Positions 1 through 64,000 of a DNA stretch of 64,000 bases are shown here, in pieces. The DNA lies in contig NZ_CANMRQ010000002.1 of NCBI RefSeq assembly GCF_947500325.1, forward strand, positions 434,001 through 498,000. The letters run 5' to 3'. This DNA comes from an uncultured Lacinutrix sp. (lineage in GTDB: Bacteria; Bacteroidota; Bacteroidia; Flavobacteriales; Flavobacteriaceae). The translations under genes were made by a program, and so were the position numbers. Below the pieces are notes generated by a model. That model was not told the origin of the DNA. It made no database searches and was given only the letters and a program-made list of their open reading frames with translations. Position 1 is the first letter of the stretch. Each line of letters begins with the position of its first letter.

Positions 1-240
1 GGGCATGATGCTTCTGGCTATGTTTTTAGTATTGTTGACGAGTATGGAAGCGAAAGTAAAATGGTTTTTGAAAAAGTAGATGATGCCGTTTTAAAAGCTA
101 ATGACTTAGAGTCTAAATCTTTAATTGGAGAGACATTTGAAATTACTTTTGAAAAAACAATGGCAGAACAATTAGATAGTAGTGGCGAAGTTGTTAGTCA
201 AGAAATTAAAACAATAAAGGGATTAAAAGCATCTAGATAA
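1..240 (+). CDS. C-terminal fragment of an unknown protein
   Basis: The reading frame is open from the first base and ends with TAA at 238-240, leaving 79 residues of a gene that begins outside the window. The fragment is rich in acidic and beta-prone residues (for example GYVFSIVDEYG and ETFEITFEK) and shows no motif, membrane segment or repeat that I recognise. It is followed at once by a hairpin with a T-run, so it is probably the last gene of its transcript. No function is proposed. That it is coding follows from the uninterrupted frame and the terminator placement. Confidence 0.6.
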   Translation, partial: GHDASGYVFSIVDEYGSESKMVFEKVDDAVLKANDLESKSLIGETFEITFEKTMAEQLDSSGEVVSQEIKTIKGLKASR

Positions 241-260
241 GAGGCTTAAATACAATCTAA

Positions 261-295
261 AAAAAGGCTATCTATTTAATGAGATAGTCTTTTTT
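261..295. terminator. Bidirectional intrinsic terminator
   Basis: An A-run and GGCTATCT at 261-273 pair with AGATAGTC and a T-run at 282-295 across an 8-base loop, with one G-T wobble. The A-run on one side and the T-run on the other let it work for both the upstream plus-strand gene and the convergent minus-strand glycosyltransferase, whose stop codon lies inside the hairpin. Confidence 0.8.
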
Positions 296-1754
296 GTTTT
301 ATAAATACTTCCCAAATAAAAAAACCATAGACTACTAGATATTCAAAACCAATAATCCAGAGGTTTTCTGTATGATCTGTATTGGCATAAGCGAGATAAC
401 TTATTATAATTATAAAACTCCAAACTAAAGGAAATTTGTACGTTGTAAAAACACTTAAACTAAGAATAGTTGCTATATACCAAGGATGTACAGTAGTGCT
501 TGTAAATAAATAAAAGGTAAAAGCAAAAAGCATTACTGTTATTAATTGCTTTGTATTTGAGTTCTTTTTAAAGTATGATAAGTATAAAATATAGAGCACG
601 GTTAGTATGGGTAATATTTTACCAATAATAGCAATTTCATTCCAACCTCTAAATAAATAACCTATTTCTCGAGCCACATAATATATACTAGCATTAAACT
701 CAAAATTACCAAACCATAAACCTACAGTTTTAGAATAGTTGTCTATAAATTGTGTTGAGAAAAAAGGTGCAAATATTATAAGTGTTGTAATACCAACGAT
801 TAGGTAAAAACTAATTAGTTTTATCATTCCTGACTTTTGACTGGGCTCAATGTGAACTTTAGCAGAAACTTCCATTGTGTCATTGCGAGGAGTTTGCGAT
901 GTGGCAATCTCATTAATTGAAACAGATTGTTTCATTTTACTCTCGATAACGTTGTTTTTTTTCTTTGTTAAAAACCACCAAAAAAATAATGGTAAAAACA
1001 TAAGTGGAACCAATTTTGTTGCAATAGATAAGGCGAAAATAACTGCTGCTAATTTCCATTTATTGCTATGTAATAAATACAAACTCCATACTAAAAAGAA
1101 AATCATAACACCTTCAAAATGCAGGTTGCCAGTAAGTTCAATAATAATAAATGGGTTAAGAATGTACCAGAAAATATTATGTATTGGTAATTTAAGTTTT
1201 TCTAATAATTTTTTACCAAAGTACAGTGTTCCAAAATCTGCAGCGATAATTAGTAAACGTAATACAGCAGCAGACCCAACAATACTTTTTCCTGCAAAGA
1301 GTCCAGCAATAATAAAACACAATTGATTTACTGGAGGATAATTAGTATAATGGCTAGCATTTAATTCTCGCATACCAATATAGAGTTCTTGCGCTTGTGC
1401 TATTGGTAATTCTCCATTGGATATAAAAGATTGGGGTGTGTGTAAATAGGGATTAAAACCTTCAAGAACCATACGGCCGTCCCAAATAAAACGATAGAAG
1501 TCTTGCGATAAATTAGGAATAGCAAGAATAAAAATAGCTCTAAATACAAAAGCTAATGCCGTTAAAAAACGTGTGTTATCTTTATTGCTTTCTACTAATT
1601 TGTAAAACAGAAAAAATAACGTAACATAAATACTAATAAGTTTTATATAGTCTGTTCTTGCTAAATTATATGCAAACACAACATAAAGTACAACACTTAT
1701 AAGTGTAAATAAAAGTGGTAATTTATTGGTTTTAAATAAAGCTAAATTGAACAT
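276..1754 (-). CDS. Polytopic membrane glycosyltransferase (GT-C type, GT87/mannosyltransferase-like)
   Basis: This 492-residue protein has roughly ten or more hydrophobic segments and the motif SQDFYRFIWDGR near residue 84, followed by NPYLHTP. That pattern is seen in Bacteroidota membrane mannosyltransferases that use polyprenyl-phosphate sugars on the periplasmic side. It is the last gene of a four-gene minus-strand run (5014 to 276) with a DPM1-like polyprenyl-phosphate sugar synthase, which would supply such a donor. Residues 273-292, in a loop between membrane segments, are encoded by a palindromic repeat (see 878-935). The family is fairly clear, but the sugar and acceptor are unknown. 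About 170 bases of apparently empty sequence separate it from the upstream gene. Confidence 0.7.
   Translation of the reverse strand: MFNLALFKTNKLPLLFTLISVVLYVVFAYNLARTDYIKLISIYVTLFFLFYKLVESNKDNTRFLTALAFVFRAIFILAIPNLSQDFYRFIWDGRMVLEGFNPYLHTPQSFISNGELPIAQAQELYIGMRELNASHYTNYPPVNQLCFIIAGLFAGKSIVGSAAVLRLLIIAADFGTLYFGKKLLEKLKLPIHNIFWYILNPFIIIELTGNLHFEGVMIFFLVWSLYLLHSNKWKLAAVIFALSIATKLVPLMFLPLFFWWFLTKKKNNVIESKMKQSVSINEIATSQTPRNDTMEVSAKVHIEPSQKSGMIKLISFYLIVGITTLIIFAPFFSTQFIDNYSKTVGLWFGNFEFNASIYYVAREIGYLFRGWNEIAIIGKILPILTVLYILYLSYFKKNSNTKQLITVMLFAFTFYLFTSTTVHPWYIATILSLSVFTTYKFPLVWSFIIIISYLAYANTDHTENLWIIGFEYLVVYGFFIWEVFIKQKRLSH
878..935. repeat. REP-like palindromic repeat inserted in frame in a coding gene
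   Basis: The stretch contains CATTGCGAGGAG, GGCAATCTC and GAAACAGATTG blocks. It resembles the short interspersed palindromic repeats often seen between flavobacterial genes. On the minus strand it reads in frame as part of the glycosyltransferase, giving a peptide with SINEIATSQTPRNDT. ATTGC (882-886) and GCAAT (904-908) can pair, and AATCT and AGATT form a second small stem. The repeat family is recognised from memory; copy number in the genome cannot be judged from one copy. Confidence 0.55.
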
Positions 1755-1923
1755 TTAATTTGCGTTAGCGGTTGAAACGTTATCCTTTTTAAAAATAATT
1801 AAATATTAAGTATATTTTAATTGTAAATGTAACAGATTACTATATTGCTTATGCTTTGCAATACTGTTTTAAAAAGATTTAAGTGGAAAACGCGACCTTT
1901 AGGTAACGCCCAAAACATTAACA

Positions 1924-3417
1924 TTATGCTTTAGAGGTTAGCGATTTAAAAAACACAAAACCAAAACCTATAGTTAGCATTAAGTGAAATGGGAATAATC
2001 CAAAATCACCACCTTGATCTCCTACAATAAAAGCACTGTACATTCCAAAGGCGAAATACAACATTAATAGTCCTTCGAAAATGACATTAACAGATATGTT
2101 TTTCTTTAAATATTTATTGCCTTTCCAGCTGTCTTTTAATGTGCTAATATTGAATTTTGGAGTACGAACAAATTCACTTCGCTTACCAATATGTCCTTCT
2201 AAAACAGCGATAGAGTTATGTAAACTAAAGCCCATTGCTATTGAGAAAAAAGTAAAAAATAGCACGACATATTGAACAAAGTTTTTAATATCGCTACCAT
2301 ATGTGCGTTTATACATAACCCAATAGCATATAAAGAAAATGATAGTACTTACAACAAAGAAACTCATGACATAGAAATAGGGCTTTAAATGCGCATATTC
2401 ATTTTTAATATATAGCATTGGTATGCTTAAAACGCCAACTATAAGTACATTTAAAAACATGGTGCTGTTTAATAAATGTAATAAGCCATGTAATTTTGTT
2501 TTAGATGAAATGTTTTTGCTTTTTAGAACGCGCCACATCATTTTTCTAAAGTTTTCTGCACCACCTTTGTTCCAACGAAATTGTTGCGAGCGTGCAGCGC
2601 TAATAACTACTGGTAGCTCGGCTGGAGTTTCTACATCTTCAAGGTATTTAAACTTCCAGTTTTTAAGCTGTGCACGGTAACTAAGGTCTAAATCTTCGGT
2701 AAGTGTATCGCCTTCCCAATTACCAGCATCTAGAATGCATTGCTTGCGCCAAACACCTGCAGTACCATTAAAATTAATAAAATGTCCTTTGCTATTTCGT
2801 CCAACTTGCTCTAATGTAAAATGGGCATCTAGTGCAAAGGCTTGGATTCTTGTTAGTGTAGAATAGTCTCTATTAATATGTCCCCAACGGGTTTGTACAA
2901 CACCTATATTACGATCTATAAAATGCGGAATGGTTTTTTTAAGCCAGTTTTTTTGCGGTAGGAAATCGGCATCGAAAATAGCTATAAATTCGCCTTTAGC
3001 AATTTTTAAACCTTCTTTTAAAGCACCAGCTTTAAAACCCTCACGATTAGTACGACAAATGTGTACAATGTCTAATCCTTGTGCTTTTAGAGTGTCGATT
3101 TGAGATTTAGTTGTTGCTACTGTTTCGTCTGTAGAATCGTCTAAAACCTGAATTTCTAATTTCTCTTTTGGGTAGTCTATTAGTGCAATGTTTTCTAATA
3201 AACGTTCCATAACATATTGCTCATTAAAGACTGGCAATTGTATAGTGACATAAGGCACTTCTTCTGGATTGTTAAAATTTAAATGCGGTGTTTTTATTTG
3301 CTTTTTTTGAGCAGATAAATAATTAAATAGCAAGTTTAACTGCGCTAGAGCATACATGAAAATAAGCACTAATGCTATCGAATAAATTACTATTATAAAT
3401 AAATTTAAATAAATCAC
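1924..3417 (-). CDS. Cellulose-synthase-like family 2 glycosyltransferase
   Basis: This is a processive-type GT2 enzyme of 497 residues. An N-terminal membrane segment is followed by a cytoplasmic GT-A domain with VLDDSTD, FDADFLP, the acceptor-site TEDLD and the product-binding QQFRW (the Q-x-x-R-W signature). Three to four C-terminal membrane helices follow. All the canonical D, D, D, QxxRW residues are present. Family members make beta-linked glucan or mannan-type chains, or transfer sugars to lipids; which applies here cannot be read from the sequence. Its start overlaps the preceding GT2 gene by 4 bases, indicating translational coupling. Confidence 0.85.
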   Translation of the reverse strand: MIYLNLFIIVIYSIALVLIFMYALAQLNLLFNYLSAQKKQIKTPHLNFNNPEEVPYVTIQLPVFNEQYVMERLLENIALIDYPKEKLEIQVLDDSTDETVATTKSQIDTLKAQGLDIVHICRTNREGFKAGALKEGLKIAKGEFIAIFDADFLPQKNWLKKTIPHFIDRNIGVVQTRWGHINRDYSTLTRIQAFALDAHFTLEQVGRNSKGHFINFNGTAGVWRKQCILDAGNWEGDTLTEDLDLSYRAQLKNWKFKYLEDVETPAELPVVISAARSQQFRWNKGGAENFRKMMWRVLKSKNISSKTKLHGLLHLLNSTMFLNVLIVGVLSIPMLYIKNEYAHLKPYFYVMSFFVVSTIIFFICYWVMYKRTYGSDIKNFVQYVVLFFTFFSIAMGFSLHNSIAVLEGHIGKRSEFVRTPKFNISTLKDSWKGNKYLKKNISVNVIFEGLLMLYFAFGMYSAFIVGDQGGDFGLFPFHLMLTIGFGFVFFKSLTSKA

Positions 3418-4106
3418 TTTTTAAAACTGTATTTAAAAATCCAACCTAATATCTTAAAGCCTGCAAATATAGTACCTTTTACCGTTCCAGACACCTTAGA
3501 TACACCTATTCTTTGTTTATACCTTACAGGTATTTCTATATACGATAGTTTCTGTTTCAAAGCCTTAAGTTGCATTTCTACTGTCCAACCATAGGTTTTG
3601 TCTTCCATATTTAAGCTAACTAACTGGTTATATTTAATTGCTCTAAATGGCCCTAAATCTGTGAATTTAGCATTAAAAAACAAGGCCATTAAAGTTGTGG
3701 CTAACCAATTACCAAAAACTTGTTGCGGTGTCATAGAACCACCTTCTCTAAGTCGTTTTACTCTAGAACCTATTACAAAATCTATATTATCATTAATAAT
3801 TGGGCTTACTAATTTTGTTAACTCTTCGGGGTAATCACTATAATCGCCATCAAGAAATACAATAATATCTGGTTTAGAATCTTGTTTTGCTATATAGTTC
3901 ATGCCTTTTAAACAGGCATAGCCATAACCTTTATTGTTTTCTGTAAGTACAGTTGCTCCTGCATTTTTTGCATTCTCTACTGTATTGTCTGTAGAGTTAT
4001 TGTTAACTACAATAACCTCTTCAACATGTTTAGGAATATCATTAATTACATTTGCAATAGAATCTTGCTCGTTATAAGCAGGAATGATGACTTTTATTTT
4101 GGTCAT
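3414..4106 (-). CDS. DPM1/DPG-synthase-like family 2 glycosyltransferase
   Basis: A 230-residue soluble GT2 domain begins with VIIPAYNEQDSI and has the donor-binding FLDGDYSDYPEE and the GSR and SKVSGT elements typical of dolichyl/undecaprenyl-phosphate sugar synthases. It lacks the C-terminal membrane helices of GtrB-type enzymes. It probably loads a nucleotide-activated sugar onto polyprenyl phosphate in the cytoplasm, which the GT-C-like enzyme two genes downstream could use. It overlaps both neighbours by 4 bases, so the three genes are almost certainly co-translated. The specific sugar is unknown. Confidence 0.8.
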   Translation of the reverse strand: MTKIKVIIPAYNEQDSIANVINDIPKHVEEVIVVNNNSTDNTVENAKNAGATVLTENNKGYGYACLKGMNYIAKQDSKPDIIVFLDGDYSDYPEELTKLVSPIINDNIDFVIGSRVKRLREGGSMTPQQVFGNWLATTLMALFFNAKFTDLGPFRAIKYNQLVSLNMEDKTYGWTVEMQLKALKQKLSYIEIPVRYKQRIGVSKVSGTVKGTIFAGFKILGWIFKYSFKK

Positions 4107-5014
4107 TTAAGGTCGCTAAGTTTGTTTTCTTTTTTAAAAGTGGCTAAATCTGTCCATTCTTTTATTCTTTTTCCTTCGGAATACTTTACTGCAGAAATTA
4201 ATTTTTCATTTTCATACATTAAGCAATAGCCATTTTTTTGGTTGTTTTTTAATTGACATTTATGGTTTACCTTTTCTTCGGCATCATAAAACAACCACCA
4301 ATTTGCTTTTTTGCCATTAACAAAATGGCCTTCTTTAGTTTTCTTTCCGTTAGAGCTGTAAAATTGCCAATAATTTGTGAATTTTCCTAAGTTGAAATCG
4401 CCTGCTTTTTCTAATTGGCCATTTTTATGATAGAATTTCCAGTACCCTTTTTCTTTTCCGTAACTATATGCACCTTCTTTTTGAAGCTTTTGGTTGTTGT
4501 ATATTTTCCAATAGCCTTGTTTTTTATTGTCTTTAAAAGTGCCCTCTTCTTTAAGTTTTCCTGTATTAGTATAGGCTTTCCAATAGCCCGATTTTTTTCC
4601 TCTACTACATTGTCCTTCGGTTTTTAAAGTACCATTGTTATGGTAGAATTTCCAATGCCCAGTTTCTAAACTATTTTTATAATGTCCTTCTTTTTGAAGT
4701 GTTTTATTTTTAAAATAAAATTTCCAGAAACCAGTTTGTTTTCCATTTTCAAAACGCCCTTCGGTTTTTAAAACTTTATTTGCATAATATGCTTTCCAGT
4801 AATTTACTTCTTTATCATTTTTAAAAAGACCTGCTTTTTTTAGGTTTCCATTATTGTGGTAAAAGATCCAATAGTCTGTCTTTTGATTGTTTTCTAACCA
4901 ACCTTCAGATTTTAACTGCCCATTGTCATAGTAGGTTTTCTTATATACCTTTTCTGCAGTAGCATTAAAGCTTATTATAAAAACTAATATGTAAAGTATG
5001 TGTTTCATATTCAT
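4103..5014 (-). CDS. Exported MORN-repeat (YwqK-like) protein
   Basis: A signal peptide of about 20 residues is followed by about eleven tandem 23-residue units of the form Y-x-N-G-x-L-x-x-E-G-x-(8-10)-G-x-W-x-F, the MORN variant found in YwqK-family proteins. The repeat runs to about residue 280 and degenerates in the last two units. It has no catalytic residues and is probably a secreted binding or scaffold protein in the periplasm or on the surface. It is the first gene of the glycosyltransferase operon and overlaps the next gene by 4 bases, which suggests a role in assembling or recognising the glycan. RefSeq-style names of this family mention antitoxin, but nothing here supports that function. 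Confidence 0.8.
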   Translation of the reverse strand: MNMKHILYILVFIISFNATAEKVYKKTYYDNGQLKSEGWLENNQKTDYWIFYHNNGNLKKAGLFKNDKEVNYWKAYYANKVLKTEGRFENGKQTGFWKFYFKNKTLQKEGHYKNSLETGHWKFYHNNGTLKTEGQCSRGKKSGYWKAYTNTGKLKEEGTFKDNKKQGYWKIYNNQKLQKEGAYSYGKEKGYWKFYHKNGQLEKAGDFNLGKFTNYWQFYSSNGKKTKEGHFVNGKKANWWLFYDAEEKVNHKCQLKNNQKNGYCLMYENEKLISAVKYSEGKRIKEWTDLATFKKENKLSDLK

Positions 5015-5092
5015 TTTCCGCGAAAGCGGTAATCTGTTTATTGTTTTAATACCTTTTATGGATACCTATTCCCTAATAGATTTTATTGAAAC

Positions 5093-6682
5093 TTATTTCT
5101 GATTTACTAATTCCATTAAATCAACATCGTTTCCTAATAATACTTCAGTCGGATTAATTCTTCCTTTCATACTATCATTCTCTAATTTTAATACACCACG
5201 AGGACAAACAGCACTACAAACACCACAACCAACACAACTAGAACGTACAATGTTTTCTCCTTTTTGAGCATATGCACGAACATCTATTCCCATTTCGCAA
5301 CTGTTAGAACAATTTCCACATGAGATACATTGTCCGCCATTTGTTGTAATTCTAAATTTAGAGAATAAACGTTGTTGAAATCCTAGAATTGCAGCCATTG
5401 GACATCCAAAACGACACCAAGATCTACTTCCTAATATTGGGTAGAACCCAGTTCCAATAACACCAGAAAATATAGAACCAATATATATACCGTAAGCCGA
5501 TCTTAGCGCACTACCTTGTACAAAGAATACATTGTCTGTTGTGCCTGTAAAATGCATGGCTAATAATAGTGCGATAACTACAAAATAACCAATAGCACCC
5601 ATTTTAGCGTCTTTACCTAATTCTTTGCCTCTAAAATATAGTACAGCAGCAAATACTAGCGTTAAAAAACCTATTACTAAAGCTATAAATACACCTCGAG
5701 TTAACCAGAAATTATTACTATCATAACCTAAATAGGTATATACCATTGCTGTAGTCATAACTACCGAGAATACTAAAACAGTATGTATTAACCAACGCTC
5801 TAATTTCCATGCAGACATCTTTTTAGATGATAATTGTCTAAAAGAATCGCCTGCAGTTTCTGCTAAGCCACCGCAACCACAAACCCACGAACAATACCAA
5901 CGTTTTCCATATTTATAAGTTAAAATTGGTGTGATTACAAATATTGAAATAATACCAAAAAGAATTAACGCTAACCCAATATTACCATTAGAAAGAAATC
6001 CATTTACAGACCATTCATCAAAAATGTAATAGTTAAGTGGCCATACACTTTTTAAGTCGTAGTATGGTAAATCGCTATTCATTACATACATGAATTCAGG
6101 AATTAAATAGGCGAAACCTAATTGGAAAAACATAACCGAAATTGTACGTAATTGTTGATATCTATTATGGCGATATTTTAATATAAATTTATAACCGAAA
6201 GCAATAATTGCCACAGTGTAAAGTGTACCGTATACAAACCATTGACTTGCATTTCTGCCGCTTAATAAATTACTTAACGGATCGAAAAGCGATATAAGAC
6301 CTGTATTAGCTGCACCATCTTTACCTAGGCCTAGATATTGCGGATAAAAATATAATATTACATAAAAAGCGGTTAGTATAATACCTAATGCCCAACCCAA
6401 AGCACCACGAGAGGAAATGGATTTAAACCAAACACCATCGTTTTTTATGCCTTCTAATTTTGTTAAATATGCATCTCTAGAATAAATAACTGTTCCTATT
6501 GTAATTAAGCCTAATGATAAAGCTAAAAACAATGCTCTATTGGGTAAGTCTACATTAAAAAATGCTAAGACTAATATTAATAATCCAATTAAACCTGTTG
6601 CTAATGCTACTTTCTGTTTTGTTGAAATGTCTTGCGCATCTGGTGTTGCTAAAGACATACTATGATTTATTTTATTGCTCAT
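5093..6682 (-). CDS. Membrane 4Fe-4S polyferredoxin (NapH/CcoG-like)
   Basis: This 529-residue protein has about ten membrane segments. Two membrane-edge cysteine motifs, YCSWVCGCGG and CRFGCPMA, are typical of NapH/NosR/CcoG-type proteins. Two C-terminal ferredoxin clusters follow, CISCGNCSNSC and CVGCGVCSAVCPRG. It should pass electrons between a membrane or soluble donor and an unidentified acceptor. It starts 12 bases after the FAD oxidoreductase, which is the obvious electron-transfer partner. There is no adjacent nap, nos or cco gene, so the acceptor is unknown. The first 25 residues are polar and probably cytoplasmic. Confidence 0.8.
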   Translation of the reverse strand: MSNKINHSMSLATPDAQDISTKQKVALATGLIGLLILVLAFFNVDLPNRALFLALSLGLITIGTVIYSRDAYLTKLEGIKNDGVWFKSISSRGALGWALGIILTAFYVILYFYPQYLGLGKDGAANTGLISLFDPLSNLLSGRNASQWFVYGTLYTVAIIAFGYKFILKYRHNRYQQLRTISVMFFQLGFAYLIPEFMYVMNSDLPYYDLKSVWPLNYYIFDEWSVNGFLSNGNIGLALILFGIISIFVITPILTYKYGKRWYCSWVCGCGGLAETAGDSFRQLSSKKMSAWKLERWLIHTVLVFSVVMTTAMVYTYLGYDSNNFWLTRGVFIALVIGFLTLVFAAVLYFRGKELGKDAKMGAIGYFVVIALLLAMHFTGTTDNVFFVQGSALRSAYGIYIGSIFSGVIGTGFYPILGSRSWCRFGCPMAAILGFQQRLFSKFRITTNGGQCISCGNCSNSCEMGIDVRAYAQKGENIVRSSCVGCGVCSAVCPRGVLKLENDSMKGRINPTEVLLGNDVDLMELVNQK

Positions 6683-6694
6683 TTTATTTTTGGA

Positions 6695-7996
6695 TTATGC
6701 GGTTTGTAAATTGTTGTTGTAAGCAGACAGAATGTCTTTTTCAAAATGCTTGTAAAACTCTGGATCGAAGTTGGCTTCAGGTAAATGTTGCATAACATAA
6801 TCAACATCACGTTCTTCTGTTAGCCAGCGGTCAAAGACATCGTGCCGCATTCGTATTCCAAAAGTATTGATGCCTAGAAATTTATTATTTGTAGTATCAT
6901 AACATACTGTAATACATTTAGTATCGTCTTCATGTTTCCAATGGAAATGTGCTTCATTTTCTCTTGGTTTAGCAAAAACCCATCCATAAGTTTGGTATTC
7001 TATATCTAAGAATTTAGCAGAGTTAAACCAATGCCCTGGTTTATATTCAAGTTTGTTTCCACATATGGTTTGGGCTAAAGTTTCGCCCATCATTCTACCA
7101 GTGTACCATACAGCTTCAATTGGTCTTCGTTGTCCAATACCACCATCACGTTGCTCTGCGCAATCGCCAATAGCATAAACATCTTTTATGTTTGTTTCAA
7201 GGTGTCTATTTACTAAAACACCACGATTGGTTTCAATCTCGGAGTCTTTTATAAAGTTGATGTTTGGAGACACACCAGCAGTTAAGCCAACAACATTACA
7301 GTCTATTTCCTCATTAGTTTCTGTAATAACTATAGATTTTGCACGTCCATTTTCATCTGCTTTTATTTCTTTTAAATTTACGCCTAAACGTAAATCTATG
7401 TGGTGATTTTTTATGTGCCTGTTAATCATTGCACTTTCACCTTCAGGTAAAACACCATTCCAAAAACTGTTTTCTCTTACTAAAAATGTTACTGGGATAT
7501 TACGAGAGTTTAACATTTCGGCTAACTCAATTCCAATTAAACCACCACCAACAATTACTGCACGATTACATATTTTATTGTTAGGTGCATTGCGTTCTAG
7601 CGTATCTAAGTCTTGCTTACTATATAAGCCTTGTACGCCTTCTAAATCTTGCCCTGGCCAACCAAATTTATTAGGTTTACTACCTGTAGCAATAACTAGT
7701 TTATCGTATTGTAGTGTGTCGCCTCCTTCAAAATGAAGCGTTTTAGATGTCGTTTCAACGGTTTTTACGTATCCTTTTTTTAGTTCAATTCTATTTTTTT
7801 TCCAAAAATAATCTTCATAAGGTTTAGTATGTTCATATTTCATATGCCCCATATATATGTACATTAATGCTGTACGTGAAAAAAAGTGCTCTGTTTCGGC
7901 AGAGACAATTGTTATTCTTTTATCAGAAAGTTTTCTAATATGTCTAGCAACTGTTACTCCCGAAATGCCGTTTCCTATAATAACTATATGTTCCAT
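6695..7996 (-). CDS. NAD(P)/FAD-dependent pyridine nucleotide-disulfide-type oxidoreductase
   Basis: A 433-residue flavoprotein with an N-terminal Rossmann motif (IIGNGISG, residues 5-12), a second NAD(P)-binding motif IVGGGLIGIE, and the FAD-contacting YAIGDCAE. The layout matches the NirB/rubredoxin-reductase branch of class-II oxidoreductases and has no CxxxxC redox disulfide. It precedes the polyferredoxin by 12 bases, so the pair probably oxidises NAD(P)H and sends electrons through the membrane FeS protein. The gene is divergent from the DUF547 gene with about 260 bases between them. The physiological acceptor is not identifiable. Confidence 0.8.
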   Translation of the reverse strand: MEHIVIIGNGISGVTVARHIRKLSDKRITIVSAETEHFFSRTALMYIYMGHMKYEHTKPYEDYFWKKNRIELKKGYVKTVETTSKTLHFEGGDTLQYDKLVIATGSKPNKFGWPGQDLEGVQGLYSKQDLDTLERNAPNNKICNRAVIVGGGLIGIELAEMLNSRNIPVTFLVRENSFWNGVLPEGESAMINRHIKNHHIDLRLGVNLKEIKADENGRAKSIVITETNEEIDCNVVGLTAGVSPNINFIKDSEIETNRGVLVNRHLETNIKDVYAIGDCAEQRDGGIGQRRPIEAVWYTGRMMGETLAQTICGNKLEYKPGHWFNSAKFLDIEYQTYGWVFAKPRENEAHFHWKHEDDTKCITVCYDTTNNKFLGINTFGIRMRHDVFDRWLTEERDVDYVMQHLPEANFDPEFYKHFEKDILSAYNNNLQTA

Positions 7997-8254
7997 ATTT
8001 TGGTTTGGTTTTTGAATCCTATTTGTGAATACGTCGAGACTAAAGATAAAAACTTAATTCTAAGGCGCGTATTTAGAATTTATATAAATAAAGAAGACGT
8101 TGTAAGTTTTAAGAAAGAATGATGACGTGAATTTTTTTGTTTTTTTTTGAAAGTTTGCTGAAATGTTTCAGACTGAAGGCAGAGTTGTAACGTAATTAAA
8201 ATAGTTTGTTTTCCGCTTATATGTCGGGATTTAAATAGAAAAATAAAATAACTT

Positions 8255-8974
8255 ATGAAAAGAGTAGCACTTATATTAACAATGATTTTCTTCGGAAGTT
8301 TTCTTGGAGAAGCACAAAACTTAGAATCGTTCTTTAAACAATCTGATGCCTTTTTTAAGACTAATGTTGCCAACGGAAAAGTTGCTTATGCAAACATTAA
8401 AAAAGACACCAAAGCATTAGAAGATGTTTTAAAAATAGCAGAAGGTATTAAAGTGTCTAAAAGTGATGCTAATAACTATCAAGCTTTTTGGATTAATGCA
8501 TACAATTTATCTGTTATTAAAGGAATAATTGATCATTATCCAACAAAATCACCATTAAATCATAAAGGGTTTTTTGATGGGACAAAACATAGTTTAGGAG
8601 GAAAAAAAATTACTTTAAATGATATAGAACACAAACTATTACGAGCGCAATTTAAAGATGCTCGCTTTCATTTTGTATTAGTTTGTGGCGCTATAGGCTG
8701 TCCGCCATTAATTAATAAAGCTTATTTACCAAGTACTTTAGATGCACAATTAGAAAAACAAACAAAATTAGCATTAAACGGTAATTACTTTATTAAAGTA
8801 AATACTAAGAAAAAGAGAATTCAAGGTTCAGAAATTCTTAAATGGTATAAAGAAGACTTTACTATGAATGGCACTACAGAAATCGATTTTATTAATAAAT
8901 ATAGAACCGAAAAAGTACCAGCAAAATCTAAGTTATCTTACTTTCCGTATAACTGGAATGTTAACAAGCAATAA
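8255..8974 (+). CDS. Exported DUF547 protein
   Basis: The 239-residue protein has a signal peptide ending around GEAQN and a DUF547 domain recognised by FWINAYNLSVIKG, the conserved FVLVCGAIGCPP block and a C-terminal LKWYKEDF. DUF547 is widespread and has no established biochemical function; the conserved Cys and Asn residues suggest a papain-like fold, which is inference. It leads a plus-strand run continuing to 12990 with short gaps. A second DUF547 protein lies at 19585-20484 in this window. Confidence 0.8.
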   Translation: MKRVALILTMIFFGSFLGEAQNLESFFKQSDAFFKTNVANGKVAYANIKKDTKALEDVLKIAEGIKVSKSDANNYQAFWINAYNLSVIKGIIDHYPTKSPLNHKGFFDGTKHSLGGKKITLNDIEHKLLRAQFKDARFHFVLVCGAIGCPPLINKAYLPSTLDAQLEKQTKLALNGNYFIKVNTKKKRIQGSEILKWYKEDFTMNGTTEIDFINKYRTEKVPAKSKLSYFPYNWNVNKQ

Positions 8975-9036
8975 AATAAGCAAACAAAAAATAATAATAA
9001 ACCAATTCTCTTTTAAGAGAATAAAATAAATTTTAA

Positions 9037-9960
9037 ATGAAAAAACTAGCATTAGTATTAATAGCATTAACTATAAGTTTTATAGGGTTTTCTCAAGAAG
9101 AGGAAGAAGCAACAAGAAGTAATGTACAAGAGTTTACACCTTCAAAATTATTAAAAAAAGGACAATGGGATATCAAGTTTTTTAACAGCTTGTATACACA
9201 AACAGAGCAAACAGATAGTAGAAGTAAATCTCTAGAAATTGCTAGACAAAACTTTTTTACAAATACTACAGAAGTGTATACTGGAGTAAGTAATAACTCA
9301 AGAATTAATGTAGGTTTAATTTTTCAAGTACGATCTAATACTTTAGGAGGTCAATCAATTTCAGATGTATTTAAATTTGAAGATAATGGTAATGACTTAA
9401 GATCGGGTTTAACAACAATAGCACCTTCAATTCGTATTCAGCCATTTAAAAACATTAGTAACTTTTCTTTAACGAGTTCTTTTTATATTCCTGTTTTTAA
9501 AGATCAGGCAGATACAGTTCCAACAGATAATGTGTTTTCATATTTAGATTTAAGAAGTTATGCTTGGGAAACTAAATTTTTCTACGATAAAACGTTTGGA
9601 GGAAATAACTGGCAGTTATTTACAGAAGTCGATTTTAAATACAATTTTGGAGACGATGAAGCTGAAGCTGGAGAAAATTCATCTGAAAGATTTGCAAATA
9701 ATAGTTTAAATCTTCCTATAAGTATCTTTTTAAGTTACTTTCCAAGTTCAAAATCTACAATATTTGTAAATACACAGCAAGCTTTTTTAATTGATTTAGG
9801 AAATGATTTTGCACAAAATTCAACAGCATTTGGTTTTGGAGGGAAATACCAATTAACAGATGTTTTAAACATAGAAGCGTCTCTTAGTAAAATTGTAAGA
9901 GGTAATAACTTCCAAGGATTAGGTCAAACATTTAGTATTGGTTTAAGAGCTTTATTATAG
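9037..9960 (+). CDS. Predicted outer-membrane beta-barrel protein
   Basis: After a clear signal peptide (cleavage near GFSQEEEEA) the 307 residues alternate hydrophobic and polar residues in amphipathic strands. Aromatic residues occur at regular intervals and the chain ends in a long-to-short hydrophobic strand (SIGLRALL), as in outer-membrane barrels. I recognise no named family. It sits 62 bases after the DUF547 gene and 37 bases before the GH113-like lipoprotein, so the three may be co-transcribed. It could be a porin or an assembly-dependent barrel; the nearby Omp85-like gene fits but does not prove the latter. Confidence 0.55.
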   Translation: MKKLALVLIALTISFIGFSQEEEEATRSNVQEFTPSKLLKKGQWDIKFFNSLYTQTEQTDSRSKSLEIARQNFFTNTTEVYTGVSNNSRINVGLIFQVRSNTLGGQSISDVFKFEDNGNDLRSGLTTIAPSIRIQPFKNISNFSLTSSFYIPVFKDQADTVPTDNVFSYLDLRSYAWETKFFYDKTFGGNNWQLFTEVDFKYNFGDDEAEAGENSSERFANNSLNLPISIFLSYFPSSKSTIFVNTQQAFLIDLGNDFAQNSTAFGFGGKYQLTDVLNIEASLSKIVRGNNFQGLGQTFSIGLRALL

Positions 9961-9997
9961 TATTAATAGTAAATTAGGGGTTTAATATTAGATCAAA

Positions 9998-10999
9998 ATG
10001 AAATATACTAAACTCCTTTTTCTTTCTATTTTTTGCTTATTACAATCTTGTAATTCTCAATCTAAAATTAATGGTGTAAGCTTTGTAGCCTCAGGAATTC
10101 CTGTTACAGATGAACATGTTAATCCTGTAGTTAAGGTAAATGCAAACTATGCAGCAGTAATGCCTTTTGGGTTTATTAAAGATTTAAAAAACCCAGATAT
10201 TGTTCATAATACTAATCGACAATGGTTTGGAGAAACCAGAGCAGGCGCTAAGCAATATGCAGAGACGCTACAGGCTAAAGGCATTAAAATTATGATTAAA
10301 CCTCAAATTTGGGTCTGGCATGGAGAGTTTACTGGCTATATTAAAATGGAAAACGAAACCGATTGGAAAAAGTTAGAAGATTCCTATTCTAAATTTATTT
10401 TAGAATATGCAGATTTAGCCCAAGAAGTAAAAGCGGAATTATTTTGTATTGGTACCGAGTTAGAGCAGTTTGTAAGTAATAGGCCAGAATACTGGAACAG
10501 TTTAATATTAGAAATAAAGAAAAAGTATAAAGGCAAGTTAACTTATGCCGCTAATTGGGATGAGTTTAAACGAACACCATTTTGGAGTGACATAGATTAC
10601 ATAGGAGTTGATGCTTATTTTCCTGTAAGCGACAATAAAACACCAACCGTAGAAGAATGTTTAGTAGGGTGGAATAAGCACAAAACTGTTATTAAAGAAA
10701 TGGCAGACAAATATAAAAAGCCCATTTTGTTTACTGAGTTTGGATATAGAAGTGTAGATTTTTCTGGTAAAGAACCTTGGAAATCTGATAGAAGCATGAC
10801 AAGTGTAAATTTAAAAGCACAGACCAATACAACTAAAGCCTTATTTGAAACCTTTTGGAAAGAAGAATGGTTCGCTGGAGGATTTATATGGAAGTGGTTT
10901 CATGATCATAAAAAAAGTGGAGGAGAGAAAGATTCTCAATTTACACCTCAAAATAAACCTGTAGAGAAAGTGATACAATCACACTACAGTATATATTAA
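9998..10999 (+). CDS. Lipoprotein glycoside hydrolase, GH113/mannanase-like TIM barrel
   Basis: The 333-residue protein has a lipobox (LLQSC near residue 18) and a TIM-barrel glycosidase sequence. Beta-strand-end motifs are KIMIKPQIWVW, FCIGTELEQ with candidate acid/base E154, YIGVDAYFPV, and ILFTEFGYRS with candidate nucleophile E247. Spacing and motifs resemble GH113 beta-mannanases and the GTA-like TIM-barrel group. It would act at the outer membrane on a beta-linked glycan. The next gene starts immediately after its stop codon. Family placement is likely; the substrate is not known. Confidence 0.75.
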   Translation: MKYTKLLFLSIFCLLQSCNSQSKINGVSFVASGIPVTDEHVNPVVKVNANYAAVMPFGFIKDLKNPDIVHNTNRQWFGETRAGAKQYAETLQAKGIKIMIKPQIWVWHGEFTGYIKMENETDWKKLEDSYSKFILEYADLAQEVKAELFCIGTELEQFVSNRPEYWNSLILEIKKKYKGKLTYAANWDEFKRTPFWSDIDYIGVDAYFPVSDNKTPTVEECLVGWNKHKTVIKEMADKYKKPILFTEFGYRSVDFSGKEPWKSDRSMTSVNLKAQTNTTKALFETFWKEEWFAGGFIWKWFHDHKKSGGEKDSQFTPQNKPVEKVIQSHYSIY

Positions 11000-11728
11000 A
11001 TGAAAAAGTTAAAAACCATATTTTTTATTGTAGTTGTCTTTTCTTGCGCTTCAAGTGATGATGTGGTTTTCTCTAATCTTTTAAATGATTATTTAAATAA
11101 TCGAACTATAGAAACTGGTGCCGTTATTGCATGTGCAGCTAGCGATCAAGAAACAAATGCCGTTTTAGCATTTTATTATCCAGAAAATGGAGCTTCCAAT
11201 ATTAGGTTTTATGAAACGAACACTACAGATGTTGACAAATTAGACTATTCAAAATATAAACGTATAGATTTAGAAAGTGATCCTTTTTTTAACGGGTATT
11301 TAGGTAAATTTACTAGAGTATCTCAAATAGAAAAATGGATTATAATTACTTACGAATTGAATAACGAGATTAAAATATCTAACCCTATTCGTTCTAAACA
11401 AATTACTAAACCAACAGTCTGGAATGAGAATGTTACCATTAATACGGAAACGACACTAATGCCAAAATTTACATGGCCAAATAATGCATTTGGAGATAAT
11501 GCTATTTATTTTGAGGTTATTGCTACGGCCGAAAATAATCTCTTATCTGGAACTTATACTTATGAGAATAATTTTCAATATTACAATACCAGTAATGTGG
11601 TTTTAAATATTACAAATGGAGAACCTTCCCAGCTTATTCAAGATGCCGAATATAATTTCACATTGATGGATGTGAGTGAAGATAATTGGGTGAATTTAGT
11701 TACACGTAAAACATTTATAGCACAATGA
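11000..11728 (+). CDS. Small lipoprotein of unknown function
   Basis: A short hydrophobic leader ends in VFSCAS, a good lipobox with Cys16, followed by a polar 225-residue domain that looks beta-rich. I recognise no domain. The ATG directly follows the stop codon of the glycosidase gene and the 3' end overlaps the Omp85-like gene by 4 bases, so it is tightly coupled to both. It may be an accessory lipoprotein for the glycosidase or for the barrel protein; this is inference from context only. Confidence 0.6.
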   Translation: MKKLKTIFFIVVVFSCASSDDVVFSNLLNDYLNNRTIETGAVIACAASDQETNAVLAFYYPENGASNIRFYETNTTDVDKLDYSKYKRIDLESDPFFNGYLGKFTRVSQIEKWIIITYELNNEIKISNPIRSKQITKPTVWNENVTINTETTLMPKFTWPNNAFGDNAIYFEVIATAENNLLSGTYTYENNFQYYNTSNVVLNITNGEPSQLIQDAEYNFTLMDVSEDNWVNLVTRKTFIAQ

Positions 11729-12990
11729 ATAGACTGTTTTTTTTAGTTTTTATTATAAGCTTATTTTCAATTAGTGCTATAGCGCAAGACAATCAAGTCC
11801 ATGATGTAAAAGTACAAGGCAACAAAAAAATAAAATCGTCCTTTGTAAAGAATATTGCTAAAGTAAAACCTGGAGCTGTTTTAGATTCTACTATTATTGA
11901 AGAAGATATTAAGCGATTAAAACGATTACCAGCTGTTGCACATGCATACTATCAAGTGTTTAAATCTCATGATAATTTATATAATGTCTTTTACAATATT
12001 GAAGAGAACTTTACTATTATTCCTTCTGTAAATGTATATACTTCAACAGACGATGAATTTGCCTATCGTGTAGGGTTATATGAGTTTAATTTATTTGGAC
12101 GAAATATGGTTTTTGGAGGGTTTTACCAAAAAGATATTTATAGTTCTTATGGCATTAATTTTAGAGCACCGTATTTATTTAATAGGCAGTTTGGATTGGC
12201 TATCAATCATCAAGATTTAACAACTCAAGAACCTGTTTTTTTTAATAATACTACTTCAGATTATCAATACAGAAATAAGTCATTTGAGGTTCTAGGTTTA
12301 TATGAATTAAACTTTAAAAATAGATTTGAATTAGGTGTAAATTATTTTACAGAAGACTATCAATATAAGTTTGGAGCAACAGATCCTGCTGTACCACAAG
12401 AATTAAAAGTGAAAAAATTACTTTACAAATTGATTTATGAATATAATAGTCTGGATTACGATTATCAATATGTATCTGGTTTTAAAAGTATGTTTAACTT
12501 TCAATACGTTACGTCTACTAGTGACGACTTACCTGAGTTTTTAATTGGTTGGAACGATTTTAATTATTTTTTGCGTGTTGGAAGCAAAGGTAATTGGGCG
12601 AGTAGATTACGTATTGGTTTTGCAACTAATAATGACACGCCTTTCGCACCGTTTTCGGTAGATAATAACCTAAATATTCGTGGTGTAGGGAATACAATAG
12701 ATCGAGGTACTGGAGCTGTTGTTTTAAATACGGAATATAGACATACTTTATATGAAAAAGATTGGTTCGCTTTACAAGGCAATGCTTTTGTAGATGCAGG
12801 TTCATGGCGAAATCCAGGAGGAGATTTAGGAGATTTTGGAGAGTCTCAAAATATAAGAATATATCCTGGAGTAGGTTTGCGATTTATACACAAACGTATT
12901 TTTAATGCTATTTTTAGAATCGATTATGGGTTTGGAATTACTAATGGTGATACGCAAGGATTAGTTTTTGGAATTGGTCAGTATTTTTAA
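11725..12990 (+). CDS. Short POTRA/Omp85-family outer-membrane protein
   Basis: A signal peptide is followed by a single POTRA-like domain (residues about 23-95, with DVKVQGNKKIKSSFV and LKRLPAVAHAYY). A barrel of about 300 residues follows, containing NIRGVGNTID and GNAFVDAGSW and ending in GIGQYF with a terminal Phe. It is much shorter than BamA (usually 4-5 POTRA domains) and resembles single-POTRA Bacteroidota Omp85 relatives of TamA/FhaC type. It probably inserts or exports a partner protein; the lipoprotein overlapping its start is the best candidate partner. A hairpin terminator follows at 13084. Confidence 0.7.
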   Translation: MNRLFFLVFIISLFSISAIAQDNQVHDVKVQGNKKIKSSFVKNIAKVKPGAVLDSTIIEEDIKRLKRLPAVAHAYYQVFKSHDNLYNVFYNIEENFTIIPSVNVYTSTDDEFAYRVGLYEFNLFGRNMVFGGFYQKDIYSSYGINFRAPYLFNRQFGLAINHQDLTTQEPVFFNNTTSDYQYRNKSFEVLGLYELNFKNRFELGVNYFTEDYQYKFGATDPAVPQELKVKKLLYKLIYEYNSLDYDYQYVSGFKSMFNFQYVTSTSDDLPEFLIGWNDFNYFLRVGSKGNWASRLRIGFATNNDTPFAPFSVDNNLNIRGVGNTIDRGTGAVVLNTEYRHTLYEKDWFALQGNAFVDAGSWRNPGGDLGDFGESQNIRIYPGVGLRFIHKRIFNAIFRIDYGFGITNGDTQGLVFGIGQYF

Positions 12991-13083
12991 GAAATATAGA
13001 TTATAGTTAAATCGATTCGAACATTAATAAAAAGTTGTGAATAATTTGCTTATCCAGTTTTCTTTGTGTTTTTATAAAATCAA

Positions 13084-13128
13084 AAAAAGAAATCATCTAA
13101 AAAACTACTTTTTAAATGACCTCTTTTT
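13084..13128. terminator. Imperfect bidirectional terminator
   Basis: A-rich arm 13084-13104 pairs with T-rich arm 13109-13128 over a 4-base loop, with three mismatches. It lies between the convergent Omp85-like gene and the 13143 minus-strand gene and can serve both. Confidence 0.6.
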
Positions 13129-13142
13129 CTAACTTATAATAT

Positions 13143-13769
13143 TTATTGTTTAACCAAAGTCATATTTGCTGGAATAACAAAATCTGTTAAATCTTTTGAT
13201 GTCCCATCTGCACATTTATCTTCAGATCCATATAAATGGTTATTAATTCTTGACCAATTTATAGTAGGTGTAGAACCGTCAATATAATTTAATGTTAACT
13301 TACCACTGGCGTAACGTTCACAGCTACCATCCAAAGGCGGTTCGTCATACATTAATTCAAGAGAGGTGGTGCTTAAAATTCTACTTCCAAATATGTATTT
13401 ATCGATATTAAAATTTAGTCCTCCATTCGTAAGATAGGTATCATAAATAGTAACCCCGTTTTCTTTGTATAAAAATTCGCAATTTAATTGATCCATAAAA
13501 AACCTAGTTGAAGAAATTCTTGCTCTTTCTTTTTTAGTAAATGAGATTTTCAAATAAGTAGTACCATTATCATACACCCATGTATGTAAATATTTACCAA
13601 AAATATTTGTTAAATCTTTATAATAAACGTCTTGATTTCTATCATTAACTCTTGGGTCTTGAGAATCACTCATAGAACCACCATCTAATGGAATAATTAC
13701 ATCTTGAGCTAATACACCTGTAATGCTAAAGCTAGTAATTAAGAGTATTAATATTTTTATTCTAAACAT
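13143..13769 (-). CDS. Secreted protein of unknown function
   Basis: I place the start at the ATG at 13769 because a typical signal peptide (MFRIKILILLITSF, cleavage near VLAQD) begins there. An upstream in-frame ATG at 13808 would add 13 residues in front of the signal and overlap the preceding gene. The mature ~190 residues are beta-rich with paired cysteines (NCEF, GSCERYASG, EDKCADG) and end in DFVIPANMTLVKQ. I recognise no family. It lies just downstream of another exported protein on the same strand and is probably co-transcribed with it. Confidence 0.6.
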   Translation of the reverse strand: MFRIKILILLITSFSITGVLAQDVIIPLDGGSMSDSQDPRVNDRNQDVYYKDLTNIFGKYLHTWVYDNGTTYLKISFTKKERARISSTRFFMDQLNCEFLYKENGVTIYDTYLTNGGLNFNIDKYIFGSRILSTTSLELMYDEPPLDGSCERYASGKLTLNYIDGSTPTINWSRINNHLYGSEDKCADGTSKDLTDFVIPANMTLVKQ

Positions 13770-13786
13770 ATTTTTATTTTTTAAAG

Positions 13787-15229
13787 TTAATATAAAACAA
13801 CATTCCATGTAAAGTTACCATCACTATCTTCAGTAGCTTCATAAAGTGTTAAACCAGAATATACCCTAACCAAATAGCTTGCCAAATACTTGTTTATCAA
13901 ATCATTAAATACGGCATCACTACAAGTTCCTGCACATTCTTCATTTGCCTTATCTATAACTTCCTGTACATAAATTATTTCCATCGTTTTAATTTTGTCT
14001 TTATCTGGCTTATTGTTCGTTAAATAGTTTTCTGCAAATTCTGCAGCTAGGGTAACATTGTTAATTTTTAGAGCATACACTTTCAAATTAGGCGCGACTA
14101 ATATAGCTGCTATATCTGGATTATTTGAATTATTAGTTTGTTTAACAAAGTTAAACAAATCTCTTGAAGTAAAAGCACTTGCTGCTCCCGCATAATGATT
14201 GTGCATTTGTGCATCTGTTAAAAAACTTGCTGGAGGTTCAAATTTAAAACCATGATTATCTACATCTGGTATTCCAGAACTTATGTTGTAATAATTTGAT
14301 AGATTAGTATTTCCATTGCGATTAAATTGAAAACCATACTCAATGTCTCCTGTTGTTTTGGTTTTTAAATAAGCAATCTTATCTTTAATTTGTGGTTTTT
14401 CGGTAAGTCTATTTAAACTTTTAATATGGCTTGAATTAATAGTGAAAGGAGAGGTAATAACCGTAGGAGAAATATTTGTACTCCCAGTATTTGAGCTATT
14501 GCTGCCTCCACCACTCGTCCATATTGTATTGTTCCATTGAGATCCACTATCTGGGTTTGTTCCAGTAGTAGTTATTCCACCTCCACCAGCACTAGGTCCA
14601 GCAACAATTGCTTCACTTTGATCACAAATTTGATTATAGGTCACACTTGTACATATCCATTCTGTATCTTCGGGATTATCACAATTACATATGTTTATCC
14701 ATTCGTTACATGAAAACCAACTTACACATTCTCTTTGCTGTATATCATTCAAAATAGTACTACTATCTAAATCTATTTCTTGGGATTTAACACCTATATT
14801 GTCGAAATCTGGAAAATAGTAAGCGACAATAAATGCTTTATATGTACCATCAGCTTGTAATGACAATACTAAGTTTTCTGTTATTTCATTGGGTTGATCT
14901 CTTATAATTGGAAAAGTATAGGAATGAGTATTATCTTCTAAAAACTCAACATATTTGGCATAATCAGTATCTATTGTAAAACCATATTCAGAGTTTTGTA
15001 CATCTCTACTTTGTTGATTGGTTTTTACTTTTTTAAATTTTTCAAGCTTATTTGCAAGCTTTAAGTTTTTATAAAAATCACTTTCAGTCTTAATTTCTAT
15101 TTTATATTTAGATTCAGTTATATTTTTCTCGTCAATTAATACTTCATCGTCATTACACGAGGCAAAGCATATACAAATGATAAAGAAAGAAATACCTGTT
15201 TTCAGATACCGTTTAAATTTTTGTTCCAT
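13787..15229 (-). CDS. Large lipoprotein with a JAMM-like C-terminal motif
   Basis: The 480-residue protein has a lipobox (CFASC near residue 25), a polar N-terminal half, a cysteine cluster (ECVSWFSCNEWINICNC) and a Gly/Ser/Thr-rich linker around residues 210-260. The C-terminal domain contains MHNHYAGAASAFTSRDL, which resembles the H-x-H ... S/T-x-x-D zinc motif of JAB/JAMM peptidases. The upstream glutamate was not identified with certainty and the spacing is one residue off the canonical form, so peptidase function is only a suggestion. It faces the outer membrane or the exterior. It precedes the 13143 gene by about 20 bases. Confidence 0.5.
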   Translation of the reverse strand: MEQKFKRYLKTGISFFIICICFASCNDDEVLIDEKNITESKYKIEIKTESDFYKNLKLANKLEKFKKVKTNQQSRDVQNSEYGFTIDTDYAKYVEFLEDNTHSYTFPIIRDQPNEITENLVLSLQADGTYKAFIVAYYFPDFDNIGVKSQEIDLDSSTILNDIQQRECVSWFSCNEWINICNCDNPEDTEWICTSVTYNQICDQSEAIVAGPSAGGGGITTTGTNPDSGSQWNNTIWTSGGGSNSSNTGSTNISPTVITSPFTINSSHIKSLNRLTEKPQIKDKIAYLKTKTTGDIEYGFQFNRNGNTNLSNYYNISSGIPDVDNHGFKFEPPASFLTDAQMHNHYAGAASAFTSRDLFNFVKQTNNSNNPDIAAILVAPNLKVYALKINNVTLAAEFAENYLTNNKPDKDKIKTMEIIYVQEVIDKANEECAGTCSDAVFNDLINKYLASYLVRVYSGLTLYEATEDSDGNFTWNVVLY

Positions 15230-15452
15230 TTAGTTAGAGTTATATTGATTAATACTAATTCGAAATTAGGGTATATAGTTAATATGTAAAAATAATAACT
15301 AGTAAACCATTCTTTTTATTGAGTAAACAAAGCTTTTTAATGAGTGAATATAATAAGTTGAAAATCAAGACAACAGCAATTAAAGTTTATTTAAGAGCCT
15401 TTTTACGCTAATTATTATTAAACAGCGCAATTTAAAAAATTATTTTAATAAC

Positions 15453-15468
15453 ACGTAATATATTACGT
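15453..15468. promoter_or_regulatory. Perfect 16-bp palindrome, candidate operator
   Basis: ACGTAATATATTACGT is an exact palindrome ending 28 bases before the start of the small HTH gene. That position and symmetry are what an autoregulatory dimer-binding site would have. Binding is inferred, not shown. Confidence 0.5.
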
Positions 15469-15495
15469 AATTTTTAATTAAGTGAATAATGACTT

Positions 15496-15747
15496 TTGTA
15501 TGTGGTTTACAAAAAAAATAAAAAGCGTATTAAAATTATTGCAGAGCGTATAAAAGCATTACGTTTTAAAGCTGGCTATACTAGCCATGAAACGTTTGCA
15601 AACGATAATAATCTAGATCGTAAAGGTTATTGGCGATTAGAATCTGGACACAACTTTACTATAAATACATTGTTTAGAATTCTAGATATTCATGGGGTTT
15701 CTATAGAAGAGTTCTTCTCTGAGATTGATACAAAACAAGAAAAATAA
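15496..15747 (+). CDS. Small XRE-family helix-turn-helix regulator
   Basis: The 83-residue protein has one HTH domain: IAERIKALRFKAGYTSHETFA forms the first helices, DRKGYWRLESGHNFTINTLFRIL the recognition part, followed by HGVSIEEFFSEI. No ATG is in frame. Translation would start at TTG 15496 or GTG 15502, the frame being closed by TGA at 15490. Two out-of-frame ATGs (15489, 15500) flank the start, next to a run of A residues, so a sequencing or programmed slip cannot be excluded. A 16-bp palindrome lies just upstream. The target genes are unknown. Confidence 0.65.
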   Translation: MYVVYKKNKKRIKIIAERIKALRFKAGYTSHETFANDNNLDRKGYWRLESGHNFTINTLFRILDIHGVSIEEFFSEIDTKQEK

Positions 15748-15845
15748 TATAATAGTTAAGAATTTGCTTCCTATTTTGACAATACTTATTATAATTTAAA
15801 GACTAGTGTTTTTATTACTAAATTGCAAAAACCATATATTACAGA

Positions 15846-16475
15846 ATGAAAATACTAGTTGTAGACGATCATGTTATTTTAAGAAAAGGACTTATTAGAA
15901 TTCTTAAAACAGACTACAAAGCGTATGAATTTGTTGAAGCTTCAAATGGTGTTGGTGCAATTTCGGTTTTATTAGAAAATGACGATATAGCTTTAGTGTT
16001 ATCAGATTTATCAATGCATGTAATGAATGGTATTGAGATGTTAAAGCAAATGAAAATTCTTAATATAAAAGTACCTGTAATTATGTTAACAATGCACAGT
16101 GAAGATCATTATGCAATAAGAGCGTTAAAGGCAGGAGTTTATGGTTTTCTAAATAAAGATATTAAACCAGCCGAATTAAAAGCTGCTATAGACAAAGTAC
16201 TTACAGGGAAAAAACATATTACAGATAGATTAGCAGATCTTTTGTCTGATAGGATTTCTAATGATTTAAATGATGATTTAATAGCTTTACTATCTGATAG
16301 AGAAATGGAGGTTGTAAGACTTATTGCTACTGGAAAAACAGTTTCTGAAATTGCTACAGAAATAGGTTTAGGTGTAAGTACAGTAAGTACATACAGAACA
16401 AGAATACTAAAAAAATTAAACTTAAAAAATAATGCAGAAATAGTGATATACGCTTTAGAACATGATCTAAAGTAG
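15846..16475 (+). CDS. NarL/LuxR-type response regulator
   Basis: The N-terminal receiver domain has DDHVILRKG, the phospho-acceptor Asp in LVLSDLSMH, T in MLTMHS and K in FLNKDIKP. The C-terminal LuxR HTH begins LLSDREMEVVRLIATGKTVSEIA and ends in YRTRILKKLNLKNNAEIVIYAL. At 209 residues it is the standard length. All receiver-domain catalytic residues are present, so it should be controlled by phosphorylation, but no histidine kinase gene is nearby; it is an orphan. Its neighbour on the 5' side is the small XRE regulator 98 bases away. Confidence 0.9.
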   Translation: MKILVVDDHVILRKGLIRILKTDYKAYEFVEASNGVGAISVLLENDDIALVLSDLSMHVMNGIEMLKQMKILNIKVPVIMLTMHSEDHYAIRALKAGVYGFLNKDIKPAELKAAIDKVLTGKKHITDRLADLLSDRISNDLNDDLIALLSDREMEVVRLIATGKTVSEIATEIGLGVSTVSTYRTRILKKLNLKNNAEIVIYALEHDLK

Positions 16476-16568
16476 TTAGGTGTAGTAGAAAAACTACATA
16501 ATAATTATAAGTATTACTACAGCATTATTCTAACTAAGTAAGTTAATTTGTAGAAGTTTGTTTTAAAT

Positions 16569-16622
16569 AGCTAAACTATGTTATGTTATTCTAATAATAA
16601 CTTTCTTCATTATAGTTTAGCT
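16569..16622. repeat. 11-bp inverted repeat in a 489-base gene-free stretch
   Basis: AGCTAAACTAT at 16569-16579 is matched by ATAGTTTAGCT at 16612-16622 with a 32-base loop. It lies in the gene-free stretch 16476-16964, which also holds the two terminators listed next and nothing else that I recognise. Confidence 0.4.
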
Positions 16623-16666
16623 TTAGGGATAAGTTAATTTAGATACAAACTATTTAAAGGTAAATA

Positions 16667-16718
16667 AAAGCCATTAGCTATTTAGGGATATTTGCGCTAA
16701 TGGCTTTACTATTTTTTA
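16667..16718 (+). terminator. Strong hairpin terminator
   Basis: A perfect 12-bp stem (AAAGCCATTAGC with GCTAATGGCTTT) at 16667-16678 and 16696-16707 is followed by ACTATTTTTT. It ends the response-regulator transcript or a short transcript from the region before it. Confidence 0.75.
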
Positions 16719-16900
16719 CAAAAGCGATTTAATTTTATAGGTGTCGTTATTTGTACTACAAAAGAAATCATAAGCCAACTACATTAACATAGGTTATTAA
16801 ATAGAATCTTTGCATAAAGTTTTTGTGCCCAAATTTTATGTATATATATAGATAGATTAATAGCAAATGGTATAAAAACAAAATGAATCTCTTGATTCTT

Positions 16901-16951
16901 AAAAAAGCCACTGTTAGTATTATGGAGAGTTTTACTACAGTGGTATTTTTT
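16901..16951 (-). terminator. Terminator of the 16965 gene
   Basis: GCCACTGT at 16907-16914 pairs with ACAGTGGT at 16937-16944, flanked by an A-run on the left and a T-run on the right. It lies just beyond the stop of the minus-strand glycosyltransferase and can act on either strand. Confidence 0.7.
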
Positions 16952-16964
16952 ATAATTAAAGTTT

Positions 16965-17666
16965 TTAAGTGATATGTTTTAAGTAATATTTATGTAGTTC
17001 TTCTGCGCTAGCTCCAAACCATTTCTTTACATAAATAGTCCAAAAATGATACTGTAATTTCCATATGCCATTGTCTTTATAACGTCTTGCAGATGTTGTA
17101 AGCCATTGTTGTATAACAACAAATTCATTAATTGCGTAAAGCTTATTAATCAAGTCATTGTCTTCGTAAATGGTGAATTTTTCATTAAAACAACCTAACG
17201 TTTCAAATAATGTTTTAGTTATAAATTGACTTTGATCTCCTCCACGACAAGCACGCCAGCTAAACTTTGTTAACCAACTAGCTAAACGTAGCCACCAATG
17301 CGAATGGTCAAATTTCATTTTAAAACAACCCGCTAAATTGTTGTTTTTAACCTCGTTTATAATAAACTCATCATAACGATGAGGAGGATAAGAATCTGCA
17401 TGTAAAAAATAAAGAATTTTACTTTTAGCAGCTTTAGCACCAACATTCATTTGCTTAGCTCTTCCTTTTGGAGACGTTAATAAAGTAATACTTAAATCTA
17501 AACTTTTAATAATGCTTTGAGATCCATCTGTGCTTCCTCCATCTACAACTATAATTTCTGATATGTTTTCTAATGAAGCATTATCTATTAAATGATAAAG
17601 TAAATCTTTAATAGTATCCGCTTCATTCAAAATTGGAATAATAATAGAGATCTTATCTTTTTTCAT
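16965..17666 (-). CDS. TIGR04283-family arsenosugar-associated glycosyltransferase
   Basis: A 233-residue GT2 domain begins with IIIPILNEADTI and has VVDGGSTDGS, the donor-site LHADSYPP, and the family-typical GGDQSQFI and IYEDNDLI motifs. This set marks the small GT2 family linked to arsenosugar biosynthesis and to radical SAM/selenodomain loci. It probably transfers or modifies the sugar moiety of the arsenosugar. The other arsenosugar genes lie 6 kb away (23175-28324), separated by unrelated genes, which is unusual for this set. It starts 25 bases downstream of the DUF885 gene. Confidence 0.8.
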   Translation of the reverse strand: MKKDKISIIIPILNEADTIKDLLYHLIDNASLENISEIIVVDGGSTDGSQSIIKSLDLSITLLTSPKGRAKQMNVGAKAAKSKILYFLHADSYPPHRYDEFIINEVKNNNLAGCFKMKFDHSHWWLRLASWLTKFSWRACRGGDQSQFITKTLFETLGCFNEKFTIYEDNDLINKLYAINEFVVIQQWLTTSARRYKDNGIWKLQYHFWTIYVKKWFGASAEELHKYYLKHIT

Positions 17667-17691
17667 AAACTAAAACAATAAATATTTTATA

Positions 17692-19518
17692 TTAAGATTT
17701 AGATGCAACCCATTTGTTTACTAATTCTTCTAAAATAGTTAGCGGTACAGGACCGTTTGTTAAAACAACATCATGAAATTCTCTAATGTCAAATTTATTC
17801 CCTAATGACTTTTTAGCTTGCTCGCGGAGTGCTAATATCTTGTTCATACCTATTTTATATGCTGTAGCTTGGCTAGCCATCACGATATGGCGTTCTACCA
17901 TTTTTACAGCATCGTTTTTAGCATTTGGTGTGTTAGTTGTATAATAGTTAATACCTTCTTCTCTAGTCCATTTTTTAGCATGAATTCCTGTATCTACAAC
18001 TAATCTACAGGCTCTCCATAATTCCATTGCTAAACGGCCAAAATCTGAATATGGATCACTATACATACCTACTTCTTTTGGTAAATATTCATTATATAAA
18101 CCCCAACCTTCAATATACGCTGTGTAGCCTCCTAATTTTCTAAACATAGGCACATCTTCTAGCTCTTGAGCAATAGAGAGTTGCATATGATGTCCAGGAA
18201 TACCTTCATGATAAGCTAAGGCTTCCATTTGGTAAGATGGCATAGACTTCATGTCGTATAAATTAGCGTAGTAACGGCCAGGTCTACTACCATCTGGTGT
18301 GCCTCTTTGGTAGAATGCTTTGCCCGCACTTTTTTCTCTAAAAGCTTCAACTGCTTTTACTTCTATATCTGCTTTTGGTCTTGTAATAAACAACTCATCT
18401 AACTTAGATTTCATAGTATCTATTAATGCTACTGCATCTTTTAAATATGCTGCTTTACCTTCATTTGTTTCTGGATAATAAAATTGTTTGTCTTCTCTCA
18501 TAAATTTAAAGAAGTCTTGTAAGTCTCCTTTAAAATTTACTGTATTCATAATAACTCGCATTTCATCATGAATTCTTTTAACTTCATTAAGTCCTAACTC
18601 ATGAATTTCATTAGCAGTCATAGTTGTAGTAGTTGTTCTCTGTAATGCATTATTATAAAAAGCTTCTCCGTTTGGAAATTTCCAAACACCATCTTCTGTT
18701 GTAGCATCTTTTTGATGAGTTTCTAAAAGAGAAATAAGAGAGGAGAAAGCAGGTTTTACATTATTAAGTAACGCTGTAGAAGCAGTTTTAATCAAGTCGT
18801 TTTTTTCTATATCCGAAATGTCAAGAGTATTAACTTTAGTTTTAAAGTCATTTAATAAAGTACTTTCTTCTTTAGAATTATCAAAAGGTAACCCAGTTAT
18901 TATGTTTTTAGAATCATCAATTATTTTTTCAAAAACAAATTTTGGTGGTAGAATCCCTTTTTCCTTCCTAGTGTTAAGTTGTTCTTCTATAGTAGCGAAC
19001 AGTAATTTCATATTATTTAATCTAGAAATATAAGCTTCTGCATCTGATGTATTTGAAATAGAATGCATATTTATTAAAAAAGCAGGTATTTCGGCTTGTG
19101 CCCCATGCATTTGGTTTAATGGGTAATTATGGAACCTATATTTAAAGTCTGAAATGTTATTTTCTAGATTCTGTTTGGCAAGTTTATAGCTAAGTAAAGT
19201 ACTTTCGTTAAGTAAAGAGGTATCCACTGAATCTTTTAAAAAGGCTAATCTTTTTTTACTTTTTTCTAGCTCTTTTTGGGCGTTAGCATCCGAATAGTCA
19301 TCCCATTTACCATAATCTTTAGTTTTTTGTCCTAGTCTAGTTTGCATCATCGGTGACTCGGCAACATCTTCTTCAAATGTTTTTTGAAATACATCGTTAA
19401 GTTTCTTCGATTCAATAGCTATTAAATCTGAATTACTAACTTCTGATTTTGATTCTTTTTTACAAGAATTTATAAATAACAATCCTATAAAAAAGAATAA
19501 TAATTTTGAAAATTTCAT
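17692..19518 (-). CDS. DUF885 zinc-peptidase-like lipoprotein
   Basis: The 608-residue protein has a lipobox (FINSC near residue 19) followed by the DUF885 domain. The HEGIPGHH metal-binding motif lies at about residue 437, with the surrounding ALAYHEG and ELWRACRLVVDTGIHAKKWT blocks. DUF885 proteins are predicted gluzincin-like metallopeptidases; the length is normal for the family. It should face the periplasm or sit in the outer membrane. It may be co-transcribed with the downstream TIGR04283 glycosyltransferase, but the family has no known link to arsenic metabolism. Confidence 0.85.
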   Translation of the reverse strand: MKFSKLLFFFIGLLFINSCKKESKSEVSNSDLIAIESKKLNDVFQKTFEEDVAESPMMQTRLGQKTKDYGKWDDYSDANAQKELEKSKKRLAFLKDSVDTSLLNESTLLSYKLAKQNLENNISDFKYRFHNYPLNQMHGAQAEIPAFLINMHSISNTSDAEAYISRLNNMKLLFATIEEQLNTRKEKGILPPKFVFEKIIDDSKNIITGLPFDNSKEESTLLNDFKTKVNTLDISDIEKNDLIKTASTALLNNVKPAFSSLISLLETHQKDATTEDGVWKFPNGEAFYNNALQRTTTTTMTANEIHELGLNEVKRIHDEMRVIMNTVNFKGDLQDFFKFMREDKQFYYPETNEGKAAYLKDAVALIDTMKSKLDELFITRPKADIEVKAVEAFREKSAGKAFYQRGTPDGSRPGRYYANLYDMKSMPSYQMEALAYHEGIPGHHMQLSIAQELEDVPMFRKLGGYTAYIEGWGLYNEYLPKEVGMYSDPYSDFGRLAMELWRACRLVVDTGIHAKKWTREEGINYYTTNTPNAKNDAVKMVERHIVMASQATAYKIGMNKILALREQAKKSLGNKFDIREFHDVVLTNGPVPLTILEELVNKWVASKS

Positions 19519-19584
19519 AAAGTAAATGATTTGATGTTTATAATGATAACTTACTACAAAGCATAATATGATTATAGCGTTTAA

Positions 19585-20484
19585 TTATTCGTTTAAATCC
19601 CAATTATAATCTTTAAAACTTTTTTTTGCTTTATTAGAAACGCTAATATCAGAATAGTTATTTATAAAATCAATAATAGAGCCTCTGGTTTTAAAATCTT
19701 TAGCAAACCATTTAAAGATTTTAGAAAGTTTAATATTGTTCTCTGAAATATTATTACGTTGCGAATCACTTAAAAATTCTTTAGTGGCATTGGTAAGTAA
19801 GCTTTCTAAATTAGAAGCAGTAAACGCCTTGTTTTGTAGTTTAGGACAAGAAAATGAAGCGCAAACTATACCAAAATGGATACGAGGTTCGTTCATTTTA
19901 CGAAGTATTTGATGTTCTATCTCATCTAAATTATACCACTTGCTACCTAACTTCCATAAGCGTTGTTTCCAAGGATCTTTAATGTCTTTTATGCTTTGTA
20001 TAGGATAATTTCTAACAATAAGATCAATAGTCATAGCATTGTATGCATTAATCCAATAGGCTAGTTTATCTTCTTTACTCCATGTGTTAGTTGGCATATT
20101 CTTGCTTAAAGAAGAAATGTAATTTGTTAATGATTTTCTATTGCTTTTAAAACCTTTATAATTTACGTTTCCTTTTTTAGTAACATAGGTGTTAAGTAAA
20201 GTATTCCATGAAGTATGGTTAAATGCTTCTGGACTAGCAATAATAGTCTCAGGCTCTTTAATTTTAATAACGTCAACAGGTGCTGGTGTCTCTACTTTTA
20301 TAATTTCTTCTTCTACAACATCTTGTTCGGTTTCTTGAATTGGTGTTTCAATTGTTTCAGGAGCTTTTGTGTTTTCGCTTACAACTTGTGCAACTTCCTT
20401 TTTAGGAGTATTTTGTACTACTCGTTTTGTACTACAACAAGAAGACAGTATTATAGCTATTAAAAATAGTGTTAAGTATTTCAT
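19585..20484 (-). CDS. DUF547 lipoprotein
   Basis: A lipobox (LSSCCSTK) is followed by an acidic, Pro/Thr/Glu-rich linker to about residue 80. A DUF547 domain comes next, with LAYWINAYNAMTIDLIVRNYP, the conserved FGIVCASFSCPKL block and IFKWFAKDF near the end. Compared with the 8255-8974 paralogue it has an added lipid anchor and linker. The start overlaps the hydroxylase gene upstream by 4 bases, so the two are coupled. The biochemical role of DUF547 is not established. Confidence 0.85.
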   Translation of the reverse strand: MKYLTLFLIAIILSSCCSTKRVVQNTPKKEVAQVVSENTKAPETIETPIQETEQDVVEEEIIKVETPAPVDVIKIKEPETIIASPEAFNHTSWNTLLNTYVTKKGNVNYKGFKSNRKSLTNYISSLSKNMPTNTWSKEDKLAYWINAYNAMTIDLIVRNYPIQSIKDIKDPWKQRLWKLGSKWYNLDEIEHQILRKMNEPRIHFGIVCASFSCPKLQNKAFTASNLESLLTNATKEFLSDSQRNNISENNIKLSKIFKWFAKDFKTRGSIIDFINNYSDISVSNKAKKSFKDYNWDLNE

Positions 20485-21365
20485 TTTTTATTTAGAGGAT
20501 ATAATTCTTGACTAATAAAATCTTTTGGAAATGTTTCATCGTTTTTAAAGCCTAATTCTATATCTCTTCCATCTCGAGGAATATAATTGGTTTTAAAAAG
20601 ATAGTCCCAAATGCTTAGTGTTAGTCCGTAATTAACGCCAAACCTTTCGTTTTCTGGTAAATCTTTAGCATGATGCCATATATGCATTTTAGGATTGTTA
20701 AATATGTATTTTAAAAACCCATAATCCCAACCTAAATTCGCATGATTTAAATGTCCTACTGTAATAGCAAAAAAGTGAACAATAGCAACATGTTGCGCGT
20801 CGAATCCGCCAATAATGGCAATAGGAATATAAAGTAATGATTTATATACTATTGGTTCCATCCAGTGGTAACGTAAATGAGCAGCAAAACCCATTTCTTT
20901 AACACTGTGATGTACTTTATGAAAGTTCCATAAAAAAGGAATACGATGTAATAAACGATGTGTATTCCATTGTGTGAAATCACTAACAATAAAAAAGATA
21001 AATAAACCTAGCCATAAAGGTAAATTGTCTACATCAAAAAGTTGAAAGCTTGAGATGGATAGGCCTACTATGCTTAAAAGATCATTAAAAAAAGTAGCTG
21101 TTGTATTTGTCAATGCAATTAAAACGATAAGATTTAAAATGAAAAAGTTAAAGAACATATAAAAAGTATCTAGCCAAAAGTCTTTTCTAAAAATCGATTG
21201 GTTTTTACGCCATGGGAAAGCAATTTCTAGTACCCAAACCAATAATGAAATAACAATTAAACCATAAAAAAAGTTATCCCAATGATTGATAGCGATAATT
21301 TCATTTTTAAGATAATTCCAATAACCAGAATAAGAATTCTTAATGATATCTATATATTTGTCCAT
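20481..21365 (-). CDS. Sterol desaturase/fatty acid hydroxylase superfamily protein
   Basis: The 294-residue membrane protein has about four hydrophobic segments and the di-iron histidine clusters HRLLH, HKVHH and HIWHH in canonical order. The superfamily hydroxylates or desaturates lipids, sterols or carotenoids using O2 at the cytoplasmic membrane; the substrate cannot be read from the sequence. It is divergent from an Mpo1-like gene 88 bases away and coupled to the DUF547 lipoprotein gene downstream. Confidence 0.85.
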   Translation of the reverse strand: MDKYIDIIKNSYSGYWNYLKNEIIAINHWDNFFYGLIVISLLVWVLEIAFPWRKNQSIFRKDFWLDTFYMFFNFFILNLIVLIALTNTTATFFNDLLSIVGLSISSFQLFDVDNLPLWLGLFIFFIVSDFTQWNTHRLLHRIPFLWNFHKVHHSVKEMGFAAHLRYHWMEPIVYKSLLYIPIAIIGGFDAQHVAIVHFFAITVGHLNHANLGWDYGFLKYIFNNPKMHIWHHAKDLPENERFGVNYGLTLSIWDYLFKTNYIPRDGRDIELGFKNDETFPKDFISQELYPLNKK

Positions 21366-21453
21366 ATAAAATATTAGGTCGTATGCTTATTGTAAAAATA
21401 ACATATTTTAGAGCTAGTATTTATATATAATAATTCATTTAACAGATAGTGGT

Positions 21454-21939
21454 ATGCGTAAAATAGATAGTTTATTAAGCGAGTATGGAGAAAGTCATCA
21501 AACAAAATTTAATAAAATAGTACATTATTTTTGTGTTCCTGCTATTTTTTTTAGCCTTATAGGTTTGTTGGCTAGTATACCAACTGGAGGTTTTTTACAA
21601 GATAGTGTTCCAGCATGGATGGCGCCGCATATGCATTTGGGAACTGTAATAATTATTTTGGGACTATTATATTATTTACGTTTATCTGTAGTGCTTTTTA
21701 TAGGAATGGTTTTATTTTCCGTATTAGTACTCTTCGGAATTTATTCTATAAGTAAATTAGATATTGCTCCACTATGGGTTATTATGATTGCAATATTTAT
21801 TGTAGCATGGATTGTTCAATTTATTGGGCATAACCATGAAGGTAAAAAACCATCGTTTTTAAAAGACGTTCAGTTTTTAATGATAGGTCCAGCTTGGACT
21901 ATGAGTCATTTGTTTGAAGCACTAAAAATTAAGTTTTAA
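21454..21939 (+). CDS. Mpo1-like (DUF962) membrane protein
   Basis: The 161-residue protein has an N-terminal SEYGESHQTKFNKIVHYFCVP block, four membrane segments and a C-terminal GHNHEGKKPSFLKD block. These are the conserved His-bearing regions of the DUF962/YGL010w family. Yeast Mpo1 is an Fe(II)-dependent dioxygenase that shortens 2-hydroxy fatty acids; bacterial members are largely uncharacterised. Divergent placement from a fatty acid hydroxylase-like gene hints at a shared lipid pathway. Its stop overlaps the convergent phosphate transporter gene by 4 bases. Confidence 0.8.
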   Translation: MRKIDSLLSEYGESHQTKFNKIVHYFCVPAIFFSLIGLLASIPTGGFLQDSVPAWMAPHMHLGTVIIILGLLYYLRLSVVLFIGMVLFSVLVLFGIYSISKLDIAPLWVIMIAIFIVAWIVQFIGHNHEGKKPSFLKDVQFLMIGPAWTMSHLFEALKIKF

Positions 21940-23048
21940 AGTACTGTTTCTAGAGTTTTAAATATTAAAGCACTTATAATAGCAGCCATTGGTAAGGTTA
22001 GTAACCATGATAATAATATCTTACCAATCATTTTGTAATCGGCTTTTTTAGTTACAGTACCAATTCCAAAAATCGATCCAACAGATACATGAGTTGTAGA
22101 TACAGGCATACCATGAATACTTGCAGTAGTTACCAGTAGTCCAGTAATTAAATTTGCTGTAAATCCTTGGCCAGAGTTCATAGGAGTGATTTTTTTACTC
22201 ATTGTTATACCTACTTTTTTTGAGTTTATTAAACCTCCAGCTCCCATAATTATAGCTATAATTATCATACTCCATTTAATATCAATCGTGTTTATTATTA
22301 AAAGTAGTCCTACTATTTTAGGCGTATCGTTTAAGCCTCTAGCAAAACTTACAATACCAGCACTTAAATAATGTAAGCTATCTAATAGTTTTTGAGATTT
22401 GAGCCCGAAAATTTGTCCTTCGTATGTCTCAATAGTATTATTTATAGATGCGCTTATTATTGTTTTTGTTTTTAGAGAAGCAGAATCCATAGACATTGCA
22501 TTAACAGTAGGAACTTGATTTTCATGAATGCTTAGTTTTGTTTTTTTAGTAACACCTAATTGTTTTCTAAAAAATCTAAAAATAATATATGCTATAAAGC
22601 TTACTACTGCTGCCATTAATGGGCTTACAATTAATGGCATTAAAAAAGTGTTTCCTAGTTTTTCAAAATTAAATTGAGAGCCTACTGCCATGACACCAGC
22701 TCCAAATAAAGCCCCAACAAGACTATGAGTAGTAGAAATTGGCATTCCTATTTTTGTAGCAATAAATACTGTTACAGCAGCTCCAAGGGCAATGGAAATA
22801 GCAAAAACGGGCATGGTTATTAATTCATTTGGAACTAATCCCTTTCCAGAAAAATTCTTTACTAATTCATTTGCTAAAAAAATGGCAGCTATAGATCCTG
22901 AAAAAGTTGTAATAGTTGCCCAGTTAATTGCTTTTTTGAAATTTGTAGTACCGCTTCCAAAAAGAGTAGCTACTCCTTTAAAATTATCATTGGCGCCATT
23001 ACTATAAGCTAAAAAACAAGCAGAAATAAATAGAAGAATTAAAATCAT
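21936..23048 (-). CDS. PiT-family inorganic phosphate transporter
   Basis: The 370-residue membrane protein has the duplicated PiT signatures: AYSNGANDNFKGVATL near the N-terminus, GMPISTTHSLVGALFGAG in the first half, and ARGLNDTPKIVGLL and GMPVSTTHVSVGSIFG in the second. It imports phosphate with H+ or Na+. Transporters of this class also carry arsenate, which gives a plausible functional tie to the arsenosugar genes directly upstream on the same strand. A perfect palindromic terminator separates it from arsM, so it has its own transcript. Confidence 0.9.
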   Translation of the reverse strand: MILILLFISACFLAYSNGANDNFKGVATLFGSGTTNFKKAINWATITTFSGSIAAIFLANELVKNFSGKGLVPNELITMPVFAISIALGAAVTVFIATKIGMPISTTHSLVGALFGAGVMAVGSQFNFEKLGNTFLMPLIVSPLMAAVVSFIAYIIFRFFRKQLGVTKKTKLSIHENQVPTVNAMSMDSASLKTKTIISASINNTIETYEGQIFGLKSQKLLDSLHYLSAGIVSFARGLNDTPKIVGLLLIINTIDIKWSMIIIAIIMGAGGLINSKKVGITMSKKITPMNSGQGFTANLITGLLVTTASIHGMPVSTTHVSVGSIFGIGTVTKKADYKMIGKILLSWLLTLPMAAIISALIFKTLETVL

Positions 23049-23123
23049 ATGATTAGAGATTTAGTACTCTTTTTTGACGTAATCTCTACTATATACTTAC
23101 TATGCTTTTTTGAATTTAATGTT

Positions 23124-23159
23124 AAAAAAAAGAGCTTCTTAATTAAGAAGCTCTTTTTT
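23124..23159. terminator. Perfect palindromic terminator
   Basis: GAGCTTCTTAA/TTAAGAAGCTC forms a perfect 22-base palindrome (23132-23153) flanked by an A-run and a T-run. It ends the minus-strand arsenosugar operon just after arsM. Confidence 0.85.
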
Positions 23160-23174
23160 ATTTTCTAATATTTA

Positions 23175-24143
23175 TTAGCAACATCCGCCACCATCATAAT
23201 GGTAAGTAGATTCACTAATAAAAATATCGTCTCTTCCTAAATTTGCGATATCGCCTGCAGTTTTGTCGCAAATGGCTATAGGTTGATTTTTAAGTAAAAC
23301 ATGTCCTTTTTTATCATCAAAGAAATCTTCTTCTCCATAATAAATGGCAGCTTTACCAGTAAAAATACATGGTCCGTCTTCTGGCATAGGGTCTTTAATG
23401 GCAGCTACTTCAATAGATTCGATATAGATTAATTCATCTGTTGGATAATTTTTGGGATCTAAAATACGGTATGGCTTTCTTGCGCGAATTTCTATAGTTC
23501 CAAAACCGGCATCGGTTAAAGCTTTAACATATTCTGCAATAGGTAGACTGCCACTTAAACACAGTGCACGAAGTCTATCATCATTGCGTAATGTCTCATT
23601 CATTGGTTGTTCGCATGTAGGATCACTCATTACTAATCTTCCATGTGGTTTTAATACACGGTACATTTCATCAATTGCTTTTTTTAAATCTTCAGCTTTA
23701 AAGATATTAAACAAGCAGTTTTGAGCAGCAACATCAATAGAATTGTCTTCTACAGGTAAGTTTAGTGCATCCCCTTTTTTAAGATCTACAAAATCACTTT
23801 TAAACCAATCGTTTTGTGCTTCAGCTTCTATAAAGTTTTTACGAGAGGCTTCAAGCATTTCATCTACAACATCAACACCAATAACACCTCCTTTTTGTCT
23901 ATTAAAATAAGAGAATTGTAATAATTCCATTCCGCCGCCAACGCCAACATATAGCATTTTGGGATTATTAGTTAAATCACGTGCATTAACAGTGCTACCA
24001 CAGCCATAGTTCATCTCCTGCATGATTCTAGGGATTTTTAATCCTGGCAATTCCCATATTGGGTTAGTTGTACAACATAATCCTACATCTGGTGTTAATG
24101 CAGCTTCTTTATATAAATCATTTGTGGCATTTAAATAGCTCAT
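23175..24143 (-). CDS. arsM: ArsM-type arsenosugar-biosynthesis methyltransferase
   Basis: The 322-residue SAM methyltransferase has motif I as MLYVGVGGGMELL, then the acidic loop VIGVDVVDEML and AQNCLFN. Conserved cysteines include GLCCTT near the N-terminus, NYGCGST, AQNCLFN and DPTCEQP. The protein ends in GGGCC, an extra thiol-rich tail suited to As(III) binding. ArsM-type enzymes methylate arsenite to dimethylarsenite, the substrate of ArsS. It is the last gene of the operon starting at 28324, 8 bases after the nucleoside phosphorylase. The assignment to the arsenosugar ArsM branch rests on the sequence and the neighbours. Confidence 0.85.
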   Translation of the reverse strand: MSYLNATNDLYKEAALTPDVGLCCTTNPIWELPGLKIPRIMQEMNYGCGSTVNARDLTNNPKMLYVGVGGGMELLQFSYFNRQKGGVIGVDVVDEMLEASRKNFIEAEAQNDWFKSDFVDLKKGDALNLPVEDNSIDVAAQNCLFNIFKAEDLKKAIDEMYRVLKPHGRLVMSDPTCEQPMNETLRNDDRLRALCLSGSLPIAEYVKALTDAGFGTIEIRARKPYRILDPKNYPTDELIYIESIEVAAIKDPMPEDGPCIFTGKAAIYYGEEDFFDDKKGHVLLKNQPIAICDKTAGDIANLGRDDIFISESTYHYDGGGCC

Positions 24144-24151
24144 ATCCTATT

Positions 24152-24964
24152 TTATAATATTTTTATTAATTCTTTAAAAAGTGTAATCATGTCTGGTTCT
24201 GCTTTAGCAGCCATTGCAATAATTTCACCTATATTAACTGGTTTTAGATTACTTGGGTCGCATTCATCTGTTAAAACTGACACCGCAGCTGCTTTTAATT
24301 TTAAATGATTTGCAACAATAATCTCTGGAACAGTACTCATGCCTACAGCATCTGCACCAATAATTTTTAGCATTCTATATTCTGCTCTTGTTTCAAGCTG
24401 AGGTCCAACGACACTTGCATAAACACCTTTATGTAATTTAATATTATTGTTTTTTGCAATATCTTCAATAGCAGTATTAATGTCTTTATTATATGGAGCG
24501 CTCATATCTGTAAAACGTTCTCCAAAAGCTTCAACATTATTAAATGCTAAAGGAGAACTTCCTTGTAGGTTGATATGGTCATCTATAAGCATCAATTCGC
24601 CTTTTTTGAAGTCTAAATTTACAGCTCCAGCTGCATTAGAAACTAATAAGGTTTTTATGCCTAGTTTTTCCATTATTCTAACAGGATACGTTACATCTTG
24701 TAATGAGTAACCTTCATATAAATGAAAACGTCCTTGCATAACAACGACGTTTTTACCTGCGATCTCACCAAAAATGAGTTTGCCTTTATGAAATTCTACA
24801 GTTGCTGTAGGAAAATGTGGAATATGATTATAACTAACTTCTTTTATAATATTAATATGATTCGTTAGTTGGCCTAAACCTGTTCCTAATATAATTCCTA
24901 TTTCTGGGTTTTCAAATCCTTTACTTTTTAAATACTCAACTGTTTTTTCAATCTGTTTTATCAT
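24152..24964 (-). CDS. punA: Purine nucleoside phosphorylase (PNP-I, trimeric type)
   Basis: The 270-residue protein shows the trimeric PNP signatures: phosphate-binding IILGTGLG, HFPTATVEFHKG and GRFHLYEGY, purine-site VSNAAGAVN, and GADAVGMSTVPE. It cleaves purine nucleosides with phosphate. Inside an arsenosugar operon its likely substrate is the adenosyl-arsenical made by ArsS, from which adenine must be removed before glycosylation; this link is inferred from context. It lies 5 bases after the DM13-like gene and 8 bases before arsM. Start at ATG 24964 matches the normal family length. Confidence 0.85.
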   Translation of the reverse strand: MIKQIEKTVEYLKSKGFENPEIGIILGTGLGQLTNHINIIKEVSYNHIPHFPTATVEFHKGKLIFGEIAGKNVVVMQGRFHLYEGYSLQDVTYPVRIMEKLGIKTLLVSNAAGAVNLDFKKGELMLIDDHINLQGSSPLAFNNVEAFGERFTDMSAPYNKDINTAIEDIAKNNNIKLHKGVYASVVGPQLETRAEYRMLKIIGADAVGMSTVPEIIVANHLKLKAAAVSVLTDECDPSNLKPVNIGEIIAMAAKAEPDMITLFKELIKIL

Positions 24965-24969
24965 TTAAT

Positions 24970-25698
24970 CTATTGCTTTACAAGCTTTTTTGTAATGCTA
25001 TTACCACCAGCTTTTATTTGTGTCAAATATACGCCAGTTTTTAATGATGATAAATTAATTGTTTGTTTTCTTAATGAAGAATTTTTTGTTTGTAATACTT
25101 TTTTTCCTAGAACATTATAAACTTCAATACTTAATTCTAATTGCTTGTCATTATTAACTGTAATAACATCACTTGCAGGGTTAGGATGAAAATTTACTGC
25201 ATTTAATAATGTGTTTTCTTCAACACTTAATACGTTACAATCTGGGCCTGTGTTAGCACCTAATGTTACATGTCCCCATCGTTCATTAATTATTATGCAT
25301 TGTATAACAATATAATTATAAGTATCTAGTTCTGCATTTGCAGCTGCAGGAATAGTAAAAGACATCATGCCAGTAATTGGAGATACTCCTGGACCTCCAA
25401 ATCCACCAGCATCATTTTCAAGTGGAGAAACCGATACTTCAAGAGCGTCAGAGTTTGTTGCTAAGATATCATCAGTTTTAGACAGGTATACTCTTAAATC
25501 TGCTCCTTGAACAGTAGCAAAATCTGCTTCAAAAATAACCTCTTTAGTCCCACTTGTAGTAAAAGTAATATTTCCAGTTCCACTAATACTATAAGCTGGG
25601 TCACTTTGAACAAATGTTCCAGATCTTGAACATTGCGCATTTGTAAATTGAAAAGAAACAGCAAATAATGCTGCAAATAAAAGTAGTTTTGTTTTCAT
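24970..25698 (-). CDS. Secreted DM13-like protein with T9SS type A sorting tail
   Basis: A signal peptide (cleavage near TNAQC) leads to a DM13-like domain of about 130 residues with ADLRVYLSK, YNYIVIQC and RWGHVTLGAN. A linker and a ~75-residue type IX sorting domain follow, with NFHPNPASDVI, VYNVLGKKV and a terminal GGNSITKKLVKQ. It should be exported by the Por system and anchored on or released from the cell surface. DM13 domains are proposed electron-transfer or redox modules. It is inserted between two enzyme genes of the arsenosugar operon with short spacing, suggesting an extracellular role linked to arsenicals. The DM13 call is from pattern only. Confidence 0.75.
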   Translation of the reverse strand: MKTKLLLFAALFAVSFQFTNAQCSRSGTFVQSDPAYSISGTGNITFTTSGTKEVIFEADFATVQGADLRVYLSKTDDILATNSDALEVSVSPLENDAGGFGGPGVSPITGMMSFTIPAAANAELDTYNYIVIQCIIINERWGHVTLGANTGPDCNVLSVEENTLLNAVNFHPNPASDVITVNNDKQLELSIEVYNVLGKKVLQTKNSSLRKQTINLSSLKTGVYLTQIKAGGNSITKKLVKQ

Positions 25699-25722
25699 AA
25701 TAATGTGTTTATTTTTTGAATA

Positions 25723-26328
25723 TTACTCTATATACGATTTAAAGGCCTCGTAAGGTTTTAAATCTTCGACATAATCTATGTCGTTAAGAGTTTCTAAAAC
25801 ATACACATTATTATTAATTAATTTTGAAATTGTTTGTTGGTATACTGTTTCTGTGCCCCAGTTTTCTATTTTAAAAACAGATGGATGTAGTGTTTTCATA
25901 CCTAATAAGTAGTATCCACCATCTTCAGCAGGGCCAATAACGTTGTCGTGATCGTCTAATTTTTGAAAGGCTTTATTGATGATTTCTTGATTTAGATCAT
26001 ATAAATCACTTCCTACTATTATTATTTTTTCATAGCCTTTTTTAAAACCATTTATGAAAGCATTTTGCATGCGCTCACCTAAATCATCTCCAAATTGTTG
26101 ATACTTTTGATAGATATCAGGGTTCCATATGTCATTTTCTCTAATTTTTACAGAATAATAAACCGCTTTATCACAATTAAGATTTCTTAAAACATTTTCT
26201 GTATGTTTAAGTAATATTTTATAAACTTCTAATGCAGAAACTTCACCTATACTTTTAGCTAGTCTTGATTTTACTTTCCCTAGTTCAGGATTTCTAGTAA
26301 AAGTTATAATGAGATTTTTGTTATTCAA
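25723..26328 (-). CDS. TIGR04282/DUF2064-family arsenosugar-associated glycosyltransferase
   Basis: The 201-residue protein begins LIITFTRNPELGKVKSRLAKSIG and contains KIIIVGSDLYDLN and GPAEDGGYYLLGMK, the hallmark blocks of the small GT-A-like DUF2064 family that co-occurs with TIGR04283 and ArsS genes. It probably acts with the TIGR04283 enzyme in building the sugar or glycerol part of the arsenosugar. It lies between the rhodanese and DM13 genes on the same strand with gaps of about 22-24 bases. Confidence 0.85.
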   Translation of the reverse strand: MNNKNLIITFTRNPELGKVKSRLAKSIGEVSALEVYKILLKHTENVLRNLNCDKAVYYSVKIRENDIWNPDIYQKYQQFGDDLGERMQNAFINGFKKGYEKIIIVGSDLYDLNQEIINKAFQKLDDHDNVIGPAEDGGYYLLGMKTLHPSVFKIENWGTETVYQQTISKLINNNVYVLETLNDIDYVEDLKPYEAFKSYIE

Positions 26329-26350
26329 AATAATTTAGGCTTTTCAATCT

Positions 26351-26869
26351 TTATTTTTTTTCAGCGACTTCTTTTTCATAGACTTTAATGCCTTTTTTTA
26401 GCCACTTACTCCAATCTTTATTGAAAGTATGTATACTATCGGTTTCTTTATTCGAAGTGTTATAAACTGAGAAGTTTTTATTTTTCCATTCAAAAATACC
26501 TCCGTAAAGGTTTTCAACATTTGTATAGCCTACTGCTTTTAATCTTTCAGCAATAGTTTCAGATCTAATACCTAATGAGCAATACACAACGATTTTTTGA
26601 TTTTTATTTGGAAGTTGGGTAGTTACAGAATCTAAGTTAAAATTGTCATAGCCAACGCAAATAGCACCTTTTAAATGGCTAACATTAAATTCTTTAGGTT
26701 CACGAGAATCAAGTAGAATAACATCTTTTGTCTTTGGCATTGCTAGCTCTTCGGCCGAAATATAAGGAACGCCATTATCATTATATTGTTTTAATAATTT
26801 TTCTAGAGTATTTTGAGAATAGCTAACACTAGAAATTAAAACTAATAAGTATAAAATAATACGTCTCAT
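26351..26869 (-). CDS. Exported rhodanese-domain protein
   Basis: A signal peptide (cleavage near VSYSQ) precedes a single rhodanese domain with LLDSREPKEFNVSHLKGA and the active-site loop VVYCSLGIRSE, in which Cys is the catalytic residue. The active-site loop CSLGIR is intact, unlike inactive rhodaneses. It acts in the periplasm or at the outer membrane and may transfer sulfane sulfur, or in this setting bind or reduce arsenic; the latter is inferred from the operon. It lies 22 bases after arsS. Confidence 0.8.
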   Translation of the reverse strand: MRRIILYLLVLISSVSYSQNTLEKLLKQYNDNGVPYISAEELAMPKTKDVILLDSREPKEFNVSHLKGAICVGYDNFNLDSVTTQLPNKNQKIVVYCSLGIRSETIAERLKAVGYTNVENLYGGIFEWKNKNFSVYNTSNKETDSIHTFNKDWSKWLKKGIKVYEKEVAEKK

Positions 26870-26890
26870 AACAAAAATATTGAAAATTAA

Positions 26891-27955
26891 TTAGGCAACA
26901 ACACCTTGACAACTACTGCCAGCTCCTGCTGTACAGCCATAACAATGTTGAGAAATAACGATATTTCTACCTTCTAATAGTTCTTCTTTGTATTCGCTAA
27001 TATGTTTTGCTTTACTATTAACTGGCAGTTCTAACATTTGATTAAAATCACAATCAAATAAATAACCATCCCAACTAACAGAAAGTGTATTAGTGCACAT
27101 AACGTTTTTAACTGCTTCAGGATTATAAGCTTCTACTAAAGCATACATATAATCTTCATAATTTTCTGATGCAATTAAATAATCTAAAAATCTTGAAATT
27201 GGTAGGTTCGTTATTGCAAATAAATTATGAAATTGAATGCCAAAGTCTTCTATTAAAGCTTTTTTAAAGTCTTTTTCCATAGCCATTTGGTCTCCTGGTA
27301 AAAAAGCACCACTTGGATTATAGACTAAGTCAAGTTTTAAATTACTGTCTGGCATACCATAACCACGATCATTTAATTCTTGTAAAGCTTTTATAGACAT
27401 ATCAAAAACGCCTTCACCTCTTTGCTTGTCTGTTTTTCCTCTTGTCCAATGTGGCATAGATGACACAACATGTATATTATGTTTCTTAAAAAAATCAGGC
27501 AAGTCATAATACTTTTTGTTAGCTCTAATAATGGTTAAATTAGAACGTACAATAAAATCTTTTATTCCAATTTTAGAAGCTTCTTCAACAAACCATCTAA
27601 AATTTGGATTCATTTCTGGCGCACCACCTGTTAAATCTAATGTATGCGCTCCAGTAGTTTTAATAACATCTAGAATTTGTTGCATGGTCTCACGTGTCAT
27701 GATTTCTTTTCTATCTGGACCTGCATCTACATGACAATGTTCACATACTTGATTGCACATATAGCCTACATTAATCTGTAATATTTCTAGTTTTCTTGCT
27801 TTTAATGGAAACTGATCTGTTTTAGATATTTGACTTTTAAATGTAGGTAGTTCTCCACTTTGAAATATACCATTAGATAAAATTTCTAATTGTTTATTAC
27901 TATTTGCTAAATGGCTATCACGTTTCTGTAGTGATTGGGTTTTTAATTTCGTCAT
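26891..27955 (-). CDS. arsS: Radical SAM arsenosugar biosynthesis protein ArsS
   Basis: The 354-residue enzyme has the radical SAM cluster motif CNQVCEHC followed by HVDAGPDRKE, the LTGGAPEMNP segment, and a C-terminal SPASM-like Cys-rich tail with MCTNTLSV, FDCDFNQML, and HCYGCTAGAGSSCQG. These identify the ArsS family, which adds a 5'-deoxyadenosyl group to dimethylarsenite to make the arsenosugar precursor. All cluster cysteines are encoded by normal codons, so this is not the selenocysteine form. It follows the AhpD-like gene by 33 bases. Confidence 0.9.
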   Translation of the reverse strand: MTKLKTQSLQKRDSHLANSNKQLEILSNGIFQSGELPTFKSQISKTDQFPLKARKLEILQINVGYMCNQVCEHCHVDAGPDRKEIMTRETMQQILDVIKTTGAHTLDLTGGAPEMNPNFRWFVEEASKIGIKDFIVRSNLTIIRANKKYYDLPDFFKKHNIHVVSSMPHWTRGKTDKQRGEGVFDMSIKALQELNDRGYGMPDSNLKLDLVYNPSGAFLPGDQMAMEKDFKKALIEDFGIQFHNLFAITNLPISRFLDYLIASENYEDYMYALVEAYNPEAVKNVMCTNTLSVSWDGYLFDCDFNQMLELPVNSKAKHISEYKEELLEGRNIVISQHCYGCTAGAGSSCQGVVA

Positions 27956-27988
27956 TTCTTATTTTGACTATTCTATAATTAGATAGTT

Positions 27989-28324
27989 TTAACCATCTAA
28001 TTTATTTACTTTATTCATCATTTGTACACCATGTACTAATGTTGCTCCACTTTTAATAGCAGCACCAACATGTATGGCTTCCATCATTTCTTCTTTAGTA
28101 ACACCACGTTGTAACCCATCTTTAGTATAAGCATCAATACAATACGGACACTGTTCTGTATGCGCTACAGCTAATGCTATTAATGATTTTTCTCTAGCAG
28201 TTAAAGCACCTTCTTCAAATACTTTGCCATAGTATTCAAAAAACTTACTTCCTAAAGCCTCGCTCCACTCCGTGATTTTACCAAACTTCCTCAAATCCGC
28301 CGGATCGTAATATGTTTTTGACAT
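27989..28324 (-). CDS. Arsenosugar-associated AhpD-like (carboxymuconolactone decarboxylase) protein
   Basis: The 111-residue protein is a compact CMD/AhpD-family domain with the redox pair EQCPYCIDAYTKD and a downstream His (EAIHVGAA), as in alkylhydroperoxidase D. A short relative of this type is regularly found first in arsenosugar operons and is annotated as a peroxidase-like protein. It is the first gene of this operon and lies upstream of arsS. The catalytic CxxC and His are intact; the true substrate is unknown. Confidence 0.85.
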   Translation of the reverse strand: MSKTYYDPADLRKFGKITEWSEALGSKFFEYYGKVFEEGALTAREKSLIALAVAHTEQCPYCIDAYTKDGLQRGVTKEEMMEAIHVGAAIKSGATLVHGVQMMNKVNKLDG

Positions 28325-28422
28325 AAGATTATAAATTTTCAGCTAAGGTATAAATCTAATTGAATTAGTCGAAAAGATTAATAATACTTAACAGAATCTT
28401 TAAAAATAGGGTTTTAAATTTT

Positions 28423-28430
28423 TAACTTTG
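28423..28430 (+). promoter_or_regulatory. Bacteroidota -7 promoter element
   Basis: TAACTTTG matches the Bacteroidota consensus TAnnTTTG and ends 20 bases before the antiporter ATG, placing a transcription start about 6-8 bases downstream. No clear -33 TTTG was found. Confidence 0.5.
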
Positions 28431-28450
28431 GCACCGAAAAATATAAAATT

Positions 28451-29695
28451 ATGGATAGTTCTTTTTCTATTATTACAATATTAGTCGTGCTTTCGGCTGC
28501 TTTTGGATATATTAATGTTCGTTTTTTAAAGCTACCAAATACAATAGGACTAATGTTGATTACCATTCTTTTTACATTAGGAGTTTTTGGATTAAGCTAT
28601 TTTGACGATACATTACTTGAAGCAGAACTTAGTATTATAAATCAAATTGATTTTAAAACAGTCTTATTAGATGTAATGTTAAGTTTTCTATTGTTTGCAG
28701 GTGCTTTGCATACTAATTTTCAGCAATTAAAAATACAGCGTTGGCCAGTTTTAGTCTTTTCTACTTTTGGGGTTTTATTATCTACATTTTTAGTAGGTGG
28801 AGCCGTTTTCTTTTTTCTTAAATTAATTGGGTTAGATATAGCTTTTATTTACTGTTTATTATTTGGAGCATTAATATCTCCTACAGATCCTATTGCGGTT
28901 TTAGGAATCTTAAAAAAAGCAGGAGTGCCTAAAAAATTAGAAGCTAAAATTGTTGGAGAATCACTCTTTAATGATGGTGTTGGCGTTGTAGTATTTTTAA
29001 CTATTTTTCAAATTGCAAAAGTTGGAACAGGCGAGATAGAAGCTTTAAATGTATTTAAATTGTTTGGCCAAGAAGTGTTTGGTGGTATTCTCTTAGGAGG
29101 CATTCTAGGTTGGATAACTTATAGACTAATGAAATCTATAGATGATTATGATATTGAAGTGATTATTACTTTAGCTGCTGTTATGGGTGGGACAGTTATT
29201 GCCCATAAACTTCATTTATCAGCTCCATTAGCAATGGTAACAGCAGGCTTGGTTGTAGGTAATGATACTGTGAGAGGCACGGCAATGAGTGAGATAACCG
29301 AAAGTTATGTGGATAAATTTTGGGAGCTTATAGACATATTATTAAATACCATCTTATTTGTTTTAATAGGAATGGAAATGTTAGTGCTTACCTTTAAAAT
29401 GGAGTATGTTTTAGCTGGTTTAATAGCTATTCCTGTTGTTTTAGCTTGTCGTTATCTGTCTTTATTATTACCAATAAACTTATTTAAAAAGAAATTAAAA
29501 TTTGTTCCCAAAACGAATCTTATAATGACTTGGGGTGGATTACGAGGAGGAATATCTATTGCTCTAGCATTGGGTCTAACCGATGCAATGAATAGAGATT
29601 TATTCTTAGTTATTACCTATATAGTTGTTGTCTTTTCAATCCTAGTACAAGGATTAACAGTTGGAAAGTTAGTTAAGAAAGTAGAAGTGAAGTAA
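28451..29695 (+). CDS. CPA1/NhaP-type Na+/H+ antiporter
   Basis: The 414-residue membrane protein has about twelve hydrophobic segments. The CPA1 motifs are GALISPTDPIAVLGILK, GESLFNDGVGVVVF (ND ion-binding pair), and TWGGLRGGISIALALG near the C-terminus. It exchanges Na+ or K+ for H+ at the cytoplasmic membrane, in keeping with a marine lifestyle. It is divergent from the arsenosugar operon and monocistronic. No C-terminal regulatory domain is present. Confidence 0.9.
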   Translation: MDSSFSIITILVVLSAAFGYINVRFLKLPNTIGLMLITILFTLGVFGLSYFDDTLLEAELSIINQIDFKTVLLDVMLSFLLFAGALHTNFQQLKIQRWPVLVFSTFGVLLSTFLVGGAVFFFLKLIGLDIAFIYCLLFGALISPTDPIAVLGILKKAGVPKKLEAKIVGESLFNDGVGVVVFLTIFQIAKVGTGEIEALNVFKLFGQEVFGGILLGGILGWITYRLMKSIDDYDIEVIITLAAVMGGTVIAHKLHLSAPLAMVTAGLVVGNDTVRGTAMSEITESYVDKFWELIDILLNTILFVLIGMEMLVLTFKMEYVLAGLIAIPVVLACRYLSLLLPINLFKKKLKFVPKTNLIMTWGGLRGGISIALALGLTDAMNRDLFLVITYIVVVFSILVQGLTVGKLVKKVEVK

Positions 29696-29782
29696 AATTA
29701 AAATAATGGATTTAACTAAAAAACTAGAGTCAAATCCATTACCCGCTATTAATCACAATATATATCTATATTGATGATGTGT

Positions 29783-30004
29783 TTATACTGTAGGCCTACC
29801 TTTAAGACGCTTTTCTATTTTACGCTTTTTTTCTGTTAAGCGTTTCATCATGTCCATGAGTTTTGCATCTTTATTTTTTTTATATATTTCATTAATGCCC
29901 AATATTAATGCTTTTGCTTTTCTTGAAGCTACCACACGATCACTTGTTGACATATGGCTCATCTTAGATTTTTCAAACTCCAGAGCTTCTATTAAAATAT
30001 CCAT
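29783..30004 (-). CDS. Small basic protein of unknown function
   Basis: The 73-residue protein is predicted all-helical and strongly basic in the second half (KRLTEKKRKIEKRLKGRP). The first half contains SHMSTSDRVVASRKAKALILGINEIYKK. It has no signal or membrane segment. It is convergent with the antiporter gene and sits 326 bases before the eCIS-linked regulator on the other strand. It may bind nucleic acid, judging only by charge. Confidence 0.5.
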   Translation of the reverse strand: MDILIEALEFEKSKMSHMSTSDRVVASRKAKALILGINEIYKKNKDAKLMDMMKRLTEKKRKIEKRLKGRPTV

Positions 30005-30222
30005 ATAATTAAATTGTTTAACTTTTTATAAAAATAATTAAACATTTTAACATTATTACTAATAAAATCATAAAATTAACTTATAAGTCGATTGTTAAAG
30101 CTAATGGAGAGAAATGGTTAGCATAAAAGCGATTTATCAAAATTGTTTTTGCGAAGTTATTTCTAGTAGATTATTACAATACATTTATGTTTATATGAGT
30201 CTAATTTTTATAGAAATAGGTG

Positions 30223-30249
30223 TTTTTCCCCCTGTAGAAAAGGGTAAAA
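30223..30249. promoter_or_regulatory. Imperfect CCC/GGG inverted repeat upstream of the LuxR gene
   Basis: TTTTTCCC at 30223-30230 and GGGTAAAA at 30242-30249 form inverted arms with one mismatch and an 11-base spacer, about 80 bases before the likely start of the regulator gene. A similar CCC/GGG element occurs before the eCIS operon at 31041-31062. An autoregulatory operator is conceivable. Confidence 0.3.
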
Positions 30250-30329
30250 TCCTTCTTAAGATATTTGTTTGTTAGGTGGAAAATATACAATTTTACATCT
30301 ATAAATCAATAGGTTATATAATTGTCCAT

Positions 30330-31019
30330 ATGGATCAAACTGCTACGTTTTTAAAATATTTCTCTATTGGCGATGATGCTTTTGTTTCAAAAATCTCCAA
30401 ACTTATTTATGCTTGCGAGTGTTCAGAAAATTTAATGATAAGTGTTTATAATATAGATAAGAAATGCTTTCTATATCATAATAAGAAGTTTGAAAAAAAT
30501 ATTGGTAACTATTATAACGCATTACTTCATGAAGATTTAAATTTTTGGTTTTCTATGATTATGGTAGATGAGGTATTAGAAATAAAATATAAACTTTTTA
30601 GTTTTTTAAAAACTCAAGCAGATCAAGACTCACTTACACTTAGATATACGGTAATCAATCAGCAAGGAAAAGAAATGTTTTTAAAACATGAAATTTCACT
30701 TTATAAAATGGAACAAGAAAGAATACTAGTAAACTATTTTTTTGATATATCTGATAAAAAACAAATTGAAAGATGTATAAAGCCATGTGATAGTATTAAT
30801 AACTATAATCATATAAAAAAAACTAAGGCACTCATTTCGCCTAGAGAGAAAGAAGTATTAAGATTAATTGCTGATGGTTTTTCTTCAAAACAAATTGCTC
30901 ATCAACTTTTTATAAGTAATCACACTGCAATTTCTCACCGTAAGCATTTAATTGAAAAATTTAAAGTAAAAAATACGGCTCAGCTTATTAAAGAAGCTTC
31001 TAAAATTATGGAGTTATAG
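30330..31019 (+). CDS. PAS-like/LuxR-family transcriptional regulator next to the eCIS operon
   Basis: A C-terminal LuxR HTH (ISPREKEVLRLIADGFSSKQIAHQLFISNHTAISHRKHLIEKF) follows an N-terminal sensory region of about 150 residues that looks like a PAS fold (TLRYTVINQQGKEMFLKHEISLY). No receiver aspartate is present, so it probably responds to a ligand or redox signal rather than phosphorylation. I prefer ATG 30330; an in-frame GTG at 30276 would add 18 residues. It ends 131 bases before the first eCIS gene on the same strand and is the best candidate regulator of that operon. Confidence 0.7.
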   Translation: MDQTATFLKYFSIGDDAFVSKISKLIYACECSENLMISVYNIDKKCFLYHNKKFEKNIGNYYNALLHEDLNFWFSMIMVDEVLEIKYKLFSFLKTQADQDSLTLRYTVINQQGKEMFLKHEISLYKMEQERILVNYFFDISDKKQIERCIKPCDSINNYNHIKKTKALISPREKEVLRLIADGFSSKQIAHQLFISNHTAISHRKHLIEKFKVKNTAQLIKEASKIMEL

Positions 31020-31040
31020 ATTTTTAATACTAAACTCAAT

Positions 31041-31062
31041 AAAATCCCCATTTTTAGGGATT
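31041..31062. promoter_or_regulatory. CCC/GGG inverted repeat upstream of the eCIS operon
   Basis: AATCCC (31043-31048) and GGGATT (31057-31062) are exact inverted arms with an 8-base AT-rich spacer, about 90 bases before the first eCIS gene. It could be a regulator site or a weak hairpin after the LuxR gene; no T-run follows directly. Confidence 0.35.
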
Positions 31063-31150
31063 GATTTGAAATCTATTTTTTAAGAGCTTAGTATCAGCGC
31101 GTTTGGGTAAGTAAATAGCGTAAAATAACCAACCTCTTTTAGTTTAGAAT

Positions 31151-31732
31151 ATGATAAATAAAGCTTTATCTTTTATAGAAGATCAAACTAATTTGTATTT
31201 GCAAGGTTTGCTTGGAGCATCAACATTAAAGTATGCCGTTTTAGGAAATATTGCAAATATTTTAGACAATGGCGATACTACTAATTCTCAGAATACTACA
31301 GGAGTAGTAATTACTTTAGTTAACATTGAAGAGGATCGTATTTCTAAAAGCCCAGATGGTGTTTACCGTCAATTAGATGGTGTAATAAAAACGAACCCAA
31401 GAATTCCACTTAATTTATATGTATTGTTCTCTATTAATATGAATAGTTATACAACAGCTTTAAGTAGGATTTCTAATGTAATTCAATGTTTTCAAAGCAC
31501 AAATTTTTTCACAAGAGACACATTTCCTTCTCTTGATTCTGGTATCGAAAAACTGCATATGGAATTGTACACTATGAATTTCGAACAAGTCAATCATTTA
31601 TGGAGTACACTTGGAGGTAAATACCTTCCTTCTGTCTTGTATAAAATGAGGATGGTTGTAATTGCAGATCAAGATAATCAAACGGGAGCTGGATTAATAC
31701 AAGAAATAATCACAAATAAAAATGTCATTTAA
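31151..31732 (+). CDS. eCIS cap/terminator protein, DUF4255 (Pvc16/Afp16-like)
   Basis: The 193-residue protein matches the DUF4255/Pvc16 N-terminal domain pattern: MINKALSFIEDQTNLYL, then VVITLVNIEEDRISKSP, PLNLYVLFSINM, the FFTRDTFPSL segment and LHMELYTMNFEQVNHLWSTLGGKYLPSVLYKMRMVVI. In Afp/PVC particles this protein caps the distal end of the tube and sheath. It lacks any C-terminal extension. It is first in the operon here, whereas pvc16 and afp16 are last in the classical loci. Confidence 0.85.
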   Translation: MINKALSFIEDQTNLYLQGLLGASTLKYAVLGNIANILDNGDTTNSQNTTGVVITLVNIEEDRISKSPDGVYRQLDGVIKTNPRIPLNLYVLFSINMNSYTTALSRISNVIQCFQSTNFFTRDTFPSLDSGIEKLHMELYTMNFEQVNHLWSTLGGKYLPSVLYKMRMVVIADQDNQTGAGLIQEIITNKNVI

Positions 31733-31753
31733 AAGAACTTTAATTAAATAATT

Positions 31754-32992
31754 ATGCGATACTCGCTCATTTTTACTATAGAACTTGAACACGATTATTA
31801 TTCGGTAACAACTCCTTCGTTGTTACGAATTGTTCCTACTGTAAAGACGAGAAAGATATTAATTGGTGCAGGTTTAATTGTAAAGTTTTTTCAAAATAAA
31901 CTTTATGTATTAGTTAAACATATAGATGATACAATACCACTTCTAAAATTGAGTAACGATTTTAAACTTCAATTTTTTATTGAAATTATTGACTCTAATT
32001 TTTCAAGTATAACGAACTATACTTCAATAGATCCATATAATGTTAAATTATATTTCAGCAATACAAATTCTATTATTGATGGAAATAATAAATCTATAGA
32101 TAATATTCTTTTTCTAAATGAAAAACTCCCAATATTTGATGCAACTCAGGCATATGCATATAATGATTTAGTGCGTAACGGATCTGATGTAGCTTATGAG
32201 TGTTTAAAAAAAGTAGATGCAAATACAGGTAATCTAAATGATGATGAACAATTTAGGGAGTTAGAAGAAGTGAGTTATGTTACTTCAGAGACAGCAATAC
32301 GATTTACTGGAACAGCCACAACAATATCATTAAATAATCCTTCGACGACAATTGAGATAACTTATTATAAGTATAATATTATCACTAATGACTTTGATAT
32401 TGAATTGAAAAAAACAACTATTGGTATTATCGAAAACCCTACAGAAGATATAATAAATAAAGTGTCTCTTAATTTCTTAGATGAGTTAAATATACCTTTT
32501 CAGGAAGGTATATACCGAGTAACAATAAATTCTCAAGAAGAATATTTTTATTTCAGGTTAGAAAACGATTGGCAGCCTTATATAGGACTTATTAATATTC
32601 ACAATAATAGTCTTGCTACCGAGGATGAATATCGCATTTTAAAAGAAGATGGAAGCTTCTACACCATTGCTCCAGAAAATACAGAAATAGAAGTTCGAAA
32701 TTATAAAATCAGATTTGCGCCAGCTCAATATTTGCTAAAATATGTATGTAAAACAAATTTAGTAACCGATATCGTTGATGACGATGGAAATATTGAATTT
32801 GATAATCTAGGAGGAAACATCTTTCGAAGTAGACTTCCTGTAAGAATGAATGAACAGGCAATAGATACTATATCTGTAACCTATACAGGATCAGATGCAT
32901 TAAAAAAAACAAAAGTACCAGGACATCGAGAGTTATCAATTCTTGATGATGAAAATAAATATATAGTAAGTGAAACATTTTTGAATCTATAG
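31754..32992 (+). CDS. eCIS-locus protein of unknown function with a CBM5/12-like segment
   Basis: The 412-residue protein has no signal peptide and does not match a named eCIS component that I know. Residues about 124-167 contain ATQAYAYNDLVRNGSDVAYECLKK and ANTGNLNDDEQFREL, which follow the aromatic/GD-V-x-G-x-x-Y-x-C / NtG...W pattern of CBM5/12 chitin-binding modules, with F in place of W at the end. The remainder looks beta-rich (Ig-like). It lies between the cap and the sheath genes, 20 bases from each, so it is probably a structural or surface-decorating part. The CBM link is tentative. Confidence 0.55.
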   Translation: MRYSLIFTIELEHDYYSVTTPSLLRIVPTVKTRKILIGAGLIVKFFQNKLYVLVKHIDDTIPLLKLSNDFKLQFFIEIIDSNFSSITNYTSIDPYNVKLYFSNTNSIIDGNNKSIDNILFLNEKLPIFDATQAYAYNDLVRNGSDVAYECLKKVDANTGNLNDDEQFRELEEVSYVTSETAIRFTGTATTISLNNPSTTIEITYYKYNIITNDFDIELKKTTIGIIENPTEDIINKVSLNFLDELNIPFQEGIYRVTINSQEEYFYFRLENDWQPYIGLINIHNNSLATEDEYRILKEDGSFYTIAPENTEIEVRNYKIRFAPAQYLLKYVCKTNLVTDIVDDDGNIEFDNLGGNIFRSRLPVRMNEQAIDTISVTYTGSDALKKTKVPGHRELSILDDENKYIVSETFLNL

Positions 32993-33012
32993 AATAACTA
33001 AAATCATAAATT

Positions 33013-35103
33013 ATGGCCACAGTTTTTAAAACACCAGGTGTATATGTTGAGGAAATACCAAAATTACCACCATCGGTTGCTCAAGTAGAAACCGCAATTC
33101 CAGCCTTTGTAGGTTATACGGAAAAAGCAGAAAAAAGAGGAGAATCTCTTCATTTAATACCTACTCGTATTTCATCTCTTATAGAGTATAGAAATTATTA
33201 TGGTAATGACAACCCGGTAAATGAAATAGATGTGGTTGTAGATGAGAACAATAATTTTGCAGTAGATAGTATTGATATTGCTAATACAGAGAGGTATCTC
33301 TTGTATGATAGTTTACGTTTGTTTTTTGATAACGGCGGTGGAGATTGTTATATAGTATCTGTAGGAACTTATGGAACAGCTCCAGTCTACGGAGATGAAA
33401 ATGATAGTGCAAGTCCAGGATTAAGAAGTGGAGTAAAGGCTCTAGAAAAATATGACGAACCAACTATTATTCTGTTTCCAGACGCAATAAATGTTGTCGT
33501 TAATGGAAATGATGATCCAGGTTTTTATAGTCTACAACAAATGGCCTTACAGCAATGTGCAAAGTTGCAAGATAGAGTGGGACTTTTCGATTTAAAAGAG
33601 AATATTACAGGCTCAGATTTGGATGAAGCTATTTCTAATTATAGAAATAATATTGGAATAAATGATCTTAAATATGGTGCTGTTTATACACCTAGAATTG
33701 TATCAACCTATCCTAGAAAAGTTAATATCAGTGATTTTAGGGATAACATCGAAGATACAGGAACTAATCCAATAACATTAAATGATCTGTCATCAGATGC
33801 AGAACACTTATCCTTAATTGAAGCTTATGATGCGGCAGCAGCGAATTCAACTTTAGTAGCAGACCATATTACTTCTTTAAAAACAGCAAACGAAACAACA
33901 GGTGCATTATTACCAATTGGTACAGAAGCAACAACATTAAAAGAAAAGTTTTTAATATATAAAAGAGCTGTAGATAGTGCTAGCGATTCTGTAGCTGTAT
34001 TACCTGCAATTCAAGCACTTTTCTCGTTTAGTAGAAATTCATTAATGGTATTTCAAGATATTTATGAAGAATTAGACGCTTCTAGTTCAGTAGCTATGGA
34101 TATTAATTCTTATGCAATTTCAAATAATTTATGGCGAGGCGCTATAAACGATTTAGTAGCAATCGATAAAAATACAGATGTCATGGCATTAAATGCATTA
34201 TCTCCTATTGCTAATGTCTATGCCGAATATGTCGATGGAGATGGAGATAATGTTATTCCGGCGAGTCAAACATGGGTAGGATCTACTTTAGCTTCTATTA
34301 CAGCTTCAATAAAGGATTATGGAGATAATACGGATACAGGGGAACATGTTTTTATGGCAAAACAAATGGCTAATGATGTATTAGGAGCCTATGAAAAGCT
34401 TATTGCTTTTGCAGATACAGTAACTAATGCAGCGAATAGTTATACAAAAGCAGCTCAAGATGCTCTGTATGAAAAGCATTCAGTTATTAGCAATATTGTA
34501 AAAAATATTGAAAAGACTCTTAATACGTTGCCTCCTAGTGGACCAATGGCTGGCATATATGCTAAAGTTGATAATGCACGAGGTGTATGGAAAGCTCCTG
34601 CAAATGTAAGTGTGTCTTCGGTTAGTCAGCCATCAGTTCAAATAAGCCATGAAGAGCAGGCCAATATTAATGTAGATGCAGTAGCAGGAAAATCAATTAA
34701 TGCTATTAGAAGTTTTACAGGAAAAGGGACTGTAGTTTGGGGAGCTAGAACATTGGCAGGAAATGATAATGAATGGAGATATATAAGTGTAAGGCGTTTC
34801 TTTAATATGGTTGAAGAAAGCTGTAAAAAATCTACAGAACCTTTTGTTTTTGAACCAAATGATGCTAATACATGGATTAAAGTACAAACTATGATTGAAA
34901 ATTTCTTGACAAATTTATGGCGTCAAGGCGCGTTGCAAGGCGCAAAACCTGAACACGCATTTTATGTTGCCGTTGGTTTAGGAAAAACGATGTCTGCTGT
35001 AGACATATTAGAAGGAAAGATGATTGTTGAAATAGGAATGGCAGTAGTAAGACCTGCAGAGTTTATTATCCTGCAATTTTCTCATAAACTGGCAGAATCT
35101 TAA
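33013..35103 (+). CDS. eCIS contractile tail sheath protein
   Basis: The 696-residue protein starts FKTPGVYVEEIPKLPPSVAQVETAIPAFVGYTEKA, the conserved beginning of the phage/eCIS sheath family. It ends with the conserved core VWGARTLAGNDNEWRYISVRRFFNMVEES and the extended-arm residues around GMAVVRPAEFIILQF. It polymerises around the tube and contracts to drive it out. The middle region (about 230-540) is a variable insertion exposed on the surface. Only one sheath gene is present, whereas Afp/PVC loci have three. The gene carries 45 bases to the tube gene. Confidence 0.95.
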   Translation: MATVFKTPGVYVEEIPKLPPSVAQVETAIPAFVGYTEKAEKRGESLHLIPTRISSLIEYRNYYGNDNPVNEIDVVVDENNNFAVDSIDIANTERYLLYDSLRLFFDNGGGDCYIVSVGTYGTAPVYGDENDSASPGLRSGVKALEKYDEPTIILFPDAINVVVNGNDDPGFYSLQQMALQQCAKLQDRVGLFDLKENITGSDLDEAISNYRNNIGINDLKYGAVYTPRIVSTYPRKVNISDFRDNIEDTGTNPITLNDLSSDAEHLSLIEAYDAAAANSTLVADHITSLKTANETTGALLPIGTEATTLKEKFLIYKRAVDSASDSVAVLPAIQALFSFSRNSLMVFQDIYEELDASSSVAMDINSYAISNNLWRGAINDLVAIDKNTDVMALNALSPIANVYAEYVDGDGDNVIPASQTWVGSTLASITASIKDYGDNTDTGEHVFMAKQMANDVLGAYEKLIAFADTVTNAANSYTKAAQDALYEKHSVISNIVKNIEKTLNTLPPSGPMAGIYAKVDNARGVWKAPANVSVSSVSQPSVQISHEEQANINVDAVAGKSINAIRSFTGKGTVVWGARTLAGNDNEWRYISVRRFFNMVEESCKKSTEPFVFEPNDANTWIKVQTMIENFLTNLWRQGALQGAKPEHAFYVAVGLGKTMSAVDILEGKMIVEIGMAVVRPAEFIILQFSHKLAES

Positions 35104-35148
35104 TTTTTTAAAATCGCAAAGAGAATTTATAACTAAATAATAATAATT

Positions 35149-35580
35149 ATGGAAAATTATCCTTTACCAAAGTTTCATTTTAAAGTAGAATGGGGTGGAA
35201 ACAAAGTTGGCTTTAGTGAGGTTTCAGGGCTTGACTTTCAAACAGATGTTATTGAGTATAGACATGGTGATAGTCCGGAGTTTCACAAGATTAAAATGCC
35301 TGGTATGCAAAAATATAGTAATGTCACTTTAAAAAGAGGGACGTTTACTGAAGATTTTGATTTTCATGAGTGGGTTAATTCAATAAACATGACTACTGTA
35401 GAACGAAGAGATCTCACTATTAGTCTATTAAATGAAAATCATGAACCCGTTGTATCCTGGAAAATTAAAAACGCATTTCCTATAAAATGGCAACCTAGTG
35501 ATATGAAGGCAGATGGAAATGAAGTTGCTATCGAGACTTTAGAAATAGCTCATGAAGGAATGACATTGGCAGGTAGATAA
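35149..35580 (+). CDS. eCIS inner tube protein 1 (gp19 family)
   Basis: The 143-residue protein has the tail-tube pattern PKFHFKVEWGGNKVGFSEVSGLDFQTDVIEYRHG, then MPGMQKYSNVTLKRGTF and a C-terminal ETLEIAHEGM. Its length is standard for phage gp19-family tubes. The family forms hexameric rings that stack into the inner tube that carries cargo. It immediately follows the sheath gene; a second, paralogous tube gene lies 18 bases downstream. Confidence 0.9.
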   Translation: MENYPLPKFHFKVEWGGNKVGFSEVSGLDFQTDVIEYRHGDSPEFHKIKMPGMQKYSNVTLKRGTFTEDFDFHEWVNSINMTTVERRDLTISLLNENHEPVVSWKIKNAFPIKWQPSDMKADGNEVAIETLEIAHEGMTLAGR

Positions 35581-35597
35581 CAATTAAATAAAAATGA

Positions 35598-36065
35598 GTG
35601 GCTAAAGTAGATTTACATACTGCTGGAGGATATTTTCCTCCTGTAGGGTTTCATTTTAAAGTAGAGTTTATCAATGTTGGAAATGACAATGATGTTCGCT
35701 TTCAAAGTGTTGGAGGACTAAATATGGAGTTGGAAGTAGAAAGTATTAAAGAAGGTGGGCAAAACCTCTTTGAGCATAAAATTCCTGGTCGAAGTAAGTT
35801 TTCAGACCTCACATTAAAAAGAGGGCTTCTCTTAGATTCTGAAGTTATTAAGTGGTTTAAAGATGCATTATATGATAAAGAGTATAAACCCATTTCTATG
35901 AATATTCATTTGCTAAATAATGAACATAAACCATTATTAACATGGAAAGTGTTTAGAGCATGGCCAAGAAAATGGAGTGTTAGTGATCTTAACTCTACCG
36001 ACAATTCAATTATGGTAGAAACATTAGAAATAGCATATAATTATTTTAAAGTAGACAAAGGATAA
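35598..36065 (+). CDS. eCIS inner tube protein 2 (gp19 family, Pvc5-like)
   Basis: A second gp19-family tube protein of 155 residues (PPVGFHFKVEFINVGNDNDVRFQSVGGLNMELEVESI ... LTLKRGLLLDSE in pattern, though diverged from tube 1). In Afp/PVC particles the paralogue forms the ring joining the tube to the baseplate. I start it at GTG 35598, because the ATG at 35594 is out of frame and stops after three codons. It overlaps the DUF5908 gene start by one base (TAATG), indicating translational coupling. Confidence 0.85.
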   Translation: MAKVDLHTAGGYFPPVGFHFKVEFINVGNDNDVRFQSVGGLNMELEVESIKEGGQNLFEHKIPGRSKFSDLTLKRGLLLDSEVIKWFKDALYDKEYKPISMNIHLLNNEHKPLLTWKVFRAWPRKWSVSDLNSTDNSIMVETLEIAYNYFKVDKG

Positions 36066-36250
36066 TGGCTTTAAGTATTAAAAATTTAAAAGTAAATGTT
36101 TCGGTAAATCAGGCACGTTCTGAAGGTGGAGAAGGTAGTAGCACGCCTGTTTCTGAACAGAGCACAGAAAAGAAAATGGATGCCGAAAAAATTGCAAAAG
36201 ATGTAATTGAACAGATAATTCAAATTATCAATAGTAAAACTGAAAGATAA
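36065..36250 (+). CDS. DUF5908 eCIS protein (Pvc6-like)
   Basis: The 61-residue protein has a beta-like N-terminus (LSIKNLKVNVSVNQ), a Ser/Gly/Glu-rich linker and a C-terminal helix (IAKDVIEQIIQIIN). It matches the small DUF5908 family found only in contractile injection loci, at the Afp6/Pvc6 position. It probably helps to join the baseplate to the tube. Both ends overlap neighbouring genes by one base through TAATG junctions. Confidence 0.8.
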   Translation: MALSIKNLKVNVSVNQARSEGGEGSSTPVSEQSTEKKMDAEKIAKDVIEQIIQIINSKTER

Positions 36251-36942
36251 TGGCTCTAGGTAAAATTGAGAAGCTTAAGATTATTGCATTTAAGAATGCC
36301 GATTATTCAGATTCACCTTCTGAGCAACAAACCTTTACCGCTATGTTAAATCCAGAAACGTATGATCTGGATTATAAAATTGAATATCAGGATGGTCAAG
36401 GACAAGGGACAAGTAGTTCTCAACAGCGTTTTACTGTCTCTAAACCAAACGAAATGAGTTTTGAGTTTTTAATTGATAGTTATGGAATACTAGACGATAA
36501 TCCACGAGAATCTATTGAAGATGATATTACAGAATTAAGAGATCTTTTATTAAAATATGAAGGAGACATACATGAACCTAAACATTTTCAAGTATTATGG
36601 GGAAGCTTATTATTTAAAGGAAGATGTACTGGTTTAAACATTAATTTTAAATTATTCAATCCAGATGGAAAACCAACTAGAGCTATTTGTAAAGTTACTT
36701 TTACAGGTAGTATAGAAGATAATTTACGAACAGCAGAAGAGCGTCGTGAATCTCCAGATATGACACATTATCGTTTAATAAAATCGGGAGATACATTACC
36801 TATGTTGTGTTTTAAAATTTACGGAAGTTCTAGTTATTATCTTCAAGTTGCAAAAGTAAATAAACTTTCAAGTTTTAGAGAGCTGTCACCTGGAGACCAA
36901 ATTTTCTTTCCTCCAATCGAAAAAAATACACCTGTGGCATGA
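36250..36942 (+). CDS. eCIS tube/baseplate adaptor with LysM domain (Pvc7-like)
   Basis: The 230-residue protein has an N-terminal tube-adaptor domain (MLNPETYDLDYKIEYQDGQGQG, FEFLIDSYG, FQVLWGSLLFKGRCTGL) and a C-terminal LysM domain (residues about 173-223, YRLIKSGDTLPMLCFKIYG ... LSPGDQIFFPP). The order and length match Pvc7/Afp7 and phage gp53-like adaptors, which link the tube to the spike. It overlaps the VgrG-like gene by 4 bases (ATGA). Confidence 0.9.
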   Translation: MALGKIEKLKIIAFKNADYSDSPSEQQTFTAMLNPETYDLDYKIEYQDGQGQGTSSSQQRFTVSKPNEMSFEFLIDSYGILDDNPRESIEDDITELRDLLLKYEGDIHEPKHFQVLWGSLLFKGRCTGLNINFKLFNPDGKPTRAICKVTFTGSIEDNLRTAEERRESPDMTHYRLIKSGDTLPMLCFKIYGSSSYYLQVAKVNKLSSFRELSPGDQIFFPPIEKNTPVA

Positions 36943-38684
36943 GTGAAGTAAACACAATACCAAGTACGCAGCCTAAATCGGTTTCAACCTTTACTATACT
37001 TCTAGATGGTAATAAGTTGTCCGAGCAATTTAAGGTATTAAGTATTGTAGTCGAAAAAGAAATTAATACGATTACCAAAGCGACAATTTTATTTCAAGAT
37101 GGTTCTGCTGCAGAGCAAGGCTTTCCAGCTAGTAATAGTGAAGAGCTCATTCCGGGAAAATCAATAGAAATACTAGCAGGTTATCAAAATGACGAGGAGA
37201 CAATCTTTAAAGGTATTACAATAAAACATAGTATTAAAGTAAGGAAAAGTGTTTCTGTTTTAGTTATCGAATGTCGACACGAAGCTATTAAAATGACAAC
37301 TCAATTAAAGAGCAACTATTTTCATGATTTGAAGGATAATGAGGTGGCAGATCAATTATGCAATGATTACGGTTTAAGTTTAGATAGTGATACTTCTGAA
37401 ATAACAAACAAGAAACTCGTACAATTTAATTGTACAGATTGGGACTTTATGGCTTGTAGAGCAGAAGAAAATGGTTTTTGGATAACTACAGAGGCTGGAA
37501 CTAATGTAGGCTTTAAATCTCCAGATTTTTCTCAAGACCCCATTCTTACATTAGCATATGGAGCTACGATAAAAGAATTAGATGCAGAAATTGATTCTAG
37601 ATATCAATATGAAGTTTTAAAATCAATTAGCTGGAATCCAGCAGATCAAGAAGCAATAACTACTGAAGCTAAGGATCCAAATGTTCCAGCTGTTGGAAAT
37701 ATAGCAGCATCTAATTTAGCCGAGGCTACTGGTAATTCTCAATTAGAATTACGCCATACAGCCTTAGGAGAAGCAGAATTACAAGTTTGGGCAGATAGTA
37801 TATTTAAAAAACAGCGTTTGGCAAAAATACGAGGTACACTAAAAATTGACGGTACTCAGCTCCCTTTGCCGGGGCAATTAATAGCATTGGAAAATGTAGG
37901 TGAACGGTTTGAAGGTAAAGTAATGGTTTCTGGGGTAAGACATCATATAGAAAAAGGTAATTGGGAAACCTTTATTCAGTTTGGTCTTCCTATGGAGCGT
38001 TTTGCAGAAAAATTTGTATTAGAACAACCTAAGGCGGCAGCCTTATTGCCAGCAGTACAAGGATTGCATATTGGAGTAGTAACAAGTTTGGAAGACCCAG
38101 ATGGAGAAGAAAGAATTCAAGTAAGACTTCCAATGGTGCATGATAGTGACGAAGGCGCATGGATGCGACTATGCTCACTAGATGCTGGAAATGAGAGAGG
38201 TTGGGTCTTTAGACCAGAAGTAGGTGACGAGGTAATTACTGGGTTTTTAAATACTGATCCTCGATTTGGTGTGATTCTCGGTAAAGTACATAGTAGTAAA
38301 AATCCAGCTCCTTTTCCTGCTGCAAACGATAATCCTGAAAAAGGATATCAATCTCTAGAGAAATTAAAATTATTATTTGACGATAGTAAGAAATCTATCT
38401 TATTAGAAACACCTGGTGGACATAAACTTTTGTTTAATGACGATGATACTAGTATTACCCTAGAAGATAGTAATGGCAATAAAATAATTATGAATGATAG
38501 TGGAATTGAAATTGAAAGTATAAAAGACCTTAAAGTAAAAGCCTCGGTAGATCTTAAAATGGAATCTGGTTCTAATGCAGAACTTAAGGGTGGAACTATG
38601 ACTAAAGTTGAAGGAGGCACTGGAGCCGAATTGTCATCTGGAGGATCAACAGCTGTTAAAGGAAGTATGGTACAATTAAATTAA
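36939..38684 (+). CDS. eCIS central spike, VgrG/gp27-gp5-like (Pvc8-like)
   Basis: The 581-residue protein has an N-terminal gp27-like domain (LDGNKLSEQFKVLSIVVEKEIN ... LNCTDWDFMACRAEENGFWI in pattern), then an OB-fold domain starting LHIGVVTSLEDPDGEERIQVRLP around residue 376. A repetitive C-terminal beta-helix follows (KIIMNDSGIEIESIKDLKVKA, KMESGSNAELKGG). It forms the trimeric needle tip of the baseplate. It ends in a plain beta-helix without an added effector domain. PAAR follows after 5 bases. Confidence 0.9.
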   Translation: MSEVNTIPSTQPKSVSTFTILLDGNKLSEQFKVLSIVVEKEINTITKATILFQDGSAAEQGFPASNSEELIPGKSIEILAGYQNDEETIFKGITIKHSIKVRKSVSVLVIECRHEAIKMTTQLKSNYFHDLKDNEVADQLCNDYGLSLDSDTSEITNKKLVQFNCTDWDFMACRAEENGFWITTEAGTNVGFKSPDFSQDPILTLAYGATIKELDAEIDSRYQYEVLKSISWNPADQEAITTEAKDPNVPAVGNIAASNLAEATGNSQLELRHTALGEAELQVWADSIFKKQRLAKIRGTLKIDGTQLPLPGQLIALENVGERFEGKVMVSGVRHHIEKGNWETFIQFGLPMERFAEKFVLEQPKAAALLPAVQGLHIGVVTSLEDPDGEERIQVRLPMVHDSDEGAWMRLCSLDAGNERGWVFRPEVGDEVITGFLNTDPRFGVILGKVHSSKNPAPFPAANDNPEKGYQSLEKLKLLFDDSKKSILLETPGGHKLLFNDDDTSITLEDSNGNKIIMNDSGIEIESIKDLKVKASVDLKMESGSNAELKGGTMTKVEGGTGAELSSGGSTAVKGSMVQLN

Positions 38685-38689
38685 TAATT

Positions 38690-38977
38690 ATGGGAGCGCC
38701 AGGAGCAAGAATAGGAGATCTTCATGTATGTCCAATGGTAACGGGAATAGTTCCGCATGTTGGTGGACCTATTTCATTAGGAGCTGCTACAGTAACTATA
38801 GCTGGTGTTCCAGCTGCTAGGGTAGGAGATATGTGTACTTGTGTTGGACCACCAGATACAATATTAGCTGGTTCGTCAACTGTTATGATTGAAGGTATGC
38901 CTGCTGCTAGATTAGGAGACTCAACAAGTCATGGAGGAACAATTGTTTTGGGAGCACTCAACGTATTAATAGGATAA
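38690..38977 (+). CDS. PAAR-domain spike tip (Pvc10-like)
   Basis: The 95-residue protein is a single PAAR domain with two repeats of the pattern IxxxPAARxGD, namely ITIAGVPAARVGDMC-like and VMIEGMPAARLGDSTSHGG segments, and His/Cys residues for the bound metal (DLHVCPM, HGG). It sharpens the tip of the VgrG-like trimer. It has no extension domain, so it carries no covalent toxin. It lies between the spike gene and the gp25 gene, whereas pvc10 follows pvc9 in the classical order. Confidence 0.9.
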   Translation: MGAPGARIGDLHVCPMVTGIVPHVGGPISLGAATVTIAGVPAARVGDMCTCVGPPDTILAGSSTVMIEGMPAARLGDSTSHGGTIVLGALNVLIG

Positions 38978-38987
38978 AATATACAAT

Positions 38988-39431
38988 ATGAATAATGCGC
39001 AAGATTTTATTGGAGTAGGTTGGAGTTTTCCTCCCGAATTTAATCGTGAAACCGGTGAGGTTGAGACAACCAAATTGTATGATGATATTCAAAAGAGTTT
39101 AGAGATTCTTTTAACAACAAGACCAGGAGAACGTGTCATGCAACCTAAATATGGCTGCCATATGGAGCCTCTTTTATTTGAATCATTAGATACAGGTACT
39201 AAAACAATGATTAAGGAACGCATTAGAACTTCCATCTTATATTTTGAACCACGAATTGAGGCAAAGAAAATAACGTTAGATGATTCTAATCAAAATGAAG
39301 GCGTCTTGCTCATCTCTATTGAATATATAGTGAGTGCAACTAATAGTAGATTCAATTTTGTTTTTCCTTTTTACAGCTCGGAAGCAACAGAAATAAATAA
39401 TGAAACCAACAACCACCCTTTAGCTATATAA
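38988..39431 (+). CDS. gp25-like baseplate wedge protein (Pvc9-like)
   Basis: The 147-residue protein has the gp25/GPW core: IGVGWSFPPEFNRETGEVE near the start and the conserved LLTTRPGERVMQPKYGCHMEPLLFE block containing the EPR-like contact region. The downstream ILYFEPRIEAKKITL segment is also typical. It is a conserved baseplate wedge part in phages, T6SS and eCIS. It starts 10 bases after PAAR and is followed by the gpJ-like gene after 2 bases. Confidence 0.9.
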   Translation: MNNAQDFIGVGWSFPPEFNRETGEVETTKLYDDIQKSLEILLTTRPGERVMQPKYGCHMEPLLFESLDTGTKTMIKERIRTSILYFEPRIEAKKITLDDSNQNEGVLLISIEYIVSATNSRFNFVFPFYSSEATEINNETNNHPLAI

Positions 39432-39433
39432 TT

Positions 39434-42400
39434 ATGAGTGACTGTTCGGAAAATAGAAACCCTTTAAAAAGAAATGGCACCAGTCAAGGACAGAGAGTTC
39501 TTGCTAAATTAAGTCCGTCTTCTGTTGAGGTTTTAGATAAATCTACTGAAGATTGGATGGTTTGGGCGAGCAAGTTTTCTAAGCACATTGGATATACTTC
39601 TATAAATAATGATATGGTTGGTAGTATGGAGCCTTTCTTTACTAATAATGTTAGTGCACAACTAGCTCTTGTGGCGAGTTATCCACCAGAAACATTATCT
39701 AAATATATTAGAGAGGTGTTATTGTATATAGAGACAAATGAGAATGGATTAAAAAAAGCATATACCCAACTTTTTGACATTATTCTATCTTATTTAGCTA
39801 TAGTAGATCAGTTATTCCAAGTAACAAAAGCAGACGATGAGTATAACAAGATTCTACTTTATCATATACAAGCGAAGCTTTTACCTTTAGAATCTAGAAC
39901 TTTTGCATACTATAAAGCTTCTTTAGAAGGAACTGTAGCTCAACGACTAATTGTTCAAAGTCAAGTCATAAATACAAATATTTTCAGTAGATCAATTTTA
40001 AGTCACAAAGATGTGATCAATAATGGTTTTTCTAATCTTTCCGAACAACGTTATATAAGTGGAGTTGATTTTGATTCTTATTTCGGAGCTATAGCCTCAG
40101 ATACTTCAATTTTTGGAGGGCTTACTGGTTTTAAAAAAAGGATTAAATATGTAACTCAACATAATTTTTTTACAAGTATTCTTGATGAGATAAGTGCTTC
40201 AGTTAATTTTATTGTAAAGCTTTCTCAAAAATATATAGAAAAGTATGTATCTAATTGGCCTCACCATAAACCAAATTATGCGCTTTACCTAACTTGGTTA
40301 CAAATTCTTGACGATACCAAGTGGCATTTAAATGAATTAACAGGGAGACATCTTGACTTCTATTATAAGGATGTGTTGAAATTGAGGCCTCTAGAGCAAA
40401 ACCCAGACAAAGCTTTTTTGTCTATTGAGTTAAATAAAGTGACTTCTTCATATGCTTTAAAAAATAACACTTTGTTTATGGGGCCAAAAGATGATAATGG
40501 AGAGGTTATCATTTATAAAAGTATAAGAGAGACTGTTCTTAATAAAGCAAAAATTAAACATCTTTCTTCTTTGTATTTTGGAGATGAGGATGATAATATT
40601 GGTACAACTATTAATAATAGACGTTTATTTTCAGCTCCTATAATAAATAGTGCAGATGGATTAGGGGAAGTATTGAGTGAAGATGCAATAGCTTGGCATC
40701 CATTTCATATTAAAACATTCGAAAATGGCGAATTAAGTGCTGTTAATATGCCAAAAGCAGAGGTTGGTTTTGCGATTGCATCGCATTATTTAAGATTAAA
40801 AGAAGGAGAAAGAGAAATTCAATTAACCTTACAATTAAGCAAATCACTTACATTAAATAGTTCAGATTATCAAGCGTTTATAACTACTGAAAAGGAATGG
40901 TTAGAGTTAGATACGCAAGCAACAATACCTCCTAATGGCGCATTAAATAAAATGCAATTCACATTTACAGTTCCGGCCGATAAAGATCCCATAGTAGCTT
41001 ATAATAAAGATGTTCATTTAGGAACACTAACAGCTACCGAACCTGTTTTAAGAATTGTATTAAAACATCAAAATAACCAACCGTTTTTATACGATTCGTT
41101 AAGTAGTACAACTTTATATAGAGTTGAACTAAAAGTGAAGGTTGGAGAAACCACAGGATCATATAATGAAGGAGGAATTAAAAATTTAGAATTGCATAAT
41201 GATACGAGTCCACTTAATCCTTCAAAACCCTTTCATCCATGGGGAGCAGAACCTACAGTAGGTAATTCCTTTATTATTGGAAGTGATGAGGTTTTTTATA
41301 AACAAGGAGCTAAGGTTCAATTAAATTTTAAGTGGAAGGATATTCCTAGGAATAATGATGGAGATATGAGTTTAATTCCATTAGACTATGATGCGTCTAC
41401 GAGTTCGCTATATACTCCCTTTTATAGTTCAGATAGAACCCAATATGTACCAAGTGTGGAGATATTAAAATTAAGTAAGAATAAATGGGAAACAATTACA
41501 GGAAAAGAAAGTGAAGCTGTATTGAATAATGATATTGTAGATAAAGTAATTGGAACAATTCCTGTATATAAGGTTGTAGATAAATTAGGTCTTGTACTAG
41601 ATTTAACAAATGATTTGCATAAAGAAATATTTCTTGATAAATCTAAAACCTGGAACTCTTATAGTAGTAATTCAACTAATGGCTATATCAAAGTTAAACT
41701 TAATCATGATTTTGGACATCGAGACTATTATTTAGCATTACAAAGTTTTTTTAAAGAGAACGAAAAAGGAGCTAGTGCACCAGCTTACCCATATAAGCCT
41801 ACTTTAGAGTCTTTTAGTGTAAGCTATGAGGCAAGTTGTAATTTAAGAATGTTTACTAATAATGTAAATGTATTTTCGAAACGGCCATTAGAATTTTTTC
41901 ATACTGGGCCATTTGGAGATAGTGAACAACATAAAGTTTTACAAAAAAAGAACCCAAAATTACTTAGCAAGTTCATAAGCAAAACTAATGGAACGTATAA
42001 ATCTCAGGGAAGTTTTTTTATTGGAATTGAGAATATAGAACCTGGTGATACGCAATCGATTTTATTTCAAATACAAGAAGGTAGTGAAGATCCATTATTA
42101 GAGAAGCCAGAGAATCACTTGGTTTGGCAATATTTAATAGCTAACAATAAGTGGGTGAATTTTAGCGATGATGGTGTAGGAGACAATACTAGTGGATTGA
42201 TAGAATCTGGTCTTATTAATTTTATAATCCCAGAAGATGCAAGTTTAGTGCATACTGCCTTTGAAAACAATCTTATATGGATTCGCTGTTTAGTTACTAA
42301 ATCACCAAATGCTGTAGCTAAAATTATTGGGGTATATCCAAATTCGATTATTGTAGAAAGAGTAATACCAGATGGTACAGAATATAAAAGTATGATGTCG

Positions 42401-43219
42401 GTAGCTGGTGAAATTAAAAAGCTATTGATTCCTGATGCGAAATTGAAAAAAATAACACAAAATTTCACCAGTTTTGAAGGGAATTCAGAGGAATCTGATG
42501 AAGCATTTTACTTAAGAGCTTCCGAACGCTTGAGACATAAAGATAGAGCAATAACGATATGGGATATAGAAAAGCTTATACTACAGGCCTTTCCTGAAAT
42601 TTATAAAGTAAAATGCCTAAATCATACAAAAATTGAAGGCTCTTTAAATGAAGCTAATTTAATATATAATGAAGTAGCTCCTGGTCATATTGCAGTAATA
42701 ACCATTCCTAATCTTTCGAATAGAAATGATATAGATCCATTAAAACCATATACAAAGAAAAGTACTCTTAAAGCTATAAAAGAATTTTTAAGAAAAAGAA
42801 CATCTTGTCATATAACCTTACATACTTCTCAACCAGATTTTGAAGAAGTAAAAGTGAAATGTAATATCACATTACGAAAAGAATTTTCTGATATTAATTA
42901 TTATAAAAGCGTAATACAGAATGATCTTATGAACTACTTAAGTCCTTGGGCTTTCACATCAGATACAGATCTTAATTTTGGAGGACGTATTCACAAATCA
43001 GTGCTTATCGATTTTATTGAGGAATTGGGATATGTAGATTTCTTAACAGATTTTGAATTAATTCATATAAAATCTAATGGAGATACTACAAAAGTTGAAG
43101 AAGCTGTTGCTTCAACGGCTAGGTCAATATTGGTTTCGGTTCCAGCTAGTAAACATAATTTAACGGTGTTGTTAAAAGCGCCAGAAACAGTTTTAGAGAT
43201 AGATTGCGTAGATGAATAA
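39434..43219 (+). CDS. Baseplate wedge protein, gpJ/gp6-like (Pvc11-like)
   Basis: The 1261-residue protein has a long, variable N-terminal region and a C-terminal baseplate-J domain from about residue 990: NSEESDEAFYLRASERLRHKDRAIT, WDIEKLILQAFPEIYKVKCL, then PGHIAVITIP and a final wedge region with FGGRIHKSVLIDFIEELGYVDF. It is the expected length for Pvc11/Afp11-like proteins in Bacteroidota, which are longer than phage gpJ. It overlaps the next gene by 8 bases, indicating tight coupling of the two wedge subunits. Confidence 0.85.
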   Translation: MSDCSENRNPLKRNGTSQGQRVLAKLSPSSVEVLDKSTEDWMVWASKFSKHIGYTSINNDMVGSMEPFFTNNVSAQLALVASYPPETLSKYIREVLLYIETNENGLKKAYTQLFDIILSYLAIVDQLFQVTKADDEYNKILLYHIQAKLLPLESRTFAYYKASLEGTVAQRLIVQSQVINTNIFSRSILSHKDVINNGFSNLSEQRYISGVDFDSYFGAIASDTSIFGGLTGFKKRIKYVTQHNFFTSILDEISASVNFIVKLSQKYIEKYVSNWPHHKPNYALYLTWLQILDDTKWHLNELTGRHLDFYYKDVLKLRPLEQNPDKAFLSIELNKVTSSYALKNNTLFMGPKDDNGEVIIYKSIRETVLNKAKIKHLSSLYFGDEDDNIGTTINNRRLFSAPIINSADGLGEVLSEDAIAWHPFHIKTFENGELSAVNMPKAEVGFAIASHYLRLKEGEREIQLTLQLSKSLTLNSSDYQAFITTEKEWLELDTQATIPPNGALNKMQFTFTVPADKDPIVAYNKDVHLGTLTATEPVLRIVLKHQNNQPFLYDSLSSTTLYRVELKVKVGETTGSYNEGGIKNLELHNDTSPLNPSKPFHPWGAEPTVGNSFIIGSDEVFYKQGAKVQLNFKWKDIPRNNDGDMSLIPLDYDASTSSLYTPFYSSDRTQYVPSVEILKLSKNKWETITGKESEAVLNNDIVDKVIGTIPVYKVVDKLGLVLDLTNDLHKEIFLDKSKTWNSYSSNSTNGYIKVKLNHDFGHRDYYLALQSFFKENEKGASAPAYPYKPTLESFSVSYEASCNLRMFTNNVNVFSKRPLEFFHTGPFGDSEQHKVLQKKNPKLLSKFISKTNGTYKSQGSFFIGIENIEPGDTQSILFQIQEGSEDPLLEKPENHLVWQYLIANNKWVNFSDDGVGDNTSGLIESGLINFIIPEDASLVHTAFENNLIWIRCLVTKSPNAVAKIIGVYPNSIIVERVIPDGTEYKSMMSVAGEIKKLLIPDAKLKKITQNFTSFEGNSEESDEAFYLRASERLRHKDRAITIWDIEKLILQAFPEIYKVKCLNHTKIEGSLNEANLIYNEVAPGHIAVITIPNLSNRNDIDPLKPYTKKSTLKAIKEFLRKRTSCHITLHTSQPDFEEVKVKCNITLRKEFSDINYYKSVIQNDLMNYLSPWAFTSDTDLNFGGRIHKSVLIDFIEELGYVDFLTDFELIHIKSNGDTTKVEEAVASTARSILVSVPASKHNLTVLLKAPETVLEIDCVDE

Positions 43220-46202
43220 TCATGTAACCATATTAAAAAAACCTAATTTTAGGGAAAGTGAAGATTATATTACGCTTCGCAAAAAAGGCATAGAGCTAAT
43301 TGAAAAATTAGGTAGTACCTATTGGACCGATTATAATATTCATGATCCAGGTATTACTCTATTAGAATTATTGTGTTATTCGCAAACTGAGATTGGCTTT
43401 AAATTAGGCTTCTCCATAGAAGATTTATTAGCTTATAGGACAGATCAAGAATTAAAATGGGATGATCAGTGCTTTTATACTGCTCGTGAAATTCTAACTA
43501 TTAACCCTTTTACAGATAATGATTGGCGAAAAGTACTTATAGATCAGCCAGGAATTGCAAATGCTTGGATGCAATGTACACCTTGTCCATGTCATCCTTC
43601 TTTTTATGGCGACTGTAGTGAAAGTGAATTAACATATGAGGAAACCGAACATCCTATTCATATTAAAGGTTTTTGGGATACATTATTAGAACTAAAAGTA
43701 GATACTCAATATGGTGATTTAAATGGGGGAAAGATTTTTCATCAATTTTCATTTACTGGAAATATGCATAGAGCAACGGCTGAAATAAGATTTAGTCCAT
43801 GGCATCAAGCTCAATTAAATGATGCCTTAATGCGTGTTATAGTTGCTGGAGATATTAGTGATTTTACTTTAGAGTTAACACATTATCATATTGATGTGGC
43901 TGATGCTGCATTTTATAAAGCACTTAGAAACCCTTTACGTATAGATGTTACATATGAAGTAACTACACCGAGTGGCATAGAAACTATTACTTTGGTTGAA
44001 TTACCTGTAAAAGTTTGGTTTAAAACCAATAAAGGTAGAGATGCTATTCAAAAAAACGACTTGCAAGTTGTTTTTGAAGATATTACCCTCACTGGACCTT
44101 TTAGTCAGTATTTATATCAACTTCAGAAAGCTAATGAAGCAGTAAAAGAAGCAGAGTCTAAACTTCATGAGCATAGAAATTTAGCTGAAGATTATTGTAA
44201 AATAACTACAGTGCCAATTGTAGATGTTGGAGTATGTGCGGATATTGAAATGACTCCAGATGCAGATATAGAAGAGGTTTTAGGGGAAGCTTATTATTTA
44301 ATATCAGAATACCTAAACCCAGTAGTGAAATTCTATACACTAAGTGAACTACTTACAGACGGAAAATATACAGAGGAGATTTTTCAAGGACCCAAATTAG
44401 AGCATGGGTTTATTTTGGATGAAGAATTAGATAACTCAAACTTAAGAACGACTATTTATACTTCAGATATTATAAATATTTTAATGGATGTAGAAGGTAT
44501 TGTTGCGGTTAAGAATATAGTTGTTACTCGTTATGATAATACAGGAAAGTTAGTAGAATCTCAGCCATGGGAGTTACATATTGAGCAAGGTCATCAACCA
44601 AGACTATATATTCATGCTTCAAAAGTTCTGGTTTTTAAAGATGAATTACCTTTTATACCACATCAAGATGAGTTGCATGATACTTTGCAAATGTGGAGAG
44701 GAATTAGACAGCAAAACAAGGTAAAACAAACAGATAATGATTTAGGAATTCCAACGGGTGATTATCTTAACCATGATGGACATTATCCTATGCAATATCA
44801 TTTGCCAGAAACCTATGGTGTTGGACCTCATGGATTAAAAGAACCATCAACTCTTCAGCGTAAAGCACAAGCAAAGCAGTTAAAAGCATATTTATTATTA
44901 TTTGAACATTTACTCTCTATTTTTATAAAACAATTGGAAAACTTTAAAGACATTTTGTCTATAAATCCTACTATTTCCAAAACTTATTTTGCCGATTTAT
45001 TTAAAGATGAAGAATTAAAAGGTGTGTCCGAGCTTTATCTAGATGTAGATGATAATTCTTTTCATGATCTTTTAGAAGCAAGAGAACAATTTTTAGAACG
45101 TAGAAATGGATTTTTAGATCATCTTTTAGCACGATTTGCAGAATCTTTTAGTGATTATGCACTTATGTTATATCAAGCCTATGGGGCTGAACAAAAAGCA
45201 AAAGAAGAACTTATATTCGATAAGATTAATTTCCTTGAGAAGCTTCCAGTTATTTCAGCTAATCGAGCGAAAGCATTTAACTATAAAGACGAAACTAAGG
45301 TGTGTAATTCAGAAAATGTATCTGGATTAAGTGAAAGAATAAAGGTTGTACTCGGCTTGAATGGAGCGAACTCTTTTATGAAGTATGAAGTTAATAAAAA
45401 TACTACAGGAAAATGGGATGGAAATTGGAAGTTAGAAGACAACCTAGGAGAACAGCTTTTAAGTGGAGTAGAGTTATTAGATGTTAATCAAGAATATGAT
45501 TTACGAAATCAATTAAAAATCGCAGGGCAACTTGCTATAGAATTACTTGCTTTTAAAACAAATCTTAATGTTGTTTCAGATGGAGGATCATTTGTAATAC
45601 AATTAGAAAATGCAGATGGTGAGGTTATAGCTAGTTCCTCTAATACTTTTGCTTTAGAAGTAACAGCAAATAATCAAAAAGATAAAATTGAAGCTTTTAT
45701 CGACAAAATAATACTAGCGGAGAAAGTATATTTAGTGGAGCATATCTTACTGCGACCTAGAAATAATGCTTTAGCTATTCCGCCAGATGGAGATCCATTT
45801 CTTCCTATTTGCATAGATAAGGATTGTAAGTTATGTGGAGAGGAAGACCCTTATTCGTTTCGAATTACTGTAATTTTAAATGGAGAACAAGGTGTTGCCA
45901 ATGGAGGTATAGCTTTTAGAAAATTTGCAGAAAAAACAATCCGTTTAGAAACTCCAGCTCACCTTGGCGTGAAAATTTGTTGGGTTTCAGAAGAACAATT
46001 ACAACAATTTGAGACAGATTATTGTGACTGGCTATCAGAATTGGCAAAACCAATACCAGATACACTTGATTTACATAATAAACTTGTTCAATTAATAGAA
46101 ACTTTTAAAAATTTAAAAAGCGTTTATCCTCAGGCCACTTTACATGATTGTGAAGATGGAGATGATGAAAATAGGGTAAGGCTGAATAGTACTATCATTT
46201 AA
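43212..46202 (+). CDS. Baseplate wedge protein (Pvc12-like)
   Basis: The 996-residue protein starts with a diagnostic eCIS block, LGSTYWTDYNIHDPGITLLELLCYSQTE (residues about 32-60), shared by Pvc12/Afp12-like baseplate wedge proteins. It continues with a long beta-rich body and a short coiled segment near residues 300-320. Near the C-terminus a cysteine-containing patch occurs (PICIDKDCKLCGEEDPYSF), which could bind metal. It partners with the gpJ-like protein to form the baseplate. The next gene begins 12 bases downstream. Confidence 0.8.
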   Translation: MNNHVTILKKPNFRESEDYITLRKKGIELIEKLGSTYWTDYNIHDPGITLLELLCYSQTEIGFKLGFSIEDLLAYRTDQELKWDDQCFYTAREILTINPFTDNDWRKVLIDQPGIANAWMQCTPCPCHPSFYGDCSESELTYEETEHPIHIKGFWDTLLELKVDTQYGDLNGGKIFHQFSFTGNMHRATAEIRFSPWHQAQLNDALMRVIVAGDISDFTLELTHYHIDVADAAFYKALRNPLRIDVTYEVTTPSGIETITLVELPVKVWFKTNKGRDAIQKNDLQVVFEDITLTGPFSQYLYQLQKANEAVKEAESKLHEHRNLAEDYCKITTVPIVDVGVCADIEMTPDADIEEVLGEAYYLISEYLNPVVKFYTLSELLTDGKYTEEIFQGPKLEHGFILDEELDNSNLRTTIYTSDIINILMDVEGIVAVKNIVVTRYDNTGKLVESQPWELHIEQGHQPRLYIHASKVLVFKDELPFIPHQDELHDTLQMWRGIRQQNKVKQTDNDLGIPTGDYLNHDGHYPMQYHLPETYGVGPHGLKEPSTLQRKAQAKQLKAYLLLFEHLLSIFIKQLENFKDILSINPTISKTYFADLFKDEELKGVSELYLDVDDNSFHDLLEAREQFLERRNGFLDHLLARFAESFSDYALMLYQAYGAEQKAKEELIFDKINFLEKLPVISANRAKAFNYKDETKVCNSENVSGLSERIKVVLGLNGANSFMKYEVNKNTTGKWDGNWKLEDNLGEQLLSGVELLDVNQEYDLRNQLKIAGQLAIELLAFKTNLNVVSDGGSFVIQLENADGEVIASSSNTFALEVTANNQKDKIEAFIDKIILAEKVYLVEHILLRPRNNALAIPPDGDPFLPICIDKDCKLCGEEDPYSFRITVILNGEQGVANGGIAFRKFAEKTIRLETPAHLGVKICWVSEEQLQQFETDYCDWLSELAKPIPDTLDLHNKLVQLIETFKNLKSVYPQATLHDCEDGDDENRVRLNSTII

Positions 46203-46214
46203 AATAAAAATCTT

Positions 46215-49200
46215 ATGGCACAATCTATTCAATATGATCGGTATCCAAAATTTGTAGCAGATCAAGTGCTTACAGAGAAAAGCCTTAATCAAATGTTTGG
46301 CTATTTGGAAGAGCAACAACGACTCACTAGAAGTACCTTGATTGGTATAGGTATTTTATGTGGCATGAATGTGAGCGTAAACAATACAGGTACAGCTTTA
46401 ACTATATCTCAAGGTGTGGGAGTCACTTCAAAAGGCTATTTAGTCCCTTTTCCAGAAACCACGTATACTTTTTATAATGATAAATTTTCTGCTGAGCAAG
46501 AGTTTTTTTACAGGCCGTTTTTAAATCCAGATGATACTCAAAAATTTCCGTTGCATTTATTACATAATGATGGTGCTGCCGAAATTCAAATACCATTAAG
46601 TGCAGATTTTCTAGAAGATAAGGTTGTGGTTATTTTTGTAGAACTACTTAAAGTAGATAATAAAAACTGTGATCCTGATTCTTGTGACGATAAAGGATGT
46701 ACTGTTGAGGTTGCTCATAGGCCTTTATTGATAGCTAAAGATCATATTAATGAGCTCATTTTTAACGAAGATGATGTTCCATTCTTGCATGAACCTTCTT
46801 GCATAGAGTGGCCAGAGATAAAAATGCCAAAGTATAATGTGCCATCCACATTATTATTAAGTTCACCAGCTATTCTTAAGGGGTTTTTAAATGTATTGAC
46901 TAGTGATTTTATACTTAATATAGAAAATGTATTGGGAGCTGCTTATAATTCTTTTGGTTATTATATTGAAGAAGAATTTCCTAGTAATCCATTTTCAGGG
47001 CTTAGAAATAACTTCGCTTTTTTGTTTAATGGAACTATTACCGCACAGCAATTATTACATATTCAATATTACTATGATTTTTTCTCAGATTTAATAATGG
47101 CTTATGAAGAGATGCGTAATATGTGTAACGATTGCCTTTCTCTTTGTTGTCCTAATGAAGCGTTGTTTCCAAGACATCTTATTTTAGGAGATGTAGTGCC
47201 TTCTCCGGATAATTTTAGACATCATTGGATTCCGTCTCCTGCCTTTTCATGTGGCCATTGTTCTGAAGGACGTATTAAGTTTCTGTTAAAAAAAATAGCA
47301 CTACTTATTCAAAAAGTATCTATTCCAAGAACAACTTTTCAAGCTACCAATCAAAGAAGAGGAGTTCAAATTACCCCTAGTAATTATGGTTCTATTCCTC
47401 TTTCTGATAAGGCGATTCCATACTATTATGATATTGTAGGAGCTCCAAATGAGTTATATAATAATTGGAATCTTAAAAAAACTAAAACTAAAAAAGGGAA
47501 TACTAATTTGTCGTTTGACACAGCATTATATAATACTAATCCATATTTCAATGATCCATTGAGTTATGATTTAGAGCCTTATAATTTTTTAAGAGTAGAA
47601 GGGCATGTAGGAATGGATTGGAAAGCTGCCTTATCTCAAGTAAACGAAATTAAAAAAGAAAAACGACTACCAATAGATGTAGTAGCACTTAATGGAGATA
47701 TTTTTGCTCTTATTCAAAGTTTATTGACAAGCGCAGCTCCTTTAGCAGAAATTATTTCTGGAAACAAAGATATAGTAGGAGAAATACGATGCTATTTTGC
47801 AGATATTGAATCACAATATGATGCTCACGCAGCTGAACTACGTTGTACTATAATTAAAGTAATGGCATATTTCTATAACCTGAAAAAAGTTAATGCAGAT
47901 CAAGGGCCAGTACCTACAAATAATTTGCCTCAGTCTGAATTAGTTAGGAAAGAATTTCCAAACTACAGAACTCCAGCTAATACCTATGGAGCCGACTTTG
48001 ACACATTATACGCACCATTTAAAAATCAGCCATATGTTGTTCCAGAAGTTTTTATATCTTCTGCTGTAGTGCCAATTCAATTATTAAGTCCAGTATATGT
48101 AATGTATTATTTGGAAAAGATATATGAAGCGCTTCCAGATGGTTTAGTTGAACTTCGTATAGCAGATATAACACAACGATTGGAAGACGCTTCTCAATTT
48201 GCAGCTTACACGTTATTAGCAATAGATAATGCAGATACAGGTAATTCAGATTTTGAGTTGCCATCACTTTGGGAAGAAAGTCTTGATGCAGTCATTAGAA
48301 TATGTAAAGCAGAAGTGTTTAATGTGCTATATCGAAATTTCTTGATTAATTATGTTTTATTTATTGCTAATCAAACATTTGCATTATATGCCTATAAAAA
48401 CCCAGGTGTTCAACATAAAGCAGGAGTTACTACTGGAGGTACATTAATTTTAGTGTACCATGATAAACCTGAAATTAGAGATACAACACGTCGTGTAACT
48501 GGTTCTGTAAGAGCAGTAACAGGAGCGCCTATTCCTGGAGTTAGTGTTATTGAAAAAGGAACTACTAATGGAACTATAACAGACGTAGATGGGAATTTTA
48601 TAATTACTGTAACCAATGCAAATGCCATTTTAGTAGTCTCTTTTGTTGGTTATAAAACAGAAGAAGTTTCTACTACTGGTACTAATTCTGTAGTAATTAT
48701 TTTATCTCAATCAACAGTTACTTCAGCTACAGGTTCTTTTGCTAGTTCAGCCTCATTTGAGGCAGCTCAACCTGGAAGTTCTGCATTAAATCAAGTCTTT
48801 GGAGCTACAAGGTCCGGTAAAAGAACCAGAAGATCTTTTATGGATTTAAAAAACAATAATGAATCTGTACGGGCCACAGGATTAAATGATGTTTTTGAGA
48901 TCATTGATGGAGCTAAAGAAGACGATTTATCCAACCAAGAATTGGTGGGATTAATTAATCAGTTTCAGGAAGGAACAGTCATAGCAGATTTCTTTGTGCC
49001 AAATATGTGTAAGTCATCTTGCACTCCTATGAATTTTATGGTAGTAAACCCTGAAGATTTGCCTGAATTGCCAACCCCAAACCCTGATACAGAAACACCT
49101 ACAACCGAAATTGTAAGTAGTGATTTACCAACCATAAACCTTAGATGGGGAGTCGAGAAAAGAGATTTTAATTCTTTAATAGCCTTTCCAGCGGATAACA

Positions 49201-49652
49201 ATTGGGATGGTGGAAATCCTCCTGAAGAAAATAGTATTGATGGGGAAGTACATTTAATAGAGGTAAATATGCTAGGAAGTAATAGAAAGTGGTTAGAATA
49301 CAACCCTAAATTACATTTATTAAGATATAAACCAAAGAAAAGAGAAACAACAACTTCAGGTTCTGGATTTAGAAAAGAAGCTTCTAGTACGCTTAATTAC
49401 TTTGGTCGTATAAATGAATTTGATGTGACAGATACTAAAATGACTATAGATATAAGGCCAGACAGGTATTTTTCTGTAGAAAAAGGAAATAGAACTATAA
49501 AAGCAATGGGACTAAGTTCTATACACCATAATATGTATTTTTATTTGGTGTTGTCTATTGAAAAAGATGGAGAATTAATTTTTGGAGAACATTCAAAAAC
49601 ATTTAAAGTAACTATTAATGAGGGTAATTTATTAAGCTTTCATATAAGTTAG
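46215..49652 (+). CDS. Large eCIS protein in the fibre position with a SusC-type CarboxypepD_reg-like domain
   Basis: The 1145-residue protein begins with a well-formed block, QVLTEKSLNQMFGYLEEQQRLTR, followed by IGIGILCGMNVSV and a GVTSKGYLVPFPET segment; the fold is unknown to me. Residues about 755-835 form a CarboxypepD_reg-like beta-sandwich (VTGSVRAVTGAPIPGVSVIEKGTTNGTITDVDGNFIITV ... VSFVGYKTEE), the module that normally starts SusC/TonB-dependent receptors. A disordered Ser/Ala stretch and a 200-residue C-terminal beta domain follow. Its place between Pvc12 and the tape measure corresponds to the fibre gene pvc13, so receptor binding or an external spike/plug is a plausible role. No classical fibre motif was seen. 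Confidence 0.6.
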   Translation: MAQSIQYDRYPKFVADQVLTEKSLNQMFGYLEEQQRLTRSTLIGIGILCGMNVSVNNTGTALTISQGVGVTSKGYLVPFPETTYTFYNDKFSAEQEFFYRPFLNPDDTQKFPLHLLHNDGAAEIQIPLSADFLEDKVVVIFVELLKVDNKNCDPDSCDDKGCTVEVAHRPLLIAKDHINELIFNEDDVPFLHEPSCIEWPEIKMPKYNVPSTLLLSSPAILKGFLNVLTSDFILNIENVLGAAYNSFGYYIEEEFPSNPFSGLRNNFAFLFNGTITAQQLLHIQYYYDFFSDLIMAYEEMRNMCNDCLSLCCPNEALFPRHLILGDVVPSPDNFRHHWIPSPAFSCGHCSEGRIKFLLKKIALLIQKVSIPRTTFQATNQRRGVQITPSNYGSIPLSDKAIPYYYDIVGAPNELYNNWNLKKTKTKKGNTNLSFDTALYNTNPYFNDPLSYDLEPYNFLRVEGHVGMDWKAALSQVNEIKKEKRLPIDVVALNGDIFALIQSLLTSAAPLAEIISGNKDIVGEIRCYFADIESQYDAHAAELRCTIIKVMAYFYNLKKVNADQGPVPTNNLPQSELVRKEFPNYRTPANTYGADFDTLYAPFKNQPYVVPEVFISSAVVPIQLLSPVYVMYYLEKIYEALPDGLVELRIADITQRLEDASQFAAYTLLAIDNADTGNSDFELPSLWEESLDAVIRICKAEVFNVLYRNFLINYVLFIANQTFALYAYKNPGVQHKAGVTTGGTLILVYHDKPEIRDTTRRVTGSVRAVTGAPIPGVSVIEKGTTNGTITDVDGNFIITVTNANAILVVSFVGYKTEEVSTTGTNSVVIILSQSTVTSATGSFASSASFEAAQPGSSALNQVFGATRSGKRTRRSFMDLKNNNESVRATGLNDVFEIIDGAKEDDLSNQELVGLINQFQEGTVIADFFVPNMCKSSCTPMNFMVVNPEDLPELPTPNPDTETPTTEIVSSDLPTINLRWGVEKRDFNSLIAFPADNNWDGGNPPEENSIDGEVHLIEVNMLGSNRKWLEYNPKLHLLRYKPKKRETTTSGSGFRKEASSTLNYFGRINEFDVTDTKMTIDIRPDRYFSVEKGNRTIKAMGLSSIHHNMYFYLVLSIEKDGELIFGEHSKTFKVTINEGNLLSFHIS

Positions 49653-49663
49653 ATATATAGTAC

Positions 49664-49686
49664 AAGAAGCGTTTTTGCTTCTTTTT
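49664..49686 (+). terminator. Terminator after the eCIS structural block
   Basis: AAGAAGC (49664-49670) pairs with GCTTCTT (49677-49683) across a 6-base loop, and a short T-run follows. It sits 11 bases after the stop of the fibre-position gene. It would reduce transcription into the tape-measure/cargo genes. Confidence 0.65.
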
Positions 49687-49687
49687 A

Positions 49688-49752
49688 GGGCCTTTCGAGG
49701 CCTAACCCCAAGAAGAGTCCATTTCTATGTGAAGTGTTCTTCTTTTCTTGGG
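49688..49752 (+). ncRNA. Structured leader element, copy 1 (UUCG hairpin plus long hairpin)
   Basis: GGGCCT-TTCG-AGGCCT (49688-49703) is a six-pair stem with a UUCG tetraloop. It is followed by a long hairpin in which CCCAAGAA (49707-49714) pairs with TTCTTGGG (49745-49752). A second copy with the same architecture occurs at 49779-49836. The function is unknown. Confidence 0.5.
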
Positions 49753-49778
49753 AAAGGTGCAAGCAATTGAACCTATAA

Positions 49779-49836
49779 GGACCTTACGAGGTCTAATCCT
49801 CATAGAAGGTGTGTGTTTACACATCTTCTAGAGGAT
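49779..49836 (+). ncRNA. Structured leader element, copy 2 (UACG hairpin plus long hairpin)
   Basis: GGACCT-TACG-AGGTCT (49779-49794) repeats the hairpin of copy 1 with a G-C to A-U compensatory change and another UNCG-class loop. The second hairpin pairs ATCCTC with GAGGAT (49796-49801, 49831-49836), AGAAG with CTTCT and TGTGT with ACACA. It ends 15 bases before the tape-measure ATG, where it could influence ribosome access. Confidence 0.5.
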
Positions 49837-49851
49837 ATTTTAATTAAAAAA

Positions 49852-51267
49852 ATGATAGCAGCTAGAAATCATACTATAATATTTGAAGCAGAATTCAATA
49901 TCAATTTGGGTGTTGTTGATCAATTTTCAAATGACTTGGTTAATGAACATTATTTTGTTGATTGGGCTAAGAAAAATATTTTGGAAGCTATTGATCATCA
50001 TGCAGAGAATTTAATAGATCCAAATTCAGTTATAGACATTGAAAATTTAGAAATAGAAATAGATATTACCTCGGCAAACTTTTTTGGAAATGACAAACAA
50101 GGATTGAAAGCTGTTATTTGGGATAAAATCTATTACGAATTAAAAAAAGCAATAGATGCAAGTAATACTGTTTCAGTTTCAATTCAACAGTACGAATCTA
50201 ATCGTGTGCTTAAGTTTATTAATACTGGGCAATTGAGAATCGAATTGTCAATGCATGAATGGGACCAGAGTATAGCATTATTTTTTAGTGAACTTTTAAT
50301 TAATAAAGCGGTAAGACAAGAATGGTTAATTAGTATTCAGGAAAAGGATGCTTTTATTCGGTTTTTTAACTTAAAAAAAGATTATATAATAACACAATGG
50401 ATTGATGATTTAACGGAAATAAAAAATGTTTCCAAAAAATTAAAAATCGTATATAGACTAATTTGTAGTAGTCTTAATTATTTTTCTCATATAACTGAAT
50501 TAGATTTCTATCATAACTTCTTCAAACAAATCTTTCATACTCATAGAGAAGAATATTTAACAGACGAATCAATCGATTCTATAATACAAAAAATAAGCAG
50601 TCAATTATTAAAGGTAGATGAAGTGAATATTGTTGAATTTATATCAACAAAAATAACCAAGCAAGAGATTAAAGAATTGTTTAATAAAGAAACAATATTA
50701 AAGAAATCATCATTAGAAACAGAAATTAAATTTAATGATAAAAATCTAGTAAAAGAAGTTATAGAGGATGGCACACATGTTTCTTTAGTAGGCCTTGTTA
50801 TTGTATGTGCGTTTTTACCTCAATTTCTAAAAACTCTTGGTTACATAGGTAGTGAAGGAGAAATTCAAAATCAAAAAGCAATTCCAATACTATTACACTA
50901 TCTGGTTACTGGAGAAAAAGAGGCGCCAGAATGGAAACTAACCTTAGCAAAGGTGCTTTCGGGTTTAAGGCCTAATGAATACTGTAATACTCAAATAAAA
51001 CCATCTGAAATTATAGATGCTGAAATAGATAAATTCCTTAAAGCAATAATACATCACTGGGATACTTTAAAAAATACAAGCCCGGACGGTTTTAGAGAGG
51101 CATTTTTGAAAAGAGAAGGTGTGTTAAAATTTAAAAATGGATTTTATTATCTCTATGTGGAGGGACAAACAGTAGATATTTTACTCAACTATGTAACATG
51201 GAATTATACAACAATAAGATTAAATTGGATGAAACAAATCCTATTTGTAGAATGGAATAAAAATTAA
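49852..51267 (+). CDS. eCIS tape-measure protein (Pvc14/Afp14-like, CIS_TMP)
   Basis: I place the start at ATG 49852 (MIAARNHTIIFEAEFNINL); a GTG at 49813 in the same frame would make codons out of the leader hairpin. The 471-residue protein shows the tape-measure family pattern: an N-terminal FEAEFNINLG and a C-terminal domain with LVGLVIVCAFLPQFLKTLGYI, then KAIPILLHYLVTGEKEAPEWKLTLAKVLSGL and WNYTTIRLNWMKQILFVEW. It sets tube length and may help load cargo. It is placed directly before the DUF4157 cargo genes, as in related loci. It is unusual in lying behind a terminator and structured leader. Confidence 0.8.
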   Translation: MIAARNHTIIFEAEFNINLGVVDQFSNDLVNEHYFVDWAKKNILEAIDHHAENLIDPNSVIDIENLEIEIDITSANFFGNDKQGLKAVIWDKIYYELKKAIDASNTVSVSIQQYESNRVLKFINTGQLRIELSMHEWDQSIALFFSELLINKAVRQEWLISIQEKDAFIRFFNLKKDYIITQWIDDLTEIKNVSKKLKIVYRLICSSLNYFSHITELDFYHNFFKQIFHTHREEYLTDESIDSIIQKISSQLLKVDEVNIVEFISTKITKQEIKELFNKETILKKSSLETEIKFNDKNLVKEVIEDGTHVSLVGLVIVCAFLPQFLKTLGYIGSEGEIQNQKAIPILLHYLVTGEKEAPEWKLTLAKVLSGLRPNEYCNTQIKPSEIIDAEIDKFLKAIIHHWDTLKNTSPDGFREAFLKREGVLKFKNGFYYLYVEGQTVDILLNYVTWNYTTIRLNWMKQILFVEWNKN

Positions 51268-51268
51268 T

Positions 51269-54200
51269 TTGTTTTCAAAGGCAGACAAAACAGTTAAACC
51301 CTCTGTTAAATTACAACGCAAAACAGAGCAGTCTTTTTTTGGTTCTCAAAAAGAGCAGAGAGTTTCTGCGCCTGAATCTACCTTTTTTAAACCAGCTGTC
51401 CAAGCTAAGTTACGAGTAAATAAACCTGATGATAGTTATGAAAAAGAAGCTGATGCCGTAGCAGAAAGCGTTGTTAATATGCCAGAACCTCAAAAGCAAC
51501 CAAATATTACAATAGGACTTCCTGATGTACAGCGTATGGAGGAAACAAAGGATGAAGAGGAAGAAACTTTGCAAATGTCATCTATGACTATTCAGCGTAT
51601 GGTAGAAGAGGAGCAAGAAGATAATACCTCTATTCAAGCAAAACAAATTTCATTTATTCAAAGAGATGTTAATGATATAAATCCCTCATCTAATGAGGAA
51701 GATGAAACTGTACAAACTTATTCTAGTGAGCGGCCAACGATGTATCATTCAGATGTAATACAACGTAGTGGCCGCGGACCTCCAGCTGGTGCTGGGCAAT
51801 TTCAAAGTCAATTGCACAATTCTACCTCTGGCGGGCAGCCAATGGCTAAGCCTGTCGGGAACTTCATGTCGTCCCGGTTTGGGGCAGATTTCAGTACGGT
51901 AAGGATACATACTGATACGAGCGCTCAACAAATGAGTAAGCAAGTGAATGCGCATGCCTTTACCTATGGAAATCATATCTACTTCAATAGTGGAAAATAC
52001 GACCCCGATTCAAAATCGGGGCAGACACTTCTTGCTCATGAGTTAACACATACTATTCAACAAGGAGCTAGTCCAGTATACTCTAATGTACAACGAAAAC
52101 ACAATTTTACTGCTGTACAACGTAAATCTATTTTACAACGTCAAGGTGCACCACAACTCACAAAAGCTGTTGAACTTGCCGAAGCAGAACAAGGCAAGGT
52201 AATAGCGAATAAAGAAGGAGCAGATGGCTACCGTTACGGTTGGGAGCGCCTTATGGAATATTTTGAAACTACTTTTGGAAAAGATAAAATTGTATCTCAA
52301 CCTACTGGAGAGAAAAACATAGTGCCTAAACAGAGTATAAAAAAGAAATCAGAATTTTACGGGGCAGTTGTTGAGGCTGATGCAGACAAAAACGGAAAAG
52401 GTATGAGAGATGTTATGCCTAGTTGGTGTGGTATTTTTGCTTTCTGGGCTCTAAATAAATCTGGAATACCTATGCCTAAATGGCAGCTTGGAGAATCTTT
52501 TATTCCGCCAGAAGCAGCATATCCTTCAGGTCATATTCCTAAACCTGGAGACATCGCTTATAAAGAAGAGCGTTCTCATTATGGGTTAGTAGTGGGTATG
52601 GAAGGTGCTAACAGGGTTAAAAGTGTAAATGGTAATACTGCTGGAGACGACCATATGGGAGGTGAAATACAGGTACAAACACATGATCTAAGTAATTGGC
52701 ATGCTTTCTTTAATCCATTAGTTGCAAAAACGGGGAACCTCAGAGATCCGTCTGAAGGAGATAAAGATACCGAGCCTAAGACCTTTAAAGAGCTTAGAAA
52801 ACTTAAATATAATGTAAGTAGAAAAGCTGAGAATGAAAATGAAGAAGAAGACATTCAAGCAAAGTCTGAGAACCCTCAAAAGGGGAAAGAAGAGGAAGAA
52901 GTAGTTCAAGCAAAACAAGAAGTTAATGAAAAAGATAATGAAGAAGAAGCTATTCAGCGTTCAGAAATAGGAGGAGCAGGAGGATTTGCTTCCAAAGGAA
53001 TAGAAATGGAAAGTGATGATTCATCAGGTTTTATCCAAACCAAGGCAGAATCAACACCAGCAATGCAAATAAGAAATAAATCTCCAGGTAAATTAATTCA
53101 AGGAGGTTGGTTAGGAGATGCATGGGATGCGGTTTCAGGTTTAGCTTCAGATGTTGCCGACTTAATAGAAGAAGGGTTAGATGCTGCCAAAAATTGGCTG
53201 CTTGATAAAGTACGTGATTTTGTTGTAGAAATACCAGGATACACACTCTTGAGTTATATTTTAGGATATGATCCTATAACTGGCCGAGGTGTAAATAAAA
53301 CACCAATTACCTTATTGGATGCTGTACTTGATATCATTCCAATTGGTGGCGCTATGGTGAAATGGGTTTTAGAGTATTTCGAAGCCATTAACCCTGTAGC
53401 TGATTGGTTATTCGAATCCGTACAGCGTTTTTCAGATTTAATTGCAAGCGTAGAATCTAGATTCGAAAATTTCTGGAATAGATTGAGTATTGATGATGTG
53501 GCCAATCCTGAACAAGTGATGAATAATGTGGCAAATTTATTCCAATCTATTGTCACAGATATAGTTGATTTTGTAGCAGAAGTAGGAGGAGATTTTTTAA
53601 CTATGGTGAAAGATATAGCTATTTCAACCTTAGTTACTTTTGTTAAAGAATACTTTCCAGATGCTTATGATTTATTGGTCCTTTTACTAGGAGAAGACCC
53701 TATTTCAGGAGAGCAAGTAGCGTTTAATGGGACTAATATTTTAAATGCAGCATTAAAAGTTTTAGGAGAGCGCGGCGCTCAAATTAAATCTCAGATGCTT
53801 GAAAACGGCATTTTTATAAAATGTGTTGAATGGATAGATAGAAGTATTGGATTGGTTCAAGACATTATAAGTGATGTAGGTAACATATTTAGTACAGTTT
53901 GGGAACTAATTACTTTCGATTCACTCTTTAGCCCAATCGAAACTTTTACAGAAATAGCCCAAGCGTTCCTTACTCCAATAAATAGAATTATAGATTTCTT
54001 TACAGATGCTATGATAATACTTATAGGTATTCTTAGAGAAGCATTATTAGAACGATTAAGTAATTATGCAAAAGAAACTAGAGGGTATTTCCTTATTACA
54101 GTTCTTATAGGTAGAGATCCATTTTCTGGTAAAAGAGTATTAAGGAATACAGAGAATATGATTCATGGGTTCTTTAGTCTTATGGAAGGTGGAGAAGCAC

Positions 54201-56680
54201 AATTTCAACAACTTAAAGAGAGTGGAAAAATTGATCAAATGACGCAAAAGGTAGATAAGGCAGTTAAGCGCCTTAATTTTACTTTGGAATATGTTGTTGG
54301 ATTGTTTACGAGCTTATGGGAGGCTTTAGATTGGAATGACTTCTTAAACCCTTTTGAAGTTTTTGCTAGAATTGTGGCTACGTTTGGAGATCCGGTTATT
54401 CGACTTGTTCGTTTTGTAATTACTATTGTCCAAATTGTTGTTGAATTGTTGTTAATCGCAATGAATTTCCCATTCGAAACGGTCAATAATATTATTCAAC
54501 GTTCTTTAGAAGCCTTTGGAAATATTAAGCGAGATCCTATAGGTTTTCTAAAAAATATTTTACGTGGAATTAAACAAGGATTTACTCAATTTTTCGATAA
54601 TATTTTAAAACACCTTATGTCTGGTTTAGCCAATTGGTTATTTGGTTCTTTAGGAGAATTAGGTATCCAAATGCCTCCAGATTTAAGTTTTAAGAGTATT
54701 CTAAACCTTATTATGCAGATTCTAGGGATCAGTATAGAGCATATTATGGAACGTGTTTGGCTTAAATTAACAGAGCAGATTGGTGCAGAAAAAGTAGCTA
54801 AAATTAGAGGAGCTATTGATAAGTTAACGGGTATTTGGACCTTTATTAAAGATGTAATGGATAGAGGGCCAATTGCAATTTGGGAATTTGTACAAGAGAA
54901 ACTTAGTGAATTATGGAATATAGTTTTAGCTGCTGCTAGAAACTGGATTATGACTCGAATTATCGCAAGCGTAACAACTAAACTGTTGAGTATGTTAGAT
55001 CCTACAGGTATTATGGCAGTTATTAATAGTGTAATTGGTATTTATAGAGCTATACAGTCGTTTATTGAACAGTTAAGAGCAATGCTTGAAATATTAAACT
55101 CTTTTGTAAATGGTATTGCAGAGATAGCGGCTGGAAATGTACAAGCCGCTGCCGATTATCTAGAAGGTGCTATGGCAAGAGGTATTCCAGTATTAATTGG
55201 TTTCCTTGCGAATCAAGTTGGTTTAGGAGGTATTGGTAGGCGTATAGCCGAAATTATAACCAGTGTGCGTGTAAAAATAACAGAAGGAATAGATTGGTTA
55301 GTAGCTAAGGCATTACGAATAGGGAGGCCAATTATAGATGGCGTAATTCGAGTAATAGAATTTGGTGAAAGAGTCGTAGGGGGAATAAGGGCTGCATTTG
55401 GGTCTATATTTGGATTCACCGCAGGAGGAGAGTCACATCGTCTTTGGGTAGAAAATAGTGCTGGTTCAACTCGTATTAAAGTAGCTAGTACTCCAATGAA
55501 TTTGGATGCTAAAATTAATGAATGGAGAGAAGCTGCCAATGGAGATTCACAAAAAACTGCAGCGATTAATGAAGTTGAAACGGAGCATAGTATTGCAACT
55601 CAAAAGGCAAATGCTCTTGTTCTTGCTGATCAAGCTAATGATGAACAAAGGGTTACTACAGCTCAAACAGAATTAGACTCTCAAATGAACATATTAAAAA
55701 CTAAAGTTATGGTGGTATTTAATTTAATGCCAGAACTTATAGGAGATAATATAGAGTTGTATTTAAGTGGTAGTGTTGGTTCTGTATTCTTGAATGGTTC
55801 TGGAGCGTTAAATCAACAAGGTATTGAGCTACAGACTAACCTTAGAGGAAAAGGTTATGCTGTTATAGGTAAAACAAGTGAAAGAAGAAGCCATATTAGA
55901 AGAACTGGAGGTACATCTAATCAAGCTTATCATTTTGATAATGATGGGAAATTACAGATAGGTAGTAGTAGCGGAAATCACGAAGAGTATCAAATATCAA
56001 ATATAGATTTTATGGATTTTGAAGGAGATACTAGAGATGCATTTAAAATTAATATAACAACTCAAAATGGTAATAGTTTTGAAGCTTCATTAATGGAGAA
56101 TGAATTAGAAACTACTACGCAAACTAATGTCGAAGAGCAAGAAATAATTGGTAGAGGCTTGGCAAGACAAAGAGACACAGGTGTTTCTGGAAGATCAAGA
56201 ATGAATTCAACTACAGCCACAGGATTGCATAGGGCTCATTTAATAGCAAACAGATTTCAAGGCCCAGGAGAAGCTCAATCGTTAAATATTATTTTAACGA
56301 GCCCTACTTTTAATACCAGAACAATGGCTGATGTAGAAAATTCGATAAGTGATTGGATTGGAGATAGAATTGAAACAAATAGAGATAGAGGTACTTTACA
56401 TGAGAATAGTATTTTGAGGTTCACAATGAAGGTGAAAGCGACCTTAGAATTTAATGAAGGAAGATCGTTAGCTAGGTCAATATTTAATAATCTAATTGCT
56501 AATCAATTTATCGAAGGTGAAATAAATGAAACCGAAATGATGAATCAAATTTTTGAAAAATTAATGCAAGAATCAAATACTTCAGGAACTGGAGATGGTT
56601 TTAGAAGGCAAACTAGAAAAGTAGAATATTTTGTAGATAGTAGTAAAAGAGCAGAAATTGGACCAGATTCTAATATATAG
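51269..56680 (+). CDS. Giant multidomain DUF4157 (eCIScore) cargo: hydrolase, helical repeats and nuclease
   Basis: The 1803-residue protein starts with TTG 51269 (no ATG within 67 codons and a stop 21 bases upstream). Residues about 43-68 carry the KPDDSYEKEADAVAESV leader and 192-268 the DUF4157 core with HELTH (257-261). Residues about 290-485 form a CHAP/NlpC-like domain with C387 in PSWCGIFAFW, H437 in HYGLVVG and N454 in SVNGNT. Three ~141-residue repeats follow (near 657, 799 and 940, each with G-x-DP-x-(S/T)-G), then amphipathic helices to about 1380 and an HRLWVE pretoxin motif. The C-terminal nuclease-like domain has GLHRAHLIANRF (H1657), N1673 and a DVEN motif, resembling Endonuclease_NS_2. 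About 18 short [IVL]Q[RA][KMQ]-type motifs stud the N-terminal third. It is probably loaded into the tube and injected. Confidence 0.75.
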   Translation: MFSKADKTVKPSVKLQRKTEQSFFGSQKEQRVSAPESTFFKPAVQAKLRVNKPDDSYEKEADAVAESVVNMPEPQKQPNITIGLPDVQRMEETKDEEEETLQMSSMTIQRMVEEEQEDNTSIQAKQISFIQRDVNDINPSSNEEDETVQTYSSERPTMYHSDVIQRSGRGPPAGAGQFQSQLHNSTSGGQPMAKPVGNFMSSRFGADFSTVRIHTDTSAQQMSKQVNAHAFTYGNHIYFNSGKYDPDSKSGQTLLAHELTHTIQQGASPVYSNVQRKHNFTAVQRKSILQRQGAPQLTKAVELAEAEQGKVIANKEGADGYRYGWERLMEYFETTFGKDKIVSQPTGEKNIVPKQSIKKKSEFYGAVVEADADKNGKGMRDVMPSWCGIFAFWALNKSGIPMPKWQLGESFIPPEAAYPSGHIPKPGDIAYKEERSHYGLVVGMEGANRVKSVNGNTAGDDHMGGEIQVQTHDLSNWHAFFNPLVAKTGNLRDPSEGDKDTEPKTFKELRKLKYNVSRKAENENEEEDIQAKSENPQKGKEEEEVVQAKQEVNEKDNEEEAIQRSEIGGAGGFASKGIEMESDDSSGFIQTKAESTPAMQIRNKSPGKLIQGGWLGDAWDAVSGLASDVADLIEEGLDAAKNWLLDKVRDFVVEIPGYTLLSYILGYDPITGRGVNKTPITLLDAVLDIIPIGGAMVKWVLEYFEAINPVADWLFESVQRFSDLIASVESRFENFWNRLSIDDVANPEQVMNNVANLFQSIVTDIVDFVAEVGGDFLTMVKDIAISTLVTFVKEYFPDAYDLLVLLLGEDPISGEQVAFNGTNILNAALKVLGERGAQIKSQMLENGIFIKCVEWIDRSIGLVQDIISDVGNIFSTVWELITFDSLFSPIETFTEIAQAFLTPINRIIDFFTDAMIILIGILREALLERLSNYAKETRGYFLITVLIGRDPFSGKRVLRNTENMIHGFFSLMEGGEAQFQQLKESGKIDQMTQKVDKAVKRLNFTLEYVVGLFTSLWEALDWNDFLNPFEVFARIVATFGDPVIRLVRFVITIVQIVVELLLIAMNFPFETVNNIIQRSLEAFGNIKRDPIGFLKNILRGIKQGFTQFFDNILKHLMSGLANWLFGSLGELGIQMPPDLSFKSILNLIMQILGISIEHIMERVWLKLTEQIGAEKVAKIRGAIDKLTGIWTFIKDVMDRGPIAIWEFVQEKLSELWNIVLAAARNWIMTRIIASVTTKLLSMLDPTGIMAVINSVIGIYRAIQSFIEQLRAMLEILNSFVNGIAEIAAGNVQAAADYLEGAMARGIPVLIGFLANQVGLGGIGRRIAEIITSVRVKITEGIDWLVAKALRIGRPIIDGVIRVIEFGERVVGGIRAAFGSIFGFTAGGESHRLWVENSAGSTRIKVASTPMNLDAKINEWREAANGDSQKTAAINEVETEHSIATQKANALVLADQANDEQRVTTAQTELDSQMNILKTKVMVVFNLMPELIGDNIELYLSGSVGSVFLNGSGALNQQGIELQTNLRGKGYAVIGKTSERRSHIRRTGGTSNQAYHFDNDGKLQIGSSSGNHEEYQISNIDFMDFEGDTRDAFKINITTQNGNSFEASLMENELETTTQTNVEEQEIIGRGLARQRDTGVSGRSRMNSTTATGLHRAHLIANRFQGPGEAQSLNIILTSPTFNTRTMADVENSISDWIGDRIETNRDRGTLHENSILRFTMKVKATLEFNEGRSLARSIFNNLIANQFIEGEINETEMMNQIFEKLMQESNTSGTGDGFRRQTRKVEYFVDSSKRAEIGPDSNI

Positions 56681-56701
56681 TATTATTTAATAAATTATAT
56701 C

Positions 56702-57871
56702 ATGAAAAATAAATCATCAAACCAAAGACGGAGAATAAGGCGTCAAAAACCGGCACAGAAGCAAGTGCAAAACGATAATTTCTTTGAATCACAAGTACAG
56801 CGCAAATGTGAAAAATGTGAAGATGAAGAAAAGAAAGGCGTTCAAAAAAAATCTAATGGAGAAACCAAAGGATCTAGTAAAAGTTTTTTTGGACATTATA
56901 TGAATAACATAGGAAGTAAAGGAAATGGTATGTCTATACAAAATAGAGCTTTTTTCGAGGGGAAAATGCAAGATAATTTTGGGGATGTAAAGTTGCACAA
57001 GGATAAAGAAGCCGCTAGTGCAGCCAAAGAAATTGGAGCTAAAGCATTCACTTATAAAAACCATATAGTACTAAATAAAGCTCATTTTGAAGCGGGAAGT
57101 ATAGAAGAAAAAAAGTTAATGGCACATGAATTAAAACATGTTCAACAACAAAAAAACGGAAGGCATGTTATTCAAATGATGCCTGAAGAAGAAAGTACTG
57201 AACCTACTAAAGAAGAAAACGAACAGCAAACTAAAGAAGAAGATGTTCAGGAAGCTTCAGAGGCAGATAACGTGATGATGGAAAAAGAAGCCGAACAGGA
57301 AGAAGAACGTATTATGACTCCTGAGTCTGTACCAGATTTTCAAACCTTTGGTATGCAAACAACCAAAAGAGTATATGCCAATTCAGTCACATTTGAAGGA
57401 AGCACAGATGCGACATTTGATGGAGGTATTGGATCTACTCGAAATTTAACAAGAACACCAAGTGAAGATTGTGTTGGATGTGCAGAGAATGATTGTTATC
57501 ATTATACAGGGCAATTACAAATAGACTATCATGTTGCTACTAGTGTTACATTGCCAGATGTACCGGAAGGATTAACAGATTGTCAACATGAACGTGTTAG
57601 AAATGCAATTGATAATGTGTTGGCACCACATGAACAAGATCATGTGACGGCTTTTAACCAGTATAATGGCACTGTGACTTTAGCTATAGATTATACTGGC
57701 TGTAGTGCTGGAATTCAGGAATTTGTGCAGCAATTACATGAAACTAATGAGGTAGCTCGTAAATCTTCAGCGCAGAGTGCTAGCGATGCGTTAGATCCTT
57801 TTCATATTTCGGTAGATATGGATTGTGAAGACCAAACATCAGCTGCGCCTCCTGAAGAACCAGTAGATTAA
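56702..57871 (+). CDS. Second DUF4157 (eCIScore) cargo with DUF922-like HExxH domain
   Basis: The 389-residue protein opens with basic residues and QVQRKCEKCEDEE/GVQKK motifs. A DUF4157 core follows (FGDVKLHKDKEAASAAKEIGAKAFTYKNHIVLNK, with HELKH at 142-146) and then an acidic linker. The C-terminal ~200 residues contain Cys pairs (DCVGCAENDCYHY, LTDCQHE) and a second zinc motif, HEQDH at 310-314 in the setting LAPHEQDHVTAFNQY. That arrangement resembles DUF922-type predicted metalloproteases. It is a second likely toxin or effector, and the DUF4157 core marks it for eCIS loading. No immunity gene is adjacent. Confidence 0.7.
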   Translation: MKNKSSNQRRRIRRQKPAQKQVQNDNFFESQVQRKCEKCEDEEKKGVQKKSNGETKGSSKSFFGHYMNNIGSKGNGMSIQNRAFFEGKMQDNFGDVKLHKDKEAASAAKEIGAKAFTYKNHIVLNKAHFEAGSIEEKKLMAHELKHVQQQKNGRHVIQMMPEEESTEPTKEENEQQTKEEDVQEASEADNVMMEKEAEQEEERIMTPESVPDFQTFGMQTTKRVYANSVTFEGSTDATFDGGIGSTRNLTRTPSEDCVGCAENDCYHYTGQLQIDYHVATSVTLPDVPEGLTDCQHERVRNAIDNVLAPHEQDHVTAFNQYNGTVTLAIDYTGCSAGIQEFVQQLHETNEVARKSSAQSASDALDPFHISVDMDCEDQTSAAPPEEPVD

Positions 57872-57976
57872 AAGTTAATCTGTTTGTTTACAGTTGAATA
57901 TACTGTATCTTAACATTGTAAACTTCAATTGAATGATTGTAAAATATTCGTTAACGAACTTTTTTAATTAAAAAAA

Positions 57977-59332
57977 ATGAAAACCGTCAAAAATAATGTA
58001 AAACCTATTACTATTCCGAGAAATAAATTTGATGCATGTATTAAAGGAATGAGCGAATTAATTATTCATCGTATTACTGCTGAAAATAATTCATCAAATT
58101 TAGATTTAGAGTCTAGTATAAATGAAGAATTTAGTATTGGGATGAATGCGCTATTACAACTTGAAGATGGATTTTCTTTGGCTGAAAAAATAATTCTTCT
58201 TTTAGCAGTACTACCACATATACAGCCTGGATTTGTAGAAAAATTAATGAGTCAAGTGTTACCAAATGGAGGTGAATTTGTTGCATTTGGAGGAGTTAAA
58301 GGGCAACAATATCGTGGTATAATGCCTACAGGGGAAACCGCACTTTATATTTTAGCAGGAACTAATATTGAGGAGCGATTAAAATACCAGCAATTATTTA
58401 ATAGTGATTGTTTATTTGCAATTCATGGTTTACTTCAATTACATGGTGCGGCACCAGGAGAACCAATTATGAGTGGAAAATTAATTCCAGATCCAGATTG
58501 GTTAGAAAAAATATTACTAGGTAAAGAATCTGCTCCAGTATATAGTGTTGAATTTCCAGCTAGAAAAATTCAAACTGAAATGTTATGGGAAGATTTGGTT
58601 TTACATCCACAAACATTAGAACAAATTAATGATATTCAAATATGGATGGAGTATAATCAACATGTTTTGAAAGATGTCTCCTTTGGAAGAAAAATAAAAC
58701 CAGGCTATCGCGTATTGTTTTATGGGCAAGCTGGTACCGGGAAAACCCTTACAGCTTCTTTACTGGGTAAAAAATTCGATATTCCTGTTTATAGAATTGA
58801 TTTGTCTTTGGTGGTTTCAAAATATATTGGTGAGACAGAAAAACATATAGAAATGGTTTTTAATAGAGCCGAACGAAAAAACTGGATCCTCTTTTTTGAT
58901 GAAGCAGATGCTCTCTTTGGAAAACGAACAAGTGTCCAAAGTTCAAATGATAAATTTGCGAATCAAGAAGTTTCGTATTTATTACAAAGAATAGAAGATT
59001 TTAAAGGGTTGCTTATTTTGGCTTCAAATTTCAAGAATAATATAGATGATGCTTTTCTTAGGCGTTTTCATAATATTATTCACTTCCCTATTCCTGGAGC
59101 GAGCGAAAGGTATAAATTATGGACACAGAGTATTCCACAAGACATGTTTTTAAAAACAGAAATAGATTGGAAAGCAATTGCAGAAAAATATGAAATGACA
59201 GGAGCAGAAATTATTAATGTTATGTATTATGCATCTCTAAGAGCATATGCTAAAAAAAGTAATGCTTTAAAGTTAGAGGATATTTATAGTAGCATAAAAA
59301 AAGAATTTGCAAAACAGGATAAAATTCTGTGA
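57977..59332 (+). CDS. AAA+ ATPase of the eCIS (Pvc15/Afp15-like)
   Basis: The 451-residue protein has a variable N-terminal ~220 residues and a C-terminal AAA+ domain. Walker A is GQAGTGKT (250-257), Walker B LFFDEADALFG (D308, E309), followed by FANQEVSYLLQRIEDF and the arginine-finger region DDAFLRRFHNIIHFPIP. Afp15/Pvc15 ATPases are associated with assembly or cargo loading in every known eCIS. It is the last gene of the locus and is followed by a strong terminator. The 105 bases before it hold no gene and no clear promoter. Confidence 0.9.
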   Translation: MKTVKNNVKPITIPRNKFDACIKGMSELIIHRITAENNSSNLDLESSINEEFSIGMNALLQLEDGFSLAEKIILLLAVLPHIQPGFVEKLMSQVLPNGGEFVAFGGVKGQQYRGIMPTGETALYILAGTNIEERLKYQQLFNSDCLFAIHGLLQLHGAAPGEPIMSGKLIPDPDWLEKILLGKESAPVYSVEFPARKIQTEMLWEDLVLHPQTLEQINDIQIWMEYNQHVLKDVSFGRKIKPGYRVLFYGQAGTGKTLTASLLGKKFDIPVYRIDLSLVVSKYIGETEKHIEMVFNRAERKNWILFFDEADALFGKRTSVQSSNDKFANQEVSYLLQRIEDFKGLLILASNFKNNIDDAFLRRFHNIIHFPIPGASERYKLWTQSIPQDMFLKTEIDWKAIAEKYEMTGAEIINVMYYASLRAYAKKSNALKLEDIYSSIKKEFAKQDKIL

Positions 59333-59393
59333 TATTGGTAGTTTTATAAGTGTTCATAATTATATTATATCTAACTATCATTATAGAAAACCA

Positions 59394-59422
59394 AAAAACC
59401 CGATCAATTTGATCGGGTTTTT
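59394..59422. terminator. Bidirectional terminator between the eCIS locus and tRNA-Phe
   Basis: AAAAACCCGATC (59394-59405) and GATCGGGTTTTT (59411-59422) form a perfect 12-bp stem with a 5-base loop. It serves both the plus-strand ATPase gene and the minus-strand tRNA gene. Confidence 0.9.
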
Positions 59423-59424
59423 AG

Positions 59425-59500
59425 TGGTGGTGCCTCCAGGAATCGAACCAGGGACACAAGGATTTTCAGTCCTTTGCTCTACCAACTGAGCTAAGGCACC
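59425..59500 (-). tRNA. tRNA-Phe (GAA anticodon)
   Basis: Read on the minus strand, the 76-base sequence starts GGTGCCTTAGCTCAG and has D-arm GTTGGTAGAGC, anticodon stem-loop GGACTGAAAATCC with GAA, T-arm GGTTCGATTCC and acceptor 3' end AGGCACC followed by A and an encoded CCA. All four arms pair. It sits directly after the eCIS locus, in the place where mobile islands often attach, although no integrase or attachment-site duplicate was seen in the window. Confidence 0.95.
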
Positions 59501-59558
59501 AGTTGCATAAAAATGCGAGTGCAAATATAGTTTCAATTTTAATACTTGCAAAAGAAAA

Positions 59559-59590
59559 TTTGTAAAATTTCATTTTGTAAATTAGCTTTT
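59559..59590 (+). promoter_or_regulatory. Candidate promoter of coaX
   Basis: TTTG at 59559-59562 and TAGCTTTT at 59583-59590 (consensus TAnnTTTG, last base off) are 20 bases apart, as in Bacteroidota promoters. They lie just upstream of the coaX ATG at 59604. Confidence 0.35.
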
Positions 59591-59603
59591 TTCAATTTAG
59601 ACT

Positions 59604-60332
59604 ATGAATTTAATCATTGATGTAGGTAATACGTATACTAAACTAGCTGTTTTTAAGCGTGATAAGATAAAAGACAAAGAAAGAGTTAAAACCAAAAAAA
59701 TTATTGAAGTAATTGAAAAACTTCAAGAAAAATATGACGATTTAAAGGTTGGTATCGTTTCTTCTGTTGGAAAACTTGATCAAAAAACGCTAGATTTTTT
59801 AGAAAAAAACCTACAATTAACCATTTTAAGTCATAAAACAAGAATACCATTTACTAATTTATACGGTACTCCAAAAACATTAGGAATTGATAGAATAGCT
59901 TTAGTTTGCGCTTCAGTAGAACAATTTCCAAATGAAAATGTATTAATTATTGATGCGGGTACATGTATTACTTTCGATTTTATAAATCATAAAAACGAAT
60001 ACTTAGGAGGCGCTATTTCACCAGGAATTAGAATGCGTTATAAAGCTATGCATAATCAAACAGCCAATTTACCGTTATTAAAAACAGAAGTTCCAAAAAC
60101 TATTGTTGGAAACTCTACGGCAAGTTCAATGCATTCAGGAGTTGTTAACGGAGTTTTAAGAGAAATAGATGGTAATATTGAACAGTATGTTAAAGAATTT
60201 GGAGATTTAACAATTATTTTAACAGGAGGAGATGCTAAAATGTTGTCTAAACAATTAAAAAGTAGCATATTTGCGAACTCGAATTTCCTTTTAGAGGGAT
60301 TGAATTTTATTTTACAATATAATACACACTAA
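59604..60332 (+). CDS. coaX: Type III pantothenate kinase
   Basis: The 242-residue protein has the CoaX signatures: LIIDVGNTYTKLAVF at the N-terminus, GTPKTLGIDRIAL, LIIDAGTCITFDFI and GGAISPGIRMRYKAMHNQTANLP. It phosphorylates pantothenate in the first step of coenzyme A synthesis. The length is normal. It starts a plus-strand run into the barrel, TPR and lptC genes, the usual flavobacterial order. The next ATG overlaps its last base (TAATG). Confidence 0.95.
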   Translation: MNLIIDVGNTYTKLAVFKRDKIKDKERVKTKKIIEVIEKLQEKYDDLKVGIVSSVGKLDQKTLDFLEKNLQLTILSHKTRIPFTNLYGTPKTLGIDRIALVCASVEQFPNENVLIIDAGTCITFDFINHKNEYLGGAISPGIRMRYKAMHNQTANLPLLKTEVPKTIVGNSTASSMHSGVVNGVLREIDGNIEQYVKEFGDLTIILTGGDAKMLSKQLKSSIFANSNFLLEGLNFILQYNTH

Positions 60333-61645
60333 TGATAAAAAAACTTGTATTAGTTTTTATTGCATTATTTGCAATTCAAAGTTACGCCCAAGAAGGGACA
60401 GCATCTCCTTATTCTTTTTATGGAATAGGATCTTTAAAATTTAAAGGGACAGTGGAGAATGGAAGCATGGGTGGATTGAGCATCTATAAAGATAGTATTC
60501 ATGTGAATTTAAGGAACCCAGCTACTTATGCTGAAAATAATTTGTCGATCTTTCCATTTAACGGAGAAAGTAGACCTGTGAAATTTGCTGTTGGAGCAAG
60601 TACAACTTCTACTAATTTAGAAAGTAATTCTGGAGAGGCTAAAGTAAGTTCTACTACATTCGATTATTTGGCCTTATCTGTGCCTATAGGTAAATTAGGT
60701 TTTGGTTTTGGTTTATTGCCATATACTGCTGTTGGTTATAAGTTAGAAAATAGAAATAGCGATGGAGATTTAAATGAAAGATTTAGAGGAGAAGGCGGTT
60801 TGAATAAAGCATTTCTTTCAGTAGGTTATCAGTTTACAAAAAACTTTAGTGCTGGTATTGATGCTAATTATAATTTTGGAAACATTCAAAATAGTACTAT
60901 AGAATATAGATATAATAATGAAGGAGAGCCTTTACAATCTCAAACTCGTGAAAATAATCGTTCAGATTTAAGTGGTATAAATATTAATTTAGGCTTCCAT
61001 TATAAAGGTATGGTTACAGATAAATTAGAATTGCAATCTGCTTTTACTTATACTCCATCTAGTAGTTTAACATCTAAAAACACGCGTTCTTTTTCTACTA
61101 TTACAATCGATCCTTTAACAGGTTCAGAATTTGATATTGATACCATAGAAGGAGATTTAACGTCTTCTGGTCTAGACGAAACAGATTTAAAATTACCATC
61201 ACGTTTTTCTATTGGTGCTGGATTAGGAAAGCCTAACAAATGGTTTGCTGGTATAGAATATACTACTCAAAACACTAGTAAATTTTTTAATGAACTGTAT
61301 AATGATGGCGTCTCTAATTTTGAAAATGCATCAGGACTATCTATAGGAGGATTTTATATTCCTAAGTATAATAGTTTGTCAAGTTATTATAAAAGAGTAG
61401 TTTATAGAGCAGGTATGCGTTTTGAAAACACTGGTCTAAACATACAAAATCAGTCTATAAAAGAGTTTGGCATATCTTTTGGAGTAGGATTACCAGTTGG
61501 AAGATTATTCTCTAATACTAACTTAGGTTTCGAAATAGGAAACCGTGGTACAACAAGTGCTAATTTAATAAAAGAGAACTTTGTAAAATTCCAATTAAGT
61601 TTATCGTTAAACGACAGATGGTTTAACAAAAGAAAGTATGACTAA
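60332..61645 (+). CDS. Predicted outer-membrane beta-barrel protein
   Basis: A signal peptide (cleavage near SYAQEG) precedes a 415-residue beta-barrel pattern with alternating residues. SPYSFYGIGSLKFKGTVENGSMGGLSI is a segment typical of a FadL-like or Bacteroidota-specific barrel, with NFVKFQLSLSLNDRWF as the last strand before the terminal Lys/Arg/Tyr/Asp tail. It is conserved beside coaX and lptC in flavobacteria. A role in LPS or lipid handling at the outer membrane is suggested only by its neighbours. The start overlaps the coaX stop by one base. Confidence 0.65.
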   Translation: MIKKLVLVFIALFAIQSYAQEGTASPYSFYGIGSLKFKGTVENGSMGGLSIYKDSIHVNLRNPATYAENNLSIFPFNGESRPVKFAVGASTTSTNLESNSGEAKVSSTTFDYLALSVPIGKLGFGFGLLPYTAVGYKLENRNSDGDLNERFRGEGGLNKAFLSVGYQFTKNFSAGIDANYNFGNIQNSTIEYRYNNEGEPLQSQTRENNRSDLSGININLGFHYKGMVTDKLELQSAFTYTPSSSLTSKNTRSFSTITIDPLTGSEFDIDTIEGDLTSSGLDETDLKLPSRFSIGAGLGKPNKWFAGIEYTTQNTSKFFNELYNDGVSNFENASGLSIGGFYIPKYNSLSSYYKRVVYRAGMRFENTGLNIQNQSIKEFGISFGVGLPVGRLFSNTNLGFEIGNRGTTSANLIKENFVKFQLSLSLNDRWFNKRKYD

Positions 61646-61664
61646 CAGAGTAAAATTTAATATT

Positions 61665-62999
61665 ATGAAAACTAACATTACATTATTAATAGCTTTTTTG
61701 TTTTTAGGAACAAGTATAGGCTTTGCACAAGATACCGAAGAATGTAGAACAAACTTATCTATAATGAGTGAGTATGTTAAAGCAAAAAACTTTGATGCCG
61801 CTTATGCTCCTTATAAAAGTTTAGTAGCGACTTGTCCTAAGTATAATTCAGGATTATATAAATATGGAGAAGATATGTTTAAGCATTTTATTAAAAATGC
61901 TACTGGTGACAAAAAAGTGGGGTATATAAACGAACTTATAGCTATGTGGGATACAAGAGCTTTAAATTTTGCAAGTAAAACTCCTAAAGGTAAATATGAT
62001 GCTAAAAAAGCAGAGTTAAGATATGATAATAGAGAGTTATTAGGTTTAAATGATACTATGATTTATAATGAATTTGATGCAATCTTTAAATCAGATTTAA
62101 AAAACTTTAAAAGCCCTAAAGGTTTATATGTTTACTTCAAATATATGGTTAAGTTGTTTGATGCTAAGCAAAAAACGGCGCAAGAGTTATTTGATAAGTA
62201 TGATGATGTTGTAGGTAAGTTAGAAACTGAGGTTGAAAAGAATTCTGCTGAATTAAATAAATTAACAGCTAAAGAAGCTTCTGGAGCAACATTAACAAAA
62301 AAGGAGAAAAGATATAAGAAGTTTTATACACAAACATTAAGTGCTTTAGATAAGATTTCTGGTAGTGTAGATAGTGAAATTGGAGGAAGGGCAAATTGTG
62401 AAACTTTAATACCGCTATATCAAAAAGATTACGATGCTAATAAAAATAATGCACAGTGGTTACAACGTGCAATGAACAAATTACATGCAAAAGGATGTAA
62501 AGATGATCCAATGTTTGTAAAAGTTGTAAAGCAAAAGAATACAATAGAGCCAGATGCAGATACAGCATACTATTTATATTTAATTACTGGAGAGCAAAAG
62601 TATTTTGATCAATCATTATCATTACAAACAGATCCTTTTAAGAAAGCAAAATTGTATAAGAAAATTGCTGGAGGCTTTAAGTCTAAAGGAAAATATGGGA
62701 AAGCAAGACAGTACTATATGAAAGTTATGGAAATGAATCCTTCAGATAGAAGTCCATATTTACAGATAGCAGATATGTACGGTAAAAGTGCTAAAAATTG
62801 TGGAGGAGATAATTTTTCTCAACGTGCAGTATTTTGGTTAGCAGCACAAGCGGCAGAAAAAGGAGGAAGCTCTAAAGCTGCTAAAAGTTATAGAGGTTTA
62901 GCACCTACAAAAACTGAAATATTCAATAAGAATATGAGTGGAAAAACCATAAAAGTTGGATGCTGGATTCAAAGAAGTGTTACAGTGCCAAATGTATAA
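61665..62999 (+). CDS. Exported TPR-type repeat protein
   Basis: I start it at ATG 61665, where a signal peptide begins (MKTNITLLIAFLFLGTSIGFAQD). An in-frame ATG at 61638 would add nine residues and overlap the barrel gene. The 444-residue protein contains helical repeats, clearest as YGKARQYYMKVMEMNPSDRSPYLQIADMYGKSA near residue 350. It probably serves as a periplasmic scaffold for the adjacent outer-membrane barrel or the LPS export path. The lptC gene begins immediately after its stop codon. Confidence 0.7.
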   Translation: MKTNITLLIAFLFLGTSIGFAQDTEECRTNLSIMSEYVKAKNFDAAYAPYKSLVATCPKYNSGLYKYGEDMFKHFIKNATGDKKVGYINELIAMWDTRALNFASKTPKGKYDAKKAELRYDNRELLGLNDTMIYNEFDAIFKSDLKNFKSPKGLYVYFKYMVKLFDAKQKTAQELFDKYDDVVGKLETEVEKNSAELNKLTAKEASGATLTKKEKRYKKFYTQTLSALDKISGSVDSEIGGRANCETLIPLYQKDYDANKNNAQWLQRAMNKLHAKGCKDDPMFVKVVKQKNTIEPDADTAYYLYLITGEQKYFDQSLSLQTDPFKKAKLYKKIAGGFKSKGKYGKARQYYMKVMEMNPSDRSPYLQIADMYGKSAKNCGGDNFSQRAVFWLAAQAAEKGGSSKAAKSYRGLAPTKTEIFNKNMSGKTIKVGCWIQRSVTVPNV

Positions 63000-63560
63000 A
63001 TGAAAAATAAAAGTTTACATATTATAAAAAATGGAGTCATAGCATTAGCTGTGACTTTATTTTTTTCTTGTAAAAATAACTTTCAAGAGGTTCAAAAAAT
63101 AGGGGTTTCTGCTAACGAACCTCAAGGGATTGCAGAGAAGATAAATGCTAAAAGAACAGATTCTGGTCGTGTTGTTGCTAATTTAATTAGTAAAAAAATG
63201 TTAGACTACGGTAATAGAGACTTTGCTTATTCTGAGTTTCCTGAAGGTGTAATACTTCATATTTATGATGGTAATAATAGTAAAACGAAAACTACTATTG
63301 TTTCAGATTATGCTATTTTATATTCAGAAACAGACGTTATAGATTTACAAGGAAATGTTATTATAGCTACTTCTCAAAAAGACTCATTATTTGCAGAGCA
63401 GTTATATTTTGATCAAAATAAAGAATGGTTGTTTACAAATTCAGCCGTAACCTATAAATCAAAAGATTATATCACTCACGGTAATGGTTTTGATTCTAAT
63501 CGAGATTTTTCTAAAGCAGAAGTTCTAGAAATAAAGGGTACTTTTGCTGTTAGTGAATAA
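63000..63560 (+). CDS. lptC: LptC-like LPS export protein
   Basis: The 186-residue protein has an N-terminal hydrophobic anchor ending in FFSCKN, which may be a lipobox. A single jellyroll-like LptC domain follows, with VSDYAILYSETDVIDLQGNVIIATSQKDSLFAEQLYFDQNKEW, the beta-strand pattern of the LptC/LptA family. It would bridge LPS from the inner-membrane LptB2FG complex to LptA. It directly abuts the TPR gene. Assignment is supported by the neighbours and the typical size. Confidence 0.85.
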   Translation: MKNKSLHIIKNGVIALAVTLFFSCKNNFQEVQKIGVSANEPQGIAEKINAKRTDSGRVVANLISKKMLDYGNRDFAYSEFPEGVILHIYDGNNSKTKTTIVSDYAILYSETDVIDLQGNVIIATSQKDSLFAEQLYFDQNKEWLFTNSAVTYKSKDYITHGNGFDSNRDFSKAEVLEIKGTFAVSE

Positions 63561-63637
63561 TGTCTAAGATCTTAATATCTATTCTCACTCAAACTTTTTA
63601 TATATCTTTACTATTGTAAATTAATAATCTTATTACA

Positions 63638-63832
63638 TTGAAATATTTAAAATTCTCACAATTTATATACTTAATCGCTGGTATTTATTTTTTATACGAT
63701 GCAATAATGACCTGGAACAGTGATAGAAATCACGCTTACTTGTCTTTATTCTTATTTGCATTAGCAACATTTATGTTTTTCTTTAGAAGACGATTCCATA
63801 AAAAATATGATGAGCGTAATAATTCTAAATAG
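63638..63832 (+). CDS. Small membrane protein of unknown function
   Basis: The 64-residue protein has two membrane segments (FIYLIAGIYFLYDAIMTW and YLSLFLFALATFMFFF) and a basic C-terminus (RRRFHKKYDERNN). It starts with TTG 63638 as no ATG is in frame. A small two-helix protein occurs at this position between lptC and the CNNM-like gene in flavobacteria as far as I recall. The function is unknown. Confidence 0.6.
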   Translation: MKYLKFSQFIYLIAGIYFLYDAIMTWNSDRNHAYLSLFLFALATFMFFFRRRFHKKYDERNNSK

Positions 63833-64000
63833 ATGACTACAGCAGCAGTTATTTTAATTATTGTTGTATCATTATTATTATCTGCATTCTTTTCTGGAAT
63901 GGAGATCGCTTATGTTTCTGCCAATAAAATTCATATTGAAATTGAAAAAAAACAAGATGACTTTTTAGCGAGAATTCTTTCGAAATTAACATCTAAACCA
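63833..64000 (+). CDS. Start of a CNNM/hemolysin-C-family membrane protein
   Basis: The frame opens with ATG 63833, directly after the previous stop, and runs off the window after 56 codons. The first membrane segment is followed by SAFFSGMEIAYVSANKIHIE, a good match to the conserved start of CNNM (DUF21) domains in hemolysin-C-family and GldE-like proteins. Cation transport and CBS domains would follow in the missing part. Neighbours fit the flavobacterial lptC region. Confidence 0.8.
   Translation, partial: MTTAAVILIIVVSLLLSAFFSGMEIAYVSANKIHIEIEKKQDDFLARILSKLTSKP

What the first reader, a model, noticed from the sequence alone, without database searches (positions are those of the whole stretch)
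31151..59332. Complete eCIS locus with non-canonical order and a single sheath
All essential parts are visible: sheath, two tubes, LysM adaptor, spike, PAAR, gp25, Pvc11, Pvc12, tape measure, AAA+ ATPase and cap. Differences from Afp/PVC are one sheath gene instead of three, the cap gene first, PAAR before gp25, an extra 412-aa gene between cap and sheath, and a large protein with a receptor-type domain in the fibre slot. No lysis, terminase, TssJLM or T6SS membrane-complex genes are present, so it should be released or surface-displayed rather than a T6SS.
Basis: partly seen in the sequence, partly recalled or inferred. Interest (0 to 1): 0.85.

Follow-up and report, generated by a model that had tools for sequence, protein, structure and literature searches.

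The report
AlgoCIS-type contractile injection system
This is a complete gene cluster for a phage-tail-like molecular syringe of a well-described kind (the AlgoCIS type); its gene order and single sheath look odd beside two textbook examples but are normal for its own group.

Summary
Window 31151-59332 encodes a complete contractile injection system as intact ORFs. Nine structural proteins match solved chains of AlgoCIS (Algoriphagus machipongonensis) or the Anabaena thylakoid CIS; the others are placed by Pfam. The features called unusual are typical of that group: of 80 relatives chosen by sheath similarity, 77 are colinear with the window and 67 have one sheath ORF. The 'extra' 412-aa gene is the cap adaptor Alg16B/Cis16B (E 1.4e-50). 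The fibre-slot protein is an Alg19/Cis13-type tail fibre with one SusC-type domain, not a receptor. Fibre tip and toxin tip are exchanged independently among six close loci, the window included. Gene content cannot tell release from cell-bound use. Verdict: a new member of a known kind, of low surprise. A side finding outside the window is odder: intact sheath-tube pairs without baseplate genes, one in this genome.

The parts
30276..31019 (+). LuxR/GerE-type regulator, ending 131 bases before the cap gene
   Evidence: PF00196 1.2e-17; a luxR-like ORF lies directly before the cap in G023 and in L026, L086 and L099; no match to it between the flanking genes of G004 and G009
31151..31732 (+). cap, Alg16A-like, single Pvc16_N domain (193 aa)
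   Evidence: PF14065 4.1e-35 over residues 17-184
   Evidence: profile A2 (22 sequences) hits 7adz cap adaptor 1.4e-50 and 7b5i All3326 1.8e-48 over its full length; 66 of 68 sequences in this position form one family
33013..35103 (+). single sheath, Alg2-like (696 aa)
   Evidence: 7adz 1.1e-135, 7b5h 6.2e-130
35149..35580 (+). inner tube (Alg1-like by family and order; no PDB search run)
   Evidence: PF06841 5.7e-51
35598..36065 (+). tube initiator, Alg5-like
   Evidence: PF06841 6.1e-43; best PDB hit 7aeb 1.8e-48
   Evidence: ORF overlaps each neighbour by 1 base; profile A3 (15 sequences) hits 7aef 'inner protein (Algo6)' 9.9e-18; plug-like ORF, by a loose pattern, in the same place in 66 of 74 relatives
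36250..36942 (+). LysM tube initiator, Alg7-like
   Evidence: PF19266 1.7e-50; 7aeb 8.3e-63
36939..38684 (+). spike, Alg8-like (VgrG-type)
   Evidence: 7aef 6.3e-161 over residues 4-581
38690..38977 (+). PAAR spike tip, Alg10-like by family and place
   Evidence: PF05488 1.2e-23
38988..39431 (+). gp25-like wedge protein, Alg9-like by family and place
   Evidence: PF04965 4.9e-26
39434..43219 (+). baseplate Alg11/Cis11-like (1261 aa)
   Evidence: 7aeb 9.5e-120; 7b5h All3317 1.7e-116 over residues 256-1242
43212..46202 (+). baseplate Alg12/Cis12-like (996 aa)
   Evidence: 7b5h All3315 2.8e-131, 7aeb Algo12 1.2e-108
46215..49652 (+). tail fibre, Alg19/Cis13-like N-terminal part, CarboxypepD_reg domain near 760-834, variable tip after about residue 945
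   Evidence: 9wt0 3.9e-45, 7b5h All3314 3.6e-38; tip identity 15-18% to three and 59-64% to two of five close relatives
49813..51267 (+). CIS_TMP protein (tape measure)
   Evidence: PF19268 2.1e-65
51269..56680 (+). large cargo protein (1803 aa): eCIS_core 191-267, sub-threshold CHAP-like match near 385-456, long trunk, C-terminal DNA/RNA non-specific endonuclease-like tip
   Evidence: PF13699 7.4e-31; PF05257 0.026 on a fragment, below cut-off; PF13930 27.0 bits on a C-terminal fragment, equal to its cut-off of 27, but 23.2 on the whole protein, below it; tip differs in class between relatives
56702..57871 (+). second eCIS_core cargo protein (389 aa)
   Evidence: PF13699 2.3e-22; no Pfam match in its C-terminal part
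57977..59332 (+). AAA+ ATPase of the cluster
   Evidence: PF00004 9.8e-28
59399..59422 (.). terminator-like inverted repeat followed by a T run, between the cluster and the tRNA
   Evidence: read by eye; no program was run on this stretch
59425..59500 (-). tRNA-Phe whose 3' end faces the cluster
   Evidence: ARAGORN; next to panK in 12 of 13 genus genomes, own included

Best explanation
The locus encodes an AlgoCIS-type (subtype Ib) contractile injection system. A cap (Alg16A-like) and cap adaptor (Alg16B-like) end a tube wrapped in a one-protein sheath. The tube starts on the Alg5/Alg7-like ring above a plugged spike tipped by PAAR. The gp25, Alg11-like and Alg12-like proteins form the baseplate, to which tail fibres bind. 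eCIS_core cargo proteins are loaded in the tube. Fibre binding to a target surface opens the baseplate, the sheath contracts, and the cargo, including a nuclease-like toxin, is delivered. Shown here: gene identities, intactness, order, and a position at a variable site beside tRNA-Phe. Inferred from the solved relatives: assembly and firing. Inferred more weakly: release from the cell, and bacteria as the target. The confidence given is for the identity and the AlgoCIS-like build and firing, not for release; the first rival differs only in where the particle acts.
For: Best PDB match is AlgoCIS for sheath, tube initiator, LysM protein, spike, Alg11-like, cap adaptor (48, profile) and plug (50, profile); the Alg12-like protein matches Anabaena first and Alg12 second. 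The fibre matches first a 1443-aa chain of 9wt0, the length PMC13314943 gives for Alg19. Cap, PAAR, gp25, CIS_TMP, AAA and eCIS_core families are present. 77 of 80 relatives are colinear. Two DUF4157 proteins fill the AlgoCIS tube (PMC8894135, Results part 3 read; that Pfam's eCIS_core is the former DUF4157 is recalled). AlgoCIS binds a bacterium through its fibres (PMC13314943, section read). For bacterial targets: endonuclease NS_2 matches at or above cut-off in the toxin-tip fragments of all four loci scanned (window 58; three relatives 80), and a ~200-aa ORF directly after the toxin gene in three of six close loci, a position typical of immunity genes (recalled).
Against: Sequence only; no particle was seen. 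The NS_2 match is below cut-off on the whole protein (23.2 against 27 bits). The candidate immunity ORF is absent from the window and from two of the five close relatives. The CHAP match is below cut-off. AlphaFold models of toxin tip and fibre C-terminus were unusable (pLDDT 35.8 and 30.2). T6SS-iv and the thylakoid CIS share the core genes but are not described as released particles.
Confidence: 0.88

Rival explanations
1. The same machine in a cell-bound mode (T6SS-iv, thylakoid-CIS or cytoplasmic-CIS-like), firing from inside the producer or after its lysis.
For: PMC8894135 groups AlgoCIS with T6SS-iv and MACs in subtype Ib. Anabaena CIS proteins are second-best or best in every PDB search of the structural proteins, and that system is membrane-anchored.
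Against: A crude hydropathy scan shows no 19-residue window of 1.6 or more starting after residue 795 of the fibre, one weak one in the Alg12-like protein (1.72), three weak ones in the fibre before that point, and none in cap or cap adaptor. No membrane-complex family among the 16 locus proteins scanned.
Confidence: 0.2
2. A defective prophage tail or R-tailocin.
For: Sheath, tube, spike and gp25 hit PHROGs tail families.
Against: Each structural protein tested by PDB search is closest to AlgoCIS or Anabaena CIS. CIS-type Pvc16_N, CIS_tube, CIS_TMP, eCIS_core and AAA are present. No capsid or terminase match among the proteins scanned.
Confidence: 0.01
3. A genuinely divergent eCIS whose order, single sheath and 412-aa gene mark a new subtype.
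Against: Same order in 77 of 80 relatives and one sheath ORF in 67 of 80; the 412-aa gene is a known part. The 80 were chosen by sheath similarity, so this speaks for its own clade only.
Confidence: 0.02

Closest known systems
AlgoCIS of Algoriphagus machipongonensis (PMC8894135: Results parts 1-3 of 4 and passages read; PMC13314943: one section and passages read)
   Same: One sheath protein; short one-domain cap; cap adaptor; plug; LysM tube initiator; long Alg11; Alg19-type fibre; two DUF4157 cargo proteins.
   Different: Cap adaptor is 412 aa against 284; Alg11-like is 1261 aa against 1050 in the PDB chain; fibre has a SusC-type domain and its own tip; the large cargo is 1803 aa with a nuclease-like tip, where the paper predicts a metalloprotease in the C-terminal domain of Cgo1. 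The AlgoCIS gene-order figure itself could not be seen.
Thylakoid-anchored CIS of Anabaena (PMC8894136: two sections read)
   Same: Cis16A/Cis16B bipartite cap, Cis2 sheath, Cis6 plug, extended Cis11/Cis12, Cis13 fibre, two DUF4157 proteins.
   Different: The crown protein Cis19 was not searched for, but no gene between cap and AAA is left unassigned for it; a fibre transmembrane helix was not seen in a crude scan.
eCIS loci of Aquimarina megaterium XH134 (L025/L237) and two uncultured Flavobacteriaceae (L026/L239, L086/L238)
   Same: Same gene order; core proteins and AAA 64-88% identical to the window's, apart from the plug (57-67%) and the tape measure; two eCIS_core genes.
   Different: Fibre and toxin tips differ in class in two of the three; a ~200-aa ORF follows the toxin gene in G060 and G061, not in G062; CIS_TMP is only 38-42% identical to the window's.
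Afp / PVC
   Same: Homologous core parts; weaker PDB matches.

Membership tests
AlgoCIS-type / subtype Ib eCIS | Single Alg2-type sheath | tested here: met
   One sheath gene in the cluster; 7adz E 1.1e-135
AlgoCIS-type / subtype Ib eCIS | Short single-domain cap (Alg16A, 197 aa) | tested here: met
   193 aa, Pvc16_N over residues 17-184
AlgoCIS-type / subtype Ib eCIS | Cap adaptor Alg16B | tested here: met
   Profile A2 against PDB: 7adz 1.4e-50; the single sequence alone did not find 7adz
AlgoCIS-type / subtype Ib eCIS | Plug Alg6 | tested here: met
   Profile A3 against PDB: 7aef 9.9e-18
AlgoCIS-type / subtype Ib eCIS | Alg11 extension forming a spike cage | tested here: inconclusive
   1261-aa homologue aligned to Cis11 over residues 256-1242; the cage domain was not separately delimited or modelled
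AlgoCIS-type / subtype Ib eCIS | Alg19-type downward tail fibre | tested here: met
   Residues 9-557 against the 9wt0 chain, 3.9e-45, for homology only; orientation not testable
AlgoCIS-type / subtype Ib eCIS | DUF4157 (eCIS_core) cargo genes | tested here: met
   7.4e-31 and 2.3e-22
AlgoCIS-type / subtype Ib eCIS | Particles unanchored in the cytoplasm and released | not testable with these tools
   Needs cryo-tomography and supernatant assays
Afp/PVC-type eCIS | Several sheath genes and a long cap | tested here: not met
   One sheath gene, 193-aa cap
Type VI secretion system (canonical) | TssJLM membrane complex and TssBC sheath | tested here: not met
   No such family among the 16 of 17 locus proteins scanned; a separate T6SS-like locus lies on contig C6
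Prophage | Capsid, portal, terminase, lysis genes | tested here: not met
   None among 16 locus proteins in Pfam and 10 in PHROGs; none among 14 neighbouring proteins in Pfam
Thylakoid CIS | Transmembrane helix at the fibre C terminus | tested here: inconclusive
   No 19-residue window of hydropathy 1.6 or more starting after residue 795 of the fibre; crude test

The most novel reading that the evidence does not exclude
Outside the window but in the same genome, a second sheath and tube gene stand alone (contig C3) with no cap, baseplate or spike gene seen in the 35 kb examined. The same pair, with the same neighbours, is in G004, a genome in which no gp25-like or CIS_TMP gene was found. Ten genomes of this sheath lineage hold only part of a cluster; all ten sheath ORFs are intact (they were picked by a full-length match), and in the three pairs tested they evolve under purifying selection. 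Boldest reading: a sheath-tube pair can serve the cell without its own baseplate, either by assembling in trans on another system or as a baseplate-free polymer.
Probability: 0.2. Interest if true: 0.6.

Novelty: new member of a known kind. Interest (0 to 1): 0.22.

Why it matters
It adds a clean Flavobacteriaceae member to the AlgoCIS-type injection systems and removes an apparent novelty: order, single sheath and 'extra' gene are group features. It also gives a small natural comparison: six loci with alike backbones carry two fibre-tip classes and four toxin-tip classes in different combinations. So target recognition and payload can be swapped independently, which matters for how such particles change targets. 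The baseplate-less sheath-tube pairs would matter more if they are functional.

Tried and rejected
Rejected: 412-aa gene as novel (the single-sequence PDB search gave only E 2.8e-4; the family profile gave 1.4e-50). Rejected: SusC-type receptor in the fibre slot (only the N-terminal ~75-residue domain matches; it lies inside the stretch shared with relatives). Rejected: coupling of fibre tip and toxin tip. It looked coupled in four loci, but six loci broke it: G238 has the window's fibre-tip class (59%) with the toxin tip of G061 (82%). The same comparison in other genera gave no clear answer. Rejected: a duplicated tRNA-Phe end as an att site (best ungapped + strand match 15 of 22 bases, far from the cluster at 14497). 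I therefore claim a variable site beside a tRNA, not a shown integration event. Led nowhere: AlphaFold of the toxin tip (2 sequences, pLDDT 35.8) and of the fibre C-terminus (4 sequences, pLDDT 30.2); no fold search was run on either. The promoter scan was no better than shuffles (25 against a mean of 23.7).

Several of the 80 stretches are cut by contig ends; 62 of 80 show all ten core families. The cap-adaptor count rests on 65 of 80 loci in which cap and sheath were found with an ORF above 120 aa between them, plus the window, G023 and G042. The orphan survey was searched with a sheath, so it cannot say that the sheath outlasts other genes. G061 and G374 appear to be one genome (matching contig and coordinates) and only G061 was used. 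The AlgoCIS gene order was not seen (figure not held). Against the bold reading: dN/dS of partial-cluster sheaths (0.089 own-G004, 0.215 G217-G393) is higher than that of the one pair from complete-looking clusters with unsaturated dS (0.031, G228-G401), which fits relaxed selection on remnants; other pairs have saturated dS.
Full report
What is there. ORF listing gives a run of long + strand ORFs from 31151 to 59332. Pfam places cap, both tubes, LysM tube protein, spike, PAAR, gp25, CIS_TMP, two eCIS_core proteins and the AAA+ ATPase. The sheath is placed by Pfam and by the PDB search. The two large baseplate proteins score weakly or not at all in Pfam/NCBIfam but strongly against solved CIS baseplates.

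Gene-by-gene identity. Nine structural proteins were compared with all PDB sequences. AlgoCIS is the best match for the sheath (7adz, 1.1e-135), the second tube (7aeb, 1.8e-48), the LysM protein (7aeb, 8.3e-63), the spike (7aef, 6.3e-161) and the Alg11-like protein (7aeb, 9.5e-120); an Anabaena CIS protein comes next in each. For the Alg12-like protein the order is reversed (7b5h 2.8e-131, then 7aeb 1.2e-108). Fibre, cap adaptor and plug are treated below. Some depositor labels are misleading (for example 'Phosphoserine phosphatase SerB' for the AlgoCIS spike chain); I read them by entry and position. Cap, first tube, PAAR, gp25 and CIS_TMP were placed by Pfam only.

The 'extra' 412-aa gene. 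Alone it finds only Anabaena All3326 at 2.8e-4. ORFs between cap and first sheath were collected from 65 of 80 relatives, and the window, G023 and G042 were added; 66 of these 68 join one family by iterated profile search. A profile of 22 of them (A2) hits the AlgoCIS 'cap adaptor protein' at 1.4e-50 and All3326 over its full length at 1.8e-48. PMC8894135 (Results parts 1 and 2 read) shows that Alg16B joins the cap to the last sheath ring and that its loss gives aberrant, empty particles.

A part not listed. Between the second tube and the LysM gene lies a 61-aa ORF (36065-36250). A profile of 15 such ORFs hits AlgoCIS Alg6 at 9.9e-18 and Anabaena Asl3322 at 1.9e-14. By a loose pattern, a plug-like ORF is in the same place in 66 of 74 relatives that have both neighbours. 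PMC8894135 reports that no particles were found without Alg6.

Is the order unusual? No, for its clade. A scan of GTDB species contigs with a seven-sheath alignment (A1) gave 535 confirmed relatives, of which the best 80 were kept. Of these 80, 77 are colinear with the window order for the ten core families (missing genes and repeats allowed), 62 show all ten families within the held stretch, and 67 have one sheath ORF. The three exceptions are a displaced PAAR (L048) and sheath-tube duplications (L071, L076). In the window's family, G023 and G031 are colinear too, and so is G042 of another family in the order, each with differences: G023 has two sheaths and its AAA gene before the cargo genes, G031 has no ORF between cap and sheath, G042 shows no cargo match. 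The sample was chosen by sheath similarity, so this says nothing about distant subtypes.

The fibre. Residues 9-557 match a 1443-aa chain of 9wt0 (3.9e-45); PMC13314943 gives Alg19 1443 residues (passages) and shows that it mediates binding to Echinicola pacifica cells (section read). The 'receptor-type domain' is a CarboxypepD_reg/SusC N-terminal domain, lying in the stretch that aligns with relatives G060, G061, G062, G064 and G068. A catalogue of eCIS fibres already names carboxypeptidase-regulatory and PKD domains in such fibres (PMC12923769, passages read).

Cargo. The 1803-aa protein has eCIS_core at 191-267, a sub-threshold CHAP match (0.026) and an endonuclease NS_2 match that equals the cut-off on a C-terminal fragment (27.0 bits) but is below it on the whole protein (23.2). 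Tip fragments of three relatives reach that family above cut-off (29.2-33.3 bits). Long linkers between DUF4157 and toxin domains, and a GerE/LuxR regulator beside 25.8% of eCIS loci, are already described (PMC8213781, passages read). Toxin domains fused to DUF4157 in polymorphic toxins are also in print (PMC7073777, passages read).

Exchange of tips. In six close loci (window, G060, G061, G062, G238, G444) the fibre trunk is 61-78% and the toxin trunk 71-86% identical. Fibre tips fall into two classes: window/G062/G238 at 59-69% and G060/G061/G444 at 37-51%, with 15-18% between classes. Toxin tips pair differently: window-G062 57%, G061-G238 82%, all others 15-25%. G062 and G238 are the closest pair in the trunks, yet differ in toxin tip (22%). 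The two tips are therefore swapped independently. A ~200-aa ORF follows the toxin gene in G060, G061 and G238 only; those of G060 and G061 are weakly related (24%, 7e-4) and have no Pfam match. It is a candidate immunity gene, untested. CIS_TMP is only 37-52% identical in the same six loci, unexplained.

Genomic setting. The genes beside the cluster, a Na/H exchanger and tRNA-Phe/panK, are found in the genus. panK is in 13 of 13 genomes, own included, one copy with stops; tRNA-Phe lies next to it in 12 of 13, the thirteenth stretch being short. Close homologues (79-81%) of the exchanger are in 5 of the 12 other genomes, split in G009. Between exchanger and panK lie about 10 kb in G004 and 11.5 kb in G009, with other genes such as TamB-like and MscS-type ones, and about 36, 60 and 70 kb in G001, G002 and G006 (from positions; the last three were read only in part or not at all). 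CIS_TMP matches 7 of 60 genomes searched, own included, and 1 of 12 genus relatives, there only a 177-aa C-terminal piece on another contig. So the cluster is patchy and sits at a variable site. No integrase family was seen among 14 neighbouring proteins and no duplicated tRNA end was found. A tRNA-associated eCIS integration is already reported (PMC8213781, passage).

How it most likely works. By homology: assembly on the plugged spike and baseplate, tube and sheath growth to the cap and adaptor, cargo in the lumen, fibre contact, baseplate opening, contraction, delivery. None of these steps was tested here. Release as free particles is likely by kinship, but T6SS-iv and the thylakoid CIS are close relatives with other modes. 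Bacteria as target is a moderate inference from the nuclease-like tips, the immunity-like ORFs of relatives, and AlgoCIS binding to bacteria.

Side finding. The window's genome has a second sheath-tube pair on contig C3 among host-type genes. G004 has the same pair with the same neighbours (sheath 76% and tube 78% identical, dN/dS 0.089 and 0.108; neighbouring genes 0.05-0.09, panK 0.28). Nearly full-length matches of 59% or more were found in 12 further genomes of 397 in the family and in G004, so 14 with the window's. In four the cluster is present as far as the fetched stretch shows (G154, G228, G401, G411). Ten have only part of it: sheath and tube, or sheath alone, or with a few further genes. 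All 14 sheath ORFs are intact (520-526 aa). For three pairs of partial-cluster genomes the sheath dN/dS is 0.03 (dS saturated), 0.09 and 0.22; the pair G228-G401 from fuller clusters has 0.03, so selection is purifying but may be relaxed. Of the ten partial-cluster genomes, six show no gp25-like gene anywhere: G004, G282, G393, G303, G095, G217. A text search with 'orphan sheath' showed the top 15 of 109 papers, none with that phrase, and one with related terms gave two papers, neither on this by title. Only listings were seen, in a library of open-licence papers.

Verdict. A real, complete and ordinary AlgoCIS-type system: new member of a known kind.

Noticed in passing
Own genome G000 contig C3:104305-106353 (L023:14305-16353, - strand): Stand-alone sheath (523 aa) and tube (153 aa) pair with no other CIS gene in the 35 kb examined; same pair and neighbours in G004 (L183:8161-10220), a genome without gp25-like or CIS_TMP matches; dN/dS 0.089 and 0.108.
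   Followed up: partly
L217-L228 (12 family genomes): Same sheath lineage in four clusters that look complete in the stretch held and in eight partial ones; some partial ones keep an ORF in the cap-adaptor position (inferred by place), sheath and tube but no baseplate gene. The search used the sheath, so which genes persist longest is not known.
   Followed up: partly
Own genome G000 contig C6, L236:7744-18135: Separate T6SS-like locus: TssF, gp25/TssE-like, Hcp (TssD), VgrG-type and Tle1-like lipase genes.
   Followed up: no
window 49813-51267 and relatives: CIS_TMP protein diverges faster (37-52% identity) than the other proteins compared (trunks, Alg12-like, AAA, 389-aa cargo: 59-86%) across six close loci while keeping a length of 470-485 aa.
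   Followed up: no
L237:2629-3270, L239:16118-16732, and the 201-aa ORF after the toxin gene in L253: A ~200-aa ORF directly after the large toxin gene in three loci whose toxin tip differs from the window's; candidate immunity gene, no Pfam match for the first two; absent in G444, whose tip also differs.
   Followed up: partly
L011:19381-19914, L012:1320-3536 (G001, same genus): C-terminal CIS_TMP piece, spike and PAAR genes near each other, with no sheath match in that genome.
   Followed up: no
L019:13070-18839 (G040): Three sheath genes with two tube genes of equal identity to the window tube interleaved.
   Followed up: no
L021/L022 (G030): CIS locus with several genes unmatched to the window between the Alg11-like and Alg12-like genes and a 1149-aa CIS_TMP protein.
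   Followed up: no
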